Below are positions 1-50,317 of a DNA stretch of 50,317 nt, one piece after another. Made by a program: the position numbers and the translations under genes. Within the stretch, counting starts at the first letter, position 1. The number at the start of each line of letters is the position of its first letter. A model generated the notes under the pieces. It was not told the origin of the DNA and ran no database searches. It saw only the letters and a program-made list of their open reading frames with translations. Source of the stretch: Candidatus Methylopumilus sp. (lineage in GTDB: Bacteria > Pseudomonadota > Gammaproteobacteria > Burkholderiales > Burkholderiaceae_B); assembly GCA_021738045.1 (NCBI GenBank), contig JAIPCU010000005.1, forward strand, positions 1 through 50,317, read 5' to 3'.

Positions 1-710
1 CCAATTTAAACCCCTTTGATATTGGCAACACGACTGCCAATGCGTTGTTACACACCTCGACCAAAGCAATGAAGGGGCTAGGTAACATCGTTTTAAGTAC
101 AGCGCGCACAAACAACATGCAATCAAAAGCCAACGGCGCCCTCATGCGGGCTACCGCCTTAGCGGTGTGGTCAACCCGCGTATCGCTTACCGAGGCGATC
201 GACGCCGCCAAGCTAGACTGCCAACTGACCCACCCTAACCTATCGTGCCAATACGCCAACGCTGCTTATGTGGTGGCAATCAGGCACCTAATCATGCAAC
301 CCGGTGACCGCGCGGGCGCGCTTCAAGCCGCAGCGCAAACGCTTGAAGACGAAGCCGCCTCAGACGTAAAGAGCTGGTTTGAACATGCCTTAGCTAGCGG
401 CGATGAACCCTGTCATCCCCTTGCCGGCTTTGTAAAAATCGCCTTTACGCTAGCCTTCAAACACCTTGCCAAAGCTTCGACCTACCAAACCGCAGTTACC
501 GAGACATTGCTTGGCGGTGGCGATACCGATACCAACGCCTGCATTGTGGGTGGATTGGTTGGGGCACTACATTGCGTAGCGAGCATCCCAAGTGTGATGA
601 CACAGGCGCTTTTGAACTGTGACACTCAAGTCGGGCGGCCACGGCCTGAGGTGTATTCGACGCGTGAGCTGCCACGGTTAGTGCAGGGGTTACTGCAGCA
701 ACAGCCTTAG
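1..710 (+). CDS. ADP-ribosylglycohydrolase family protein, C-terminal part (cut by window edge)
   Basis: The frame is open from base 3 at the window edge, so the N-terminal part lies outside; about 235 residues are visible. Family members use two metal ions to remove ADP-ribose from proteins or small ADP-ribosylated molecules in the cytoplasm. The C-terminal metal-binding signature GGGDTDTNACIVGG is seen near visible residues 171-184, with its Asp-Thr-Asp-Thr ligands. The segments NPFDIGNTTANAL and NGALMRATALAVW fit the family's middle region. It converges on a minus-strand operon at 748-2145. The exact substrate cannot be told from this part. Confidence 0.85.
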   Translation, partial: NLNPFDIGNTTANALLHTSTKAMKGLGNIVLSTARTNNMQSKANGALMRATALAVWSTRVSLTEAIDAAKLDCQLTHPNLSCQYANAAYVVAIRHLIMQPGDRAGALQAAAQTLEDEAASDVKSWFEHALASGDEPCHPLAGFVKIAFTLAFKHLAKASTYQTAVTETLLGGGDTDTNACIVGGLVGALHCVASIPSVMTQALLNCDTQVGRPRPEVYSTRELPRLVQGLLQQQP

Positions 711-747
711 GTGTCGCCATCTCAGCCTAAAGCCGTCGCGTGCCAGT

Positions 748-1104
748 CTACTTAAAATGACCTGCCTTGCCAGTCGAATAAATACCTTCACCGGCAAACC
801 GAGACCATTTAAAAGGTCGTTCTGGGCGACCCACAAAGCCAAACTCCTCGATCGAGTACTTATCCCAGTCGTTTGAAGCGAAGGCAGCCTCGGCGTCTGC
901 GCGACTGGGCGAGTCGATTAAATCGAAAACACCGCCTAGGTCATCGACAAACCAAATTCTCGCTTTGCCGTCAGCGCAATCGTCGACATACGCCCATGAT
1001 TGATTGAGCATACCGAAAATCTTAATCCAGCTCCCTCGCGCCTTGATCTCAATCTGTTGACCTGGTTCAATTTCTTCACGTGCAGTAAACGCATTCGCAT
1101 TCAT
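748..1104 (-). CDS. Hypothetical protein (118 aa), last gene of a three-gene operon
   Basis: I do not recognise the family. The product is soluble, acidic and rich in aromatic residues (for example GSWIKIFGML, NQSWAYVDD, ARIWFVDDLGGVFDL, DWDKYSIEEFGF), with no signal peptide or membrane segment. Its ATG overlaps the stop codon of the upstream gene by 4 bases (ATGA), so it is probably translationally coupled to it. It ends 37 bases from the convergent ADP-ribosylglycohydrolase stop. The gene is supported by the coupling and by a protein-like composition, not by homology. Confidence 0.6.
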   Translation of the reverse strand: MNANAFTAREEIEPGQQIEIKARGSWIKIFGMLNQSWAYVDDCADGKARIWFVDDLGGVFDLIDSPSRADAEAAFASNDWDKYSIEEFGFVGRPERPFKWSRFAGEGIYSTGKAGHFK

Positions 1105-1712
1105 TCAAATACCCCTATTTTTAACTTCCACCCCGAAGTCAAAAACCGATCAACCTTCCCTTGGCGCTTCACAGCATAGCCCCACATCGCTCGCACCCCA
1201 GCAAGCTCAGTTCTGGTGGATTCGAACTCCCATAGCGTCTCGTTTGCTTGCAATGAATCCCTAAACAACACCCAACGCGCATTACAATGACCAAACGGTA
1301 TATTGGGCACCGCCTCTAGCGGATCATGGATGAGGTTGGTTCGCTCAACCTCGTCAACCGTCACCTGTCGTAGCAGTTCAGAATCGTTTAACGCAAAGGC
1401 AGGCGGCTCGGCCTCTTGCTCTGCTTGAACAGCTTGGGCTGCTAGCGCCCTCTTTTTAAGGCTATCCTTTATTTTTAAGACAAAGACCACCGGCCAAACC
1501 AACCACATCAGAAAAAACGCCAACGCCGGAACAACCAAATCCTCAAGCACCCGATACAAAAACGCTTCACGCCTAGGGTTAACCGCCTTCATCATGTCAC
1601 GCACAAACTTGGATTTTTTTCGTGTTCCAAGTAAGTGCGCCACCACAGCGACCATACTCACCGCAAAGCCGACACCAAAATAAACAGCGGCGAAGAGTTT
1701 CCAATCACTCAT
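1101..1712 (-). CDS. Hypothetical membrane-anchored protein (203 aa)
   Basis: The product has two hydrophobic segments, near residues 4-28 (LFAAVYFGVGFAVSMVAVVA) and 60-80 (VVPALAFFLMWLVWPVVFVL). These are followed by a basic, Ala/Gln/Glu-rich helical stretch and a soluble C-terminal half of about 100 residues. An ATG 54 bases further upstream is possible, but the start at 1712 is preferred because AAGGGGG sits at normal spacing before it. It overlaps the upstream gene by 8 bases and the downstream gene by 4, so the three form a tight operon. I do not recognise the family; inner-membrane location is inferred from the two helices. Confidence 0.6.
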   Translation of the reverse strand: MSDWKLFAAVYFGVGFAVSMVAVVAHLLGTRKKSKFVRDMMKAVNPRREAFLYRVLEDLVVPALAFFLMWLVWPVVFVLKIKDSLKKRALAAQAVQAEQEAEPPAFALNDSELLRQVTVDEVERTNLIHDPLEAVPNIPFGHCNARWVLFRDSLQANETLWEFESTRTELAGVRAMWGYAVKRQGKVDRFLTSGWKLKIGVFE

Positions 1713-2145
1713 CGCTGCCCCCTTTGGATATTGCTTGGGTGTTGTTACGCAACTGTGTCTCGACAACTATGCCGCTTTCGACCGCAAGAAATAAGTCTTG
1801 CTCATATTGGCTGAGGTAACCCATGTGCACATATTTAATTAGCTTGCCTTTTGGGATGTTGATCACGCCCGTATACCAATGCGCAAACACACGGTCTGCA
1901 AAACCTGGGAATAGACTATCTAACTCAACCCCAGTGCCATCGGCGTACGTTGCACTGATACCCACTAAATAGAGACGATCTAAGAGAATCTCCCACTGGC
2001 CGACATACCCGCGCCAACAAGCCGTCGATTGGTCTTGAAATTCAGGCTGATGCTCCATCTGCGCAAAATAATCAGACAGCGGCTCAGTGCGCATTGATAG
2101 CTGCTCACCCTTGTAATGCAGAACTTCGGTTGCTTGTGCGGTCAT
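1705..2145 (-). CDS. Conserved hypothetical protein (146 aa) with an RGYVGQWEI-type core
   Basis: The protein carries the segments CWRGYVGQWEI, RLYLVGISATYADG, LFPGFADRVFAHWYTGVI and PKGKLIKYVHMGYLSQYEQD. They look like one compact beta-rich domain that I recall from small uncharacterised proteobacterial proteins; no function is known to me. The frame is open further upstream to 2352, but that extension has poor protein character. The ATG at 2145 is preceded by AGGG at suitable spacing, so it was chosen. It is the first gene of the operon ending at 748. The nearby ADP-ribosylglycohydrolase gene is convergent, so any functional link is only a guess. Confidence 0.6.
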   Translation of the reverse strand: MTAQATEVLHYKGEQLSMRTEPLSDYFAQMEHQPEFQDQSTACWRGYVGQWEILLDRLYLVGISATYADGTGVELDSLFPGFADRVFAHWYTGVINIPKGKLIKYVHMGYLSQYEQDLFLAVESGIVVETQLRNNTQAISKGGSDE

Positions 2146-2508
2146 GGTTTCCCTACTTGAAGCGTTGGATATTATGGGGTTGCTTGGATACAACCTAGCA
2201 GAGCAATGGCTCAAGGCGTGAGCCTGTAAATAATTAATTCTGCTCGCGCGCAGTACCTTCCATGCAATCAATTGCGAATAAGTTCGAGCGAGCTCTTGGA
2301 TTGGCCATCTACCTAAAACATAGCTGTAAGAAACCAAACAAGATGGATACACTAGTTACAAGTACCATAATTACTGGGCGTTCAAGACCAAGACAATGGG
2401 CGCATCTCATTCAACTTTAAAAAGACACACCTAAGCCCTTGAACGTGGCTTGCAGCATTCTTGCCCTAATATCGAACCATTAAGAACACAGTTACGCTAG
2501 GAACCCAG

Positions 2509-4005
2509 ATGCAAAACATACTCGCCATCATCAATACTCCACGCCAAGACTGGAAGGAAGAAGACATTCGGAACGCATTCAATGCGGACATCAAAGACCG
2601 CTATAGCCGAATTAAGGATTTTGAAAGCAAACGTAGCCCTGAAGAGTCGCGATTTCAACTGCGTGTCAACGCAGATATAACTCCAGGAGCGGTACCCTAC
2701 GCTGCGCTGATCGCCCCAGACCAAGATACCTCAGGACCCTACGGCGGCATGAGTTTCGTGCTATTTCCTGCCGACGAAGACGGTCCGGCATTGATCGCCA
2801 TGGGGATTGGCACACAGTCTATTGCACCAGACGACATGGTGCTCGGTAAGCCAGGCCATGCCCGCCGTTGTCGAGCAATTTCCCGCTGGATCGCGTCTTT
2901 TCCAGAAGGCGGCTTCACTTGGAGCAAACGCGATCCGGTTCGCACAGACTTGGACATACCCAAAGTGGTCAAAACGCAACTCGCGCGCTGGGACCAGTCG
3001 TTAAAAAGATATGGGCTCGTCCTATACGCGTGTCATGCAGCAACTGGAACGGGTTCAACAGAGGATCAGGCAGCCCAATTGGCATCCCTTACTGCTTACC
3101 TCGACCTTTTTATGGATGAACGCGGAATTGACCGCAAACAAGCAACTGAAAAAGAGGCACTGGCGGCGCGACAGAAGTGGCTTGCACATCTGCTCCCATC
3201 AGTCTCGCAAAAAGACACCGCAGATTTGCTGGAATATCGCCGATTCGTTGTATTAGAAGGGCCACCCGGAACCGGCAAAACGCATTTGGCAAAACGCTTA
3301 CTTACAGAGCACTACAACAACAACGGCCATCTGATCCAATTTCATGCAGGTACAACTTACGAATCCTTTATCGGTGGCCTGCGTCCGGTCAAAGATGACA
3401 GCACCCAAGGTTTCTACTTTTCGGCCATTGGCGGCCAATTAATGCGTGCCGTTCAGCACGCTAGCGCCGATACATCCCAGCTCTACCTTTTAGTGATCGA
3501 CGAAATAAACCGCGCCGACTTAGCCAAAGTATTGGGTGAAGCCATGCACCTGTTTGAACCTGGTGACCCAAACCGTCAGGTCGAGCTTGACTATGAATTT
3601 ACCGAAATTGGCGGACGCATCCTTCGACTGCCACCCAATTTACATATTCTTGGCACCATGAACACCGCTGACAGAAGCATTGCGGTACTAGACGTTGCGG
3701 TTCGGCGTCGCTTTGCCTTCTCGCCGGTGTGGCCAAGCTTGCAAGTCCTGAACGATGATCAACGATCCTGTGAAAGTATGCGGAAAAAGTTCGCGCAGTT
3801 GCTTGATGTGTTTGTATCCCATGCTGGCGACGATGCCTTTAACCTGTTGCCTGGCCATGCGTATTTTATGGAACCAGACGAGGCAAAAGTCAAAACTAAG
3901 TTACAGACAGAGCTCAAACCATTGCTGCTCGAATACCTAGCCCAAGGACATGTCAGTGGCTTTGGCGATGAAATTCATGCATTTATTGATAGCCTAGACG
4001 CCTAA
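2509..4005 (+). CDS. McrB-like AAA+ GTPase subunit of a modification-dependent restriction system
   Basis: This is the motor subunit of a two-gene McrBC-type (type IV) restriction system. McrB proteins recognise modified DNA through a variable N-terminal domain and hydrolyse GTP to drive cleavage by McrC. The AAA+ core is complete: Walker A GPPGTGKT at residues 251-258, Walker B LYLLVIDEINR at about 325-335 (DE at 331-332), the NTADRS sensor segment at 385-390 and the RRRF arginine-finger region at about 399-402. Residues 1-230 form a non-conserved recognition region that I cannot assign. The start has AGGA six bases upstream. The McrC gene follows after 2 bases. Confidence 0.92.
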   Translation: MQNILAIINTPRQDWKEEDIRNAFNADIKDRYSRIKDFESKRSPEESRFQLRVNADITPGAVPYAALIAPDQDTSGPYGGMSFVLFPADEDGPALIAMGIGTQSIAPDDMVLGKPGHARRCRAISRWIASFPEGGFTWSKRDPVRTDLDIPKVVKTQLARWDQSLKRYGLVLYACHAATGTGSTEDQAAQLASLTAYLDLFMDERGIDRKQATEKEALAARQKWLAHLLPSVSQKDTADLLEYRRFVVLEGPPGTGKTHLAKRLLTEHYNNNGHLIQFHAGTTYESFIGGLRPVKDDSTQGFYFSAIGGQLMRAVQHASADTSQLYLLVIDEINRADLAKVLGEAMHLFEPGDPNRQVELDYEFTEIGGRILRLPPNLHILGTMNTADRSIAVLDVAVRRRFAFSPVWPSLQVLNDDQRSCESMRKKFAQLLDVFVSHAGDDAFNLLPGHAYFMEPDEAKVKTKLQTELKPLLLEYLAQGHVSGFGDEIHAFIDSLDA

Positions 4006-4007
4006 AC

Positions 4008-5429
4008 GTGGCCCAGACTCTTTCCGCTAACCCTGTCAAGCGCATCCAAGATAGCGCCCGGGTGTTTGTGTCGGCTTCCGACTGGTTGTTAGAGCCTAAC
4101 GTCGACAAACGCAAAGCGGGCGACCTTGCGCAACGCCGTAGTGAAAACTTTCTAGAAATGAACCGTGGCATTCTGAATGACTTTGGAGTTCGTGGACAGT
4201 TAGGTGGCCTACGCGGCAACATCGGGCTATGGCTAGAGACCGACACGCACATTGGCGCATTACCATTATTGTCGCCATCGTCAGCCAAGCCTGAGTTGGG
4301 TCTTGTGGTCGAACCTCGATTTTCGTGGAGTAGCGCTGGCGACATGCTGGTTGGAACAGGCTTTCGGATTACGCCAGATATCCTGCCACTCCCACGAATG
4401 GTGCCAAACTCTGATCGGCAAATTCCCTCATGGGTATTGAGCGCAACGGTACTGATGCGGATCGAAGCCTTGATCAAGCAATCCTCTCGCCGCTTTGAAA
4501 TAAATGAAGCAGTTTTGAGTGCCCCAAAGGGGCAAGTGAACTGGGCACGATACGCCACCAACCATTGGGCGCAGGGCCAGTGTTTATCGATTCCGTGTCG
4601 TTTTCCAGATTTATTGCAAGATACCAAGTTGCATGGAGTGATGCATTGGACGGTGTTACGGCACCAGGATGCACTGCGCACACAGCGCGGCAGACATATT
4701 GCGGTATTGCACCTCTTGCAGCGGTGCGAAGCGCTACTGACGCAGTTACGGCCTTTCGCACCGAGGCAGCCCCAAACCGGATGGCAACCAACTAACAGAA
4801 ATACATCTAGCGATGTCTTTCGCAAAGGTCTCGAAGCGATCCAATGGACTGTCGACGAGCGAGGACTCGGCGGCACCAGCGATCTGGCAGGTTTGCCATG
4901 GCGCATGGATATGGCCACTTTCTTTGAAGCCTGGATCGAGTCGATCGCTGAAACCACCGCAAAACGCTTTCAGGCCAAAATCACTGCCGGCCGACGTCAC
5001 GAAACGCTGGTGCGACTCAATTGGCGGCCTCAGCGCTTGGGCACTCAACGCGCGTTAATCCCTGATGTTGTTTTACAGCGCGCTGATGTCACACTGGTGA
5101 TTGATGCCAAATACAAGCGCCACGCTCAGTTAGTTGGCTATGGCGGCTACGGTAAAGGCGAGCACGATTGGCAAGCCCAACACCGCGACGATTTGCTGCA
5201 AGTTTTGGCTTATAGCAGTCTGTTTGATACGCCGCGTGTGGTTGCGTGCCTAGCCTATCCCACGGCACACGATCAATGGCAGCTATTGCGCGATCAAGGG
5301 CGGGTAATGTCGCGCGCCACAGTGCGTCACGGGCTACGACAGATTGAAATTGCGTTGGTTGCGGTACCAATGTCGGGACGGACTGACGAAATTTCAGATA
5401 TTTTGGGGCGGTTGCTTTCGTCAACTTGA
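4008..5429 (+). CDS. McrC-like nuclease subunit of the McrBC-type system
   Basis: McrC is the endonuclease partner of McrB. The 473-residue product has the PD-(D/E)xK nuclease core in its C-terminal third: FFEAWIE at about 305-311, IPDVVL at 351-356 (PD at 352-353), LVIDAKYK at 363-370 (DAK at 366-368) and the RDDLLQVLAYS helix near 393-403. The N-terminal half would contact the McrB ring. It begins with GTG two bases after the mcrB-like stop, so the pair is one transcription unit. A hairpin at 5449-5468 probably ends it. Several long frames run antisense to this gene and are shadows. Confidence 0.9.
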   Translation: MAQTLSANPVKRIQDSARVFVSASDWLLEPNVDKRKAGDLAQRRSENFLEMNRGILNDFGVRGQLGGLRGNIGLWLETDTHIGALPLLSPSSAKPELGLVVEPRFSWSSAGDMLVGTGFRITPDILPLPRMVPNSDRQIPSWVLSATVLMRIEALIKQSSRRFEINEAVLSAPKGQVNWARYATNHWAQGQCLSIPCRFPDLLQDTKLHGVMHWTVLRHQDALRTQRGRHIAVLHLLQRCEALLTQLRPFAPRQPQTGWQPTNRNTSSDVFRKGLEAIQWTVDERGLGGTSDLAGLPWRMDMATFFEAWIESIAETTAKRFQAKITAGRRHETLVRLNWRPQRLGTQRALIPDVVLQRADVTLVIDAKYKRHAQLVGYGGYGKGEHDWQAQHRDDLLQVLAYSSLFDTPRVVACLAYPTAHDQWQLLRDQGRVMSRATVRHGLRQIEIALVAVPMSGRTDEISDILGRLLSST

Positions 5430-5448
5430 TTATTGATATACATTGAAT

Positions 5449-5468
5449 CGGGCCTTAAGGTCCGTTTT
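5449..5468 (+). terminator. Probable intrinsic terminator after the McrBC pair
   Basis: CGGGCC and GGTCCG can pair as a six-base-pair stem (one G-U pair) around a TTAA loop and are followed directly by TTTT. The hairpin begins 20 bases after the mcrC-like stop codon. The stem is short, so efficiency is uncertain. Confidence 0.5.
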
Positions 5469-5557
5469 CAGCACAAAGCAACAACGTTTAAACTAAAAAT
5501 AGCCCAAACGCATCTAAGAAAAATCTTAAAAATTAGTAATACTCTAGCCACTCGATA

Positions 5558-5944
5558 ATGAACAACTCACAATCAGAAAAAAAAGACGTGTTGGTCGATG
5601 TACAAAACTTGAGTGTCGCGCTCGACAAGTTTGCGACCGACCGTAATTGGGAGCAGTTTCATTCCCCAAAAAATTTACTCTTGGCGCTGACAGGCGAAGT
5701 TGGCGAGTTAGCTGAAATTTTTCAATGGATGGGTGATGTCGAAGCTCGCTCGGCTGGTGAAACAGCCGCTACTGCACAAGCGGTCAAAGACGAACTTGCT
5801 GATGTACTTTTTTATCTGGTGCGTTTGGCTTCGGTATTAAAGGTTGACCTAAACGCTGCTGCAGTACAAAAACTACGAAGTAACGCTATTAAATATCCAA
5901 TTGAAACCTCTCTCGGCAACAGCACAAAGTACAACAAAAAATAG
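5558..5944 (+). CDS. MazG-like nucleotide pyrophosphohydrolase
   Basis: This small all-alpha NTP pyrophosphohydrolase (128 aa) has the MazG/RS21-C6 pattern. The helix LALTGEVGELAEIFQW at about residues 43-58 and the second metal-binding helix KDELADVLFYLVRLASV at about 79-95 supply the Glu/Asp ligands for magnesium. Such enzymes hydrolyse (d)NTPs to NMP and pyrophosphate; dCTP-type substrates are common in this subgroup. No good ribosome binding site precedes the ATG. It lies 31 bases before a DUF2075 gene on the same strand. That pairing, inside a defence island, suggests a role linked to nucleotide signals or phage response rather than housekeeping (inference). Confidence 0.88.
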   Translation: MNNSQSEKKDVLVDVQNLSVALDKFATDRNWEQFHSPKNLLLALTGEVGELAEIFQWMGDVEARSAGETAATAQAVKDELADVLFYLVRLASVLKVDLNAAAVQKLRSNAIKYPIETSLGNSTKYNKK

Positions 5945-5975
5945 ATCACTGTAGGTTTACGGATTCTAAGAAATC

Positions 5976-7841
5976 ATGATTGTTTACGAAGCGGATAAAG
6001 CCCAGTTTTTAAGACATAATGATTTTGATGACATCGAAGCTATTATTCACGAGCGCTTTATCGCCACAACTGGTCATCGGGTCGCCGCTGCCGAATTACG
6101 CTCGTGGAAAGCGTCTTTAGGAGACATGGCTAAGGTATTGCGAGATCCCGACTTACCAAGTGATCTGGGTGTTGCGATCGAAATGCATATCCCGCAGACT
6201 TCGAAGCGGATAGACATGACTTTGACGGGAACAGATGCCGACGGCTGTAAGAACGCAGTTGTCGTTGAACTAAAGCAATGGGAAAAAGCTTTAGTTACCG
6301 ACAAAGATGCAATTGTGACCACCTATGTTGGCCGAGCGAATCGTGAAGTGGTTCATCCATCTTACCAAGCATGGTCTTATGCCACCCTACTCGAAGGTTT
6401 TAACGACGCCGTCTACGACAGCGGAATCAACATCAAGCCCTGTGCCTATTTACATAATTATCAACGGGACGGCGCAATAGATTCGATTCACTATATCGCC
6501 TACACCGACAAGGCCCCTTTATTTCTGAAAGGCAAAGAAGAACGCGTTCGTTTGCAAGAATTTTTAAAAAAATACATTAAGTATGGTGATTCAAAAAAGA
6601 TTCTCTATGAGCTGCGCGATGGCAAAATCAGACCATCAAAGGCGCTCGCCGACTCGCTAAAAGGACTACTCAAACAGCAGGCAGAGTTTGTATTGATTGA
6701 CGACCAAAAAGAAGTATTTGAATCATTAATTGCGCTTGCGACAGCTGCCTCTTCAAACCGGCCAGTGGTTGCGATTATCCAAGGCGGCCCAGGCACTGGT
6801 AAAACCGTTCTTGCTATCAATTTATTGGTACGGCTAACTTCGCACGGTTTGGTTGGCAAATACGTTTCAAAAAATGCAGCTCCCCGAGAGGTCTACCAAG
6901 CTAAGCTCACGGGAACAATTACTAAAACGAAGTTTTCAAATATGTTTACTGGCTCTGGCAGCTTTGTAAACGCAACCGCTAACTGTTTCGATTTTTTAAT
7001 TGTTGATGAAGCTCATCGTTTAAACGAAAAAAGCGGGCTGTATGGAAACCTTGGTGAACATCAAGTCAAGGAACTTATTGGCGCATCAAAGTGCACAATT
7101 TTCTTTATTGACGAGGATCAACGCGTAACGCTAAACGATGTAGGCACGCAACAAGTCATTCGTGACTTTGCCAGCCTGAAACAAGCCAAAATACAGCCGC
7201 ACACTCTTGAGTCACAATTTCGATGTGGTGGCTCTGATGGCTACTTGGCTTGGCTCGACAATATCCTGGAGATCCGCAACACGGCAAACAACACACTCGC
7301 TGGGATTCAGTATGACTTCAGAGTCTTCGACTCTGCTGAATCAATGCACGACGCCATCATAGAAAAAAACACCAATAACCGCGCGCGCGTAGTAGCAGGG
7401 TATTGCTGGCCTTGGCGCAGCAAAAAAGACAACACCGCCGACGATATCGTAATTGGTGCCAACTACAAACGACAATGGAATCTTTCACAAGACGGTAGCT
7501 TATGGATCATTTCGCCTGAATCGATTGAGCAAGTCGGCTGTATCCACACCTGTCAGGGTTTAGAAGTCGATTACATCGGCGTAATTATCGGACCAGATTT
7601 CGTTGTCAGAGACGGTATTGTTAAGACCGATGCATTTAAGCGTGATTCACGCGATCGAACTATAAAGGGATTTAAATCGCGCATAAAAGCGCAAGACCCC
7701 GATATCTTGGGCGAGGTCGATCTTGTCATCAAAAATACCTACCGAACTTTGATGACTCGAGGGATGAAGGGATGCTTTATTTACTGCACGGATGCAGAGA
7801 CTTTGGAGTACTTTCGTTCACGTCTTGGTGCGAAATCATAA
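5976..7841 (+). CDS. DUF2075 P-loop ATPase with nuclease-like N-terminal domain
   Basis: The 621-residue protein has an N-terminal region that looks like a PD-(D/E)xK nuclease: IDMTLTG with Asp80, then AVVVELKQW with Glu98-x-Lys100. The C-terminal part is a superfamily-I helicase-like DUF2075/Schlafen-type ATPase: Walker A GGPGTGKT at about 270-277, LIVDEAH at 341-347, SQFRCGGSDGYLAWLD at 413-428, IHTCQGLEVDYIGVIIGP at about 523-540 and TYRTLMTRGMKGCFIY at 588-603. It probably acts on nucleic acid. It shares its strand with the MazG-like gene upstream, and the two probably form an operon. A defence role is inferred from context and domain make-up. Confidence 0.88.
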   Translation: MIVYEADKAQFLRHNDFDDIEAIIHERFIATTGHRVAAAELRSWKASLGDMAKVLRDPDLPSDLGVAIEMHIPQTSKRIDMTLTGTDADGCKNAVVVELKQWEKALVTDKDAIVTTYVGRANREVVHPSYQAWSYATLLEGFNDAVYDSGINIKPCAYLHNYQRDGAIDSIHYIAYTDKAPLFLKGKEERVRLQEFLKKYIKYGDSKKILYELRDGKIRPSKALADSLKGLLKQQAEFVLIDDQKEVFESLIALATAASSNRPVVAIIQGGPGTGKTVLAINLLVRLTSHGLVGKYVSKNAAPREVYQAKLTGTITKTKFSNMFTGSGSFVNATANCFDFLIVDEAHRLNEKSGLYGNLGEHQVKELIGASKCTIFFIDEDQRVTLNDVGTQQVIRDFASLKQAKIQPHTLESQFRCGGSDGYLAWLDNILEIRNTANNTLAGIQYDFRVFDSAESMHDAIIEKNTNNRARVVAGYCWPWRSKKDNTADDIVIGANYKRQWNLSQDGSLWIISPESIEQVGCIHTCQGLEVDYIGVIIGPDFVVRDGIVKTDAFKRDSRDRTIKGFKSRIKAQDPDILGEVDLVIKNTYRTLMTRGMKGCFIYCTDAETLEYFRSRLGAKS

Positions 7842-7931
7842 GGCAAGTGTACAAATTCACTCGCAGTCATTCAAGCACTCAAGATTCAAGCCTCTCCGCT
7901 CGACTAGGTTACGCATGCTCAAAAACGCTAT

Positions 7932-8954
7932 TTAAAAATCATCTGCGTCATTCTGTTGAGGCTCCCAAGTGTGAAACAACCTAGACAAGGCTCGATTGTG
8001 ATAAGTATTGAGAAATTCTCGCCTAATAGACTCGGTTTTTCCAGTTTGATTAATTAGCGTCTCGCGCAACGGATGGTGACTTGAAATTAAGTAGTTATTT
8101 CTTTTTTCCAGTCTTTCGAGCATGTTCAACGTCGGTATTCTCGCGTGTTTTCCCCCTACTCCAGCGTTACAAATCTCACAGGCTAGAACTAAGTTCCAAA
8201 TCCCGTTGATCATCGCAAATGTCGGATCACGACTAAGTGTATGGGGGAAAAAATGATCCACTTCTGTGGTCAGGCCATTGTCGATATCGATGCTACAGCG
8301 ACAATAAAAACATTTACCCTTTTGGTAGCCGTTAAGCGCGCCTCTAGCGCTTGTCACGGACTTTCTTCGAAGGCCTTGATCAAAGGTAAACAACGTTTGG
8401 TTTTCAATATCATGTTCAATATTGATTAAGGTCGGGGCGATACCGAGACCCCATGCAGTTTCAACTAAATTCCAACGAGACTCAACTTCCACTGACAAGT
8501 TGCCGTTTTTGACTCTATCCAGCAAAGCTGAAAACTCGTCGGTAATTCGAATTCCCTTGTTAGTTTTCCGCTCGTCTGTATAAAACCGGGTTGGCAACTG
8601 ATCCTGCCCAACAACGTGAAAGGCATCGATAACGTTGTTAAAACCGCTCTTAACCGTTTCGTCGATTAATTTATTTTGATCAGGGGTTTCAATCCCATGC
8701 AGCCTACAGGCATCCAAGTAATTGCTCGACCTTGAAGTAATCTGCTTTGGCGAGACCTTTAAATGCTGAACGAGCTTGCTGGCATATACCGGTGCCAAAT
8801 CACTTAACTTTAGCAACTGACCTGATTGCGGCTTAATGTCCAACAGCGCATTCGCTAGGGCAAACTTGTAAGAAGCAACATTTCTACCGAATAGAATGAT
8901 TCCACGCCAGTAATCTTCTAACTCGGGTTTAGATTGCAGATACTCGTCTGGCAT
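7932..8954 (-). CDS. HNH endonuclease
   Basis: The C-terminal half holds a classical zinc-type HNH nuclease: CFYC, then TEVDHFFPH with the catalytic His, then NLVLACEICN and GGKHARIP. The N-terminal half (PELEDYWRGIILFGRNVASYKFALANALL) is helical and probably determines specificity or dimerisation. The ATG at 8954 (340 aa) was chosen. The frame is open about 35 codons further upstream, but only from a TTG and through Cys/Trp-rich sequence with little protein character; the homologous region may still include VADPSYFSRVPL. It converges on the DUF2075 gene and diverges from the methyltransferase-HNH gene. A role in restriction or phage defence is inferred. Confidence 0.82.
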   Translation of the reverse strand: MPDEYLQSKPELEDYWRGIILFGRNVASYKFALANALLDIKPQSGQLLKLSDLAPVYASKLVQHLKVSPKQITSRSSNYLDACRLHGIETPDQNKLIDETVKSGFNNVIDAFHVVGQDQLPTRFYTDERKTNKGIRITDEFSALLDRVKNGNLSVEVESRWNLVETAWGLGIAPTLINIEHDIENQTLFTFDQGLRRKSVTSARGALNGYQKGKCFYCRCSIDIDNGLTTEVDHFFPHTLSRDPTFAMINGIWNLVLACEICNAGVGGKHARIPTLNMLERLEKRNNYLISSHHPLRETLINQTGKTESIRREFLNTYHNRALSRLFHTWEPQQNDADDF

Positions 8955-9145
8955 CAATGGCACACGTGAGAAGTAGCTCGGATCGGCGACTTCTAGCGCG
9001 ACCCACCAAAATGGTCCAACACAGTTACAGTTGTAACAGATACGTATCAAATGTAACAATATTAGTTTTTGGTATCTTTGAACTTTCTCAATGCTTAGCT
9101 GCGGCGAGTCCTTTGCAAGTCAATCCTCTGCGTAATTGATGCCTC

Positions 9146-10885
9146 ATGACCGCCATCCCCTACTACAACACCCACGCCGCAGCACTCGCGCAACAATACG
9201 AGTCCCTCTCTGCCGCCTCAGTCCACAGTTGGCTAATCGACCTGCTCCCCAAAACCAAAACTCTGGCCTTAGACGTAGGCGCGGGCTCTGGACGCGACGC
9301 AGCGTGGTTAGCCAGCCTCGGTTTCGAAGTGATCGCCGTCGAACCCTCGGCAGGCATGCGGGCCGAGGCGCAGCGCTTGCATCGCTCGACGCAAATCCAA
9401 TGGCTAGACGATTCGTTACCTGATTTTCAAGTCACGCAGCGCTTAGGCCTAAGCTTCGATGTGATCCTACTCAGTGCAGTGTGGATGCACTTGCCGCCCG
9501 CAGAGCGCCCGCGTGCCTTTCGTAAGCTGATTGCCTTGCTAAAGCCTGGTGGGTTATTAGCGCTTACGCTACGCCTGGGGCCCGCCGCGCCCGAGCGCGC
9601 GATGTTTGAGGTGTCTGAGCACGAGATCGAAACGCTAGCTAAAAATCATGGCGCGTTCATTGAAAGGCGTGTGCTGTCTAGTGACCAAGGTGGGCGCACT
9701 GAGATTAGTTGGGTGCAATTGGCGCTTCGGCTGCCTGATGACGGCACCGGTGCCCTGCCCTTGTTGCGTCACATCATCTTCAATGACGACAAATCGTCTA
9801 CCTATAAGCTGGCGCTTCTGCGGGTGCTGTGCCGCATCGCCGACGGCACGGCCGGTTATGCCCGCGTGGTTGAGGGCGCGCCCAACTGGGTCGAGCTTCC
9901 GCTAGGGCTGGTGGCGCTGTTTTGGTTGCGGCAATATATGCCGCTGCTCAAGGCGGGGTTGCCGCAGCAACCTAACAATCGGGGGCTAGACGGCCTGGGG
10001 TTTGTCAAAGAGGCGTTCAGGGGCTTGGTTGCGCCGGCCTGTCATACCTCTGCGCTTGATCTGCGCGTGGGCATGCGCTTTGAGGGCGAGCGTGCGCAAC
10101 TGCTGCATCAGGCGTTGCGCGATGCCTGTAAAACGATTCAAGAAATGCCTGCGCGTTATTTGACTCACCCAGATGGCAGCAACATCTTGGCGGTCACGCG
10201 CCATGGTCGTGTGGCGGGGCCTCAGCATCTGCTGCTTGACGAGGCGTATCTGTCAAGCTTTGGGCACTTGCGCTTGCCGCAACATCTTTACACCGCCCTG
10301 CAACGTTTTGACGCGTGGATCGAACCAGCCTTGCTGGCTGAGTGGGCGCGGCTAATCAAAGGCTATGCGCGGCGCCAACACCGCACGGTTGACGAAAATA
10401 CCTTAGTGGCTGCGTTGGCCTGGTCAGACCCAGCACGCGACGTCGGTTTAGCGCGCGGGCAGGCGCTGCAACTGTTGGAAAGCGGTGGGTTGCAGTGTGT
10501 GTATAGCGGCAAGCGTTTAACTGCAAACACGCTCGACATCGATCACTGTTTGCCTTGGCACGCCTGGCCCTGTAGTGATTTGTGGAACCTGCTCCCCGCC
10601 TCGTCGCAACTCAACCGCCAAAAGAGCGACCGCGTACCCAGCGAGGTCATGCTCTCTGGCGCACAAACCCGCATCCAAGACTGGTGGGCGCAGGCGTATG
10701 ACGGGGTGCTGGGTGAAAGGTTTAGGCTTGAAGCGCAAGCAAGCTTGCCGCTGGTGGGTGGCGGTGCGGGGGTTGCAGAGGTGTATGCGGGGGTACGGGT
10801 GCAGAGGTTGCGGTTGCGGTTTGAAATAGCCAATACCGTTGTGAAAAGTCCCGCCGAACGGAGTTGGCTATTTGATTCACCATAA
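9146..10885 (+). CDS. Fusion of SAM-dependent methyltransferase and HNH endonuclease
   Basis: Residues 1-195 are a class I SAM-dependent methyltransferase: motif I LDVGAGSGRD at about 42-51, the acidic strand-2 end EVIAVEP at 61-67 and LLKPGGLLALTLR at about 131-143. Residues about 200-440 are an uncharacterised middle region. An HNH nuclease follows: CVYSGKRL at 451-458, LDIDHCLPWHAW at 463-474 with the catalytic His467, and LWNLLPASSQLNRQKSD at about 479-495. Modification and cleavage activities in one chain suggest a restriction-like or nucleic-acid processing role, but none has been shown to my knowledge. A damaged copy of the 3' part lies at 31884-32588. Confidence 0.85.
   Translation: MTAIPYYNTHAAALAQQYESLSAASVHSWLIDLLPKTKTLALDVGAGSGRDAAWLASLGFEVIAVEPSAGMRAEAQRLHRSTQIQWLDDSLPDFQVTQRLGLSFDVILLSAVWMHLPPAERPRAFRKLIALLKPGGLLALTLRLGPAAPERAMFEVSEHEIETLAKNHGAFIERRVLSSDQGGRTEISWVQLALRLPDDGTGALPLLRHIIFNDDKSSTYKLALLRVLCRIADGTAGYARVVEGAPNWVELPLGLVALFWLRQYMPLLKAGLPQQPNNRGLDGLGFVKEAFRGLVAPACHTSALDLRVGMRFEGERAQLLHQALRDACKTIQEMPARYLTHPDGSNILAVTRHGRVAGPQHLLLDEAYLSSFGHLRLPQHLYTALQRFDAWIEPALLAEWARLIKGYARRQHRTVDENTLVAALAWSDPARDVGLARGQALQLLESGGLQCVYSGKRLTANTLDIDHCLPWHAWPCSDLWNLLPASSQLNRQKSDRVPSEVMLSGAQTRIQDWWAQAYDGVLGERFRLEAQASLPLVGGGAGVAEVYAGVRVQRLRLRFEIANTVVKSPAERSWLFDSP
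9980..10803 (+). repeat. Direct repeat, intact copy (inside the methyltransferase-HNH gene)
   Basis: This stretch, encoding roughly residues 280-553 of the fusion protein, is repeated in the same orientation at 31884-32588. The two copies agree over long runs with scattered mainly silent changes. The second copy lacks 122 bases corresponding to 10504-10625. The two repeats bracket the whole catabolic island. Confidence 0.9.
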
Positions 10886-10898
10886 CCACCAGACTAGC

Positions 10899-11528
10899 TC
10901 ACTGATTTTTGAGCGCTTTAAAGTAGGCAACGACTTGTTTGGACGTCACCAAGTCCGCATACTTCTGCTCCATATCAAATAGATTGGCCCGATGAGGACC
11001 CTCTGCGCGATCCCCTACGCAGTCTGTCACTACCATCGGACGTAAGCCATAGGCTGACGCGTCAATCGTGCTCGCACGCACACAACCACTCGTGGTGCAG
11101 CCGGTAATAAATAAGGTATCGACGCCTACAAAAGTCAGCCACGCAGCCAAGTTAGTGCCAAAAAAAGCTGATCCGTGGCGTTTGGTTGAAACCCACTCAC
11201 CTTTCTTGGGCCGGACACTTTCGACAAACTGCGCGTCTTTCGAGTCAGGCGATAGTTTCTTAAGCGTTGGTACCTTGACCGCAAATGTACCAATGTCGTC
11301 GCCTTGCATTTCTGTTGCAAATCGCACGTGCGCGACGGGAACTTTCGAGCTTCGCGCGATCTTTAATAATTTTGAAGTTTGCTCAATCGCACTGAGCATA
11401 TTGAAACCGCCAAGCACATCGGCGTCGGCAAACCCTACTTGAAAATCGATAATTAACAATGCCGATTTTTTACCAAAACCAATTTTTTGACCAAATTTCT
11501 GCTTTTTGTAGACATCGAGATCTGCCAT
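10899..11528 (-). CDS. Isochorismatase-family cysteine hydrolase (maleamate / N-carbamoylsarcosine amidase type)
   Basis: The protein (209 aa) has the family's catalytic Asp (ALLIIDFQVGF), Lys (STKRHGSAFFGTNL) and nucleophilic Cys in GCTTSGCVRAS. The CTTSGCVRA context followed by VTDCVGDRAEGPHRANLFD is typical of N-carbamoylsarcosine amidase and maleamate amidohydrolase (NicF) relatives, which release ammonia from amides of small acids. The second of two adjacent ATGs was chosen because AGGAG lies six bases upstream. It is the last gene of a minus-strand set with the LeuC/LeuD-like pair and a Bug receptor, which fits release of an unsaturated dicarboxylate that the LeuCD-like enzyme then hydrates. 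The exact amide is unknown. Confidence 0.85.
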   Translation of the reverse strand: MADLDVYKKQKFGQKIGFGKKSALLIIDFQVGFADADVLGGFNMLSAIEQTSKLLKIARSSKVPVAHVRFATEMQGDDIGTFAVKVPTLKKLSPDSKDAQFVESVRPKKGEWVSTKRHGSAFFGTNLAAWLTFVGVDTLFITGCTTSGCVRASTIDASAYGLRPMVVTDCVGDRAEGPHRANLFDMEQKYADLVTSKQVVAYFKALKNQ

Positions 11529-11602
11529 CATGGGCTCCTAAAGTAGCATTGGGATTAAACCTGCCGCTCGCTTACACTAGCTATGCTCACAACACTCGGG
11601 AC

Positions 11603-12868
11603 TTACGCTAAATGGGTTCGAGGATCTGTGATAAATCCTGTCAGTGCGCTCGCCGCAACCGTTGCAGGTGAACCTAGATAAACCAAGGCATCACGATGTC
11701 CCATTCTGCCGAGAAAATTTCGGCTCGAAGATGAGATACATACTTCGCCCTCTGCCAAAACTCCCTGATGCATTCCAGCGCATGCGCCACAGCCTGGAGT
11801 GGTCACCGAAGCACCAGCGTTCACCAAAATTTCAAGCACCCCAGAAGTAAGCGCCTGCATGTAAACCTGCCTAGACGCTGGCGTGACGACAAGCCGGACG
11901 TCCGATGCGATTTTCTTACCTTTCAAAATGGATGCTGCAATCTCAAAATCTTCAAAGCGGCCATTCGTGCACGTTCCTATAAAAGCTTGATTAATGCGCA
12001 CAGAGCTAAAGTTGCCAACCGGATGTACGTTATCTACCTTGTTTGGTGCTGACACCAATGGCTCTAATGTCGATAAATCAACTTTGTGATGCGATACATA
12101 CTGCGCATCGACATCTGGCTGTGGCATTTCGGCAATCGTTATATTTAACCGATCGAAGTGCGCTTGGGTGACGGCATCGCCAGGAACCACGGCGAACTTT
12201 GCCCCCATCTCAATTCCCATATTGCAGAGCGTCATCCGCTCAGGAATACTCATGTGGGCAATGGCCTCGCCGTGATATTCAATTGCAGCATAGATCGCAC
12301 CTCTCGCGGAGATCGACTGAAGTATCGACAAAACAATATCTTTCGCAGCAACGCCTGCGGGCATGCGTCCCGTCAATTCGATCTTGATGCTTTCAGGAAC
12401 TCTAAACCACAACTTACCTTCAGACCAGAGGTAGGCCATCTCAGCCCCGCCGATACCGCAACCAATCGCACCAACTGCGCCTACGGTAATGGTGTGTGAA
12501 TCCATATTTGTGACCATCTTACCCGGATGAACCAAGCCACTTTCGACTGCAATTTGATGCGAGATTCCAGCGCCGACCTCGTGTAAATGTTCCCGAGGAA
12601 TCCCGAACTGATCAAACAGCTTTCTACCAATTCTATGCATCAAGGCATGTAATGGGGTATCTGCCGGAGCGTAGTGATCGTAGAACAGCCGGATCTTCTC
12701 TGGATGAGCCAGTTTTTTTACGCCATAACGCTTAAAGTTTTGATCAATCAATCCAATGCCATCATCTAATGCAAACGTCCAATCGGGGCCAATCTCAACC
12801 ATATCACCCGCTTTTACCGTCCGCCCCGCGAGGCGACCCATAATTTTTTCGGTTAGCGTTTGACTCAT
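11603..12868 (-). CDS. LeuC-type hydro-lyase large subunit (aconitase superfamily), locus 1
   Basis: This is the large subunit of a two-subunit [4Fe-4S] hydro-lyase. The three cluster cysteines are visible in FIGTCTNGRFEDF (Cys300) and TPGCGACAGM (Cys360, Cys363), with NMDSHTITVGAVGAIGCGIG near 121-140. Relatives act on isopropylmalate, citraconate, maleate (HbzI-type) or dimethylmaleate. Leucine synthesis is unlikely because no leuA or leuB is near and the neighbours are catabolic. A maleate or citraconate hydratase role is inferred. The ATG at 12868 has GAGGTG upstream and overlaps the LeuD-like stop by 4 bases. Confidence 0.88.
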   Translation of the reverse strand: MSQTLTEKIMGRLAGRTVKAGDMVEIGPDWTFALDDGIGLIDQNFKRYGVKKLAHPEKIRLFYDHYAPADTPLHALMHRIGRKLFDQFGIPREHLHEVGAGISHQIAVESGLVHPGKMVTNMDSHTITVGAVGAIGCGIGGAEMAYLWSEGKLWFRVPESIKIELTGRMPAGVAAKDIVLSILQSISARGAIYAAIEYHGEAIAHMSIPERMTLCNMGIEMGAKFAVVPGDAVTQAHFDRLNITIAEMPQPDVDAQYVSHHKVDLSTLEPLVSAPNKVDNVHPVGNFSSVRINQAFIGTCTNGRFEDFEIAASILKGKKIASDVRLVVTPASRQVYMQALTSGVLEILVNAGASVTTPGCGACAGMHQGVLAEGEVCISSSSRNFLGRMGHRDALVYLGSPATVAASALTGFITDPRTHLA

Positions 12869-13365
12869 GTCTTCACCTCTTTGTTGCTTTGGGCTAATTT
12901 TGCAGCCCACAGTCCGCCCGCGCTCAGAATCGTAAGCACCTCGGGTGGAAGCGGCGTAAAAGAAAGTACTTTGCCATTAATCGATGCTTGCCCAGTTTGC
13001 AGATCAGCAAAAATCTTGTCTCCCTCAGTGATCGCAGACACAATTTCCGGGCTAATGACTACTGCCAAGCCATTGTTTACTGCATTTCTAAAAAAAATGC
13101 GTGAGAAAGATTTTGCAAGCACAAGGCGCACATTCGCACCGATCATAGACGTTACCGCATGCTCGCGAGACGAGCCGCAACCAAAATTCCAACCTCCTAT
13201 GACGACACCTCCAGCAAGAACTTTTTGTCGTACAGCCTCGCCTAGCGGTTCGAACAAATGTTTAGCTTGATCCTCAGGCTTTAAAACGGCGAGGTATCGC
13301 GCCGGAAAAATAACGTCTGTGTCAATGTCGTCACCCAATACCGCAGCAAATCCCTCAACTTGCAT
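12865..13365 (-). CDS. LeuD-type hydro-lyase small subunit, locus 1
   Basis: The small swivelling subunit (166 aa) pairs with the LeuC-type protein encoded immediately downstream. The hallmark segments are present: LGDDIDTDVIFPARYL at the N-terminus, then WNFGCGSSREHAV with the substrate-binding Ser-Ser-Arg, then SFSRIFFRNAVNNGL. Substrate choice in this superfamily depends on a flexible loop after the IDTDVI strand and cannot be read with certainty. The ATG at 13365 has AAGG at good spacing; a GTG at 13392 is the alternative. The order receptor-LeuD-LeuC-hydrolase indicates one catabolic operon. Confidence 0.87.
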   Translation of the reverse strand: MQVEGFAAVLGDDIDTDVIFPARYLAVLKPEDQAKHLFEPLGEAVRQKVLAGGVVIGGWNFGCGSSREHAVTSMIGANVRLVLAKSFSRIFFRNAVNNGLAVVISPEIVSAITEGDKIFADLQTGQASINGKVLSFTPLPPEVLTILSAGGLWAAKLAQSNKEVKT

Positions 13366-13429
13366 ACATATCCTTTGATCAACTATGGGCACAAGATATT
13401 TAGCTCAACCCAGTTTTAGTCACACAGAC

Positions 13430-14413
13430 TTACGGGGCAATTGTGATTCCGCTACTTCTAATGAAGTTAGTCCACACTGGAATATCTTTATTAATGAAGT
13501 CAGTAAGCTCAGCCGCATTCATCAGCATTGGCTCGATCTCCATTTTTCGTAGCCGGTCAGTTATCTCGGGCGAGGCGACCGCTTTTTGCGCAGCGTCACT
13601 TAGCTTCTTGATCACGGCTTCAGGCGTACCGGCAGGTGCAGCCAAACACCACCACGCTAAAACCTGGAAGCTAGGGAAACCGCTCTCAGCGACTGTTGGG
13701 ACGTCAGGAAGCGCACCAAGCCGAGTCGGGCCTGTCACAGCTAGCGCTCTCAGCTTGCCAGCTTGAATGAGTGGCAATGCCGCCGATGGAGAATCCGTAG
13801 CAAACAATACCTGTCCGGCGGCTACATCTACAATTACCTGACCACTGCCTTTGTATGGAATATGTGTCGCGGACACTGATGCTTTGTGTAAGAGCATTTC
13901 TGTCGCAAGGTGGGTAATTGTTCCAACTCCGGCCGAGGCAAAACTGCTTGGCTCTTTCTTTAATCGATCAAGTAATTCACCTAGGGTTTGAGGCGAGCCT
14001 GGTCTAGTTGACGTGAAAATTACATAATCAGATTTTGCCAGGCCTGAAATAAATGCAAAATCTTTTTTGACATCGTATTTTGCATTTGGGTTTAAAACTG
14101 GTGTCGTTCCGAGCGATGAAGTCGTGCCCATCGTTAAGGTATACCCATCTGGCTTTGCACGAGCAACATACTCCGTACCAATGACCCCTCCACCACCCAA
14201 TCGATTTTCGACAGTCACGGGTGTCCCAAGTATTTCTCTCATCTTTTCTGAGAGAATTCTCGCGATCGTATCGCTACCGGTGCCGGGCCCAAAAGCGACA
14301 ACTAGATTGATCGGCCGGTTCGGAAATGTTGGGTCCGCGTTAGCAGAAAACATCACTATGCATGCGGCAAAACTAGCGCAGATATTTATTAGGTACTTTC
14401 GCAAAAAAGACAT
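13430..14413 (-). CDS. Bug/TctC-family periplasmic solute-binding receptor 1
   Basis: This is a tripartite-tricarboxylate-type extracytoplasmic receptor (327 aa) with a signal peptide at residues 1-26 (MSFLRKYLINICASFAAC... ending ANA). Family motifs follow: PNRPINLVVAFGPGTGSDTIAR, VENRLGGGGVIGTEYVARAKPDG, THIPYKGSGQVIVDVAAGQV and LPDVPTVAES. Bug proteins bind carboxylates, amides or aromatic acids in the periplasm. No TctA/TctB membrane genes are nearby, so it is an orphan receptor as is common in Burkholderiales. GGAG sits six bases before the ATG. It is the first gene of the minus-strand set and diverges from the CoA-transferase operon across a 207-base intergenic region. Confidence 0.92.
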   Translation of the reverse strand: MSFLRKYLINICASFAACIVMFSANADPTFPNRPINLVVAFGPGTGSDTIARILSEKMREILGTPVTVENRLGGGGVIGTEYVARAKPDGYTLTMGTTSSLGTTPVLNPNAKYDVKKDFAFISGLAKSDYVIFTSTRPGSPQTLGELLDRLKKEPSSFASAGVGTITHLATEMLLHKASVSATHIPYKGSGQVIVDVAAGQVLFATDSPSAALPLIQAGKLRALAVTGPTRLGALPDVPTVAESGFPSFQVLAWWCLAAPAGTPEAVIKKLSDAAQKAVASPEITDRLRKMEIEPMLMNAAELTDFINKDIPVWTNFIRSSGITIAP

Positions 14414-14559
14414 ATCAACTCCCTCGTTGTTGATTCACAAGCTAGAACCAAGCTCCACCCTTTGATTGTGACTGTGATAACCGGCACGCTCGGGTTTCGC
14501 ACATTAGTGACTCTGTTGCTGGTTAGATCGAGCGACTGTGCTTTATTAGTATCTAAAAC

Positions 14560-14588
14560 TTGACAGTCAAACTAAACCTAACTATTGT
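14560..14588 (+). promoter_or_regulatory. Sigma-70-type promoter of the CoA-transferase/lyase operon
   Basis: TTGACA at 14560-14565 matches the -35 consensus exactly. It is separated by 17 bases from TATTGT at 14583-14588, which serves as a -10 box. Transcription would start near 14595, just before the GAGG at 14607-14610. The palindrome at 14585-14596 overlaps the -10 box, so a bound repressor would block RNA polymerase. Confidence 0.65.
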
Positions 14589-14596
14589 CCGTACAA
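14585..14596. promoter_or_regulatory. Candidate GntR operator 1 (TTGTCCGTACAA)
   Basis: TTGT and ACAA form an inverted repeat around CCGT (five-base arms if the flanking A/T is counted). The same 12 bases plus the following TTA recur at 20377-20391, upstream of the minus-strand amidase and next to the GntR/UTRA gene. The TTGT-N4-ACAA layout resembles operators of HutC-type GntR regulators. Binding has not been shown. Confidence 0.6.
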
Positions 14597-14620
14597 TTAG
14601 ATTAACGAGGTATGCAAAAA

Positions 14621-15871
14621 ATGTCAACGGCCGAAAAGTCAACGCATGGGGCGCTTTCAGATGTCAAAGTGCTAGACCTCTCAAACTTCCTCGCAGCACC
14701 GATGTGCGCCATGTTTATGGCAGACTTTGGTGCGCAAGTCATAAAAATTGAAAAGCCGGGCTCCGGTGACGAGATGCGGTTTTGGGGCGAAAACAAAGAC
14801 GGCGTTGGGCTTTATTACAAGGTCATCAATCGAGGTAAAAAGTCCGTCACGCTTGATCTGCGAACCCCCTTTGGGGTTGAAGTCGTGAAAAAATTAGTAC
14901 TGGACACGGATATCGTGATCGAGAATTACCGAACGGGGACACTTGAAAAGTGGGGACTCGGGTACGAAACACTCAAAGCGATCAATCCAAGCCTCATTAT
15001 GATTCGCGTAACCGGTTATGGACAAACAGGGCCTTACAGCGATCGTCCTGGCTTCGGAACGCTAGCCGAAGCCTATGCTGGTGCCGCCTTTATTTCCGGC
15101 TACCCGGATCAAGCTCCACTGCTTCCAGGGTTTGGGTTGGCAGACTCGACGACGGGTCTTATGGCGGCATATCTTGGGCTTGTTGCGATGGCCGAAAAGC
15201 GACGCACAGGGAAAGGTCAATATATTGATCTGGCCATTTATGAAACCCTGTTAACGCTGATCGGGCCAAACGTCATTAATTATGATCAGCTCGGCATTAT
15301 TCAGCAACGCAGCGGCAGCAGACTCTCATTTACCGCCCCCCGCAACACGTATCGAACGCGTGACGAACGTTGGGTAACGATTGGTGGCAGCGCGCAGTCC
15401 GCGTTCACAAGTATTTGTAAAACGCTTGGAATTGCCGAAATTATTGAAGATCCTCGGTTTTTAAATAATCGGCTAAGGATAAAAAATGTTGAGGCACTCG
15501 ACCAAGCAATTCAATCCGCAGTTGAGCAATTTGATCTAACCGATTTATTAGCGCAAGCGGCCAAAAATAATTCTACGATGTCTCCAGTGAATGACGTCGA
15601 ACAAATTTTTGCTGATCCGCATATTCAAGCAAGACAAAACATTACTCAGCTTTTTGATTCCGAACTCAAGTCGAATGTTCGCATGCAAGGTGTCGTAGGA
15701 AAGCTTTCCGAATCGCCTGGACATATCCGTCATCCAGGCCCAAGACTCGGTGCAGATAATCACGCCGTCTTAGTCGAGCAACTGGGCTATTCGCTTACCC
15801 AACTCGCACACGAGGGTATCGACACCGATCACACAATCAATGATCCAAAAGGTACAGATGCAATTTCCTGA
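14621..15871 (+). CDS. Class III (CaiB/BaiF) CoA-transferase 1
   Basis: Family III CoA-transferases move CoA from a donor such as succinyl-CoA to a carboxylic acid through an aspartyl-CoA intermediate. The product (416 aa) contains VLDLSNFLAAPMC near the start, ENYRTGTLEKWGLGYE, VTGYGQTGPYSDRPGFGTL and the catalytic Asp175 in FGLADSTTG. ATG 14621 is ten bases from GAGG; ATG 14612 is only one base away and is less likely. It leads an operon with an HMG-CoA-lyase-like gene that overlaps its 3' end. A citramalate CoA-transferase (Sct-like) role is inferred from that pairing, not proven. Confidence 0.9.
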   Translation: MSTAEKSTHGALSDVKVLDLSNFLAAPMCAMFMADFGAQVIKIEKPGSGDEMRFWGENKDGVGLYYKVINRGKKSVTLDLRTPFGVEVVKKLVLDTDIVIENYRTGTLEKWGLGYETLKAINPSLIMIRVTGYGQTGPYSDRPGFGTLAEAYAGAAFISGYPDQAPLLPGFGLADSTTGLMAAYLGLVAMAEKRRTGKGQYIDLAIYETLLTLIGPNVINYDQLGIIQQRSGSRLSFTAPRNTYRTRDERWVTIGGSAQSAFTSICKTLGIAEIIEDPRFLNNRLRIKNVEALDQAIQSAVEQFDLTDLLAQAAKNNSTMSPVNDVEQIFADPHIQARQNITQLFDSELKSNVRMQGVVGKLSESPGHIRHPGPRLGADNHAVLVEQLGYSLTQLAHEGIDTDHTINDPKGTDAIS

Positions 15872-16811
15872 AAAAATAACCGTAATTGATGTCTCTGCAC
15901 GTGATGGCCTACAGAGCTTTAAGCGCTGGGTATCCACTGAAGACAAAGTTAAGATGATTGATATTTTGACCGAGACCGGATTTCCAGTCATCGAAGTCGC
16001 CGGTTTTGCGCATCCTCGCGTGATTCCCAATCTTCGTGATGCTGAAGAAGTGTGCGAACGTATTAAGCGCAAACCAGGCACTGTCTATCGGGGGCTTGCG
16101 CCTAATGCGCGAGGTGCCACACGTGCTGTCGCTGCGGGTGTTAACGAGGTTGTCGGGCTAGCCATTGCAAGCGATACTTACCTCAAAAAAAATCAGAATA
16201 TGAGCGCCGAGCAAGCAAACGACCAAGCGATCGAAGCCTTTAGAATTGCTGAAACAGCAGGCTGTAGCTATGTCATTGCCATAGGCATGTCTTTTTGGTG
16301 TCCGTACGAAGGCCTGATTGCCAAGCAGCGCGTCATCGATATGGTGAAGAAGTTTCGAAATGCGGGCATACAGAAAATGTACTTGGCGGGCTCAGTCGGG
16401 ATGGAAGATCCGCGACATGTCAACGCTCTCTTCTCGATGCTGCGCGATCAGTTTCCTGATATCGAGTTCGGTTTTCACATTCATAACTTGTCAGGAATGG
16501 CAACAGCAAATATCCTTGCCGCACTTGATGGCGGCGCTGCATTTTTAGAAGGCGCTATCTGTGGCATTGGTGGTGGCATCGCCATGCCCGAATCGCTCGG
16601 CTCGGTGGGAAATTACCCCGCTGAAGACTTAGTGCGTATGCTAGAGCTTCTTCAGATAAAAACTGGCTTGAATATCGAAACCGTGACTCAAGCCTCAAAA
16701 AAGATTGCTGCTTTACTTGATATCTCTCCAAGAAGTCATTCCGCCCTTGATTGCACGCGCGAAGCGGTCATGCAATGGGGCAAAGACCATCCACGCGAGC
16801 ATCCCGCCTAA
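15858..16811 (+). CDS. HMG-CoA-lyase-like acyl-CoA lyase, candidate (R)-citramalyl-CoA lyase
   Basis: This TIM-barrel lyase (317 aa) carries ITVIDVSARDGLQSF with the catalytic Arg-Asp, the metal-binding HIHNLSGMATAN motif and the GAICGIGGG loop with the mobile active-site Cys of the HMG-CoA lyase family. Such enzymes cleave 3-hydroxy-3-methyl acyl-CoAs. In Chloroflexus, an HMG-CoA-lyase homologue encoded with a class III CoA-transferase is (R)-citramalyl-CoA lyase, giving acetyl-CoA and pyruvate. The same pairing here suggests that reaction. The start at 15858 follows AAGG at six bases and overlaps the upstream gene by 14 bases. Confidence 0.88.
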   Translation: MQFPEKITVIDVSARDGLQSFKRWVSTEDKVKMIDILTETGFPVIEVAGFAHPRVIPNLRDAEEVCERIKRKPGTVYRGLAPNARGATRAVAAGVNEVVGLAIASDTYLKKNQNMSAEQANDQAIEAFRIAETAGCSYVIAIGMSFWCPYEGLIAKQRVIDMVKKFRNAGIQKMYLAGSVGMEDPRHVNALFSMLRDQFPDIEFGFHIHNLSGMATANILAALDGGAAFLEGAICGIGGGIAMPESLGSVGNYPAEDLVRMLELLQIKTGLNIETVTQASKKIAALLDISPRSHSALDCTREAVMQWGKDHPREHPA

Positions 16812-16853
16812 AAACTGGTTGTCCTCGCTAACCAAATTGATTCGGAGTATTTT

Positions 16854-18068
16854 ATGCAATTGAACGATATCAGCATTCAACCTTTAGACGGTTTAAAAGT
16901 TATTGATGTATCAAGCTTTCTAGCTGGTCCGTTTTGTTCCACACAACTCGCCGAATTTGGTGCGGACGTAATTAAGTTAGAGCTCCCGAAGGTGGGGGAT
17001 GCCTTGCGACGCTTCGGCAGCATCACACCAAATGGCGACTCATTGCCTTGGCTTTCGGAATGTCGAAATAAAAAGTCTGCCACCTTGGATCTTCGCACGC
17101 CAGAGGGCGCGGAACTACTTAAAGCGCTGATTAAAGACGCCGATGTCTTAGTCGAAAACTTTCAACCTGGAACTCTCGAAAAGTGGGGGCTTGGATGGGA
17201 CGTGTTGAAAGAAGTCAATCCGAAACTAATTATGGTCCGGATCTCGGGATACGGGCAGACTGGGCCATACAGTCCGAGACCTGGATTCGGTCGCATTGGT
17301 AACGCGTTCGGCGGACTGTCTTATCTTGCGGGCTACCCGGACCGACCGCCCGTTACCCCTGGATCAGCGACCATCCCCGACTATCTTGCAGGCTTATACG
17401 GTGCGCTTGGAGTATTGCTGTGCATTCAAGCTTTACAAAAAACGGGTCGGGGACAAGTGGTAGATATTGGACTGTATGAACCCATCTTCCGTATCTTGGA
17501 TGAAATCGCGCCGTCTTATCATATGAAAGGCTATGTTCGCGAACGCATGGGCCCTGGTACTGTCAACGTTGTTCCACATAGCCATTACCCCACTAAAGAT
17601 GATAAGTGGGTAGCGATCGCCTGCACGAGTGACAAAATTTTCGAAAGACTCGCCCTTGCCATGGGTGTCCCAGAATTTGGGGGGGACGGCAAATGGGGCA
17701 CAATCACACAACGCGAAGCAGAGCGCTCTGTGGTGGATGATTTTGTAAGCGCTTGGACTTCGACACTGACTCGAGAACAGGTGCTATCCACGTGCGAATC
17801 TTTCCAAGTGCCTTGTGGCTCAGTGTATTCAATTGATGAAATATTTATCGATCCTCAATATGCTGCACGAGAGAATATCAAGTATATGAAGGACGCATTT
17901 GGGCAAGAGCACGCCATTCCGAATTTAGTGCCACGACTGACTGACACACCAGGAAAAATTCGAAGCCTAGGGCCCGCACTAGGTCAACACAACGACGAAG
18001 TATTTAGAGGGCGCTTAGGCCTATCAGCTGAACGGATTGCAGAGCTTGTAAACAAAGGCGTTATTTAA
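16854..18068 (+). CDS. Class III (CaiB/BaiF) CoA-transferase 2
   Basis: This is a second family III CoA-transferase (404 aa) with VIDVSSFLAGPFC, ENFQPGTLEKWGLGWDVL, ISGYGQTGPYSPRPGFG and the catalytic Asp176 in TIPDYLAG. It is clearly related to the first transferase but diverged over most of its length, so it is not a recent duplicate. GGAG lies six bases before the ATG. It is followed after 13 bases by a CitE-like lyase. The order transferase-lyase-transferase-lyase suggests two separate activation-and-cleavage steps, perhaps for two stereoisomers or two chain-length variants (inference). Confidence 0.9.
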   Translation: MQLNDISIQPLDGLKVIDVSSFLAGPFCSTQLAEFGADVIKLELPKVGDALRRFGSITPNGDSLPWLSECRNKKSATLDLRTPEGAELLKALIKDADVLVENFQPGTLEKWGLGWDVLKEVNPKLIMVRISGYGQTGPYSPRPGFGRIGNAFGGLSYLAGYPDRPPVTPGSATIPDYLAGLYGALGVLLCIQALQKTGRGQVVDIGLYEPIFRILDEIAPSYHMKGYVRERMGPGTVNVVPHSHYPTKDDKWVAIACTSDKIFERLALAMGVPEFGGDGKWGTITQREAERSVVDDFVSAWTSTLTREQVLSTCESFQVPCGSVYSIDEIFIDPQYAARENIKYMKDAFGQEHAIPNLVPRLTDTPGKIRSLGPALGQHNDEVFRGRLGLSAERIAELVNKGVI

Positions 18069-18081
18069 GGACATCGTAAGT

Positions 18082-18969
18082 ATGTTTATTCGTAAATCGA
18101 TTTACGTACGCCGGTCTATGTTAATGACGCCAGGTAATCGCCCAGACCGGATCATGAAGGCGACAAGCCTGCCTTGTGATTCGCTAGTCATTGATCTCGA
18201 GGATAGTATTCCGCCCGCTGAAAAATGTGCGGCCCGCCAGATTACCTGCGAAACAATTCAAACCTTGCGACGTAATCGTCAAGAGATTTGTGTTCGTATT
18301 AATGGTCTGGATACCCCATACGGCTTGGAGGATCTGTCGGCACTGCCGCTTTCGATGATTGATTCGCTCATGATCCCGAAAGTTGAATCAAGTCATAGTT
18401 TGCTTCTCCTTGAAGAGCGACTTAATTCTTTGCACGCTGATCGAGATCAGCAACATCCTCTTCAACTGATCGTTATGCTTGAGACACCTCGTGGCATATT
18501 GAATGCCCTGTCAATTTCAGACATGCTGCCTCGCACTAAAGCGCTATTTTTTGGCTCAGGGGACTATTGCTCAGCAACTGGTGCAAAAATTTCTGCTAAC
18601 ACCTTACATTTTCCAAGATCAGTCGTAACCGCTGCGGCCGCCGCGTGCAACATACAAGCAATCGATGCCGCTTTTTTTGAACGTGTCAAAGACGCAGAGG
18701 CAACACAAGCTGACGCAATCATTGCACGTGAATTTGGCTTCTGCGGCAAGGTAGTATTTCATCCGAACCAAATCGATGTCGTGAATCAAATATTTTCACC
18801 CTCCGCGGCAGAAATCGAGGCGGCAGAGAAATTAATCTTGGGTTATCAAGAGAGCATAAAAAAAGGATTTGGTACTGCGGTCGTCGATGGTACGTTCGTT
18901 GCAGTCGATCTAATCGGACCCGCCCAGCGCACACTAGACTTAGCCCACCACTTGAAGATGACGAAGTGA
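18082..18969 (+). CDS. CitE/HpcH-family acyl-CoA lyase, candidate (S)-citramalyl/malyl-CoA lyase
   Basis: The 295-residue product is a TIM-barrel lyase of the CitE family. It shows RRSMLMTPGNRPDRIMKA, the metal-binding SLVIDLEDSIPPAEK, ICVRINGLDTPYGLED, LIVMLETPRGILNA, FFGSGDYCSATGA and GKVVFHPNQIDVVN. Members cleave citramalyl-CoA, malyl-CoA or methylmalyl-CoA, or act in citrate lyase; no other citrate lyase subunit is present. AAGGA precedes the ATG at about 10 bases. It is the last gene of the plus-strand operon and converges on the amidase at 18989-20344. Citramalyl-CoA lyase is the best guess. Confidence 0.87.
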   Translation: MFIRKSIYVRRSMLMTPGNRPDRIMKATSLPCDSLVIDLEDSIPPAEKCAARQITCETIQTLRRNRQEICVRINGLDTPYGLEDLSALPLSMIDSLMIPKVESSHSLLLLEERLNSLHADRDQQHPLQLIVMLETPRGILNALSISDMLPRTKALFFGSGDYCSATGAKISANTLHFPRSVVTAAAAACNIQAIDAAFFERVKDAEATQADAIIAREFGFCGKVVFHPNQIDVVNQIFSPSAAEIEAAEKLILGYQESIKKGFGTAVVDGTFVAVDLIGPAQRTLDLAHHLKMTK

Positions 18970-18988
18970 TTTTAATACTTGCGGGCGC

Positions 18989-20344
18989 TTACCCTTTGGG
19001 CATCGCTGGCCGTAGGGTATGCCAATCCGTAACGTTTTGAAACGCGCAACCCACCTGCAAAAGCAAAGGCTCATTCCAAGCAGCCGCCTCGAGCATGAGT
19101 CCTATTGGAAGTCCTTGGGTTGATAAGCCACAAGGCACCGACAGGCCGGGTATCTTGGCAAATGCACCCGCATAAGTATTGGCAGTTACTGCGCGCGTTG
19201 CTTCAAACAAATTACGGTCTTCAATGATCGGTGGGGCAACAGTCTTTGTGGTGGGTGAAAGCAAGACATCAATTTTTTTAAATACTGTCTGCATCTGGCG
19301 CACCCAGGCCTCACGATGGCGCATCGCACGCGCGTAATCTGTTCCCGTATAACTCAATCCCATTCTCATACGCTCTAACGTCTGAGGGCTCCAGTTCTCA
19401 CCTCCGATCGCAAGGCGCTCCGCATGCGTGACACACGCATCCAAATAAATCATATGCGTCGAACTTGCATGTGTCATCTCGGCGCCAGGTAATGCGATAT
19501 CGACGATTTCTGCTCCGAGTTTTTTAAGCGTATCTAACGCTTGCTCCATCGCCTTTGCCACGCAGGGGTCGAGGCCCTCGAAATAGTGGTTGGTTGGGAC
19601 ACCAATCTTGACGCCTTTAATGCCCTGCCGCAAATTCGGTAAAAATTGCTCAAGCGTCGCTGCTTCGCTGATGGGATCTTCGGGATCAAAACCCGCGAGT
19701 ACCGCGAATAACTGTGCTGCCTCATGCGCCGTGCGCGCCATCGGCCCTACCGTGTCGTGGGTCTCGCTCACCGGCATACACCCTGTGTTGGGCACCCGCC
19801 CAAGCGTGGTGCGCAGCCCAGTAATACCATTGAGCGCCGCAGGAATTCGCACTGAGCCTCCAGTATCGGTTCCAAGCGCCATTTGCGACATGCCCGTTGC
19901 GACAACAACCCCGGATCCGCCACTTGAGCCGCCGGGTATGCGTGTAATGTCCCAGGGGTTCCGACACTGACCAGACACTGGATTGTTTGAACGCACACCA
20001 AAGGCAAACTCATGCAAACTCGCCTTGCCGACAATGACTGCCCCCGCTTGGCGCAATCGCTTGACCACTGTCGCATCCTTTGTAGGAACGTGGTTTTTAA
20101 AAAAACCAGATCCATACGTGGTCCGTAAGCCAGCCGTATCCAAGTTATCTTTAACGGCAATCGGGATCCCGTGAAGTAAGCCAAGAGACCGTCCTTGCGC
20201 GGCCGCGTCGTCAGCCGCTTGCGCGGCACGGCGCGCACCGTCTGTATCGACAATCATCATCGCATTGACTAAAGGATTCCATGCCTCAATTGCTTCGAAG
20301 CACTGTTCCAACCTTTGCAGAGCCGATACGTGTTGACTGTTCAT
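18989..20344 (-). CDS. Amidase signature family enzyme 1
   Basis: This 451-residue amidase has the Ser-cisSer-Lys catalytic system: Lys in GIPIAVKDNLD, the cis-Ser in RIPGGSSGGSGVVVATG and the nucleophile in ALGTDTGGSVRIPAALNG. It would hydrolyse a carboxamide to acid and ammonia in the cytoplasm; no signal peptide is seen. GatA is unlikely because no gatB or gatC is nearby and the context is catabolic. The start lies 33 bases from a copy of the palindrome TTGTCCGTACAA. It lies downstream of the GntR gene on the same strand, so the two may be co-regulated. Confidence 0.9.
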   Translation of the reverse strand: MNSQHVSALQRLEQCFEAIEAWNPLVNAMMIVDTDGARRAAQAADDAAAQGRSLGLLHGIPIAVKDNLDTAGLRTTYGSGFFKNHVPTKDATVVKRLRQAGAVIVGKASLHEFAFGVRSNNPVSGQCRNPWDITRIPGGSSGGSGVVVATGMSQMALGTDTGGSVRIPAALNGITGLRTTLGRVPNTGCMPVSETHDTVGPMARTAHEAAQLFAVLAGFDPEDPISEAATLEQFLPNLRQGIKGVKIGVPTNHYFEGLDPCVAKAMEQALDTLKKLGAEIVDIALPGAEMTHASSTHMIYLDACVTHAERLAIGGENWSPQTLERMRMGLSYTGTDYARAMRHREAWVRQMQTVFKKIDVLLSPTTKTVAPPIIEDRNLFEATRAVTANTYAGAFAKIPGLSVPCGLSTQGLPIGLMLEAAAWNEPLLLQVGCAFQNVTDWHTLRPAMPKG

Positions 20345-20376
20345 GTTTGACTCAAAACACTTGTGAGATGAAATAT

Positions 20377-20388
20377 TTGTCCGTACAA
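20377..20388. promoter_or_regulatory. Candidate GntR operator 2 (TTGTCCGTACAA)
   Basis: This is the second copy of the palindrome found over the promoter at 14585-14596; the match runs over 15 bases (TTGTCCGTACAATTA). It lies in the 59-base gap between the GntR-family gene and the amidase gene, both on the minus strand. Sites next to a regulator's own gene often bind that regulator. Confidence 0.6.
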
Positions 20389-20403
20389 TTAATATAACAG
20401 TAT

Positions 20404-21174
20404 TTAACCCTCAGTTAGTTGGGCGCGAAACCTTGAACTCTGTATAAAACGACCACTGGGATACAAGCTATTACTGATCTGAACGACCGCTCCGGCTTTG
20501 TCGTAGTAGGTGCGTCGAATCTTTAATGCTGCCTGTCCTTCGGTTGCTTTAAGGACTGTGGCTTGCGATTTACTTAAGCTGGTGGCAGTTATATCTTGGG
20601 CAATTTCAACAATTTTCACCCGATGCCGAGCTTCGACCATCAAGTAGATGGGTTTAAAAAACACCTTCGCACCTTTTAGTACATCAGCATATTCAGGAAT
20701 AAGGTACAGCTGTAAGTAACTAAGTGGTTTGACATGCTCCGGCATTTTTCTAATGATGGTTGCTGTCACCCATTGCTGCCCAACCGGACAATTCAAGTCT
20801 TTAGCGAGTAGTTCATTGGTTCTGATCTTTTTGGTTTCTATGATGTGCATCTCTGTTGCATCAACGAATTGGAGCAAATCGACGATGGTGTTTATCCCAT
20901 TGAAGAACATTAAGTCTGTAGGCTTTCGCTTAACCACTGTTCCGATCCGCGCGCGCGACGTGATCAGTCCGTCTTCTTTGATCTCGCGAAGTGCTTGGCG
21001 AACCGTATGACGACTTACCTTATACATTTTTGATAGCGCGTCTTCGGTCGGCATGATGTCTCCGACTTTGTAAAGATCTTTTTCGATATCCGTAGTGAGT
21101 TGTTCCGCTAAGCGTTTATAAATTGGCTGGCGTGGCTTTCTAGCAGTGCTTACTTTGGAAGTCTTTGTTTTCAT
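20404..21174 (-). CDS. GntR-family (HutC/UTRA) transcriptional regulator
   Basis: The N-terminal winged helix-turn-helix of the GntR family is clear at about residues 15-85: PIYKRLAEQLTTDIEKDLY, GDIMPTEDALSKMYKVSRHT, VRQALREIKEDGLI and GTVV. The rest is a UTRA-type ligand-binding domain, ending with the typical ALKIRRTYYDKAGAVVQISN and SSRFRAQL. HutC-type regulators are usually repressors released by a pathway metabolite. It diverges from TRAP transporter 1 across 63 bases. Candidate target sites lie at 20377-20388 and 14585-14596, which would link it to the amidase and the CoA-transferase/lyase operon. Confidence 0.92.
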   Translation of the reverse strand: MKTKTSKVSTARKPRQPIYKRLAEQLTTDIEKDLYKVGDIMPTEDALSKMYKVSRHTVRQALREIKEDGLITSRARIGTVVKRKPTDLMFFNGINTIVDLLQFVDATEMHIIETKKIRTNELLAKDLNCPVGQQWVTATIIRKMPEHVKPLSYLQLYLIPEYADVLKGAKVFFKPIYLMVEARHRVKIVEIAQDITATSLSKSQATVLKATEGQAALKIRRTYYDKAGAVVQISNSLYPSGRFIQSSRFRAQLTEG

Positions 21175-21237
21175 GTTGAACGCCGTTGACCTTTTGGCTT
21201 TTGAACCCAGCTTGTCGTTATTTAACTGGAGATAGTG

Positions 21238-22248
21238 ATGAAAATTATACGCAGATCAGTGCTACAGCTTTTTGTTTATGCAACCCTCTCTTTGCAGGGC
21301 CTCGCCGTGACACCTTTGCACGCCGCGGAAATGGTTGTAACGAGTGAAATTCCACTGATCGTGAATCCCAGCCCTTATATCGTTGAGTTTGTCGAGACGG
21401 TCACCAAGCGTACCAATGGGGCGATACAAGGAAAATATTTTCATGCAGCGTCACTGTATAACGATCGGGACGCCATTGCTGCTTTAGGCACAGGCGCAGT
21501 GCAAATCGTTTTCCCCGTTATGTCTAGGCTAGAGCAAATGGATGCACGCATAGGCGTTGCGAGCTTGCCGTTTTCTTTGAGCTCAGCAAAAATGCTGAAT
21601 AAGTGCTTCGCAGATGGATACACCCAGATGCTCTCCTCTTTCATCGAGCCCAAGGGTGCGAAGATCTTAGGCATCTTACGTACTGCCGATTTGATGTTTT
21701 TGATGAGAAGTCGCGATATTCAAAAACTAGAGGATCTGAAGGGCCAAAAGATCCGTGTCATCTCTGGCGGCATTGTATTGGACACGATCAAGTCTGTTGG
21801 CGCCAGCCCCGTCGCTTTACCCGCTCCTGAGTTATCGCCCGCAATTTCTCAAGGGGTCATCGATGGGATGATTACTTCTCCTGCCGGCTGGGCGGATGTC
21901 GTGGGTATCACCGCTAAATTTGCAACGCTTGTCCCGGGCATGTCGCTTGCTACATCAGCTGTCGTCGTGGATAAAAAATGGTTTGACGGCCTACCTGCCG
22001 CACAACGACAAACAATTCAAGACGTTATTGATGAAATCATTAAACGTCAGTGGACTGAAACTGTCGCAAAGGATGAAACCTTAATCAAGCGCATGACAGA
22101 TCTGGGTGGATCGTATCGCATTATGGCCCCCGCGGAGGTAGATCGCCTGAAAGAACGTTTTGCGGCAGCCGGCGCCAACTTTAGAAAGCAACATGCCGCA
22201 ACCATTGATAAAGCTGAGGCTTTAGAAAAAACCTGCAAGGTGAACTGA
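21238..22248 (+). CDS. TRAP transporter 1, DctP-type periplasmic substrate-binding subunit
   Basis: The protein (336 aa) has a signal peptide (MKIIRRSVLQLFVYATLSLQ, cleaved near LHAAE). The DctP fold shows in the segments FVETVTKRTNGAIQGKYFHA, LEDLKGQKIRVISGG, VGASPVALPAPELSPAISQG and VDGMITSPAGW-like sequence. DctP receptors deliver organic acids or related compounds to a DctQM membrane pair. The ATG has GGAG six bases upstream; a GTG directly before it is less well placed. The DctQ and DctM genes follow. The ligand is not readable, but the location inside the amide/dicarboxylate island suggests the island's substrate. Confidence 0.9.
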   Translation: MKIIRRSVLQLFVYATLSLQGLAVTPLHAAEMVVTSEIPLIVNPSPYIVEFVETVTKRTNGAIQGKYFHAASLYNDRDAIAALGTGAVQIVFPVMSRLEQMDARIGVASLPFSLSSAKMLNKCFADGYTQMLSSFIEPKGAKILGILRTADLMFLMRSRDIQKLEDLKGQKIRVISGGIVLDTIKSVGASPVALPAPELSPAISQGVIDGMITSPAGWADVVGITAKFATLVPGMSLATSAVVVDKKWFDGLPAAQRQTIQDVIDEIIKRQWTETVAKDETLIKRMTDLGGSYRIMAPAEVDRLKERFAAAGANFRKQHAATIDKAEALEKTCKVN

Positions 22249-22307
22249 CGCGTCAGTTCGTCATGGCAAGGTGACTCATCCCAAGACACTTTTAAAAGAC
22301 AGGTACG

Positions 22308-22880
22308 ATGAAAAAAACCGAACAACCCTTTGGGCGAGCAGGTCCTGTCTTAGACTTTCTTCTTACGATTGCAACGATATTGTCTTTGATTGCGACTGCG
22401 ATCATGATTATTGAAGGTCTTAGTCGCTACATTTTAAATACCAGCTATTTTTGGGCTGAAGAAATGGTCCGTTTTATGATGGTCTGGTCATTCAGCTTGA
22501 CGATTGGCATTGCGGGATTTAAGAAGCTACATATACGCACTGAACTGCTGGTGCAGAAATTTCCACCAGCAGTTCAACGTCTGTGTTGGATTCTGTCGTG
22601 TGCCACGGGCATTACTTTTGCTCTTATCTTGATTTACTCAGCAATTCCCCAGATCATTCGATACTTCCAAATGGGTATTGTTTCGGAATCAAATCTTGAG
22701 CTTCCGATGTGGTTACTCTACCTATCGATGCCGATTGCAGGCTTAGGTTTACTTTGGTACTACCTAAGTGCCCTGCGGTATGCGTGGAGCGTCGGCGACC
22801 CATTTATGCCCGAGACGGAGGACTTCTCAACCTCACCTGATTCTGATCGTACTCGTCCCTCAACGAATCCACTCCTATGA
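22308..22880 (+). CDS. TRAP transporter 1, DctQ-type small membrane subunit
   Basis: The 190-residue protein has four predicted transmembrane helices, at about residues 12-35, 48-70, 90-112 and 133-155. It carries the family segment NTSYFWAEEMVRFMMVWSFS followed by GFKKLHIRTELLV. It is the small integral membrane partner of DctM in a sodium-driven TRAP system. Its stop overlaps the ATG of the DctM gene by 4 bases (ATGA). Confidence 0.88.
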   Translation: MKKTEQPFGRAGPVLDFLLTIATILSLIATAIMIIEGLSRYILNTSYFWAEEMVRFMMVWSFSLTIGIAGFKKLHIRTELLVQKFPPAVQRLCWILSCATGITFALILIYSAIPQIIRYFQMGIVSESNLELPMWLLYLSMPIAGLGLLWYYLSALRYAWSVGDPFMPETEDFSTSPDSDRTRPSTNPLL

Positions 22881-24145
22881 CGCTCATTCTCGCTGCAATC
22901 GGCTTATTAGGCCTCATGGCGCTCGGAGCGCACGTTGCAACCACGATGGGGTTGATTTCCAGCGCAATCGCCCTGTCGATCGATAATGTACCCATTGCTG
23001 TCATCGCTCAAACCGCATTTAAGTCGATTAATAGCTATCCGTTAATGGCTGTGCCCATGTTTATATTGATGGGCAACATCATGATGAGAGGCAATATCGT
23101 CTTTGTCTTGGTAGATTTAATTGGTAGTCTTGTTCGTTTTGTTAGAGGGGGCTTAGCGCTAACCGTCATGTTGGCCTGTGTGTTTTTCGCAGCGATCTCA
23201 GGGTCGAGCGTCGCATCGGCCTCAGCCATTGGCGCCTCGACCGTTGAGGAATTGAAGAAAGAGCGCTATCCCGCCAATTTTTCTGCCGCGCTCGTCGCGG
23301 TTGGTGGCACGCTCGGCTTAATGATCCCTCCGTCTTTAGGCTTTATCTTAATTGGCTCGATCGTTGGCATCCCTGTTGACAAACTATTTATCGCCGGAAT
23401 TGTCCCAGGCTTATTTGAAGCGGCCTTACTTTTAATCACCACCTATGTTATTTGTCGAAAAAAGGGCTACGGGTCGCAACATGCTGCGATCGACGTGAAA
23501 GGATTTTTCAAGAAACTCCCACGCTCTTCTGGTGCGTTATCAATGCCCGTACTGATTATGGGCAGCATTTACCTCGGGCTATTTACGCCGACCGAGGTCT
23601 CCGCCGTCGCGGCTGGGTTCTCTATTATCTTGTGTGTCTACATCTATCGCAGCTTGGGTTGGCGAGATATCTGGGGGATCTCGAAAGAGTCCGTCATGCA
23701 GTCAAGTATGATTTTTGCAGTGGTGCTGGGCGGCAGCCTAATTGGTTTTGTGCTCGCGCGGATGGGCGCCTCTAACGCCCTCGTGCAGCTCATGGTCGAG
23801 TTGGATATGAAACCATGGCAATTTTTATTACTGGCTAACATCGTTCTCTTGATCTTGGGTATGTTTTTGGATGGCGTAGCAATGATTGTGCTGACTGCGC
23901 CCTTGCTATTCCCGATTGCTACACAACTAGGCATCAACCCCATTCATTTCGCAGTCATCATGGTGGCAAACGTCGAGATCGCAACCCTGACCCCCCCGAT
24001 TGGACTCAATTTATTTGTCATGAGCTCCATTGCAAAAATTCCAGTTGAATCTGTCGTGAAAGGGGTCATTCCTTTTTTTGCTACAAGATTGATTGCCCTT
24101 GGGGTTTTAACCTATGTGCCTTGGCTTTCATTGGTTTTATTGTGA
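22877..24145 (+). CDS. TRAP transporter 1, DctM-type large permease subunit
   Basis: This large permease (422 aa, about 12 hydrophobic segments) has the DctM hallmarks: SYPLMAVPMFILMGNIMMRG, FAAISGSSVASASAIG, GGTLGLMIPPSLGFILIGSI and VANVEIATLTPPIGLNLFVM. It forms the transport channel and works with the preceding DctP and DctQ. The stop codon lies in the first unit of an 18-base tandem repeat (24141-24209), so the very C-terminus may vary between strains. Confidence 0.92.
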   Translation: MTLILAAIGLLGLMALGAHVATTMGLISSAIALSIDNVPIAVIAQTAFKSINSYPLMAVPMFILMGNIMMRGNIVFVLVDLIGSLVRFVRGGLALTVMLACVFFAAISGSSVASASAIGASTVEELKKERYPANFSAALVAVGGTLGLMIPPSLGFILIGSIVGIPVDKLFIAGIVPGLFEAALLLITTYVICRKKGYGSQHAAIDVKGFFKKLPRSSGALSMPVLIMGSIYLGLFTPTEVSAVAAGFSIILCVYIYRSLGWRDIWGISKESVMQSSMIFAVVLGGSLIGFVLARMGASNALVQLMVELDMKPWQFLLLANIVLLILGMFLDGVAMIVLTAPLLFPIATQLGINPIHFAVIMVANVEIATLTPPIGLNLFVMSSIAKIPVESVVKGVIPFFATRLIALGVLTYVPWLSLVLL

Positions 24146-24209
24146 GTGTCGTATTTATTGTGAGTGTCGTATTTATTGTGAGTGTCGTATTTATTGTGAG
24201 TGTCGTATT
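24141..24209 (+). repeat. 18-base tandem repeat, nearly four copies
   Basis: TGTGAGTGTCGTATTTAT occurs at 24141-24158, 24159-24176 and 24177-24194, with a partial fourth copy at 24195-24209. The first unit contains the DctM stop codon, and each later unit repeats it in frame because 18 is a multiple of three. It fills most of the gap to the next gene. Short identical units like this arise by replication slippage; no regulatory role is evident. Confidence 0.95.
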
Positions 24210-24244
24210 AATCAAATTTTGTAACCTTTGCATGAGGAATCATC

Positions 24245-24892
24245 ATGACGGATGTGAGCCGCGCGGACAATTACCGAGGGGTGTTTGATACACGATTAGG
24301 ATTTGGTGAAAAGCCTGCCGTCATTGTGATCGACTTTGTAAAAGCGTACACCACCGAGGGAGCACCCTTTTTTGCTCAAGGTGTTGTCGATGCGGTAGGC
24401 CAGTCGATTCCCTTGTTGGCCGCTGCGCGCCGGGCGGGCGCACCCATCATCTATACGCAAGTGGTGTATCACCCCTCTGGCTTGGATGGTGGACTATTTT
24501 TTAAGAAAGTGCCCTCGCTCAAGCTGTTTATCCAAGGCGCACCTCTTGGCGCCATCGACGATCGCATCATGCCACAGCCCTCAGACTTTATTGTCACGAA
24601 ACAGTATCCAAGCAGTTTTTTTGGCACCTCGCTTGGTTCGACACTCAAGACCTTAGGCATTGATACGACGGTGCTGATAGGCTGCTCAACCAGCGGCTGT
24701 GTGCGGGCAACAGCGGTAGATGCCATACAGCACGGCTATCGCGTGATTGTGCCCAAAGAATGTTGCGGAGATCGTCATGACGCTCCTCACGATGCTGCGC
24801 TGTTTGACATTAATGCAAAGTACGGCGATGTCTTGACGAAAGCCGAAGTCATTTCCTGGTTTGATCAGTTTTCTAACCGCTCAAATGGCTAA
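24245..24892 (+). CDS. Isochorismatase-family cysteine hydrolase 2 (N-carbamoylsarcosine amidase type)
   Basis: This 215-residue relative of the hydrolase at 10899-11528 has Asp in PAVIVIDFVKAY, Lys in VTKQYPSSFFGTSL and the nucleophilic Cys in IGCSTSGCVRATAVDA. It also has ECCGDRHDAPHDAALFDI, as in the N-carbamoylsarcosine amidase group. The two hydrolases differ widely, so they probably act on different amides. GAGGA precedes the ATG at six bases. Its 3' end overlaps the RraA-like start by 8 bases. It begins a gene run that is continuous with TRAP transporter 1 apart from the tandem repeat. Confidence 0.87.
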   Translation: MTDVSRADNYRGVFDTRLGFGEKPAVIVIDFVKAYTTEGAPFFAQGVVDAVGQSIPLLAAARRAGAPIIYTQVVYHPSGLDGGLFFKKVPSLKLFIQGAPLGAIDDRIMPQPSDFIVTKQYPSSFFGTSLGSTLKTLGIDTTVLIGCSTSGCVRATAVDAIQHGYRVIVPKECCGDRHDAPHDAALFDINAKYGDVLTKAEVISWFDQFSNRSNG

Positions 24893-25331
24893 CGCTTCAC
24901 TCACCATCCGTCGTGATTGGGCACGTGTCGATCTAGCGGGAATTCCTGCGTTGATGCAAGCATCGGGCAGTCAGATCAGCGATGTCATCGCTGGGGCTGC
25001 TACGCTCGATCTGAGCTTACGTCGAATAAAACTGAATTTGCCCGTGTTTGCCCTGGGCACCTCTGCGCGCGCACCGAGTAAACATGGTCCGGGCACGGTG
25101 GGCGTCTCAGTGACGCTTTCAACCACGACGATCCAAGCGGGTGATTTTATTATGGTCGATGAGGATGGTGTCTCGACGATACCGAGCACAAATATCCACA
25201 ACATTGAGCCGAGGCTTGAGGCACTCTTTACGCGGGATCGTTTGATACAAGATCGTGTGGCGTCAGGCGCAACGAAGCCACCAAACTTTGAGAACCTATT
25301 AAGTCAAGCCGGCGTGCATTGGATCGCATGA
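24885..25331 (+). pseudogene. RraA-family protein with large internal deletion
   Basis: The C-terminal half matches the RraA / 4-hydroxy-4-methyl-2-oxoglutarate aldolase-like family: LPVFALGTSARAPSKHGPG, VSVTLSTTTIQAGDFIMVDE and DGVSTIPS. The N-terminus (IPALMQASGSQISDVIAG) also fits. The family is normally about 200-230 residues; this product has 148. The middle section that holds the substrate-binding Gly-rich loop and the metal-site Asp appears to be missing in frame, between ISDVIAG and AATLDLSLRRI. The frame itself is intact and coupled to both neighbours (overlaps of 8 and 4 bases), so a shortened protein is probably still made, but aldolase activity is doubtful. Confidence 0.65.
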
Positions 25332-26737
25332 AAAAGAAAACGTCTGCCTCTTCCAAAGATTTATGGAAAATTACGCTAGCTGAGGCGTCCGCTCGTATAC
25401 AAGCGGCTAGTTTGTCGCCTGTCGAGTTGCTTGAAGCCTATCTTGATCGCATCGCTGAAGTAGACAGCAAGATTCACTCTTATATTTGTGTTGCGGCCGA
25501 ACCAGCACGCAATGCTGCAAAACGTGCCGAAAGTGAACTGCGAAATGGAATTTGGAAGGGTCCACTTCATGGGATTCCGTTCGCAGTAAAAGATAATTAC
25601 GACGTAGCCGGATTGCCTGCGACGGCCGGCTCTCGGTTGCGCTTAGGGCACATACCGGAGGTTGATGCACCGCTTGTCGCTGACCTTAAAGCCGCAGGCG
25701 CGGTGTTGATTGGTAAGTTGGCGACGTGGGAGTTCGGGACAGGCAACGGGGGCGAATACTTCGATCTACCTTTTCCGCCCGCACGCAACCCTTGGGATGT
25801 AGAAAGATTTACGGGTGGCTCGTCGACTGGCGCAGGCGCCGGGGTCGCTGCAGGCACAACTCTTTTTGCGCTGGGTTCCGACACAACCGGCTCGGTGCGA
25901 CTGCCGGCCGCTGCCTGTGGCGCAGTGGGGATGATCACCACGCCCGGACGTCTCTCAACCCAAGGAATTCTTCCGAACTGCTGGTCTCTTGACACGCCCG
26001 GCCCCTTCGCCTGGACGGTTCAAGACTGCGCGATAATTCTTGATACCTTGCTGGGGCCGCCCGCAGCAAACGCTTTGCCTCAACGCTCGTTGTCACGTAG
26101 CGTGGGCATGCCGATTTCAGGTTTACGGATTGCCGTCGTTGACGATCCGGGTCCCGGCTTTCCACAAGCAGACCGACCGTTACAAGACGGGCTCCACAAA
26201 GCACTAGAGGTTCTTGAAAAGCTTGGCGCACGCCTCACGTACGTCAAGCTTCCCATTCCAGCGGCAGAATGCTTTGCGGCATCCCGAATGATCGGACCCG
26301 CAGAAAGTGCCGCGATCCATGAGGATGAACTCAAACATCATGCTGATCAGATGGGGTTTGCCTTACGAGATAAGCTCTTGGCCGGCTCGCTCGTCCGAGC
26401 AGTGGACTATCTCGCAGCACAGCGCTTAAGACGAGCAATCGCAACGAGTCTGGACACGCTGCTACGCGGCTACGACGCCTTAGTAACCTTTGGCACCTTA
26501 CATTTACCGCCAAAACTAGGTGTTGAGCCCGAGATGACAGCCTTCACTGTCGAGACGATGCTGACCCCTTTTAATCTCTCTGGACACCCCGCCTTAGTGC
26601 AATGCAATGGCTTCGCAAAAGGCTTGCCTCTCAATTGGCAAATCATTGGTAATCGCGGTGATGAAGCAACGATTCTACAAATCGCTGGTGCCTATGAGGC
26701 TGCAACCCCATGGCGCAATCGGAGGCCAACACTATGA
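25328..26737 (+). CDS. Amidase signature family enzyme 2
   Basis: The product (469 aa) has the catalytic Lys in GIPFAVKDNYD, the Gly/Ser-rich signature FTGGSSTGAGAGVAAGT and the nucleophile region ALGSDTTGSVRLPAAACG. It resembles allophanate-hydrolase-like and AtzF/AtzE-like amidases in general layout, but the substrate cannot be assigned. The ATG overlaps the stop of the RraA-like gene (ATGA), so the TTG three codons upstream was not used. The next gene also starts in an ATGA overlap. The run RraA-like, amidase and small protein is therefore one translationally coupled unit. Confidence 0.9.
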   Translation: MKKKTSASSKDLWKITLAEASARIQAASLSPVELLEAYLDRIAEVDSKIHSYICVAAEPARNAAKRAESELRNGIWKGPLHGIPFAVKDNYDVAGLPATAGSRLRLGHIPEVDAPLVADLKAAGAVLIGKLATWEFGTGNGGEYFDLPFPPARNPWDVERFTGGSSTGAGAGVAAGTTLFALGSDTTGSVRLPAAACGAVGMITTPGRLSTQGILPNCWSLDTPGPFAWTVQDCAIILDTLLGPPAANALPQRSLSRSVGMPISGLRIAVVDDPGPGFPQADRPLQDGLHKALEVLEKLGARLTYVKLPIPAAECFAASRMIGPAESAAIHEDELKHHADQMGFALRDKLLAGSLVRAVDYLAAQRLRRAIATSLDTLLRGYDALVTFGTLHLPPKLGVEPEMTAFTVETMLTPFNLSGHPALVQCNGFAKGLPLNWQIIGNRGDEATILQIAGAYEAATPWRNRRPTL

Positions 26738-26952
26738 GCAAAAAACGTCCGGCTAAGACCGCTTCTGGCGAACAACCAAATACTGTCCACTCTTTTGCAG
26801 CGCTGCACGGACTGTCAGAACTAAAGTCTGTTTATTTAAAACGCATGGAGGAGTTGTCTGTGCCGGTCGCAACGTTTGGTCAGCAAGTTAGGCGTCTGTC
26901 CAACAAAGAGGACGGTCCCGCACCCGTCTTTGTTGTGATGACTCGCACCTAG
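26734..26952 (+). CDS. Small hypothetical protein (72 aa) coupled to amidase 2
   Basis: I do not recognise the family. The product is a basic N-terminal tail (MSKKRPAKTASGEQ) followed by a short helical region (FAALHGLSELKSVYLKRMEELSV). Its start lies in an ATGA overlap with the amidase stop. Some amidases, such as AtzE, work with a small GatC-like partner (AtzG), and the position would suit such a role. I see no convincing GatC/AtzG motif, so this is only a guess. Confidence 0.5.
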   Translation: MSKKRPAKTASGEQPNTVHSFAALHGLSELKSVYLKRMEELSVPVATFGQQVRRLSNKEDGPAPVFVVMTRT

Positions 26953-26968
26953 GACACTTGAGCGAAAC

Positions 26969-27211
26969 ATGAAAACACTCATCATCGAAGTGCGCGTGAA
27001 CGAATACGCGATGCGCGACGAGAACCCAAATGTGCCTTGGACAGCCGCAGAAATCGGTCGAGAAGCGATCGGCATCGGCGATTATGCGTATCTTGAATTG
27101 GGCTATCCAACAAATGCAGAGCTAGTGCGTGAAATTGTCAAGCTTGCGAAGGTCATCGGCCGTGATGTTGCAACGCCCGAGCAGGCGCGACAAATGCTAG
27201 GTGTCGACTAA
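26969..27211 (+). pseudogene. BKACE-family (DUF849) beta-keto acid cleavage enzyme with large internal deletion
   Basis: BKACE enzymes condense beta-keto acids with acetyl-CoA and split them; they are normally about 270-310 residues. This frame has 80. Its N-terminal 33 residues (MKTLIIEVRVNEYAMRDENP, VPWTAAEIGREA) match the family's first strand and helix. The remainder (GIGDYAYLELGYPTNAELVR, ELGR-like region, ATPEQARQMLG) matches the last segment. The barrel between them, including all catalytic residues, is missing without a frameshift. A functional enzyme is very unlikely. It lies between amidase genes 2 and 3 in the same operon. Confidence 0.7.
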
Positions 27212-27242
27212 TCCACAGTAGAAACATACATAGGTGAATTCC

Positions 27243-28589
27243 ATGCAAACACAAACGCTCAGTGCCACCGCTGCAACCACGACCGCGCTGGAAAACATCA
27301 CGAAATACAACCCGACGATTAACGCGATGATCACCGTCCTCGCTGATCAAGCACTCGCGCGTGCAGCGCAACTCGACGCCTTACCTGCCCAAGCCCGAGG
27401 CCCTCTGCATGGCATGGTAGTTAATCTAAAAGATAATATCGATTTAGCCGGAAGCGTAACGACCGCCGCCTCCATTATCCTGAAAGATAATGTCGCGCAG
27501 CACAACGCCTTTATCACCGACCGCCTCCTTGATGCAGGGGCTGTCATCATTGGTAAGTCCAACTTACACGAATGGGTGTTTGGACCGACCAGTCAAAGCA
27601 AACATTTTGGACCAGTCAAAAACCCGTGGGATCCTTCACGCATCCCAGGCGGTTCGAGTGGCGGTTCGGGAGCCTCTGTCGCAGCCGAAATGTGTACCGT
27701 GTCAATTGGCAGCGACACGGCAGGGTCGATCCGAATCCCCTCCGCGTTTAACGGACTAGCCGGTTTACGGCCTTCTGTGGGCAGAATATCTTGCGCGGGT
27801 AGTGTCGGGGTCAGCCCTCCTTTCGACGTTCTTGGCCCTCTAGGGAAATCCGTCTCGGATGTCGCTCGCGTTTTTCAGGTGATTGCGGGCTATGACCCCT
27901 CAGATCCCATGTCCATCGACCGTCCCGTACCAGATGCGTTGAGCAAGTTGAATGACAGCGTTCGCGGTAAGCGCATTGGCTTCATGCGCCGTTGGTACTT
28001 TGACCATATATCTACAGAATTACAAGCCGCGATTGACAATGCGCTAGACGTTTATAAAAGCCTGGGGGTCGAGATCGTTGAGGTGGACCTAGGAGATGTT
28101 GATCGCGCACAAGAGATGTTAGGGTTTCGGTTAATTTTGGCTGACGCTTTCGAGAAGCATCGAGAACAACTCGCTCAACGACCCAACGATTATGGCGAAG
28201 ACATCCAAATGCGACTTGCCATCGGAGGTCGCTTAAGCGGCCCAGATTACGCCCAAGCACTGCGCTGGACCGAGGCTTGGCGACACCGTCTTTCTGGCTT
28301 GTTCACCCAAGTTGACGCGATGTTGTGTCCCACGACGCCCATACTGCCGCCTTTAAGAGCGGACTTAGAGTTTGCCCAAGCGATTCGCGCGATTCCGAAA
28401 TTTACTTGCGTCTATGCGGCCGCTGGCGTTCCAAGTCTTGCGCTTCCATGCGGGTTCTCGGCGCAAGGCCTGCCGTTGTCCATGGAGCTCGCGGGCCCTG
28501 CCTTTGGTGAAGCCGCAATATTGCAGTTGGGTCATGCTTTTCAGAAAGTCACCGCGTATCACTTGCAACGACCTGCGCTTCTTTCCTAA
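27243..28589 (+). CDS. Amidase signature family enzyme 3
   Basis: This third amidase (448 aa) shows the catalytic Lys in GMVVNLKDNID, the cis-Ser in RIPGGSSGGSGASVAAE and the nucleophile in SIGSDTAGSIRIPSAFNG. It is closer in length and layout to amidase 1 than to amidase 2. AGGTGA lies five to six bases before the ATG at 27243; the GTG at 27234 is less well placed. Three amidases and two cysteine hydrolases in one island point to stepwise removal of several amide groups, or to several related substrates. Confidence 0.9.
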   Translation: MQTQTLSATAATTTALENITKYNPTINAMITVLADQALARAAQLDALPAQARGPLHGMVVNLKDNIDLAGSVTTAASIILKDNVAQHNAFITDRLLDAGAVIIGKSNLHEWVFGPTSQSKHFGPVKNPWDPSRIPGGSSGGSGASVAAEMCTVSIGSDTAGSIRIPSAFNGLAGLRPSVGRISCAGSVGVSPPFDVLGPLGKSVSDVARVFQVIAGYDPSDPMSIDRPVPDALSKLNDSVRGKRIGFMRRWYFDHISTELQAAIDNALDVYKSLGVEIVEVDLGDVDRAQEMLGFRLILADAFEKHREQLAQRPNDYGEDIQMRLAIGGRLSGPDYAQALRWTEAWRHRLSGLFTQVDAMLCPTTPILPPLRADLEFAQAIRAIPKFTCVYAAAGVPSLALPCGFSAQGLPLSMELAGPAFGEAAILQLGHAFQKVTAYHLQRPALLS

Positions 28590-28637
28590 TCTTTACCTTA
28601 AAAAAATTTATTAGTAAGTTTTAAGTAAAAATTGACC

Positions 28638-28666
28638 TTGACCAACGATTGATTTTTGCATTAGAT
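28638..28666 (+). promoter_or_regulatory. Possible promoter of TRAP transporter 2
   Basis: TTGACC at 28638-28643 is 17 bases before TTAGAT at 28661-28666, a plausible -35/-10 pair in the AT-rich gap after amidase 3. The motif TTGACC occurs twice in a row (also 28632-28637). This is inferred from sequence only. Confidence 0.4.
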
Positions 28667-28711
28667 TAATTCCGTTCCAAGATAATTCCTATAACTTTGG
28701 AGAACCAAACC

Positions 28712-29797
28712 ATGAGACCTGCTTCCCTAATTCAATCCATCTTGCTTACCGCCGGTCTATCGATCGCTGCGTTCAGTGTTTCAGCCCAACCAACAATGAA
28801 GTTAAAGGTGGCCTCGAACTATCCAGCCACCTCCCTCTTTAGCAAAGTACAGCAACACTATTTCGACGAAGTCACGAAGCGCACAAACGGTCGTGTAACG
28901 TTTGAATACTACTATGGTGGCGTGCTACTCAAAGCATCCGACGTGTATCCAGGGTTAAGCCGTGGTGCAGTGGATATCGGCTTTACGGTACCTGCAGCCT
29001 TTAATCCTCGCGAGTATCCCCTAGCAGGCGTTACGCTGCCCTTTGTCACCGAAAATGTGCAAGCCGCAAGCTATGCGTTTCGCGATTGGTACAACACCAC
29101 ACCTGAGGTTCAAAAAGAATTTCAGCGTAATAATGTTCACGTTCTCCTGACAATCCCGGCAGCAGAAAATGTATTGTGGAGCATGAAAAAGGTCACTACA
29201 GCCGCAGACCTTAAAGGTATGCGTATTCGCACCTTGCTCGGACCTGCCGATGCCCTGGTAGCTCTTGGCGCAACAGCGGTGACCGTTCCCTACACTGACG
29301 CGATTGATTTGCTAACGCGCGGTGGAGTCGATGCCATTTCCACGACACCTTTCGAGCAAGGCGTCAAAGATGGACTCCCTGAAATGGTTAACTATCTGTC
29401 ACCTGCCGCGCGCATGGGAATCTTTGCCACAGTCATCACTTCAATCAATCTGGATAAGTGGAAGGCGATGCCTAAAGATCTCCAGGAGATATTTACAAGT
29501 TCAGCCAATAACGCTTTGAAGTTTTATGCCACTGAGCAAGGCAAAGAAGTAGATGAGTCTGTCGAAATATTGCTCAAGGCTAAAAAAGTTCAAGTCGTCC
29601 CGATGGATGCCGCCGAGGAAAAAAGATGGCGTGAAGAGACAAACGACGTGATCGTAAAAAAATACAATGCTCAAGTCGCACGCGTTGGTGGAGATGGCAC
29701 AGCATTGTTAGCCTCGTACACAGCTTTGGTCCGCAAATATGAAAAAGAATACCCCTACGTCACGGGTATCGATCGTTTCGTGGCGCGTAAAAAATGA
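28712..29797 (+). CDS. TRAP transporter 2, DctP-type periplasmic substrate-binding subunit
   Basis: The protein (361 aa) has a signal peptide (MRPASLIQSILLTAGLSIAA, cleaved after VSAQ) and DctP segments KVQQHYFDEVTKRTNGRVTF, ADLKGMRIRTLLGPADALV and GATAVTVPYTDAIDLLTRGG followed by VDAISTTPFEQG. The ATG at 28712 is preceded by GGAG at nine bases; a TTG at 28697 is unlikely. The stop overlaps the DctQ start by 4 bases. It is only distantly related to the receptor at 21238-22248, so the two TRAP systems probably have different ligands. Confidence 0.9.
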   Translation: MRPASLIQSILLTAGLSIAAFSVSAQPTMKLKVASNYPATSLFSKVQQHYFDEVTKRTNGRVTFEYYYGGVLLKASDVYPGLSRGAVDIGFTVPAAFNPREYPLAGVTLPFVTENVQAASYAFRDWYNTTPEVQKEFQRNNVHVLLTIPAAENVLWSMKKVTTAADLKGMRIRTLLGPADALVALGATAVTVPYTDAIDLLTRGGVDAISTTPFEQGVKDGLPEMVNYLSPAARMGIFATVITSINLDKWKAMPKDLQEIFTSSANNALKFYATEQGKEVDESVEILLKAKKVQVVPMDAAEEKRWREETNDVIVKKYNAQVARVGGDGTALLASYTALVRKYEKEYPYVTGIDRFVARKK

Positions 29798-30357
29798 GCT
29801 TAAGAAACGCCTGTCAGAAGTTAATTACGACCTCTCGGTCGGTCGCGTCGGCTATGGCTGGTGTGACTGGTTTTTTGACGATCGTCATGATACTCGGGGT
29901 TGTGGTCGATGCCTCCCTGAGGGGAACGGCAGGGATCGCAGTCTGGGGGGTGCTTGAGCTATGCACCCTTCTACTGCTTGCAATGATTTATTTTGGCTTG
30001 CCGTCGACGCAGAGCGAACGAGAGAACTTTCGTGTCTCGATCGTTACAGACTTAATGCCGATGAAAGTCAATTTATTCATCAGTGGCATCTTGTTGTTGC
30101 TACAAATAGTAATCTTGGGTTTGCTGTGTTGGTTCACATGGCGTGCTGCAATATTTTCGTTTAACCGCGACGAGGTTTCAATTGGTTTGGTTGAAATTTC
30201 ATTGTGGCCACATCGTTTCATGATCGCCATGGGTCTTACGGTGCTCACGTTCCAAAGCGTAGTATCTGGCCTCGATCTGTTGCTAAATGGAAAACATCCA
30301 TTCGCTCCAGACCAAGCTATCGAACTTGCACAAACCGTCAGGCAGCAAACATTATGA
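29794..30357 (+). CDS. TRAP transporter 2, DctQ-type small membrane subunit
   Basis: This 187-residue protein has four hydrophobic segments (for example MAGVTGFLTIVMILGVVVDA and LFISGILLLLQIVILGLLCW). The usual DctQ order holds, with the LGLPSTQSERENFRVSIVTD-like linker between helices 2 and 3. Both ends overlap its neighbours by ATGA, as in the first TRAP system. Confidence 0.85.
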   Translation: MSLRNACQKLITTSRSVASAMAGVTGFLTIVMILGVVVDASLRGTAGIAVWGVLELCTLLLLAMIYFGLPSTQSERENFRVSIVTDLMPMKVNLFISGILLLLQIVILGLLCWFTWRAAIFSFNRDEVSIGLVEISLWPHRFMIAMGLTVLTFQSVVSGLDLLLNGKHPFAPDQAIELAQTVRQQTL

Positions 30358-31649
30358 GTCCTGCAGAACACGGGTTTTGGTTAGTGAGTGGGCTATTTTT
30401 TTTGTTGGCACTGGGTTTGCCGATTGCTGCGTCTTTACTCACTTGTGGGCTGCTTGGCATTTTGGCAGTGCAAGGATGGGGCGCAGCCGACTATTTGCTG
30501 GGCACGCTGCCCTATTCAGTATCGGCAGAGTTTGCCTTTATTGTGATCCCACTGTTTCTGTTTATGGGGCACATGGCATTTTCAGCTGGGATTTCTGAAA
30601 AGGGCTTTCGCGCAGCAACCGTTTGGTTGGGACATATTCCAGGCGGTCTAGCTATCTCTGCGATTGTGGCCTGTGCAGCCTTTGCGACGGTCTCAGGGTC
30701 TTCCATCGCAACCGCCGCGACGATTTCAAGAGTGGCCATTCCGGAACTCTTAAAAGCGGGTTATTCAAAATCGCTTGCGGGCGCTTGCGTAGCAACGGGT
30801 GGCACCTTAGGGGTACTAATCCCTCCGTCTACCATTATGGTGCTGTACTCCATCGCAACCGAAACCCCAATACCTGAATTATTTATGGCGGGGATTATCC
30901 CTGGCATTTTGACGGTACTGATCTACGGTCTGGGCATTTACGTGATGGTTAAGCGTGATCCCAAAATGAGCAGCATCACAGTACACCCGCGCAGCGGATT
31001 TAAAGAGCGCATGCGCGCCACCTTTATGTCGTGGGAGATTCTTCTACTATTCGGCATCGTGATGGGTACGCTCTATACAGGGATGGCAACGGCCACCGAG
31101 GCGGCTGGTTTTGGTGCGCTCGCAGCGTTGTTAATTGCGATTTCACGCGGAACAAGTTGGAAAGAGATTAAAGAAGGGCTGCGGACCTCCGGCTCAAGCA
31201 CCGCGACAATATTCTTTCTGATCATAGGTGCAGGCGTATTTAGCGCGGCTCTGGCCACTACACAAATACCTCAAAGCCTGTCTGCTTGGGTCGGTACCTT
31301 AAATTTACATCCCACAATCTTACTCATTTGCTTATTGGTTCCCTTTTTGATTTTGGGGTGTTTTGTTGATGCTGCTTCGATGGTGTTACTGACGATGCCA
31401 GTTGTTTTCCCAATCGTGAAGCAAGCGGGGATCGATCCTGTTTTGTTCGGGATTCTGGTCGTGAAAATGACTGAGATCGGAAACATCACCCCACCGGTAG
31501 GACTGAATGTATTTGTGGTGGCAACCACGAATCCTGTTCTGACGATTCGAGAAATTTTCAAAGGCATCACACCTTTTTTCTTTATGGAACTATTGGTTGT
31601 TGCGCTTCTAATCGCTTTCCCGAGCATTACTCTCATTGCTGTTCGATAG
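30354..31649 (+). CDS. TRAP transporter 2, DctM-type large permease subunit
   Basis: The product (431 aa) is a DctM permease with FIVIPLFLFMGHMAFSAGIS, FATVSGSSIATAATISRVAI, GGTLGVLIPPSTIMVLYSIA and MTEIGNITPPVGLNVFVVAT. The ATG at 30354 overlaps the DctQ stop by 4 bases, so the longer frame from 30204 is not used. It is the last intact gene of the catabolic island; the next gene is a truncated DUF1330 reading frame. Confidence 0.92.
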   Translation: MSPAEHGFWLVSGLFFLLALGLPIAASLLTCGLLGILAVQGWGAADYLLGTLPYSVSAEFAFIVIPLFLFMGHMAFSAGISEKGFRAATVWLGHIPGGLAISAIVACAAFATVSGSSIATAATISRVAIPELLKAGYSKSLAGACVATGGTLGVLIPPSTIMVLYSIATETPIPELFMAGIIPGILTVLIYGLGIYVMVKRDPKMSSITVHPRSGFKERMRATFMSWEILLLFGIVMGTLYTGMATATEAAGFGALAALLIAISRGTSWKEIKEGLRTSGSSTATIFFLIIGAGVFSAALATTQIPQSLSAWVGTLNLHPTILLICLLVPFLILGCFVDAASMVLLTMPVVFPIVKQAGIDPVLFGILVVKMTEIGNITPPVGLNVFVVATTNPVLTIREIFKGITPFFFMELLVVALLIAFPSITLIAVR

Positions 31650-31676
31650 ACTGTGTGTCATTTGTAGGAGGCCTGT

Positions 31677-31823
31677 GTGGCAAAAGCGTATTTGATGGGG
31701 CATATCACCGTCACGAATCTTGAGGGGTACAAAAAATATTCACAGGTTGTTTCGGCACCCCTGACCGCACCAATAACTACGCAATTTCCGTTGGCACGCT
31801 TGCTTGACCCACTTGCAGGTTAG
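31677..31823 (+). pseudogene. Truncated DUF1330-family gene at the island edge
   Basis: A perfect AGGAGG at 31666-31671 is followed by GTG at 31677. The first about 25 codons (VAKAYLMGHITVTNLEGYKK, then YSQVV) match the N-terminus of DUF1330 proteins, which are ferredoxin-like-fold proteins of about 95 residues. Similarity then stops, and the frame runs through unrelated sequence to TAG at 31821. The gene was therefore cut near 31750 by a rearrangement. It sits directly between TRAP transporter 2 and the damaged direct repeat. Confidence 0.65.
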
Positions 31824-31883
31824 GTTATCGCTGGTAACGATCACCTGCGCATACTGACCGGTTACTCTCGTGTAATTTAAAGA

Positions 31884-32588
31884 GAGGGGGCTAGTCTGCT
31901 TGGAGTTTGTCAAAGACGCGTTCAGGGGCTTGGTTGCACCTACCTGTCATACCTCTGCGCTTGATCTGCGCGTAGGCATGCGCTTTGAGGGCGAGCGTGC
32001 GCAACCTCTGCATCAGGCGCTGCGCGATGCCTGTAAAACAATCCAAGAAATGCCTGCGCGGTATCTGACGCACCCAGATGGCAGCAACATCCTGGCGGTC
32101 ACGCGCCATGGACGTGTGGCTGGGCCTAAGCATCTGCTTCTTGACGAGGCGTATCTATCGAGCTTTGGGCACTTGCGCTTGCCGCAACATCTTTACACCG
32201 CCCTGCAACGTTTTGACGCGTGGATCGAACCGGCCTTGCTGGCTGAGTGGGCGCGGCTGATCAAAGGCTATGCGCTGCGCCAGCACCGTGCGGTTGACGA
32301 AAACACCTTAGTAGCTGCGCTGGCCTGGTCAGACCCCGCACGCGACGTCACCCTTGCTCGTGGGCAGGCGCTGCAACTGCTGCAAGACGGTGGGTTGCAG
32401 TGTGTGTAGCGACCGCGTACCCAGCGAGGTCATGCTCTCCGGCGCGCAAAACCGCATCCAAGACTGGTGGGCGCAGGCGTATGACGGGGTGCTGGGTGAA
32501 AGATTTAGGCTTGAAGCGCAAGCAAGCTTGCCGCTGGTGGGTGGCGGTGCGGGGGTTGAAGAGGTGTATGCGGATGTACGGGTGCGAT
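31884..32588 (+). pseudogene. Damaged partial copy of the methyltransferase-HNH gene (direct repeat, second copy)
   Basis: The sequence from about GGGGGCTAG at 31886 to GTACGGGTGCG at 32588 aligns in the same orientation with 9980-10803. The methyltransferase half is absent. A 122-base deletion, equal to 10504-10625 of the intact gene, removes the HNH catalytic core and shifts the frame. The joint is visible as GTGTGTA joined to GCGACCGCG at 32406-32408, followed by a stop. The remaining codons are well conserved, so the copy is fairly recent or was lately homogenised with the intact gene. It cannot give an active nuclease. Confidence 0.9.
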
Positions 32589-32626
32589 CGACGTTGGCCC
32601 AATGAGTAGGCATAGGTGGCGTTCGC

Positions 32627-32956
32627 CTAAGGGTTTTTATCGATACTGTCGTGTTTTCCAGCATAGCGCATATAGGCCGTACCATTTTCAAGAGTAAAAC
32701 TTGCTTTGTAGTTATCGTCAGGGGTTATATGTACCGTGTAACACTTAACTTTAACTTTTGGATTTTCGATAGACCAGGCAGTTCTATTTTGTAAATTATG
32801 AAGATGAAGTTTTGCAGGCGCCTTAGTAACATCTAGAAGTAACAAGTGGCCAATAATTTTCTTGGCTTCGCGCAACACTTCATCTGGCAAACTACCGTAT
32901 GACTTCACAAACGTAGCAGCACTTGCATCTATGCGATAAATGATATTCGCAGACAT
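32627..32956 (-). CDS. Putative small toxin-like protein (possible RelE/ParE fold)
   Basis: The product (109 aa) has a helical hairpin-like N-terminus (ASAATFVKSYGSLPDEVLRE) and a beta-rich C-terminal half (KVKVKCYTVHITPDDNYKAS, TLENGTAYMRYAGKHDSIDK). The size, helix-then-sheet order and ending resemble RelE/ParE-type toxins, but the match is weak and I cannot point to catalytic residues. Its ATG overlaps the stop of the upstream gene by one base (TGATG), so the two are probably co-expressed. Confidence 0.45.
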   Translation of the reverse strand: MSANIIYRIDASAATFVKSYGSLPDEVLREAKKIIGHLLLLDVTKAPAKLHLHNLQNRTAWSIENPKVKVKCYTVHITPDDNYKASFTLENGTAYMRYAGKHDSIDKNP

Positions 32957-33486
32957 CAAGTTATAGCGTTAATTTTCTCAAGAATTTGCTGTATTTCTTC
33001 CGCAGAATCACCGGAGAGGTTTTCTGCACGCCCTAAAAAAGCAGCATCGTGAGTGCCTATTTCCCATCTGATTGAAGAAGTGCAATCGTATATTTGTGAG
33101 AAAGCAGCAAGCGACCTATCAATGCTGTTAATAGTGTGTCTAGCTTCTGGACGGATTTTTGATCGAAATTGCTGCAACTTACTTGCGACGCAAGAGACTC
33201 TCTCCTCAAGCATTAAGATGCGATCGCTTAAAGAAAAATCCTCATCAATTGCCTCTGGTGGAAAATTTCCTTGCTCTAATCTTTCTTTTAACGACTTCAA
33301 GGCTGAAAAGTGACTTTGAAGGTCTTTAATCATGCCCTCTGTTCTTAGAGCGGCGCCCCAACAAAGAAAATCTAGTGCCCATCGAGCAGACATAGTTTTT
33401 CCCAGCAGGCGAAACTTATCCAAGCTTTTACTAAGTCGATCTACGTCAGAATCGATGTCGCTAAAGTTTATTGCAATTGAGTTCAT
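32956..33486 (-). CDS. Hypothetical alpha-helical protein (176 aa), partner of the toxin-like gene
   Basis: I do not recognise this protein. It appears almost wholly helical, with coiled-coil-like stretches (IDSDVDRLSKSLDKF, LKSLKERLEQGNFPPEAID, LMLEERVSCVASKLQQFRSK). It has no membrane segment or signal peptide. It is the first gene of a two-gene minus-strand unit. In a toxin-antitoxin reading it would be the antitoxin, but its length and lack of a DNA-binding motif are unusual for one. Confidence 0.45.
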   Translation of the reverse strand: MNSIAINFSDIDSDVDRLSKSLDKFRLLGKTMSARWALDFLCWGAALRTEGMIKDLQSHFSALKSLKERLEQGNFPPEAIDEDFSLSDRILMLEERVSCVASKLQQFRSKIRPEARHTINSIDRSLAAFSQIYDCTSSIRWEIGTHDAAFLGRAENLSGDSAEEIQQILEKINAIT

Positions 33487-33770
33487 GTTTTTATCCCTCA
33501 GAAGATAGAGGCATACGAAAAAGATTTTGATGTGCCCTAATTATATCCTTCAAGTAGAGTGCGTTCTGGAGCCTTTCACTCGAGAAAATCGACCAGCGAC
33601 TTATCGAATACCTACGCATCTCGCTCTAAGAGGACACTCATCCCATCGCAGCGTAAAAAGCGTTACTAAGGCAATTGGTGATGGGCGATGCTGTAACAAT
33701 TTGATACATAAAATAGTTATGTTCTCGGTCCGTTTTGGATCTTTCAAATACTAAAATTGAATCCGCCTCT

Positions 33771-33821
33771 TGCAGGGTTCATCCAAGCCCAGACCAAGTC
33801 GAAATTGTCGACTATCACTGA
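33771..33821 (+). pseudogene. C-terminal remnant of a HigB toxin gene
   Basis: The last codons before TGA at 33819-33821 read PDQVEIVDYH, the typical C-terminal ending of HigB (RelE-superfamily) toxins, which cleave mRNA on the ribosome. About 16 codons can be followed upstream (CRVHPS); beyond that the match is lost. The HigA-type antitoxin gene follows at the normal place. Only the tail of the toxin therefore survives. Confidence 0.6.
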
Positions 33822-33850
33822 AAGGCAGATAAGCATGACCACGAATAAAA

Positions 33851-34144
33851 ATGCGTCCGATTCACCCAGGTGAAATTTTGAGAGAAGAATTTCTTATTCC
33901 GCTAGGTATGTCAGCCCACGCTCTTTCGATAGCGTTACACGTACCAGCCCCACGAATTCACGATATCGTTCGCGAACGAAGGGCCGTGACGCCTGACACC
34001 GCCTTACGGCTTGCTCGCTATTTCGATACAACGGCACAGTTTTGGTTAAATCTACAAAGTGCTTTTGACTTAAAGCAAGCCGAACAAGATGTGGGTCAAC
34101 TCATCAAGCAAGAAATTAGACCTCGTGCGCAGCAGGCCGCTTGA
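33851..34144 (+). CDS. higA: HigA-family antitoxin (helix-turn-helix), toxin partner lost
   Basis: The 97-residue product matches HigA antitoxins: MRPIHPGEILREEFLIPLGM, ALSIALHVPAPRIHDIVRER and TPDTALRLARYFDTTAQFWL, with NLQSAFDLKQAE at the end. HigA binds HigB and represses its own operon. An ATG at 33835 with AAGG upstream, reading MTTNKN, looks like the ancestral start. It is one base out of frame because of the A-run at 33847-33851. Translation would therefore have to begin at the ATG at 33851, which lacks its own clear ribosome binding site. Only the tail of higB remains upstream. Confidence 0.8.
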   Translation: MRPIHPGEILREEFLIPLGMSAHALSIALHVPAPRIHDIVRERRAVTPDTALRLARYFDTTAQFWLNLQSAFDLKQAEQDVGQLIKQEIRPRAQQAA

Positions 34145-34217
34145 CGTTTAACGGCAGCTTGGCTCAAGACTAATCGCGCTCAGACTCAATGTCGACGGCA
34201 GGTAGGTTATTTAATTT

Positions 34218-34250
34218 GCGCGTAAAACCTCGCCGTTCAGGGCAAGGATG
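34218..34250 (+). repeat. Solitary hairpin repeat resembling an IS200/IS605-type right end (copy 1)
   Basis: GCGCGTAAAACCTCGCCGTT followed by CAGGGCAAGGATG contains the imperfect inverted repeat CCTCGCC/GGGCAAGG. Nearly the same sequence occurs at 43252-43285. The layout matches the hairpin found at the right ends of IS200/IS605-family elements after tnpB genes, as I remember it. No transposase or tnpB frame is present, so it would be a leftover. Confidence 0.5.
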
Positions 34251-34296
34251 TAGGCGCGGAAGGCCCCCACATCGATCAATAGAAATAAAGTCGGAG

Positions 34297-34752
34297 ATGA
34301 CAATGAACGTAAAAATCACTAAGACCGAAAAGGATTACCAAGCCGCAATGAGTCGCCTGTCCGACCTCATGTCGCGCGATCCCAAGCCCGACTCCAAGGA
34401 TGGGGACGAACTGGAATTACTCGCTCTGGTCGTCCAAGACTTTGAGCGAAAAACCGTCCCTCCGGTAAAGGCTGACCCTATTGAATCGATCCTTTTTCGC
34501 ATGGATCAGATGAGGCTCACTCGCAAAGATCTAACAAAATACATCGGGTCGATTTCGAAGGTTTCTGAGGTGCTCTCGCGCAAGAGTCCCCTGTCGCCAC
34601 TAATGATTCGACGGCTCCATCAGGGTGTGGACATTCCCGTAAACATCCTGATCGAAGATGCAGAGGCGCACAGTCTCGAAGTCAATGCGAAAACTCAGAC
34701 CACAGCAAATGGGCATAACCTTTTTGCGGTCACATCTGCATCAGCGAGGTGA
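34297..34752 (+). CDS. HTH-domain transcriptional regulator / HigA-like antitoxin (COG5499 type)
   Basis: The product (151 aa) has ITKTEKDYQAAMSRLSDLMS and DELELLALVVQDFERKTVPP followed by PIESILFRMDQMRLTRKDL and IGSISKVSEVLSRKSPLSPL. This is the pattern of predicted HTH regulators that act as antitoxins next to HigB-like toxins. The start at 34297 (after CGGAG) was chosen because the longer frame from 34189 runs through the hairpin repeat at 34218. The expected small toxin gene upstream is missing; a leftover of a mobile element lies in its place. Confidence 0.75.
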   Translation: MTMNVKITKTEKDYQAAMSRLSDLMSRDPKPDSKDGDELELLALVVQDFERKTVPPVKADPIESILFRMDQMRLTRKDLTKYIGSISKVSEVLSRKSPLSPLMIRRLHQGVDIPVNILIEDAEAHSLEVNAKTQTTANGHNLFAVTSASAR

Positions 34753-34868
34753 TCGGCAAGACTGGCCAAGTCAGTCAAATTTTTAGCGACTAGAAAAGAG
34801 AATTAATTTAAGCCATTGGCCCATTTTGATGAAATTTCTACAGGTTGCTTACCGGTACGGAACCGAAC

Positions 34869-35060
34869 TTACAGTCGAGGTTTACGAATAACATCTGACA
34901 GTGTGCGATTTTCATCGCTTAAAACTTGAGACAATGAGCGCATTGAGGTGAACCAAATCCTAGGGTCTGATGGCTTAGGCTTGAATTCACCTTTAGCAAT
35001 CGCCAACATTCGTTCACGAATTTTTTCTTGCGAAGCGATACCGACTTTAAACATTTTCAT
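34869..35060 (-). pseudogene. Truncated DNA-binding regulator/antitoxin-like gene
   Basis: The frame encodes MKMFKVGIASQEKIRERMLA, IAKGEFKPKPSDPRIWFTSM and RSLSQVLSDENRTL. That is the N-terminal half of a family of predicted winged-helix regulators often encoded with small toxins, normally about 110-130 residues. After SDENRTL the match ends (SDVIRKPRL, then stop), so the winged-helix DNA-binding half is lost. Thirty more in-frame codons upstream may be the remains of the preceding toxin gene. Family assignment is from memory of the motif order. Confidence 0.55.
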
Positions 35061-35205
35061 TTTTCTTCGGAGTGAAAAGAGGTGGTCTAGGGTTAATTCG
35101 CTCTCGTTCAAGCGCTTGACGAGAACCTTTGAGGCGGCATTCAAATGAAAAGCGACTTTAAAGGCTGGCTCTGGACCCTTGTTGAGATTAGGCTCGCCTT
35201 GCTCT

Positions 35206-35607
35206 CTAGTCGTGTGTACTCAGACTAATTCGTGCACCCGCAGCTCGGGCAAGTTTCACCATTGACTTTATCGTGAGGTTTACATCCCCGCGAAACAGCT
35301 TGGACATATAAGCCCGACTAACACCAAGTTCTTTTGCAAACTCGTCAGCCGTCATATTGAGATCACGGCGACATCTGTCTAACTCGATTGCAAAATCGAG
35401 TTTTATTTTTTCGACCCAATAAAAATCATCGTTCTTTGCGCTCTCGACAAAAGAGCTCAGATTTTTACTTAGCTTAATGGCTTTTCTGATTTCGATCACC
35501 AAGACGGTCGTGATCTTGAGCTGCTCAGCATCGGCTAAGCCAAGGTCAGCATATACGTTGCCAGAACTAGAATGCACTTCAACGCCGTCAATAATTCGGA
35601 GTTTCAT
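35206..35607 (-). CDS. XRE-family helix-turn-helix protein, apparently chimeric antitoxin
   Basis: The C-terminal 60 residues form an XRE helix-turn-helix: RDLNMTADEFAKELGVSRAY followed by MSKLFRGDVNLTIKSMVKLA. The N-terminus (EVHSSSGNVYADLGLADAEQ, LKITTVLVIEIRKAI) matches the beginning of another antitoxin family (COG5606-type), in which that stretch is followed directly by its own helix-turn-helix. Here the first is cut and joined to a second by about 30 residues. The joint may be an old fusion between two antitoxin genes. No toxin gene is adjacent. Confidence 0.65.
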   Translation of the reverse strand: MKLRIIDGVEVHSSSGNVYADLGLADAEQLKITTVLVIEIRKAIKLSKNLSSFVESAKNDDFYWVEKIKLDFAIELDRCRRDLNMTADEFAKELGVSRAYMSKLFRGDVNLTIKSMVKLARAAGARISLSTHD

Positions 35608-35615
35608 TAGCGCGA

Positions 35616-35933
35616 CTACTTTAAGTAGAAATCGATAAAGTCTCTTGCCAAAAAACCCAAAACAGTAAAAGCAATAATGAAATGCAAAACTACGAGACAG
35701 AAAAATTTTGAATCAACGTGATTTTGTGACCCAACGTAGCCAGCAGTCAGCTCTCGGCGCAGTTCAGCCTGACCCCGCATCATCTCAAAGCGTACGTCAG
35801 CAAACCCCCTACTCATCTGCAATCGCAAATCGACCATGGACTGGGTAAGGTGATCCATCGAGCGATCAAGACGCTCAATCATTTGGGTATTTTTTTCGAC
35901 GACTGATTCAAGTGCGGACATGCGTTTTTCCAT
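35616..35933 (-). CDS. Coiled-coil protein with C-terminal membrane helix (105 aa)
   Basis: Residues about 5-70 form a long amphipathic coiled coil (ALESVVEKNTQMIERLDRSM, DHLTQSMVDLRLQMSRGFAD). One hydrophobic helix near the C-terminus follows (FFCLVVLHFIIAFTVLGFLA). The layout resembles small tail-anchored DUF1640/CCDC90-like bacterial proteins; function unknown. The start at 35933 removes a poorly coding extension. It ends 8 bases before the XRE gene start, on the same strand, so the two may be co-transcribed. Confidence 0.6.
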   Translation of the reverse strand: MEKRMSALESVVEKNTQMIERLDRSMDHLTQSMVDLRLQMSRGFADVRFEMMRGQAELRRELTAGYVGSQNHVDSKFFCLVVLHFIIAFTVLGFLARDFIDFYLK

Positions 35934-35977
35934 CACAAAATTCAAAACATTATTGTGAGGCTTTTCTATTCGAAAAA

Positions 35978-36142
35978 GTACGTGTAAGTCGTATCTTTGG
36001 TAACCCAATTGTTAGCGATTGCAACAGCTTAATAGAGGCCAAATACAACGATGAAAGTGATCAGCAGCTACGAAGCCTGTATAGTCGTATGCGAGAAACG
36101 GATCTTGACATCGATGATCTAAGCTCATTTGCGAAAACTGTG

Positions 36143-36151
<9 letters not shown>
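35978..36151 (+). other. Possible gene remnant ending at a terminator-like hairpin
   Basis: The last about 45 codons before TAA at 36149-36151 (SDCNSLIEAKYNDESDQQLR, SLYSRMRETDLDIDDLSSFA) look protein-like but are not recognised, and upstream the frame has no convincing start. Directly after the stop, CCTAAAACCGCTAGG followed by seven T residues looks like an intrinsic terminator for the plus strand. It supports the end of a real or former gene here. Confidence 0.3.
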
Positions 36152-36372
<221 letters not shown>

Positions 36373-36460
36373 CTAGGGCTTCTAAAGGTTGTGTACTCTC
36401 AGCATCTGCCGGTACCGTTTGTTGCGTGGCTGGTGTTGGAATAATCAACTGTATTCTTCG

Positions 36461-38431
36461 CTAATTCAATAATTTTTTTACACGCGACACGACCTCAGCG
36501 GCTGTGATGTTGAAATACTCATATAACTGCTCAGCCCCACCCGAGGCACCAAAACCTTTCATGCCAACAAAATCTCCGCGCTCGCCAAGATAGCGGTCCC
36601 AACCAAAACGCACGGCGGCCTCAATCGCAACCCTCACCACCTGGGCGCCCAGAACGTCTGAGCGATACGTTTGATCCTGCTGATCAAATAACTCACAGCA
36701 AGGCATTGAAACAACGGCCGTTGCAATACCTTCAGCCTGCAACCGTTCTCTAGCCTTCAGTGCGATGATCACTTCAGAGCCGGTTGCCAAAAGCGTGACG
36801 ACCCTCTTGCCACCCAAGGCTTCTGCAAGGATATAACCGCCGCGTCTCGACAGATTGTCTGCGCTAAGTTCAGTACGCACTCTGGGCAGCGCTTGGCGTG
36901 CAAAGACCAGCGACACGGGGCCCGTGCGGTGTTCCAGCGCAATTTCCCAGCACTCAGCGGCCTCGATTGCATCCGCCGGACGCATGACCAACATATTTGG
37001 CATCGCGCGCAGAGAGGCTAAGATTTCGACCGGCTGGTGCGTCGGGCCATTTTTACCCACCCCGATTGAGTCGTGACTGAACACAAATTTAGCCGGAAGG
37101 TTCATCAAAGCGGCCATTCGCATTGCGGGTCGCTCATAATCTGAAAACGCCAAATAAGTGACAGCTAACGGGATAATGCCGCCGTGCGCGGCCATGCCAT
37201 TCACCATCGAACCCATGACGTGTTCACGAACTCCACAATGGATATAGGCACCGCCATGATCTTGAGCCGTAAAGGCTTTGAGCCGACGTTTATGGCTAGT
37301 GGGTGCCTCTAAGTCTGCGCAGCCGACCATTCGCTCAGGCAGTATCTCAGCCAAGCGATCATTGATTTCAGCCGAAATCAAAATACCGCCGGGGGCTAAC
37401 TCACCTACAAGTGAGTCGCGCTCATAGGCGCGCAACACGTCTTGCCAGCCCTCAGGAAGCTCGCCAGCCAATACACGATCGAATTCATGTCGCTCAGCTT
37501 GGCTCAGAGCGTTTAAACGCGTCTGCCAGGCTTGATACTCGAGTTCACTTCTTTTGCCGGCTTGACGCCAAATACCCAAGACGTCGTCTGGGATTTGAAA
37601 CGGAGCATGAGGCCAATCAAGTTCTGCGCGTGCAAGATCTGCATCATCTTTAAACAAGCGTGCACTGTGGCCACCACGTTGGCCTTGAAGTCGCGCGACA
37701 CCACGAGCGATCATGGTTCGACAAGCGATTAAAGACGGCCGCGGATCAGCTTTAGCCTGTTCAATAGCGCTTGAAACTGCCTCAAGGTCATGGCCGTCGA
37801 CTTCAATCACATGCCAGTGGGCGACACGAAAACGCTCGGCGACATCTTCGCTAATAGAAAGTGACGTACTGCCATCATCAGTGATTTGGTTGTCGTCCCA
37901 CAGCAAAATGAGCTTACCGAGTGCCAGATGGCCAGCCAACGAAATCATCTCTTGGCCAACACCTTCTTGCAGACACCCATCACCGACAAAAGCATAGGTG
38001 TGGTGATTGACTAACGTTTCACCGAAGCGAGAACGTAAATAAGCCTCGGCGATTGCCATCCCAAAAGCATTGGCAATGCCTTGCCCGAGTGGGCCTGTTG
38101 TGACCTCAATGCCATGACTTTGATTGATCTCAGGGTGCCCTTCGCAATGCGATCCTAACTCACGAAAGCGTTTAATCTGTTCTAAAGAGATGTGCTCGTA
38201 CCCTGTTAAGTACAGAAGCGAATACAGCAACATTGACCCATGGCCATTCGATAACACCAATCGATCACGATCAGGCCAGGTTGGCTGATTCGCAACAAAG
38301 CGTAAATGACGGGTGTAGAGCGACGTTGCGATTTCGGCCATTCCTAGGGGAACGCCTTGGTGGCCCTCTTGTGCCTGAACAATGGCATCTATCGAAAGAA
38401 AGCGTATCGCATTGGCAATGTTTAAAGACAT
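36461..38431 (-). CDS. tkt: Transketolase
   Basis: This thiamine-diphosphate enzyme transfers two-carbon units between sugar phosphates in the pentose phosphate and Calvin-type pathways. The full-length product (656 aa) has SIDAIVQAQEGHQGVPLGMA, RLVLSNGHGSMLLYSLLYLT, the ThDP motif FVGDGCLQEGVGQEMISLAG ending near DDN, GVREHVMGSMVNGMAAHGG and SVFVSHDSIGVG-like sequence (FVFSHDSIGVGKNGPTHQP). The ATG at 38431 is preferred to the GTG at 38443. It lies 16 bases after the alpha/beta hydrolase stop on the same strand. It seems a core metabolic gene rather than part of the islands. Confidence 0.95.
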   Translation of the reverse strand: MSLNIANAIRFLSIDAIVQAQEGHQGVPLGMAEIATSLYTRHLRFVANQPTWPDRDRLVLSNGHGSMLLYSLLYLTGYEHISLEQIKRFRELGSHCEGHPEINQSHGIEVTTGPLGQGIANAFGMAIAEAYLRSRFGETLVNHHTYAFVGDGCLQEGVGQEMISLAGHLALGKLILLWDDNQITDDGSTSLSISEDVAERFRVAHWHVIEVDGHDLEAVSSAIEQAKADPRPSLIACRTMIARGVARLQGQRGGHSARLFKDDADLARAELDWPHAPFQIPDDVLGIWRQAGKRSELEYQAWQTRLNALSQAERHEFDRVLAGELPEGWQDVLRAYERDSLVGELAPGGILISAEINDRLAEILPERMVGCADLEAPTSHKRRLKAFTAQDHGGAYIHCGVREHVMGSMVNGMAAHGGIIPLAVTYLAFSDYERPAMRMAALMNLPAKFVFSHDSIGVGKNGPTHQPVEILASLRAMPNMLVMRPADAIEAAECWEIALEHRTGPVSLVFARQALPRVRTELSADNLSRRGGYILAEALGGKRVVTLLATGSEVIIALKARERLQAEGIATAVVSMPCCELFDQQDQTYRSDVLGAQVVRVAIEAAVRFGWDRYLGERGDFVGMKGFGASGGAEQLYEYFNITAAEVVSRVKKLLN

Positions 38432-38447
38432 ATTTGCTTGCACGTAA

Positions 38448-39293
38448 TTAGTTGAAAAAATCTAATAAAGCCTTGGCAACAAATTCAGGTTGCTCTTCGG
38501 TAACCCAGTGGCCACTGTTCGGCACCAAACCACCACTCACGTTTTCGGCCATTCTTTGTAGGGATTCAAGAACCTCCATGCCTCGTCCAAAGCTTTTATC
38601 GCCGCCAAGTGCCAACACAGGCATCTTGAGTTTGCCATTGGCTTTGATCATCGCTGCGTTATCTTCTGCATCTTGGGGCAACGTTCGATAGATGCTAAAC
38701 ATCGCCCGCATGGCACCAGGTTTAACGTAGGTTCTTAGATATTCTTTGCGATCTTCTTCACCGATACAGTTTGGAAGATAACCGTAGTTATCAAATAACC
38801 AGTTAATGATTAAATGCTCGCGTCCACCTAAAAACAGTGCCTCAGGAAGATCAGGCGTGCGAAACAACGGGTGATGCCAGCGACGCCCATTTTGTGAAAA
38901 ATCTGCACCATCGCCGGGGATCGCCACATCAAGAATTGCCAGTTTTTTAACAGCCTCGGGGTGTTGCGCTGCGAGCGAGAAGGCAGTTGGGCCGCCCCAG
39001 TCGTGACCGACTAAAAAGAATGAATCAATATTTAGCGACTGGAGAAGACGCCAAATATCATCAGACATTGTTTTTTTATCGTAACCAGACATGGGATGGG
39101 AGGAGTCGCCCAACCCACGTAAATCTGGCGCAATGACTCTAAACTTTTTAGAAAGCGCTGGCATGACATAGCGCCATTCATGACACGTCTGAGGGATCCC
39201 GTGTAACAACACGAGTGGGAAGCCCTCACCTGCAGTGATGTAATGCAAAATGACATCGCCTAAATCGGCGTGATGATGCGTAACGTCTTTCAT
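38448..39293 (-). CDS. Alpha/beta hydrolase, epoxide-hydrolase / haloacetate-dehalogenase type
   Basis: The 281-residue protein has the oxyanion motif LLHGIPQ near residues 29-35 and the nucleophile Asp98 in LVGHDWGG. The catalytic His262 is in NSGHWVTEEQP. An Asp nucleophile in GHDWGG points to epoxide hydrolases and haloacid dehalogenases rather than serine esterases. AAGGAG precedes the ATG at five bases. It sits between the glutamine amidotransferase and transketolase genes in one direction. The natural substrate is unknown. Confidence 0.88.
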   Translation of the reverse strand: MKDVTHHHADLGDVILHYITAGEGFPLVLLHGIPQTCHEWRYVMPALSKKFRVIAPDLRGLGDSSHPMSGYDKKTMSDDIWRLLQSLNIDSFFLVGHDWGGPTAFSLAAQHPEAVKKLAILDVAIPGDGADFSQNGRRWHHPLFRTPDLPEALFLGGREHLIINWLFDNYGYLPNCIGEEDRKEYLRTYVKPGAMRAMFSIYRTLPQDAEDNAAMIKANGKLKMPVLALGGDKSFGRGMEVLESLQRMAENVSGGLVPNSGHWVTEEQPEFVAKALLDFFN

Positions 39294-39331
39294 GTTTTCT
39301 CCTTAGTAGTTAGCGCAGGGCCTCAAACACT

Positions 39332-40126
39332 TCAAATCGTGAGCTTGAAATGCTGTAACCCACGCTCCGTCCAATGCACACCGCTTCGTTCTTCGACTTT
39401 GAACCAGTGCGCTGCTTCTGAGTCTGAGGGCTCTGAGGCGATGGTAGTAATTGTGTGACTGCTGTCTTCGCTGGCACGCGTATGAGGTGACCCAAAGTAC
39501 ATGCTAGGAGACTGGTCATCGCTTGAATACCGAAAGGCCCAGATCTCTTGACCATTGGTGAGTGCACAAGAAATTCGCATCGGTTCGTCTGAGTGGTGCT
39601 TATCCATGATTTTTCTGACATCGCGCAAAGTGTCTTGAAAGGCCTTGACGGGATCATGAATCAAGCCTTTGCTGAGTGCCACTAAAAACAAGGCTTCGCT
39701 GTCTGTGGTGCCTTCTCTGTGCGGGTAGTGCACATGGTCAATGAGGTCTTCGACATCTTTTCGGCAGTCATGCCAATTGCCAATCTTACCGTTGTGCATG
39801 AACGTCCAGTTTTGCCAAATAAACGGATGGCAATTGCTTCTATTGACCGCAGTGCCGGTGGTGGCGCGGACGTGGGCAAAAAATAATTTTGTTTGGATAT
39901 GTGCCGCAAGAGAGCGCAGGTTACTGTCGTTCCAGGCGGGTAGAACGTCTTTAAACAACCCAGGTGTGGTGCGCTTGGTGTACCAGGCCACGCCAAAGCC
40001 ATCACCATTGACGACCCAAGCCGACTGGTTTGCAGCCAAGCTCTGATTCACAATGGAATGCTCTTGATTGAAGATCAAGTCTTCAAGGTAAATCTCAGGA
40101 CCAGCGTAAGCAACCCACCTGCACAT
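39332..40126 (-). CDS. Class II glutamine amidotransferase (YafJ-like)
   Basis: The product (264 aa) begins MCRWVAYAG, placing the catalytic Cys at position 2 so that Met removal exposes it. Further Ntn-hydrolase features follow: VVNGDGFGVAWY, FFAHVRATTGTAVNRSNCHP, WTFMHNGKIGNW and TTDSEALFLVAL. Members release ammonia from glutamine or hydrolyse related gamma-glutamyl compounds; the acceptor is unknown. The start at 40126 was chosen because it gives the N-terminal Cys and has GAGG upstream. It is followed after 38 bases by the alpha/beta hydrolase gene. Confidence 0.9.
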   Translation of the reverse strand: MCRWVAYAGPEIYLEDLIFNQEHSIVNQSLAANQSAWVVNGDGFGVAWYTKRTTPGLFKDVLPAWNDSNLRSLAAHIQTKLFFAHVRATTGTAVNRSNCHPFIWQNWTFMHNGKIGNWHDCRKDVEDLIDHVHYPHREGTTDSEALFLVALSKGLIHDPVKAFQDTLRDVRKIMDKHHSDEPMRISCALTNGQEIWAFRYSSDDQSPSMYFGSPHTRASEDSSHTITTIASEPSDSEAAHWFKVEERSGVHWTERGLQHFKLTI

Positions 40127-40222
40127 GATGACCTCGGCTAAAAACCCTAACTTTCTAACCATAGCGCAAGTGTGTCACGAGAGTACATCTTATCTCGCCA
40201 GCACTGGCTCAAATTGCACTGT

Positions 40223-41218
40223 CTATTCAGCCTTGATACCGGCCGCTTTAATCACATCGCCATAGCGTTTGAAATCTGCTGCGATTTCTTTGCTGAATTT
40301 TTCTGGCGTGCCCGGTGAGGCTTCAATCCCAAGCGTATTCAGTCTAGCGATCACGTCAGGCGCAGATAAGACTGCGTTGAGTTCTTTGTTGAGATAGTCG
40401 ATCACAGGGCGTGGGACTTTAGTGGGTGCAAAAATGCCTACCCAACCGCTGGCCACAAAGTCTTTGATACCGCTTTCAATAAAGGTTGGGACATCAGGTA
40501 AAGACGACGCACGCTTTTCGCTTGACACGGCGATCGCTTTGAGTCGGCCACTTTTGACATGCGGCAGGCCGCCAGCCACCGCGGTAAAGACAAGTGGGAT
40601 CACGCCTGCTTGCACATCGATCATGGCTTGACCACCGCCTTTATAAGGCACGTGTACAAGTTTTGAGCCAGTGCGTTGATTGAGCAATTCAACGGCAATA
40701 TGCTGTGGGCTTGCAACACCAGATGAGCCAAAATTAATCACTTGGCCGGTTTGCTTTGATAAGGCAATCACCTCTTGCAGTGTTTGCGCTTCGAATTTTG
40801 GATACGCCAACAGAATCAAGATGGTTTCGCCGATTTTGCCGATTGGTGTCAGATCTTTAAGCGTATCTAAAGGCATTGACGTAAACACATGCGGGTTGAT
40901 TACGATGGTGCCGTCAAAGCCAAGCACTAAGGTGTAGCCATCGGGTTCAGAGTTGGCAACCATGGCCGCGCCGATGTTGCCTGAGGCGCCTGCTTTGTTT
41001 TCAACAATGATGGATTGACCGATACGACGCGATAGTTGCTCTGCAATTAAACGACCGCTGGTATCGGTGACGCCGCCTGGGGCGAAAGGCACAATTAGTC
41101 GAATGGGTTTAGTTGGATAAGTGCTTTGGGCCAACACTGGCGTAGCGGCTGCAATCAGCGTCAGCCCCAAAAAAGAGAGTGCCGTGCGAAGCGTATGTTT
41201 CATGAATTTTTCTAGCAT
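40223..41218 (-). CDS. Bug/TctC-family periplasmic solute-binding receptor 2
   Basis: The protein (331 aa) has a signal peptide ending at PVLAQ and the Bug motifs TKPIRLIVPFAPGGVTDTSG, VENKAGASGNIGAAMVANSE, HVPYKGGGQAMIDVQAGVIP and SLPDVPTFIESG. The ATG at 41218 has AAGGA six bases upstream and is preferred to the ATG at 41203. It lies downstream of the second LeuC/LeuD pair on the same strand and probably supplies that pathway. As with receptor 1, no TctA/TctB genes are nearby. Confidence 0.92.
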   Translation of the reverse strand: MLEKFMKHTLRTALSFLGLTLIAAATPVLAQSTYPTKPIRLIVPFAPGGVTDTSGRLIAEQLSRRIGQSIIVENKAGASGNIGAAMVANSEPDGYTLVLGFDGTIVINPHVFTSMPLDTLKDLTPIGKIGETILILLAYPKFEAQTLQEVIALSKQTGQVINFGSSGVASPQHIAVELLNQRTGSKLVHVPYKGGGQAMIDVQAGVIPLVFTAVAGGLPHVKSGRLKAIAVSSEKRASSLPDVPTFIESGIKDFVASGWVGIFAPTKVPRPVIDYLNKELNAVLSAPDVIARLNTLGIEASPGTPEKFSKEIAADFKRYGDVIKAAGIKAE

Positions 41219-41265
41219 GTTGTTTCCTTATTGAATGACTGATTTTTAATCTTAAATGTAACTGG

Positions 41266-41388
41266 TAATGCTTCACGTCTGTTTGAGTGACCTGCTAAGT
41301 CGTTGTCTGCTAACGAAAGGAACAAGCAGGTATCTGGCAATTAATGCTTCAAGTCTGTTTGAGTTGCTTGCTAACGAATGGAACAAGC
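41266..41388. repeat. Tandem duplication of the LeuD-like gene's 3' end
   Basis: 41266-41327 and 41342-41388 carry near-identical sequence: TAATGCTTCACGTCTGTTTG versus TAATGCTTCAAGTCTGTTTG, and CTAACGAAAGGAACAAGC versus CTAACGAATGGAACAAGC. The outer copy has an extra 15 bases. The inner copy contains the last about 13 codons and stop of the LeuD-like gene; the outer copy is a decayed duplicate just downstream of it. Confidence 0.85.
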
Positions 41389-41903
41389 CCCCCGGCATTG
41401 ATAATGTCTTGTATGTAAGGTGGAAAGGGCTTGGCTTGAAATACCACGCCGTTGACCGTGAACAAACCCTTTGCGATGTCTGCCTCAATGGTATCCCCGC
41501 TTTTTACTGCGGCAACGATGTCTGCGCACTCAAACACGGGCAGCCCGATATTGATCGCATTGCGATAAAAAATGCGGGCAAAGCTCGTGGCAATGATGCA
41601 CGAGATCCCGGCAGCTTTAATGGCGATGGGGGCATGTTCTCTTGAAGAGCCTGTTCCAAAGTTACTGCCAGCAATGATGACATCGCCGGGGCGTACGCGT
41701 TGTATAAAACTTGGATCGAGACCTTCTAGGCAGTGAGGGCCGAGTTCTTCTGGCGTATACAGATTGAGATATTTGCCAGGCAAAATCACATCCGTGTCGA
41801 TGTTTGTCCCGTAGAGGTGGATCGTTCTTGCGGTGCTGCTCATGGTTGCGCTGCTGGTGATTGGGCTGCTGGTGGATCGGCTGTTGGCGGTTGCACCGTT
41901 CAT
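41349..41903 (-). CDS. LeuD-type hydro-lyase small subunit, locus 2
   Basis: This small subunit partners the LeuC-type gene just upstream. Core segments are YGTNIDTDVILPGKYLNLYT, GSNFGTGSSREHAPIAIKAA and SFARIFYRNAINIGLPVFEC. Its ATG at 41903 overlaps the LeuC stop by ATGA. That start gives a Ser/Thr-rich, low-complexity leader of 20 residues; the ATG at 41843 (MSSTARTIHLYG) would give the usual family N-terminus and may be used instead. It is well diverged from the small subunit at 12865-13365, so the two loci are not a recent duplication. Confidence 0.87.
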   Translation of the reverse strand: MNGATANSRSTSSPITSSATMSSTARTIHLYGTNIDTDVILPGKYLNLYTPEELGPHCLEGLDPSFIQRVRPGDVIIAGSNFGTGSSREHAPIAIKAAGISCIIATSFARIFYRNAINIGLPVFECADIVAAVKSGDTIEADIAKGLFTVNGVVFQAKPFPPYIQDIINAGGLVPFVSKQLKQT

Positions 41904-43189
41904 ACGAGCTCCTTTCTGCCTGCCTGAGGGGCAACGCTAAGCGGATCAACAATTTTGCCTGCAACAGCTGCCGCGGCAGCCACCCAGGCGTTGGCTAGAT
42001 AGACCTTGGCGTCAGCGTGACCCATGCGCCCTCTAAAATTTCGGTTGGTCGTAGAGATCGCGGCTTCGCCCGCGGCCAAGATACCCATGTGGCCACCAAA
42101 GCATGCGCCGCAAGTTGGCAACGAGATGCCGGCACCGGCGGCCGACAAGATCTCAAGCAGGCCCTCACGTGCGGCTTGCCGATAAATCGCACTGGTGGCG
42201 GGCACGACAATCAGCCTGACATTTGGGGCAATCGTCTGGCCCTTCAAAACTTGGGCAGCCTGCCGCAAATCGGTGATGGTGCCATTTGAGCAATTGCCAA
42301 TATAGACTTGGTGCACGATGGTTTCAGCGACCTGGGCAACCGGTAAGCCATTCGCCGGCGACGGCGGCGCGGCAACCAAGGGGGTCAACTGCTGCAGATC
42401 AATCGTATGACGCGCCAGATAGTCGGCATCTGCATCGGGCATGACGGGCTGCCGAGCGGCCCAACCTGACTGTGCGATGTACTGCGCCACCTGCTCGTCG
42501 TACTCAAACACACAGGTGTCAGCGCCTGCCTCGACGGCCATGTTTGCAATCGCCATACGCTCATCGATATTCAGGTTTGCCAAACCGCTGCCACCAAACT
42601 CAAGCGCGGCATTTAAAGCGCCATCGACACCGATTTTTGCAATCAAGCTCAAAATGATGTCTTTGCCTGTGACAAAGCGCCCGGGGTGACCAATTAAATC
42701 AACCCTGATCGAGCGCGGAACTTTGACCCACAGCTCGCCGGTGGCAATCACACCCGCCAGATCGGTTGACCCAAACCCTACCCCGCACGCGTTTAAGGCA
42801 CCGGCGGTACAGGTATGAGAATCTGCACCAAAGATCAAGCCGCCTGGGCCGACCTTACCGAGCTCGGGCAACAGCGCATGCTCGATCCCATGGCGACCGG
42901 ATTCGTAGAAATTTTTAATCCCAAATTTATTGCCAAAGCCTCTTAACAAATTAATGGCGTCGGCGCTTGTGACATCTTTTGGGGGTGAAAAGTGGTCGGC
43001 TACCAAGACGACTTTTTCAGAATCAAACAGACGATCAACACCCATCTTTTTTAATTGTTCGACAGTAATCGTGCCGCTTGTGTCGTTGAGAAGCACCACA
43101 TCAGGGGTAAGAATCTCAATGTCTCCGGCACGAGCCTGCCGTGATTGTGCATGGACTGCGAATATTTTTTCTGTCATCGTGAAGCCCAT
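41900..43189 (-). CDS. LeuC-type hydro-lyase large subunit (aconitase superfamily), locus 2
   Basis: The large subunit (429 aa) has GADSHTCTAGALNACGVGFG and the [4Fe-4S] cysteines in VYIGNCSNGTITDL (Cys300) and PTCGACFGGHMG (Cys360, Cys363). NCSNG in place of CTNGR is typical of the IPMI/homoaconitase/dimethylmaleate hydratase branch. The divergent neighbour is an isocitrate-lyase-family C-C lyase, so 2,3-dimethylmaleate (or another alkylmaleate) hydratase is a reasonable guess. Leucine synthesis is disfavoured by context. AGGAG lies six bases before the ATG at 43189. Confidence 0.88.
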   Translation of the reverse strand: MGFTMTEKIFAVHAQSRQARAGDIEILTPDVVLLNDTSGTITVEQLKKMGVDRLFDSEKVVLVADHFSPPKDVTSADAINLLRGFGNKFGIKNFYESGRHGIEHALLPELGKVGPGGLIFGADSHTCTAGALNACGVGFGSTDLAGVIATGELWVKVPRSIRVDLIGHPGRFVTGKDIILSLIAKIGVDGALNAALEFGGSGLANLNIDERMAIANMAVEAGADTCVFEYDEQVAQYIAQSGWAARQPVMPDADADYLARHTIDLQQLTPLVAAPPSPANGLPVAQVAETIVHQVYIGNCSNGTITDLRQAAQVLKGQTIAPNVRLIVVPATSAIYRQAAREGLLEILSAAGAGISLPTCGACFGGHMGILAAGEAAISTTNRNFRGRMGHADAKVYLANAWVAAAAAVAGKIVDPLSVAPQAGRKELV

Positions 43190-43251
43190 GACATCTCCTG
43201 GTGAGGCAGCCCGCGCGCGCGCCACTACTGCCTGTGTATGAATGAGATTGA

Positions 43252-43285
43252 CGCGTAAACCCTCGCCGTTCAGGGCGGGCAAAAT
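43252..43285 (+). repeat. Solitary hairpin repeat resembling an IS200/IS605-type right end (copy 2)
   Basis: ACGCGTAAACCCTCGCCGTT followed by CAGGGCGGGCAAAATG matches the repeat at 34218-34250 (shared core CGCGTAAA-CCTCGCCGTTCAGGGC). CCTCGCC and GGGCGGG can pair. It lies in the divergent promoter region between the LeuC-like and lyase genes. No transposase is near. Confidence 0.5.
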
Positions 43286-43327
43286 GTCAAGTATATTTGC
43301 ATATTACCCACAAATGACTGACAAACA

Positions 43328-44200
43328 ATGAGCCCCGCACAATCCCTACGTAAACGCCTCTTAAACACTGAGATTATGGTGATTCCGGGCGGGGGCTCAC
43401 CCATCGAGCTCAGGCAAATCGAAGCAGCCGGTTTTGAGGCTGGGTATGTCAGCGGCTATGCCACAGCGGCAGCCCGTTACGGCGAGCCCGATATCGGTCT
43501 GATTGCCTATGCTGACATTGAAGATTCAGTGCATGCGATCAGACGCGTCACGACAATCCCCCTAATCGTTGACTGCGATACCGGTTATGGCGATGTGGCA
43601 AACGTGGTGCGTACCGTCAGAGGCATGGAGCTACTAGGGGTGGCCGCCATCCAGCTTGAAGATCAAGCCTGGCCGAAGCGCTGTGGGCATATGGACAACA
43701 AGATTGTTGAGTCACGCGAGATTGCCGTCAGAAAAATCCGCGCAGCTGTTGCGGCTCGTAATAATCCAGACACACTGATCGTTGCGCGCACCGATGCACG
43801 AGGCCCAATGGGGATCCAAGAGGCGCTTGAGCGCTGTATGTTGTTTAAAGAGGCCGGTGCAGATATTCTGTTTGTGGATGGCCCGCAATCGCTTGCAGAG
43901 CTTGAGCAGATCGGTCGCGAACTGCCGGGCCCCTTGTTGGCCAATATGTCTGAAACCGGCTTAACACCGCTGCGCTCAGCCAAAGAGTTGCAACAAATGG
44001 GCTACGCGATTGCGCTGTTTCCGAGTAGCACGGTCAGGCTCACCATCAAGGCTGTCGATGACTTTTTGACTGATTTGAAAAAAACCGGAGACTCGCGCGC
44101 CTGGGTCGATAAGATGGCTTCGCTTGAGCAAACGAATAATGCGTTGGGGTTAAATCAGATTCGTAGCTTTGAGCAAGCGTTGCTTTCGAAAGAGAAATAG
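43328..44200 (+). CDS. Isocitrate lyase / PEP mutase family C-C lyase, candidate 2,3-dimethylmalate lyase
   Basis: This (290 aa) TIM-barrel enzyme has the metal-binding VDCDTGYGD (Asp82, Asp84) and the catalytic loop PKRCGHM with Cys119. It also has IQLEDQAWP, LIVARTDARG and LANMSETGLTP. The KRCGH loop marks a lyase rather than a PEP mutase. Family members split isocitrate, methylisocitrate, oxaloacetate or 2,3-dimethylmalate. The divergent LeuC/LeuD pair would make the hydroxy acid and this enzyme would cleave it, for example to pyruvate plus propionate. Methylisocitrate lyase is the main alternative, but no prpC or prpD is near. Confidence 0.85.
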   Translation: MSPAQSLRKRLLNTEIMVIPGGGSPIELRQIEAAGFEAGYVSGYATAAARYGEPDIGLIAYADIEDSVHAIRRVTTIPLIVDCDTGYGDVANVVRTVRGMELLGVAAIQLEDQAWPKRCGHMDNKIVESREIAVRKIRAAVAARNNPDTLIVARTDARGPMGIQEALERCMLFKEAGADILFVDGPQSLAELEQIGRELPGPLLANMSETGLTPLRSAKELQQMGYAIALFPSSTVRLTIKAVDDFLTDLKKTGDSRAWVDKMASLEQTNNALGLNQIRSFEQALLSKEK

Positions 44201-44208
44201 TGCGTGTG

Positions 44209-44237
44209 GGATGGCACGTCGCAATGTCGTGCCATCC
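44209..44237. terminator. Perfect inverted repeat between convergent genes
   Basis: GGATGGCACG at 44209-44218 and CGTGCCATCC at 44228-44237 pair perfectly over 10 bases around a 9-base loop. It lies between the lyase (plus) and cupin (minus) stop codons, the expected place for a two-way terminator, though no T-run follows on either strand. Confidence 0.6.
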
Positions 44238-44256
44238 AGAGTGCCGCCGTTGAGCT

Positions 44257-44679
44257 CTACTTCACGAAGAACTCTGTGCCGTTCGCAAACAAATTGGGTT
44301 TCATAAAGATCGACAACAGCACTGCACCATTTGGCGAATAGGCCTGATGAACGTGGCCACCCGGACGCCAAACGAAATGCCCTGGCAGCGCAGCGCCTTC
44401 TTGGTCGACTAAGCTGCCTTCGAGCATATAGGTCTGCTCAATGGCAGTGTGCTCGTGCAAGGGTACGATCGCACCGGGCTCCATTTTAAATAAAATGGTT
44501 GACATGCCTGACTCAGGATCCGCATACAACACCTTGGTCGTGATGCCTGGAAACTTCGACGGTGCCCACTCCATTTTCGAGGGGTCTATATAGTGCGACA
44601 TCAAGTTGCTGGGCAACTTTGTCGGATCTAACCACCCAGTCGGCACCTGAGGTTTTAAAACGGTTTCAGCAATGCTCAT
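44257..44679 (-). CDS. Cupin-domain protein
   Basis: The 140-residue single-domain cupin has GAIVPLHEHTAIEQTYMLEG and FVWRPGGHVHQAYSPNG, the two cupin motifs with His-x-His, Glu and a later His as likely metal ligands. Relatives include 2,4-dioxygenase-like and ChrR-like cupins; function cannot be assigned. AGGAG precedes the ATG at eight bases. It is upstream of a truncated TRAP receptor on the same strand, so it was probably part of a former transport/catabolic operon. Confidence 0.82.
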   Translation of the reverse strand: MSIAETVLKPQVPTGWLDPTKLPSNLMSHYIDPSKMEWAPSKFPGITTKVLYADPESGMSTILFKMEPGAIVPLHEHTAIEQTYMLEGSLVDQEGAALPGHFVWRPGGHVHQAYSPNGAVLLSIFMKPNLFANGTEFFVK

Positions 44680-44718
44680 GAATCGCTCCTAAAAAATAAT
44701 GACAACACCAACGTGACG

Positions 44719-45303
44719 CTATTTTGCGCCTGCAAGTGACTTCAGTAACTTATCGCCATCTGCACCTGCTTTGGCAGCCCATTGAGCCGTCATCTTTTGG
44801 CCGATCTCACGCAATTGCGCATTAAAGGCCGGATTCGCCGCCTGAACTGTCAGGCCGTTTGATATCGCTTTATCATTGGCCACACGGCTCACTTCGGCGC
44901 TCATTTCCCAGCCACGTGTTTCAGCTTTCGCTGCGGCCTCTAGCACCACTTTCTTTAAATCGTCTGACAAACTTGAAAACGCTTTTTCATTGATAAACAC
45001 CACATCTCGGCTATGCATGGCGCGCACATCATAGAAAAACTTTGTAAATTGCCAAGCCTGTAATTCAACAACAGTCGCAATCGAGGTCATGGTTGAATCA
45101 ACGGTACCAGTCGAAAACGCCTGAGCGATTTCTGCCGACTGAATGATGGCAGGCACGGCGCCACTCAGTGTGGCAAAGCTAGCGGTGGTGGGGCTCGAGG
45201 CGCGAAACTTCGAGCCTTTCATGTCTTCGACTTTTGCAAACGGGCCTTTACTAGTGAAAGAGAACTTACCACTTTTGCGTTGAACTTTAATCTTTCGTAG
45301 CAA
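44719..45303 (-). pseudogene. Truncated TRAP DctP-type receptor gene (C-terminal half only)
   Basis: From FTSKGPFAKVEDMKGSKFRA through SAEIAQAFSTGTVDSTMTSI to the end, the frame matches the C-terminal half of DctP receptors (about 330 residues when complete). The signal peptide and first lobe are missing. Similarity stops near 45250-45270, and the sequence beyond is unrelated. No DctQ or DctM gene is near, so this transporter is dead. It lies directly after the cupin gene in transcription order on the minus strand only by position, separated by 39 bases. Confidence 0.8.
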
Positions 45304-45584
45304 AAATAGGGATGCAAGCTTACGTCGAGACTACGCATCGCTATGGCTATGAACAGCGAGCTGCGGCGAAAGTCACTTGACTCTGCGCCGTATCGACCGT
45401 TACCGCGCCAAAAGTGTGTTTCAAACCAAGCTGTAATTGTCCAACCACTCCCCAAGACTGGCCCATTGCAATAAGCATTCGCCACCGAGATTTCAAGCCT
45501 CACAAATTCATTGCTTTAATAGCAAAAAAGAGATAAATTGCTAAGGTGGATAGTACAAGTTAACCCGCTAGCCGTAACAGAACT

Positions 45585-45689
45585 CATGAGGATGCCCACC
45601 GATATCCAAGCGCGTTTTGTGCACATTTCAGAAATGCTTCAAGAGTTTGGACATCAATCAGAGCGGCTACGGAGAATAAATAATGGATA
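45585..45689 (+). pseudogene. Fragment of a RelE/Gp49-like toxin gene
   Basis: The short frame reads MPTDIQARFVHISEMLQEFG, matching an N-terminal helix of Gp49-like/RelE-superfamily toxins (normally about 100-120 residues). After about 20 codons the match breaks and the frame ends (SERLRRINNG) inside the start of the antitoxin gene. The toxin has lost most of its length while the antitoxin remains intact. Confidence 0.6.
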
Positions 45690-45988
45690 ACCTGAAAGAA
45701 GTTAAAGCACGCATATTGAAAGATGCCGCGGTCAGTGCCGAGTACGCATTGCAACAACCCGAGTTTGCCATCGCGCGCGAGCTGATCGCTGCGCGTATGC
45801 GAGCAGGAATGACACAAGCCGAGTTAGCGCAGCGCATGAGCACGACCCAATCTACGATTGCCAGATTAGAGAGTGGGCGCATGATGCCTTCAATGCGCAC
45901 ATTTGCTCGATATGCTCAAGCGACAAATAGCCATACCGTGGTGCGATTGGTAGCAAACAAAAAAGCCCAACCTTGTGAGTTGAGCTAA
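45683..45988 (+). CDS. XRE-family antitoxin
   Basis: The 101-residue protein has a helix-turn-helix (GMTQAELAQRMSTTQSTIAR, LESGRMMPSMRTFARYAQAT) behind a helical N-terminus (VSAEYALQQPEFAIARELIA). This is the common antitoxin paired with Gp49-like toxins. Its ATG overlaps the end of the toxin fragment, preserving the usual coupled order. With its toxin truncated, it may now act only as a DNA-binding protein. Confidence 0.8.
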   Translation: MDNLKEVKARILKDAAVSAEYALQQPEFAIARELIAARMRAGMTQAELAQRMSTTQSTIARLESGRMMPSMRTFARYAQATNSHTVVRLVANKKAQPCELS

Positions 45989-46094
45989 GTTATTAATTTT
46001 AAATGGGTAAAAAAAGTCTGTTAATTTCAATCGCCTAGATAAATATCGTACTTTTCCGACATCGATGCCTGTTGATTAGCTTCCTACAATTATT

Positions 46095-46412
46095 ATGAAT
46101 ATGACTCGCATCCATAACCCCCCTCACCCCGGCCTCACAATCCGCGACGATGTTTTACCAGCGCTCGGTCTCAATGTCACTCAGGCGGCTGAACAATTGG
46201 GCGTTTCTCGTGTTGCATTTTCTCGCATGATCAACGCACGTGCTGCAATCTCACCCGAAATGGCCTTGCGGATCGAAGCATGGCTTGGCAAAGAGCGCGG
46301 CGGCGACGCCCGCCTTTGGCTGACGCAACAATCAGCCTACGACATGTAGCAAGCTGCTCAGCAATTCAAGCTTAAGCCCATGCGCGTCACGCCTGCGCCA
46401 GCCATGTCTTGA
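46095..46412 (+). pseudogene. HigA-family antitoxin with premature stop codon
   Basis: The first 84 codons encode a HigA-like antitoxin (RIHNPPHPGLTIRDDVLPAL, VSRVAFSRMINARAAISPEM, DARLWLTQQSAYDM). A TAG at 46347-46349 interrupts it exactly where the family usually has Trp (YDLWQA). In the same frame the coding sense continues after the stop as QAAQQFKLKPMRVTPA to TGA at 46410-46412. A single TGG-to-TAG change therefore explains the truncation. The 84-residue product keeps the helix-turn-helix and could still bind DNA. No HigB gene is recognisable upstream. Confidence 0.75.
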
Positions 46413-46433
46413 CATCCGCTTTGCCCATGAAAT

Positions 46434-46482
46434 GAAAAATTAGAGAGGCCACGCAACATAAAGTCGCTGCTGGTGGCCTCTC
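46434..46482 (-). terminator. Intrinsic terminator of the phytase-like esterase gene
   Basis: GAGAGGCCAC (46443-46452) and GTGGCCTCTC (46473-46482) form a perfect 10-base-pair stem with a 20-base loop. On the minus strand the stem is followed by TAATTTTTC, a T-rich tract. It lies 24 bases downstream of the esterase stop codon in its reading direction. Confidence 0.75.
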
Positions 46483-46505
46483 AGAAATCTAAAAGCAAAT
46501 TGAAA

Positions 46506-47870
46506 TTATTTTGCTTTCAAAAATGCTTCAACTTCTAACAACACTAACTCGTTATCGTCAGCTTTGTTAGGATCACGACTGCTCGAGAAGGGTAAGTTGT
46601 TGTCGTTGCCAACAATGATGTGACGGGCATCGACGATATCGACGTTTTCAATTGTGAAAAATGGAAACGTCAGTACGCCGTTATTCAGGGGCTTCTTCGA
46701 TTTCTTTTGTGGATCCTGAATTTTCATCAAATCGATGAAGGCGATTTTTCGGACAGGTCCGCCTGCATTGGCGTCGCTGAGTTCAACTTTATAGATACGT
46801 TTGAACTTAGCTAAGTCATGAAAGCAATCGGTACGCCGTTGACCTGCTGGGCAAGCTTTGTCTTCTGTCCCTTCGCCATTGTCGCGTTCAATAATCAAAC
46901 CTGTCGTGGCATCAATCATATTGAAATCACCGATTGCGTGATGGTTTCCCTCCATGACATATTTCCAATGACGGCCAGTCCATTTATTGGTTTTGACGTC
47001 AAACTCAACAATGCGCAAGTACTGCTTGCCATCGAGTGCTTCATAAGACTTTGTGGTCTCATCCCAAAGCGCGCCTTCTAGCAAGGGGTAAAGCTTGGTG
47101 CCGTCTACTGAAGCGGCCATGCCTTCATATCCTTTTGAACGGCGCAGTTGAAAAGCGACCAAATCTGTTGGGGTATTGGGCGCAACCACAGAAAAATGAT
47201 CTGGGGATTTGATCAGCTTTCCATCCACCATGGTTTCGAAAATTTCAACAACTTTGCCATTCAAATCAGCTTTGATAATGTAGGGCCCAAACTCTTCGCC
47301 AATCCACAAAAAACCATCGGCAAATTGAAAGGACTCTGGATCAAAATCAGCGCCGGTGAGGTAGCGTTTGTCAGTCGCCTCGTGAACAATTCTGAAGGGG
47401 ACTTTCTTATCTGGATCATGCAAGAACACTGTCTTCAACACATTGGCTGCGCCCGTTGCAAAGTCAATGTTGTAATGACTTAAATGCAACATGAAGTCAG
47501 GCGAGTTGGCCTTTGAGCCCGCACCATTGTCGGTCAAAATCCAATAGGTACCGTCTGACATTTTTTTAATGCCCGAATGCCCTTGAATGGGTTGGCCTTT
47601 GAAGGGCAACTTAACCCCAGTGGGGCGACCTGCCGATTGACCTTCAATTGAACCCAATTCTTCGACGCGCTTGCCAGCCGTGAACTTGCCAGAAGTTTGC
47701 AACACTGAAGGTGCATCTGCTGGTGCATTGACAAAGGTCATGGCCGGAATCACCACATGGCCCGAAAGCGTTGCGGGGTGTTCTGTTTGTGCCTGAAGGG
47801 AGGTGACACAGCACATTGACATTGCCAGCACGGCAAGTGAGTGCACTGTCTGCTTTGGAAGATAAAACAT
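46506..47870 (-). CDS. Secreted esterase-like phytase-family protein
   Basis: The product (454 aa) has a signal peptide (cleaved near SLQAQ). The PF13449-type beta-propeller pattern is seen as GHSGIKKMSDGTYWILTDNG, DPESFQFADGFLWIGEEFGP, GYEGMAASVDGTKLYPLLEG and the C-terminal NVDIVDARHIIVGNDNNLPF. Such proteins are predicted periplasmic or extracellular phosphoesterases; true phytase activity is rarely shown. AGGAG lies six bases before the ATG. It stands alone with its own terminator. Confidence 0.88.
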   Translation of the reverse strand: MFYLPKQTVHSLAVLAMSMCCVTSLQAQTEHPATLSGHVVIPAMTFVNAPADAPSVLQTSGKFTAGKRVEELGSIEGQSAGRPTGVKLPFKGQPIQGHSGIKKMSDGTYWILTDNGAGSKANSPDFMLHLSHYNIDFATGAANVLKTVFLHDPDKKVPFRIVHEATDKRYLTGADFDPESFQFADGFLWIGEEFGPYIIKADLNGKVVEIFETMVDGKLIKSPDHFSVVAPNTPTDLVAFQLRRSKGYEGMAASVDGTKLYPLLEGALWDETTKSYEALDGKQYLRIVEFDVKTNKWTGRHWKYVMEGNHHAIGDFNMIDATTGLIIERDNGEGTEDKACPAGQRRTDCFHDLAKFKRIYKVELSDANAGGPVRKIAFIDLMKIQDPQKKSKKPLNNGVLTFPFFTIENVDIVDARHIIVGNDNNLPFSSSRDPNKADDNELVLLEVEAFLKAK

Positions 47871-48090
47871 GAAGGCTCCTAGATGTTTGAAGATGCCAGC
47901 AAACTACGCCGACAGACTCCAATCTAATCTACGATTATGTATTTTCTTTGACAGTTGGCGAGCGCTACGCTCAAGCGCCTGTCACAGTTTTGTCAAAATA
48001 GTGACTTCAACTCACTGATCGTTAGCGCACAGTAAATTGAGTTTGTACGGTTCATAGCGAATAGGTGACTTTAGAGAAACCGACACGCCA

Positions 48091-48525
48091 TTAGCCCAGG
48101 TGAGCACGGACTTGTGCAATCAACGCGATCTGCTGTTCGTGCCTGATGAACTGACCGAGTTCAACCCGTAACTGAGATTGGCTGATATTGAAGGTTTTTG
48201 CGCCTTTGAGCGGAGGCTCTATTTTTGCCCACTGCGTGTTGAATTCATAAACGGTTTCTTTGTGGCCAATACATTTTTTGACCAATAAGCGTTTATCTTC
48301 AATTTCAACCGTTTCGCAATCTAGGGCATGCCTAGAGTAGATTAAAAAACCAAGCGTGACGGCACATATTTCTAGAGCCGTAAAAATTGAAATCATCCAT
48401 ATCCCAGCCAAAAAGAAACCTGTGGCCACGATCAATGAAAGGCAGACTAAAACGACATAAAACATGAGCAGCTGCTTTGGTGTCAAAGCACAGTTTTTTC
48501 GCATTTGCCAGCGTTTCATGCCCAT
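48091..48525 (-). CDS. DUF2244 family membrane protein
   Basis: The 144-residue protein has two adjacent membrane helices at about residues 18-62 (LLMFYVVLVCLSLIVATGFF, ISIFTALEICAVTLGFLIYS). A soluble domain follows with YEFNTQWAKIEPP and the ISQSQLRVELGQFIRHEQQI core of DUF2244. Many relatives are found beside cytochrome oxidase genes, but none is visible here. No function is established. Confidence 0.78.
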   Translation of the reverse strand: MGMKRWQMRKNCALTPKQLLMFYVVLVCLSLIVATGFFLAGIWMISIFTALEICAVTLGFLIYSRHALDCETVEIEDKRLLVKKCIGHKETVYEFNTQWAKIEPPLKGAKTFNISQSQLRVELGQFIRHEQQIALIAQVRAHLG

Positions 48526-48669
48526 GTCGATGACCGTAGAATTACCTAAAGGGGAAAGAGCGTTATTCTAGGATTTTTCTTTGTTTATTGCTAACTCAAG
48601 ACGCTAAACTGACACGTTGCGTAGATATCAAGTAAGTCTTTGACTAAAAACCTAGCCATGACATAAATA

Positions 48670-49461
48670 ATGTACAAAAACCGCCACTGGTTAGCCAACA
48701 AGCTCTTGTCAAAATGTCTTGCCATTGTTCTCGTTTGTATCGCGCCTTTGGCCAAAGGGGCAGACCCTGCACCCTCAGCGCCGCTGCATTTGACCCTGGC
48801 CAGACAGTTACTAGAAAATGTTGCACTAAGTCATAATGAGTATCGGCATACTGAACAAATCAGCCTGCCCAGCGATGGTGCCTCTAAAGGCTTCGCCATG
48901 TATGCCGATTGCTCTGGCTTGGCGATCGCACTGCTCGACCGGGCAGCCAGCCCCGCTCGGTCATTGATGTCAGTTTCAAAACCGCGTCAACGGCCATTAG
49001 CAGAGGATTTTGTTGACTCGATTCAAGGCGCTCAGGGGTTTAACCAGATTACGACTGTCGAACGCATTCAACCCGGTGACCTGATCGCTTGGAAATTTAC
49101 TTTAGATACTGATAAGAAAATCGCCAAAGATACGGGGCATGTGATGTTCATTGACACAGTCCCGGTCAAAATTGAAAACAGAGCGCCCTTTGTGCCAAAC
49201 ACCACACAATACGAAGTGTTTGTCATTGACTCGTCAAAGGCTTATCACGACCCGCACGATACTCGGGTACAAGCCGACGGCACAAAAATAAAGGGCTTAG
49301 GGCGCGGAAAGCTCAGGCTTTATGTGTCCGCTGATCACGAAATCGTTGGGTTCGCCAATAACTTTACCAACGCAATGTTTCAACCGCTTAACCCTGCTTG
49401 GGCACAATACAGTACCGGCAAAAGTAAAAGCGGCGCGATTGGTCGACCGATCTATCGTTAA
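48670..49461 (+). CDS. Exported NlpC/P60-like (papain-fold) protein
   Basis: The 263-residue product has a signal peptide (LLSKCLAIVLVCIAPLAKGA). A possible papain-like core follows: MYADCSGLAIALLDRA with the candidate catalytic Cys, PGDLIAWKF, and DTGHVMFIDTVP with the candidate His. This order is typical of NlpC/P60 and CHAP peptidases that act on cell-wall peptides. Overall similarity is not strong, so the enzyme class is inferred from these motifs. It is followed by the membrane glycosyltransferase gene after 15 bases. Confidence 0.6.
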   Translation: MYKNRHWLANKLLSKCLAIVLVCIAPLAKGADPAPSAPLHLTLARQLLENVALSHNEYRHTEQISLPSDGASKGFAMYADCSGLAIALLDRAASPARSLMSVSKPRQRPLAEDFVDSIQGAQGFNQITTVERIQPGDLIAWKFTLDTDKKIAKDTGHVMFIDTVPVKIENRAPFVPNTTQYEVFVIDSSKAYHDPHDTRVQADGTKIKGLGRGKLRLYVSADHEIVGFANNFTNAMFQPLNPAWAQYSTGKSKSGAIGRPIYR

Positions 49462-49476
49462 CGGCTGCTCACCCTG

Positions 49477-50317
49477 ATGATGAATTTTGCCTGGTATTTA
49501 AAAAATCGCTTCGCTGTAGTGGGTCAATATCGCCCACTACTGGTGGCGTTTTATTTTCTTTTTATCTTGGCACTAGGGATGACAACCTTCACCCATTATG
49601 GGATGTCAGCAGACGAACTGATTAGCCGCACCAATGGCGGGATGAGTTTGAACTATATCGCTGAGAAGTTCAACATCACCTGGCTCAAAAACGATCCAAT
49701 CTTAGCCACCTTCGATATTCCGCTCAACGAGTATTACGATCGCGACTATGGCGTTGCGTTTGATTTACCCGTGTTTTTTATCGAACGTTTATTTTCGCTA
49801 AACGACTCACGGCAGCAATTTTTACTGAGGCACGCCTTAACCTTTCTTGTTTTTTGGGCTGGCCTCATTGCAATGTATCACGCAGCGAAATTGCGTTTCA
49901 ATCATTGGGGCTATGCCCTGTTGGCCAGCACGTTACTGTTGACAAGCCCTCGACTGTACGGCGAGGCGTTTTTCAACAATAAAGATATTGTTTTCATGGC
50001 GTGTTGCGCGGCAAGTCTGTATACCCTGACTCGACTGCGACTGACACTCAGTTGGCAAAGCGCTTTCTTACACGCATGCATGATTGCGCTCACGATCAAT
50101 ATCCGTATTGCTGGTGTGATTTTGTTTGGGCTAACAATTTTTATGCTTGTGATGCTTGCTAGTCTTCGTTTGATCACAGTGCGACAGTGGTTAACGTTGA
50201 CGGTTGTGTTTGGTGTGACCAGTGCCCTGTGTATCGTTGGGCTGTGGCCTTGGTTATGGGAAGACCCTTTCACGAATTTTTTAGTCGCATTAAAAAACAT
50301 GTCTAAATTTCGTTGGG
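49477..50317 (+). CDS. Multi-pass membrane glycosyltransferase-like protein, N-terminal part (cut by window edge)
   Basis: From ATG at 49477 the frame stays open to the window end, giving about 280 residues. It begins MMNFAWYLKNRFAVVGQYRP and has several hydrophobic helices. The loop GMSADELISRTNGGMSLNYI and the segment LLTSPRLYGEAFFNNKDIVF resemble GT-C-fold, lipid-phosphate-sugar-dependent glycosyltransferases (PMT/ArnT-like, with acidic residues in the first periplasmic loop). No clear ribosome binding site is seen. The acceptor is unknown. Confidence 0.75.
   Translation, partial: MMNFAWYLKNRFAVVGQYRPLLVAFYFLFILALGMTTFTHYGMSADELISRTNGGMSLNYIAEKFNITWLKNDPILATFDIPLNEYYDRDYGVAFDLPVFFIERLFSLNDSRQQFLLRHALTFLVFWAGLIAMYHAAKLRFNHWGYALLASTLLLTSPRLYGEAFFNNKDIVFMACCAASLYTLTRLRLTLSWQSAFLHACMIALTINIRIAGVILFGLTIFMLVMLASLRLITVRQWLTLTVVFGVTSALCIVGLWPWLWEDPFTNFLVALKNMSKFRW

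Follow-up and report, generated by a model that had tools for sequence, protein, structure and literature searches.

Diverged alleles of a methyltransferase-HNH gene on either side of a composite catabolic island in Candidatus Methylopumilus sp.

In the analyzed window (the whole 50,317-nt contig JAIPCU010000005.1 of Candidatus Methylopumilus sp., assembly GCA_021738045.1), a set of catabolic genes is bracketed by two directly repeated copies of a gene for a methyltransferase-HNH protein. Judging from an inter-copy divergence equal to that between genomes and from the predominance of synonymous changes, these copies are two separately inherited alleles and not a duplication made at the arrival of the island. 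The locus is probably a hypervariable defence/accessory hotspot, in which ordinary recombination brought together catabolic blocks and the alleles of a mobile solitary gene; we prefer this to a purpose-built excisable island since the copies seem to predate the arrangement and since relatives carry one without the other. The bracket can recombine in principle, yet it is probably not a dedicated excision device.

In such a hotspot, the solitary gene would spread horizontally as diverged alleles, two of which would have reached this place independently: copy 1, to the left, next to the McrBC/Schlafen/HNH defence group, and copy 2, to the right. Catabolic blocks known from other places in the genus would have come to stand between them as a composite, their DNA presumably joined in via ordinary homologous as well as illegitimate recombination, while the right end of the island, or a later deletion, may have cut copy 2, which was likely still functional while most of its divergence accumulated.

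Table 1. Coordinates of the features in the window
Feature	Position	Strand	Basis
McrB-like AAA	2509-4005	+	Pfam
McrC-like	4008-5429	+	Pfam
MazG-like	5558-5944	+	Pfam
Schlafen-group-3 helicase	5976-7841	+	Pfam
HNH protein	7932-9059	-	PHROG 338, E 5.8e-14; Ptu B-like models
Copy 1, methyltransferase-HNH gene	9146-10885	+	Pfam Methyltransf_25 1e-14, HNH_4 5e-7
Repeat block A, copy 1	9981-10503	+	BLASTN
Repeat block B, copy 1	10625-10802	+	BLASTN
Isochorismatase gene and flanks	10827-11601	-	Pfam; 95% to G006:C29 71278-72052
Catabolic cluster	11602-31757		Pfam; locus common to relatives
Truncated gene	31677-31771	+	96 codons in G005; diverges here after about 26-30 codons
Degenerate terminase-like fragment	31788-31886	-	Like start of G030:C71 ORF, 87% over 99 nt
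Repeat block A, copy 2 (relic)	31886-32408	+	BLASTN
Repeat block B, copy 2 (relic)	32408-32585	+	BLASTN
Right flank	32597-34189		96% to G030:C109 7203-8793

The two copies and their divergence

The repeat reported in a preliminary description of this DNA proved real: BLASTN alignment of both copies placed them in the same orientation and confirmed the ends given there (9980-10803 and 31884-32588) to within 3 nt. The 523-nt block A is identical at 478/523 positions (91.4%, E 0.0) and the 178-nt block B at 171/178 (96.1%, E 2e-81), and chance is excluded as the source of the repeat. No further match to it was found beyond copies 1 and 2 in this genome, as represented by an 82.3% complete assembly. 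Copy 1 encodes a single chain with an N-terminal SAM methyltransferase and a C-terminal HNH_4 domain (Pfam). It is homologous to other alleles across 9146-10824; the terminal ~25 nt present in relatives are missing, the final codons being replaced by downstream sequence into which the frame continues. Copy 2, already described as defective, is indeed a relic, as it lacks the first 835 nt of the gene and, between the two blocks, 121 nt (10504-10624) carrying the HNH motif/core, with both the methyltransferase domain and the HNH core absent; it ends 22 nt before the point where copy 1 ceases to match other alleles. The G+C content is 60-61% in the copies vs. 49.7% in the window.

The two copies are identical at 649/701 positions (92.6%) and mutually no closer than to alleles in other genomes (94.8% between copy 1 and G030, 95.2% between copy 1 and G027A, 93.9% between copy 2 and G027D). 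Divergence between them is mostly synonymous (dS 0.222, dN/dS 0.16), as are the changes private to copy 2 (15 synonymous, 8 nonsynonymous). The allele tree is star-like, with 0/4 inner branches supported; of all alleles, copy 2 has diverged most and has the longest branch, and part of its divergence may thus be post-truncation. Taken together, the identities, the dS value, the star-like tree and the synonymous excess speak against a duplication generated by insertion, a reading rejected here, and the proposed role of the repeats as marks of the island's insertion is not supported, as the copies stand as far apart as alleles of different genomes.

Copy 1 appears mosaic among alleles: left of about 10500, G027A is the closest to it, with G030 tying in the first half. 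Around 9819-9987 it shares unbroken identity with L034 (152 nt) and with G027A (169 nt). An unusually conserved stretch at 9819-9987 was considered and rejected, as it vanishes when all alleles are included and its longest run was reached in 2630/5000 shuffles.

Island content, flanks and distribution among relatives

Pfam assignments across 10.9-31.65 kb uphold the island as one coherent catabolic unit in gene content (aconitase-like, TctC, two CoA-transferases, HMGL-like, HpcH-like, three amidases, GntR, two TRAP transporters, isochorismatase and RraA-like genes in the cluster). It is nevertheless a composite of blocks that stand apart in several relatives: the isochorismatase block lies on a separate contig in G015, G020, G025 and G031, and near the cluster in G006, where the pairing occurs in rearranged order and without the gene. 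The right end of the island is ragged: the interval 31.68-31.89 kb holds a truncated gene and a terminase-like fragment with an internal stop, the related ORF on G030:C71 matching terminase PHROGs. Four joins are devoid of homology (10824/10827, about 31771-31788, 31885/31886 and 32585/32597). Hairpins at eight breakpoints, picked after seeing the data, gave a suggestive result in one test (7/530 shifts) but not in the other (81/530), and are a lead only.

The catabolic cluster is present in 7/31 other genomes of the genus, none of which has a DNA match (E <= 1e-20) to the gene, and such a match occurs in 3/31 (G012, G027 and G030), none with a comparable cluster; many of these genomes are fragmented drafts, which makes the absences soft. 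Cluster flanks are common to G005, G010, G015, G025 and G031. G020 has a 149-nt match to the cluster start at a contig edge. G024, a cluster carrier with short contigs, has a relic tail of the gene's family (77 nt, 79%) on another contig. Relatives carrying one partner without the other, including G006 with its isochorismatase-plus-cluster pairing, largely contradict the proposed association of repeat and island.

A relative in which the gene leads directly into the sequence after 32588 had been suggested as an indication of the state without the island. G030 comes near to it: a near-full-length gene lies before the right-flank sequence (that after 32597) without the island, but ~0.4 kb away, with an HTH-like ORF between. 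The HTH leader stands left of the right-flank sequence in G024, too. The left flank, a group of defence-like genes at 2509-9059, was joined to the right flank on no contig compared, G030 having the gene and right flank only, and was not found joined to anything informative in any genome compared. Gene content left of the common right flank differs between the window and G030, and neighbours of the gene vary in G027 and L034; in G027, it occurs at four places on two contigs. Gene turnover at the same locus between relatives is thus seen (window/G030, G027, L034 and G006).

The reported lack of an integrase or transposase was borne out in the 41 ORFs scanned with Pfam out of 58 of 120 aa or more; likewise, there are no tRNA or tmRNA genes (ARAGORN), no inverted repeats with a length of at least 40 nt and no Rfam match at gathering scores in the window. 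A nuclease-associated insertion route, raised earlier, found no evidence in its favour. As to a possible anti-phage role, PADLOC matches reach only the methyltransferase or the HNH part of the bracketing gene, and its neighbours are defence-like. A viral origin was rejected (an IMG/VR pattern scan gave two stretches, neither a relative, and the phage records a single match, confined to the methyltransferase part), and no DNA match was found in E. coli genomes.

Competing accounts of the bracket

A Campbell-type single crossover, in which a circle carrying the island together with part of another allele (an internal piece, about 9981-10824) recombined with the resident gene, would give a 5'-complete copy on the left and, on the right, one that keeps the 3' part of the resident; we consider it rather unlikely. 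Topology and orientation suit it (copy 1 is 5'-complete and cut at 10824, copy 2 is cut at 9981), the right copy leads into the flank that comes after the gene in G030, the difference between the copies is what a donor and a resident allele would show, and partial gene copies stand between other ORFs in G027. Nevertheless, the expected swap of allele identity was not seen (the left part of copy 1 is nearest to G027A, the right part of copy 2 only 91.5% like it), although the mixing of allele classes is too great for a decision, and neither a circle nor a donor was seen. As the shared orientation, the intact 5' end on the left and the 3' part on the right are what a single crossover with a circle would produce, the pairing may not be accidental.

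A bolder, doubtful reading would have the gene move as a bare reading frame that serves as a portable homology arm: arriving DNA with any allele would recombine with the resident one, collecting cargo of whatever kind between later-decaying copies. This idea derives from the match boundaries and from a second genome (G027) with several copies. All three copies retaining the 5' end start matching exactly at the ATG, and in 4/6 copies with the 3' end in view the match ends at the stop codon or right beside it, similarity beyond these limits being slight or absent; the window copies end their match ~25 and ~47 nt before it. The cargo would comprise defence-like cassettes in G027 and catabolic genes here. 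If true, a solitary nuclease gene would constitute a new homology anchor, and defence hotspots could collect cargo without integrases.

Improbable, in our estimate, is an assembly mis-join, i.e., a contig chimera formed inside the gene from alleles sharing long identical stretches. The mosaic look and identical stretches of copy 1, the origin of the window as an entire contig of an 82.3% complete, 218-contig assembly and the lack of any match in the genus for 2.3-7.9 kb are compatible with it. However, copies 1 and 2 have at most 71 identical nt in common, the joins at 10824/10827 and 31885/31886 fall at homology ends and not within homology, and the island, the right flank and parts of the left flank all match the same genus.

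The original proposal, that insertion of the island made repeats that allow its excision, is very improbable: direct orientation and mismatch-free stretches of 71, 55 and 51 nt shared by the copies agree with it, but a duplication made at insertion should not have diverged so long ago or so predominantly by synonymous changes, seven genomes have the cluster without close gene copies, three have the gene without a comparable cluster, and no empty site was seen among the contigs compared, nor any circle. Such stretches are enough for RecA in principle, and excision across the longest (71 nt) is possible, though unseen.

Relation to known systems

The locus resembles integrative genomic islands and ICEs in having catabolic cargo between direct repeats, and differs from them in the absence of an integrase (in the ORFs scanned) and a tRNA and in repeats that are diverged gene copies; attachment-site repeats of such elements are usually short identical att sites. 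As in composite transposons, a longer element stands in two copies around the cargo, but the bracketing gene bears no match to a transposase, nor are its copies recent duplicates. No published description of this arrangement was found in a literature search judged on titles and abstract openings. Another parallel, as outlined by Oliveira et al. (2017, PMC5635113), is provided by gene-exchange hotspots without integrases, where genes turn over rapidly, accessory and defence functions accumulate, and homologous recombination is a likely route. The hotspot proposed here shares turnover, accessory/defence genes, the lack of an integrase in scanned ORFs and likely homologous recombination; in that outline, however, the recombining flanks are core genes, whereas here the repeat is an accessory gene inside the hotspot. 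The locus shows how the signature of an excisable island (long direct repeats, coherent cargo) can arise by recurrent acquisition of one accessory gene, and a comparison of repeat divergence with allele divergence tells true insertion repeats from such acquisition.

Solitary class I SAM-dependent methyltransferase-HNH proteins are encoded on plasmids of Roseomonas, Azospirillum and Sphingobium (full-length matches, 48-56% identity), with neighbours as varied as here; McrC lies about 1.7 kb away in one (H4), and two plasmid records (H6 and H7) each have two places matching the gene. An origin of a split gene was rejected, as the HNH gene at 7932-9059 has no clear homology to the fusion (best E 0.058). 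A relative of this HNH gene (64-67% DNA identity) occurs in G005 and G021, divergent from a stand-alone methyltransferase, and the spacing between HNH gene and methyltransferase is 44-86 nt in G005, G021 and the window, as measured from mechanical ORF starts.

Two copies of the methyltransferase-HNH gene

Two same-orientation copies of a methyltransferase-HNH gene bracket the catabolic island, and the repetition of a gene stretch at a second site, claimed in the preliminary description, is borne out by an alignment that resolves it into two blocks (see table). In copy 1, Pfam recognizes a SAM methyltransferase domain at residues 42-136 and an HNH_4 domain at residues 451-498. Copy 2 lacks the first 835 nt of the gene, within which the methyltransferase lies, as well as 121 nt holding the HNH core, and is therefore a relic. 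Beyond these two, no further copies were found in the window's genome (218 contigs, 82.3% complete), of which the window is the entire contig C128 (50,317 bases).

Coordinates of features in the window
Feature	Position	Size	Remarks
Copy 1, methyltransferase-HNH gene	9146-10885	579 aa	Pfam
Copy 2, block A	31886-32408		matches copy 1 9981-10503, 478/523
Copy 2, block B	32408-32585		matches copy 1 10625-10802, 171/178
Helix-turn-helix gene	35206-35607		right of copy 2; only one such found there

The two copies are 92.6% identical, as compared with 90.9-95.7% across all allele pairs, with copy 2 diverging the furthest (90.9-93.9% identity with the other alleles); their dS is 0.222 (dN/dS 0.16) vs. 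0.11-0.30 for other pairs. A tree of seven alleles (excluding the short G027B fragment) is a star with no supported inner branches. Changes private to copy 2 comprise 15 synonymous and 8 nonsynonymous ones, so that copy 2 seems to have been a working gene during most of its divergence. The star-like tree, the allele-like identity and dS, and the mostly synonymous changes of copy 2 make it unlikely that island insertion duplicated the gene.

The gene's strongest predicted hairpin (window 9903-9974; z -3.5, lowest among 80 windows) adjoins two breakpoints, 9971 (G027) and 9981 (copy 2), with mixed statistical support.

Distribution of the gene among relatives and its boundaries

A GTDB scan for the gene yielded five loci: L035 and L038 from one assembly (G027), L036 from G030, the more distant L037, and L034, labelled Comamonadaceae (by record title only). 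The L034 frame is open through to the stop; that of G030 has two breaks, one around codon 14 and one around residue 485, which could be genuine or result from faulty assembly. In genome G027 the gene occurs four times, spread over two contigs (one long copy, two partial copies, one of which runs off the contig end, and one internally deleted copy). Neighbors vary by locus, including Druantia-like and UvrD-like helicases (L034), a PDC-S36-like gene (L036) and an AbiL-like pair (L038). DNA matches at E <= 1e-20 were found in 4 of 268 genomes of a family-wide draw, the window's own included (G000, G027, G030 and, as a 125-nt piece at 81%, G012); in an order-wide draw there were such matches in 5 of 399, again counting the window's own genome, and identity in the remaining four was just 64-79%. 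The genus also has more distant protein matches, e.g., stand-alone methyltransferases in G005, G014 and G021, and 53 plasmid records match the protein, nine over at least 80% of it. The protein has many relatives, its function being putative.

Homology starts exactly at the ATG in all three copies with a 5' end (copy 1, L034, G030) and extends as far as the stop codon in three copies (L034, G030 and one from G027), a second G027 copy differing there by a few bases; in the window it ends ~25 nt (copy 1) and ~47 nt (copy 2) before the stop. In the 200 nt upstream, similarity was under the shuffle 95% level for all three pairs. Downstream, where the L034 stretch is only 55 nt, 8/10 pairs were at or below this level and the remaining two slightly above it, yet under the shuffle maximum.

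Alleles alike from the ATG to or near the stop, with little or nothing shared outside, are found in several different contexts, the records bearing labels of different families (window 9146 and 10824; L034 10001-11704; L040 5111-6828; L038 to 782). The G027 copies, whether long, partial or internally deleted (L035 1-7410, L038 1-3809), all have the same orientation, and beside or between them lie the AbiL-like pair (L038), an ORF that by eye looks ATPase-like (L035) and further ORFs. Gene-family tails, 79% identical, are present at L043 3705-3781 (G024) and L042 4772-4852 (G009), followed by a leader resembling, by eye, that before the AbiL-like gene of L038; they look like older relics in a similar setting.

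The island and its right flank

To its left, copy 1 is flanked by McrB/McrC-like, MazG-like, Schlafen-helicase and HNH genes; between the copies are isochorismatase, aconitase-like, TctC, CoA-transferase, HMGL-like, HpcH-like, amidase and TRAP transporter genes. At the island's right end, a truncated gene parts from its 96-codon G005 counterpart after about 26-30 codons, and a following stretch of 99 nt, before copy 2, resembles the start of a terminase-like ORF (G030:C71). The first two ORFs right of copy 2 had no match in a Pfam search.

The catabolic cluster (about 11.6-31.76 kb) is present in 7 of 31 other genus genomes (G005, G006, G010, G015, G024, G025, G031), G005 and G010 having just the right-hand portion, from about 24.2 kb on; several carrier contigs are short, and the count leaves out G020 (149 nt at the edge of a contig) as well as matches in further genomes that are shorter or weaker, mostly at 65-75%. 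Flanks common to G005, G010, G015, G025 and G031 place the cluster at one locus. The isochorismatase block (10827-11601) is on a separate contig in G015, G020, G025 and G031, the G024 contig opens at the isochorismatase start codon and continues into the cluster, and in G006 the block (95% identical to the window) lies 2.3 kb from the cluster (72-87%). No methyltransferase-HNH match occurs at the G006 block and cluster, nor any repeats of at least 150 nt above 67% identity in the 100-kb stretch around them, which indicates that island composition is independent of the repeats. Among the other 29 sequences of this repeat control, pairs at >= 90% were found in G004, G021 and G027, those of G027 being copies of the gene. 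Matches to the cluster in the gene carriers G012, G027 and G030 reach at most 771 nt, at 69% identity; against a clean separation of gene and cluster, the cluster carrier G024 has a 77-nt, 79% gene-family tail on another contig (C307).

The succession of the gene and the sequence following 32588, for which a search had been suggested, is seen in G030, except that the upstream gene set differs, so that this is not a clean empty site. On G030:C109 the gene (5110-6803) is followed by an HTH-like ORF and then by 7203-8793, corresponding to window 32597-34189 at 96%; on G024:C307 the leader of this ORF also lies left of the right flank, up to the contig end. The window has thus lost the HTH-like ORF at 32585/32597.

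Origin of the arrangement

In the features tested, the window setting matches neither integrase islands nor composite transposons; it resembles hotspots that lack integrases and owe their diversification to homologous recombination (PMC5635113). Our favored reading, held with moderate confidence, is that the gene would have been acquired recurrently in a hotspot, with ordinary recombination in addition. Single-crossover integration elegantly explains the left-intact, right-truncated geometry, yet the allele swap that it predicts is not observed, and we consider it unlikely. An assembly mis-join, conceivable because the alleles have identical stretches of up to 169 nt, is more improbable still. 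Recombination between the copies could in principle delete the island, as was suggested earlier, but the 4-9% divergence between copies would make it rare.

A divergent pair of an HNH gene and a methyltransferase gene is found at window 7932-9146, L045 8697-10408 and L044 8636-10333; the methyltransferase is stand-alone in G005 and G021, and the window has the fusion at that position. A second catabolic block (window 36461-45303) encodes transketolase, TctC, aconitase-like and PEP-mutase-like proteins, and pieces of it have counterparts, 82-97% identical, in at least eight other genus genomes.
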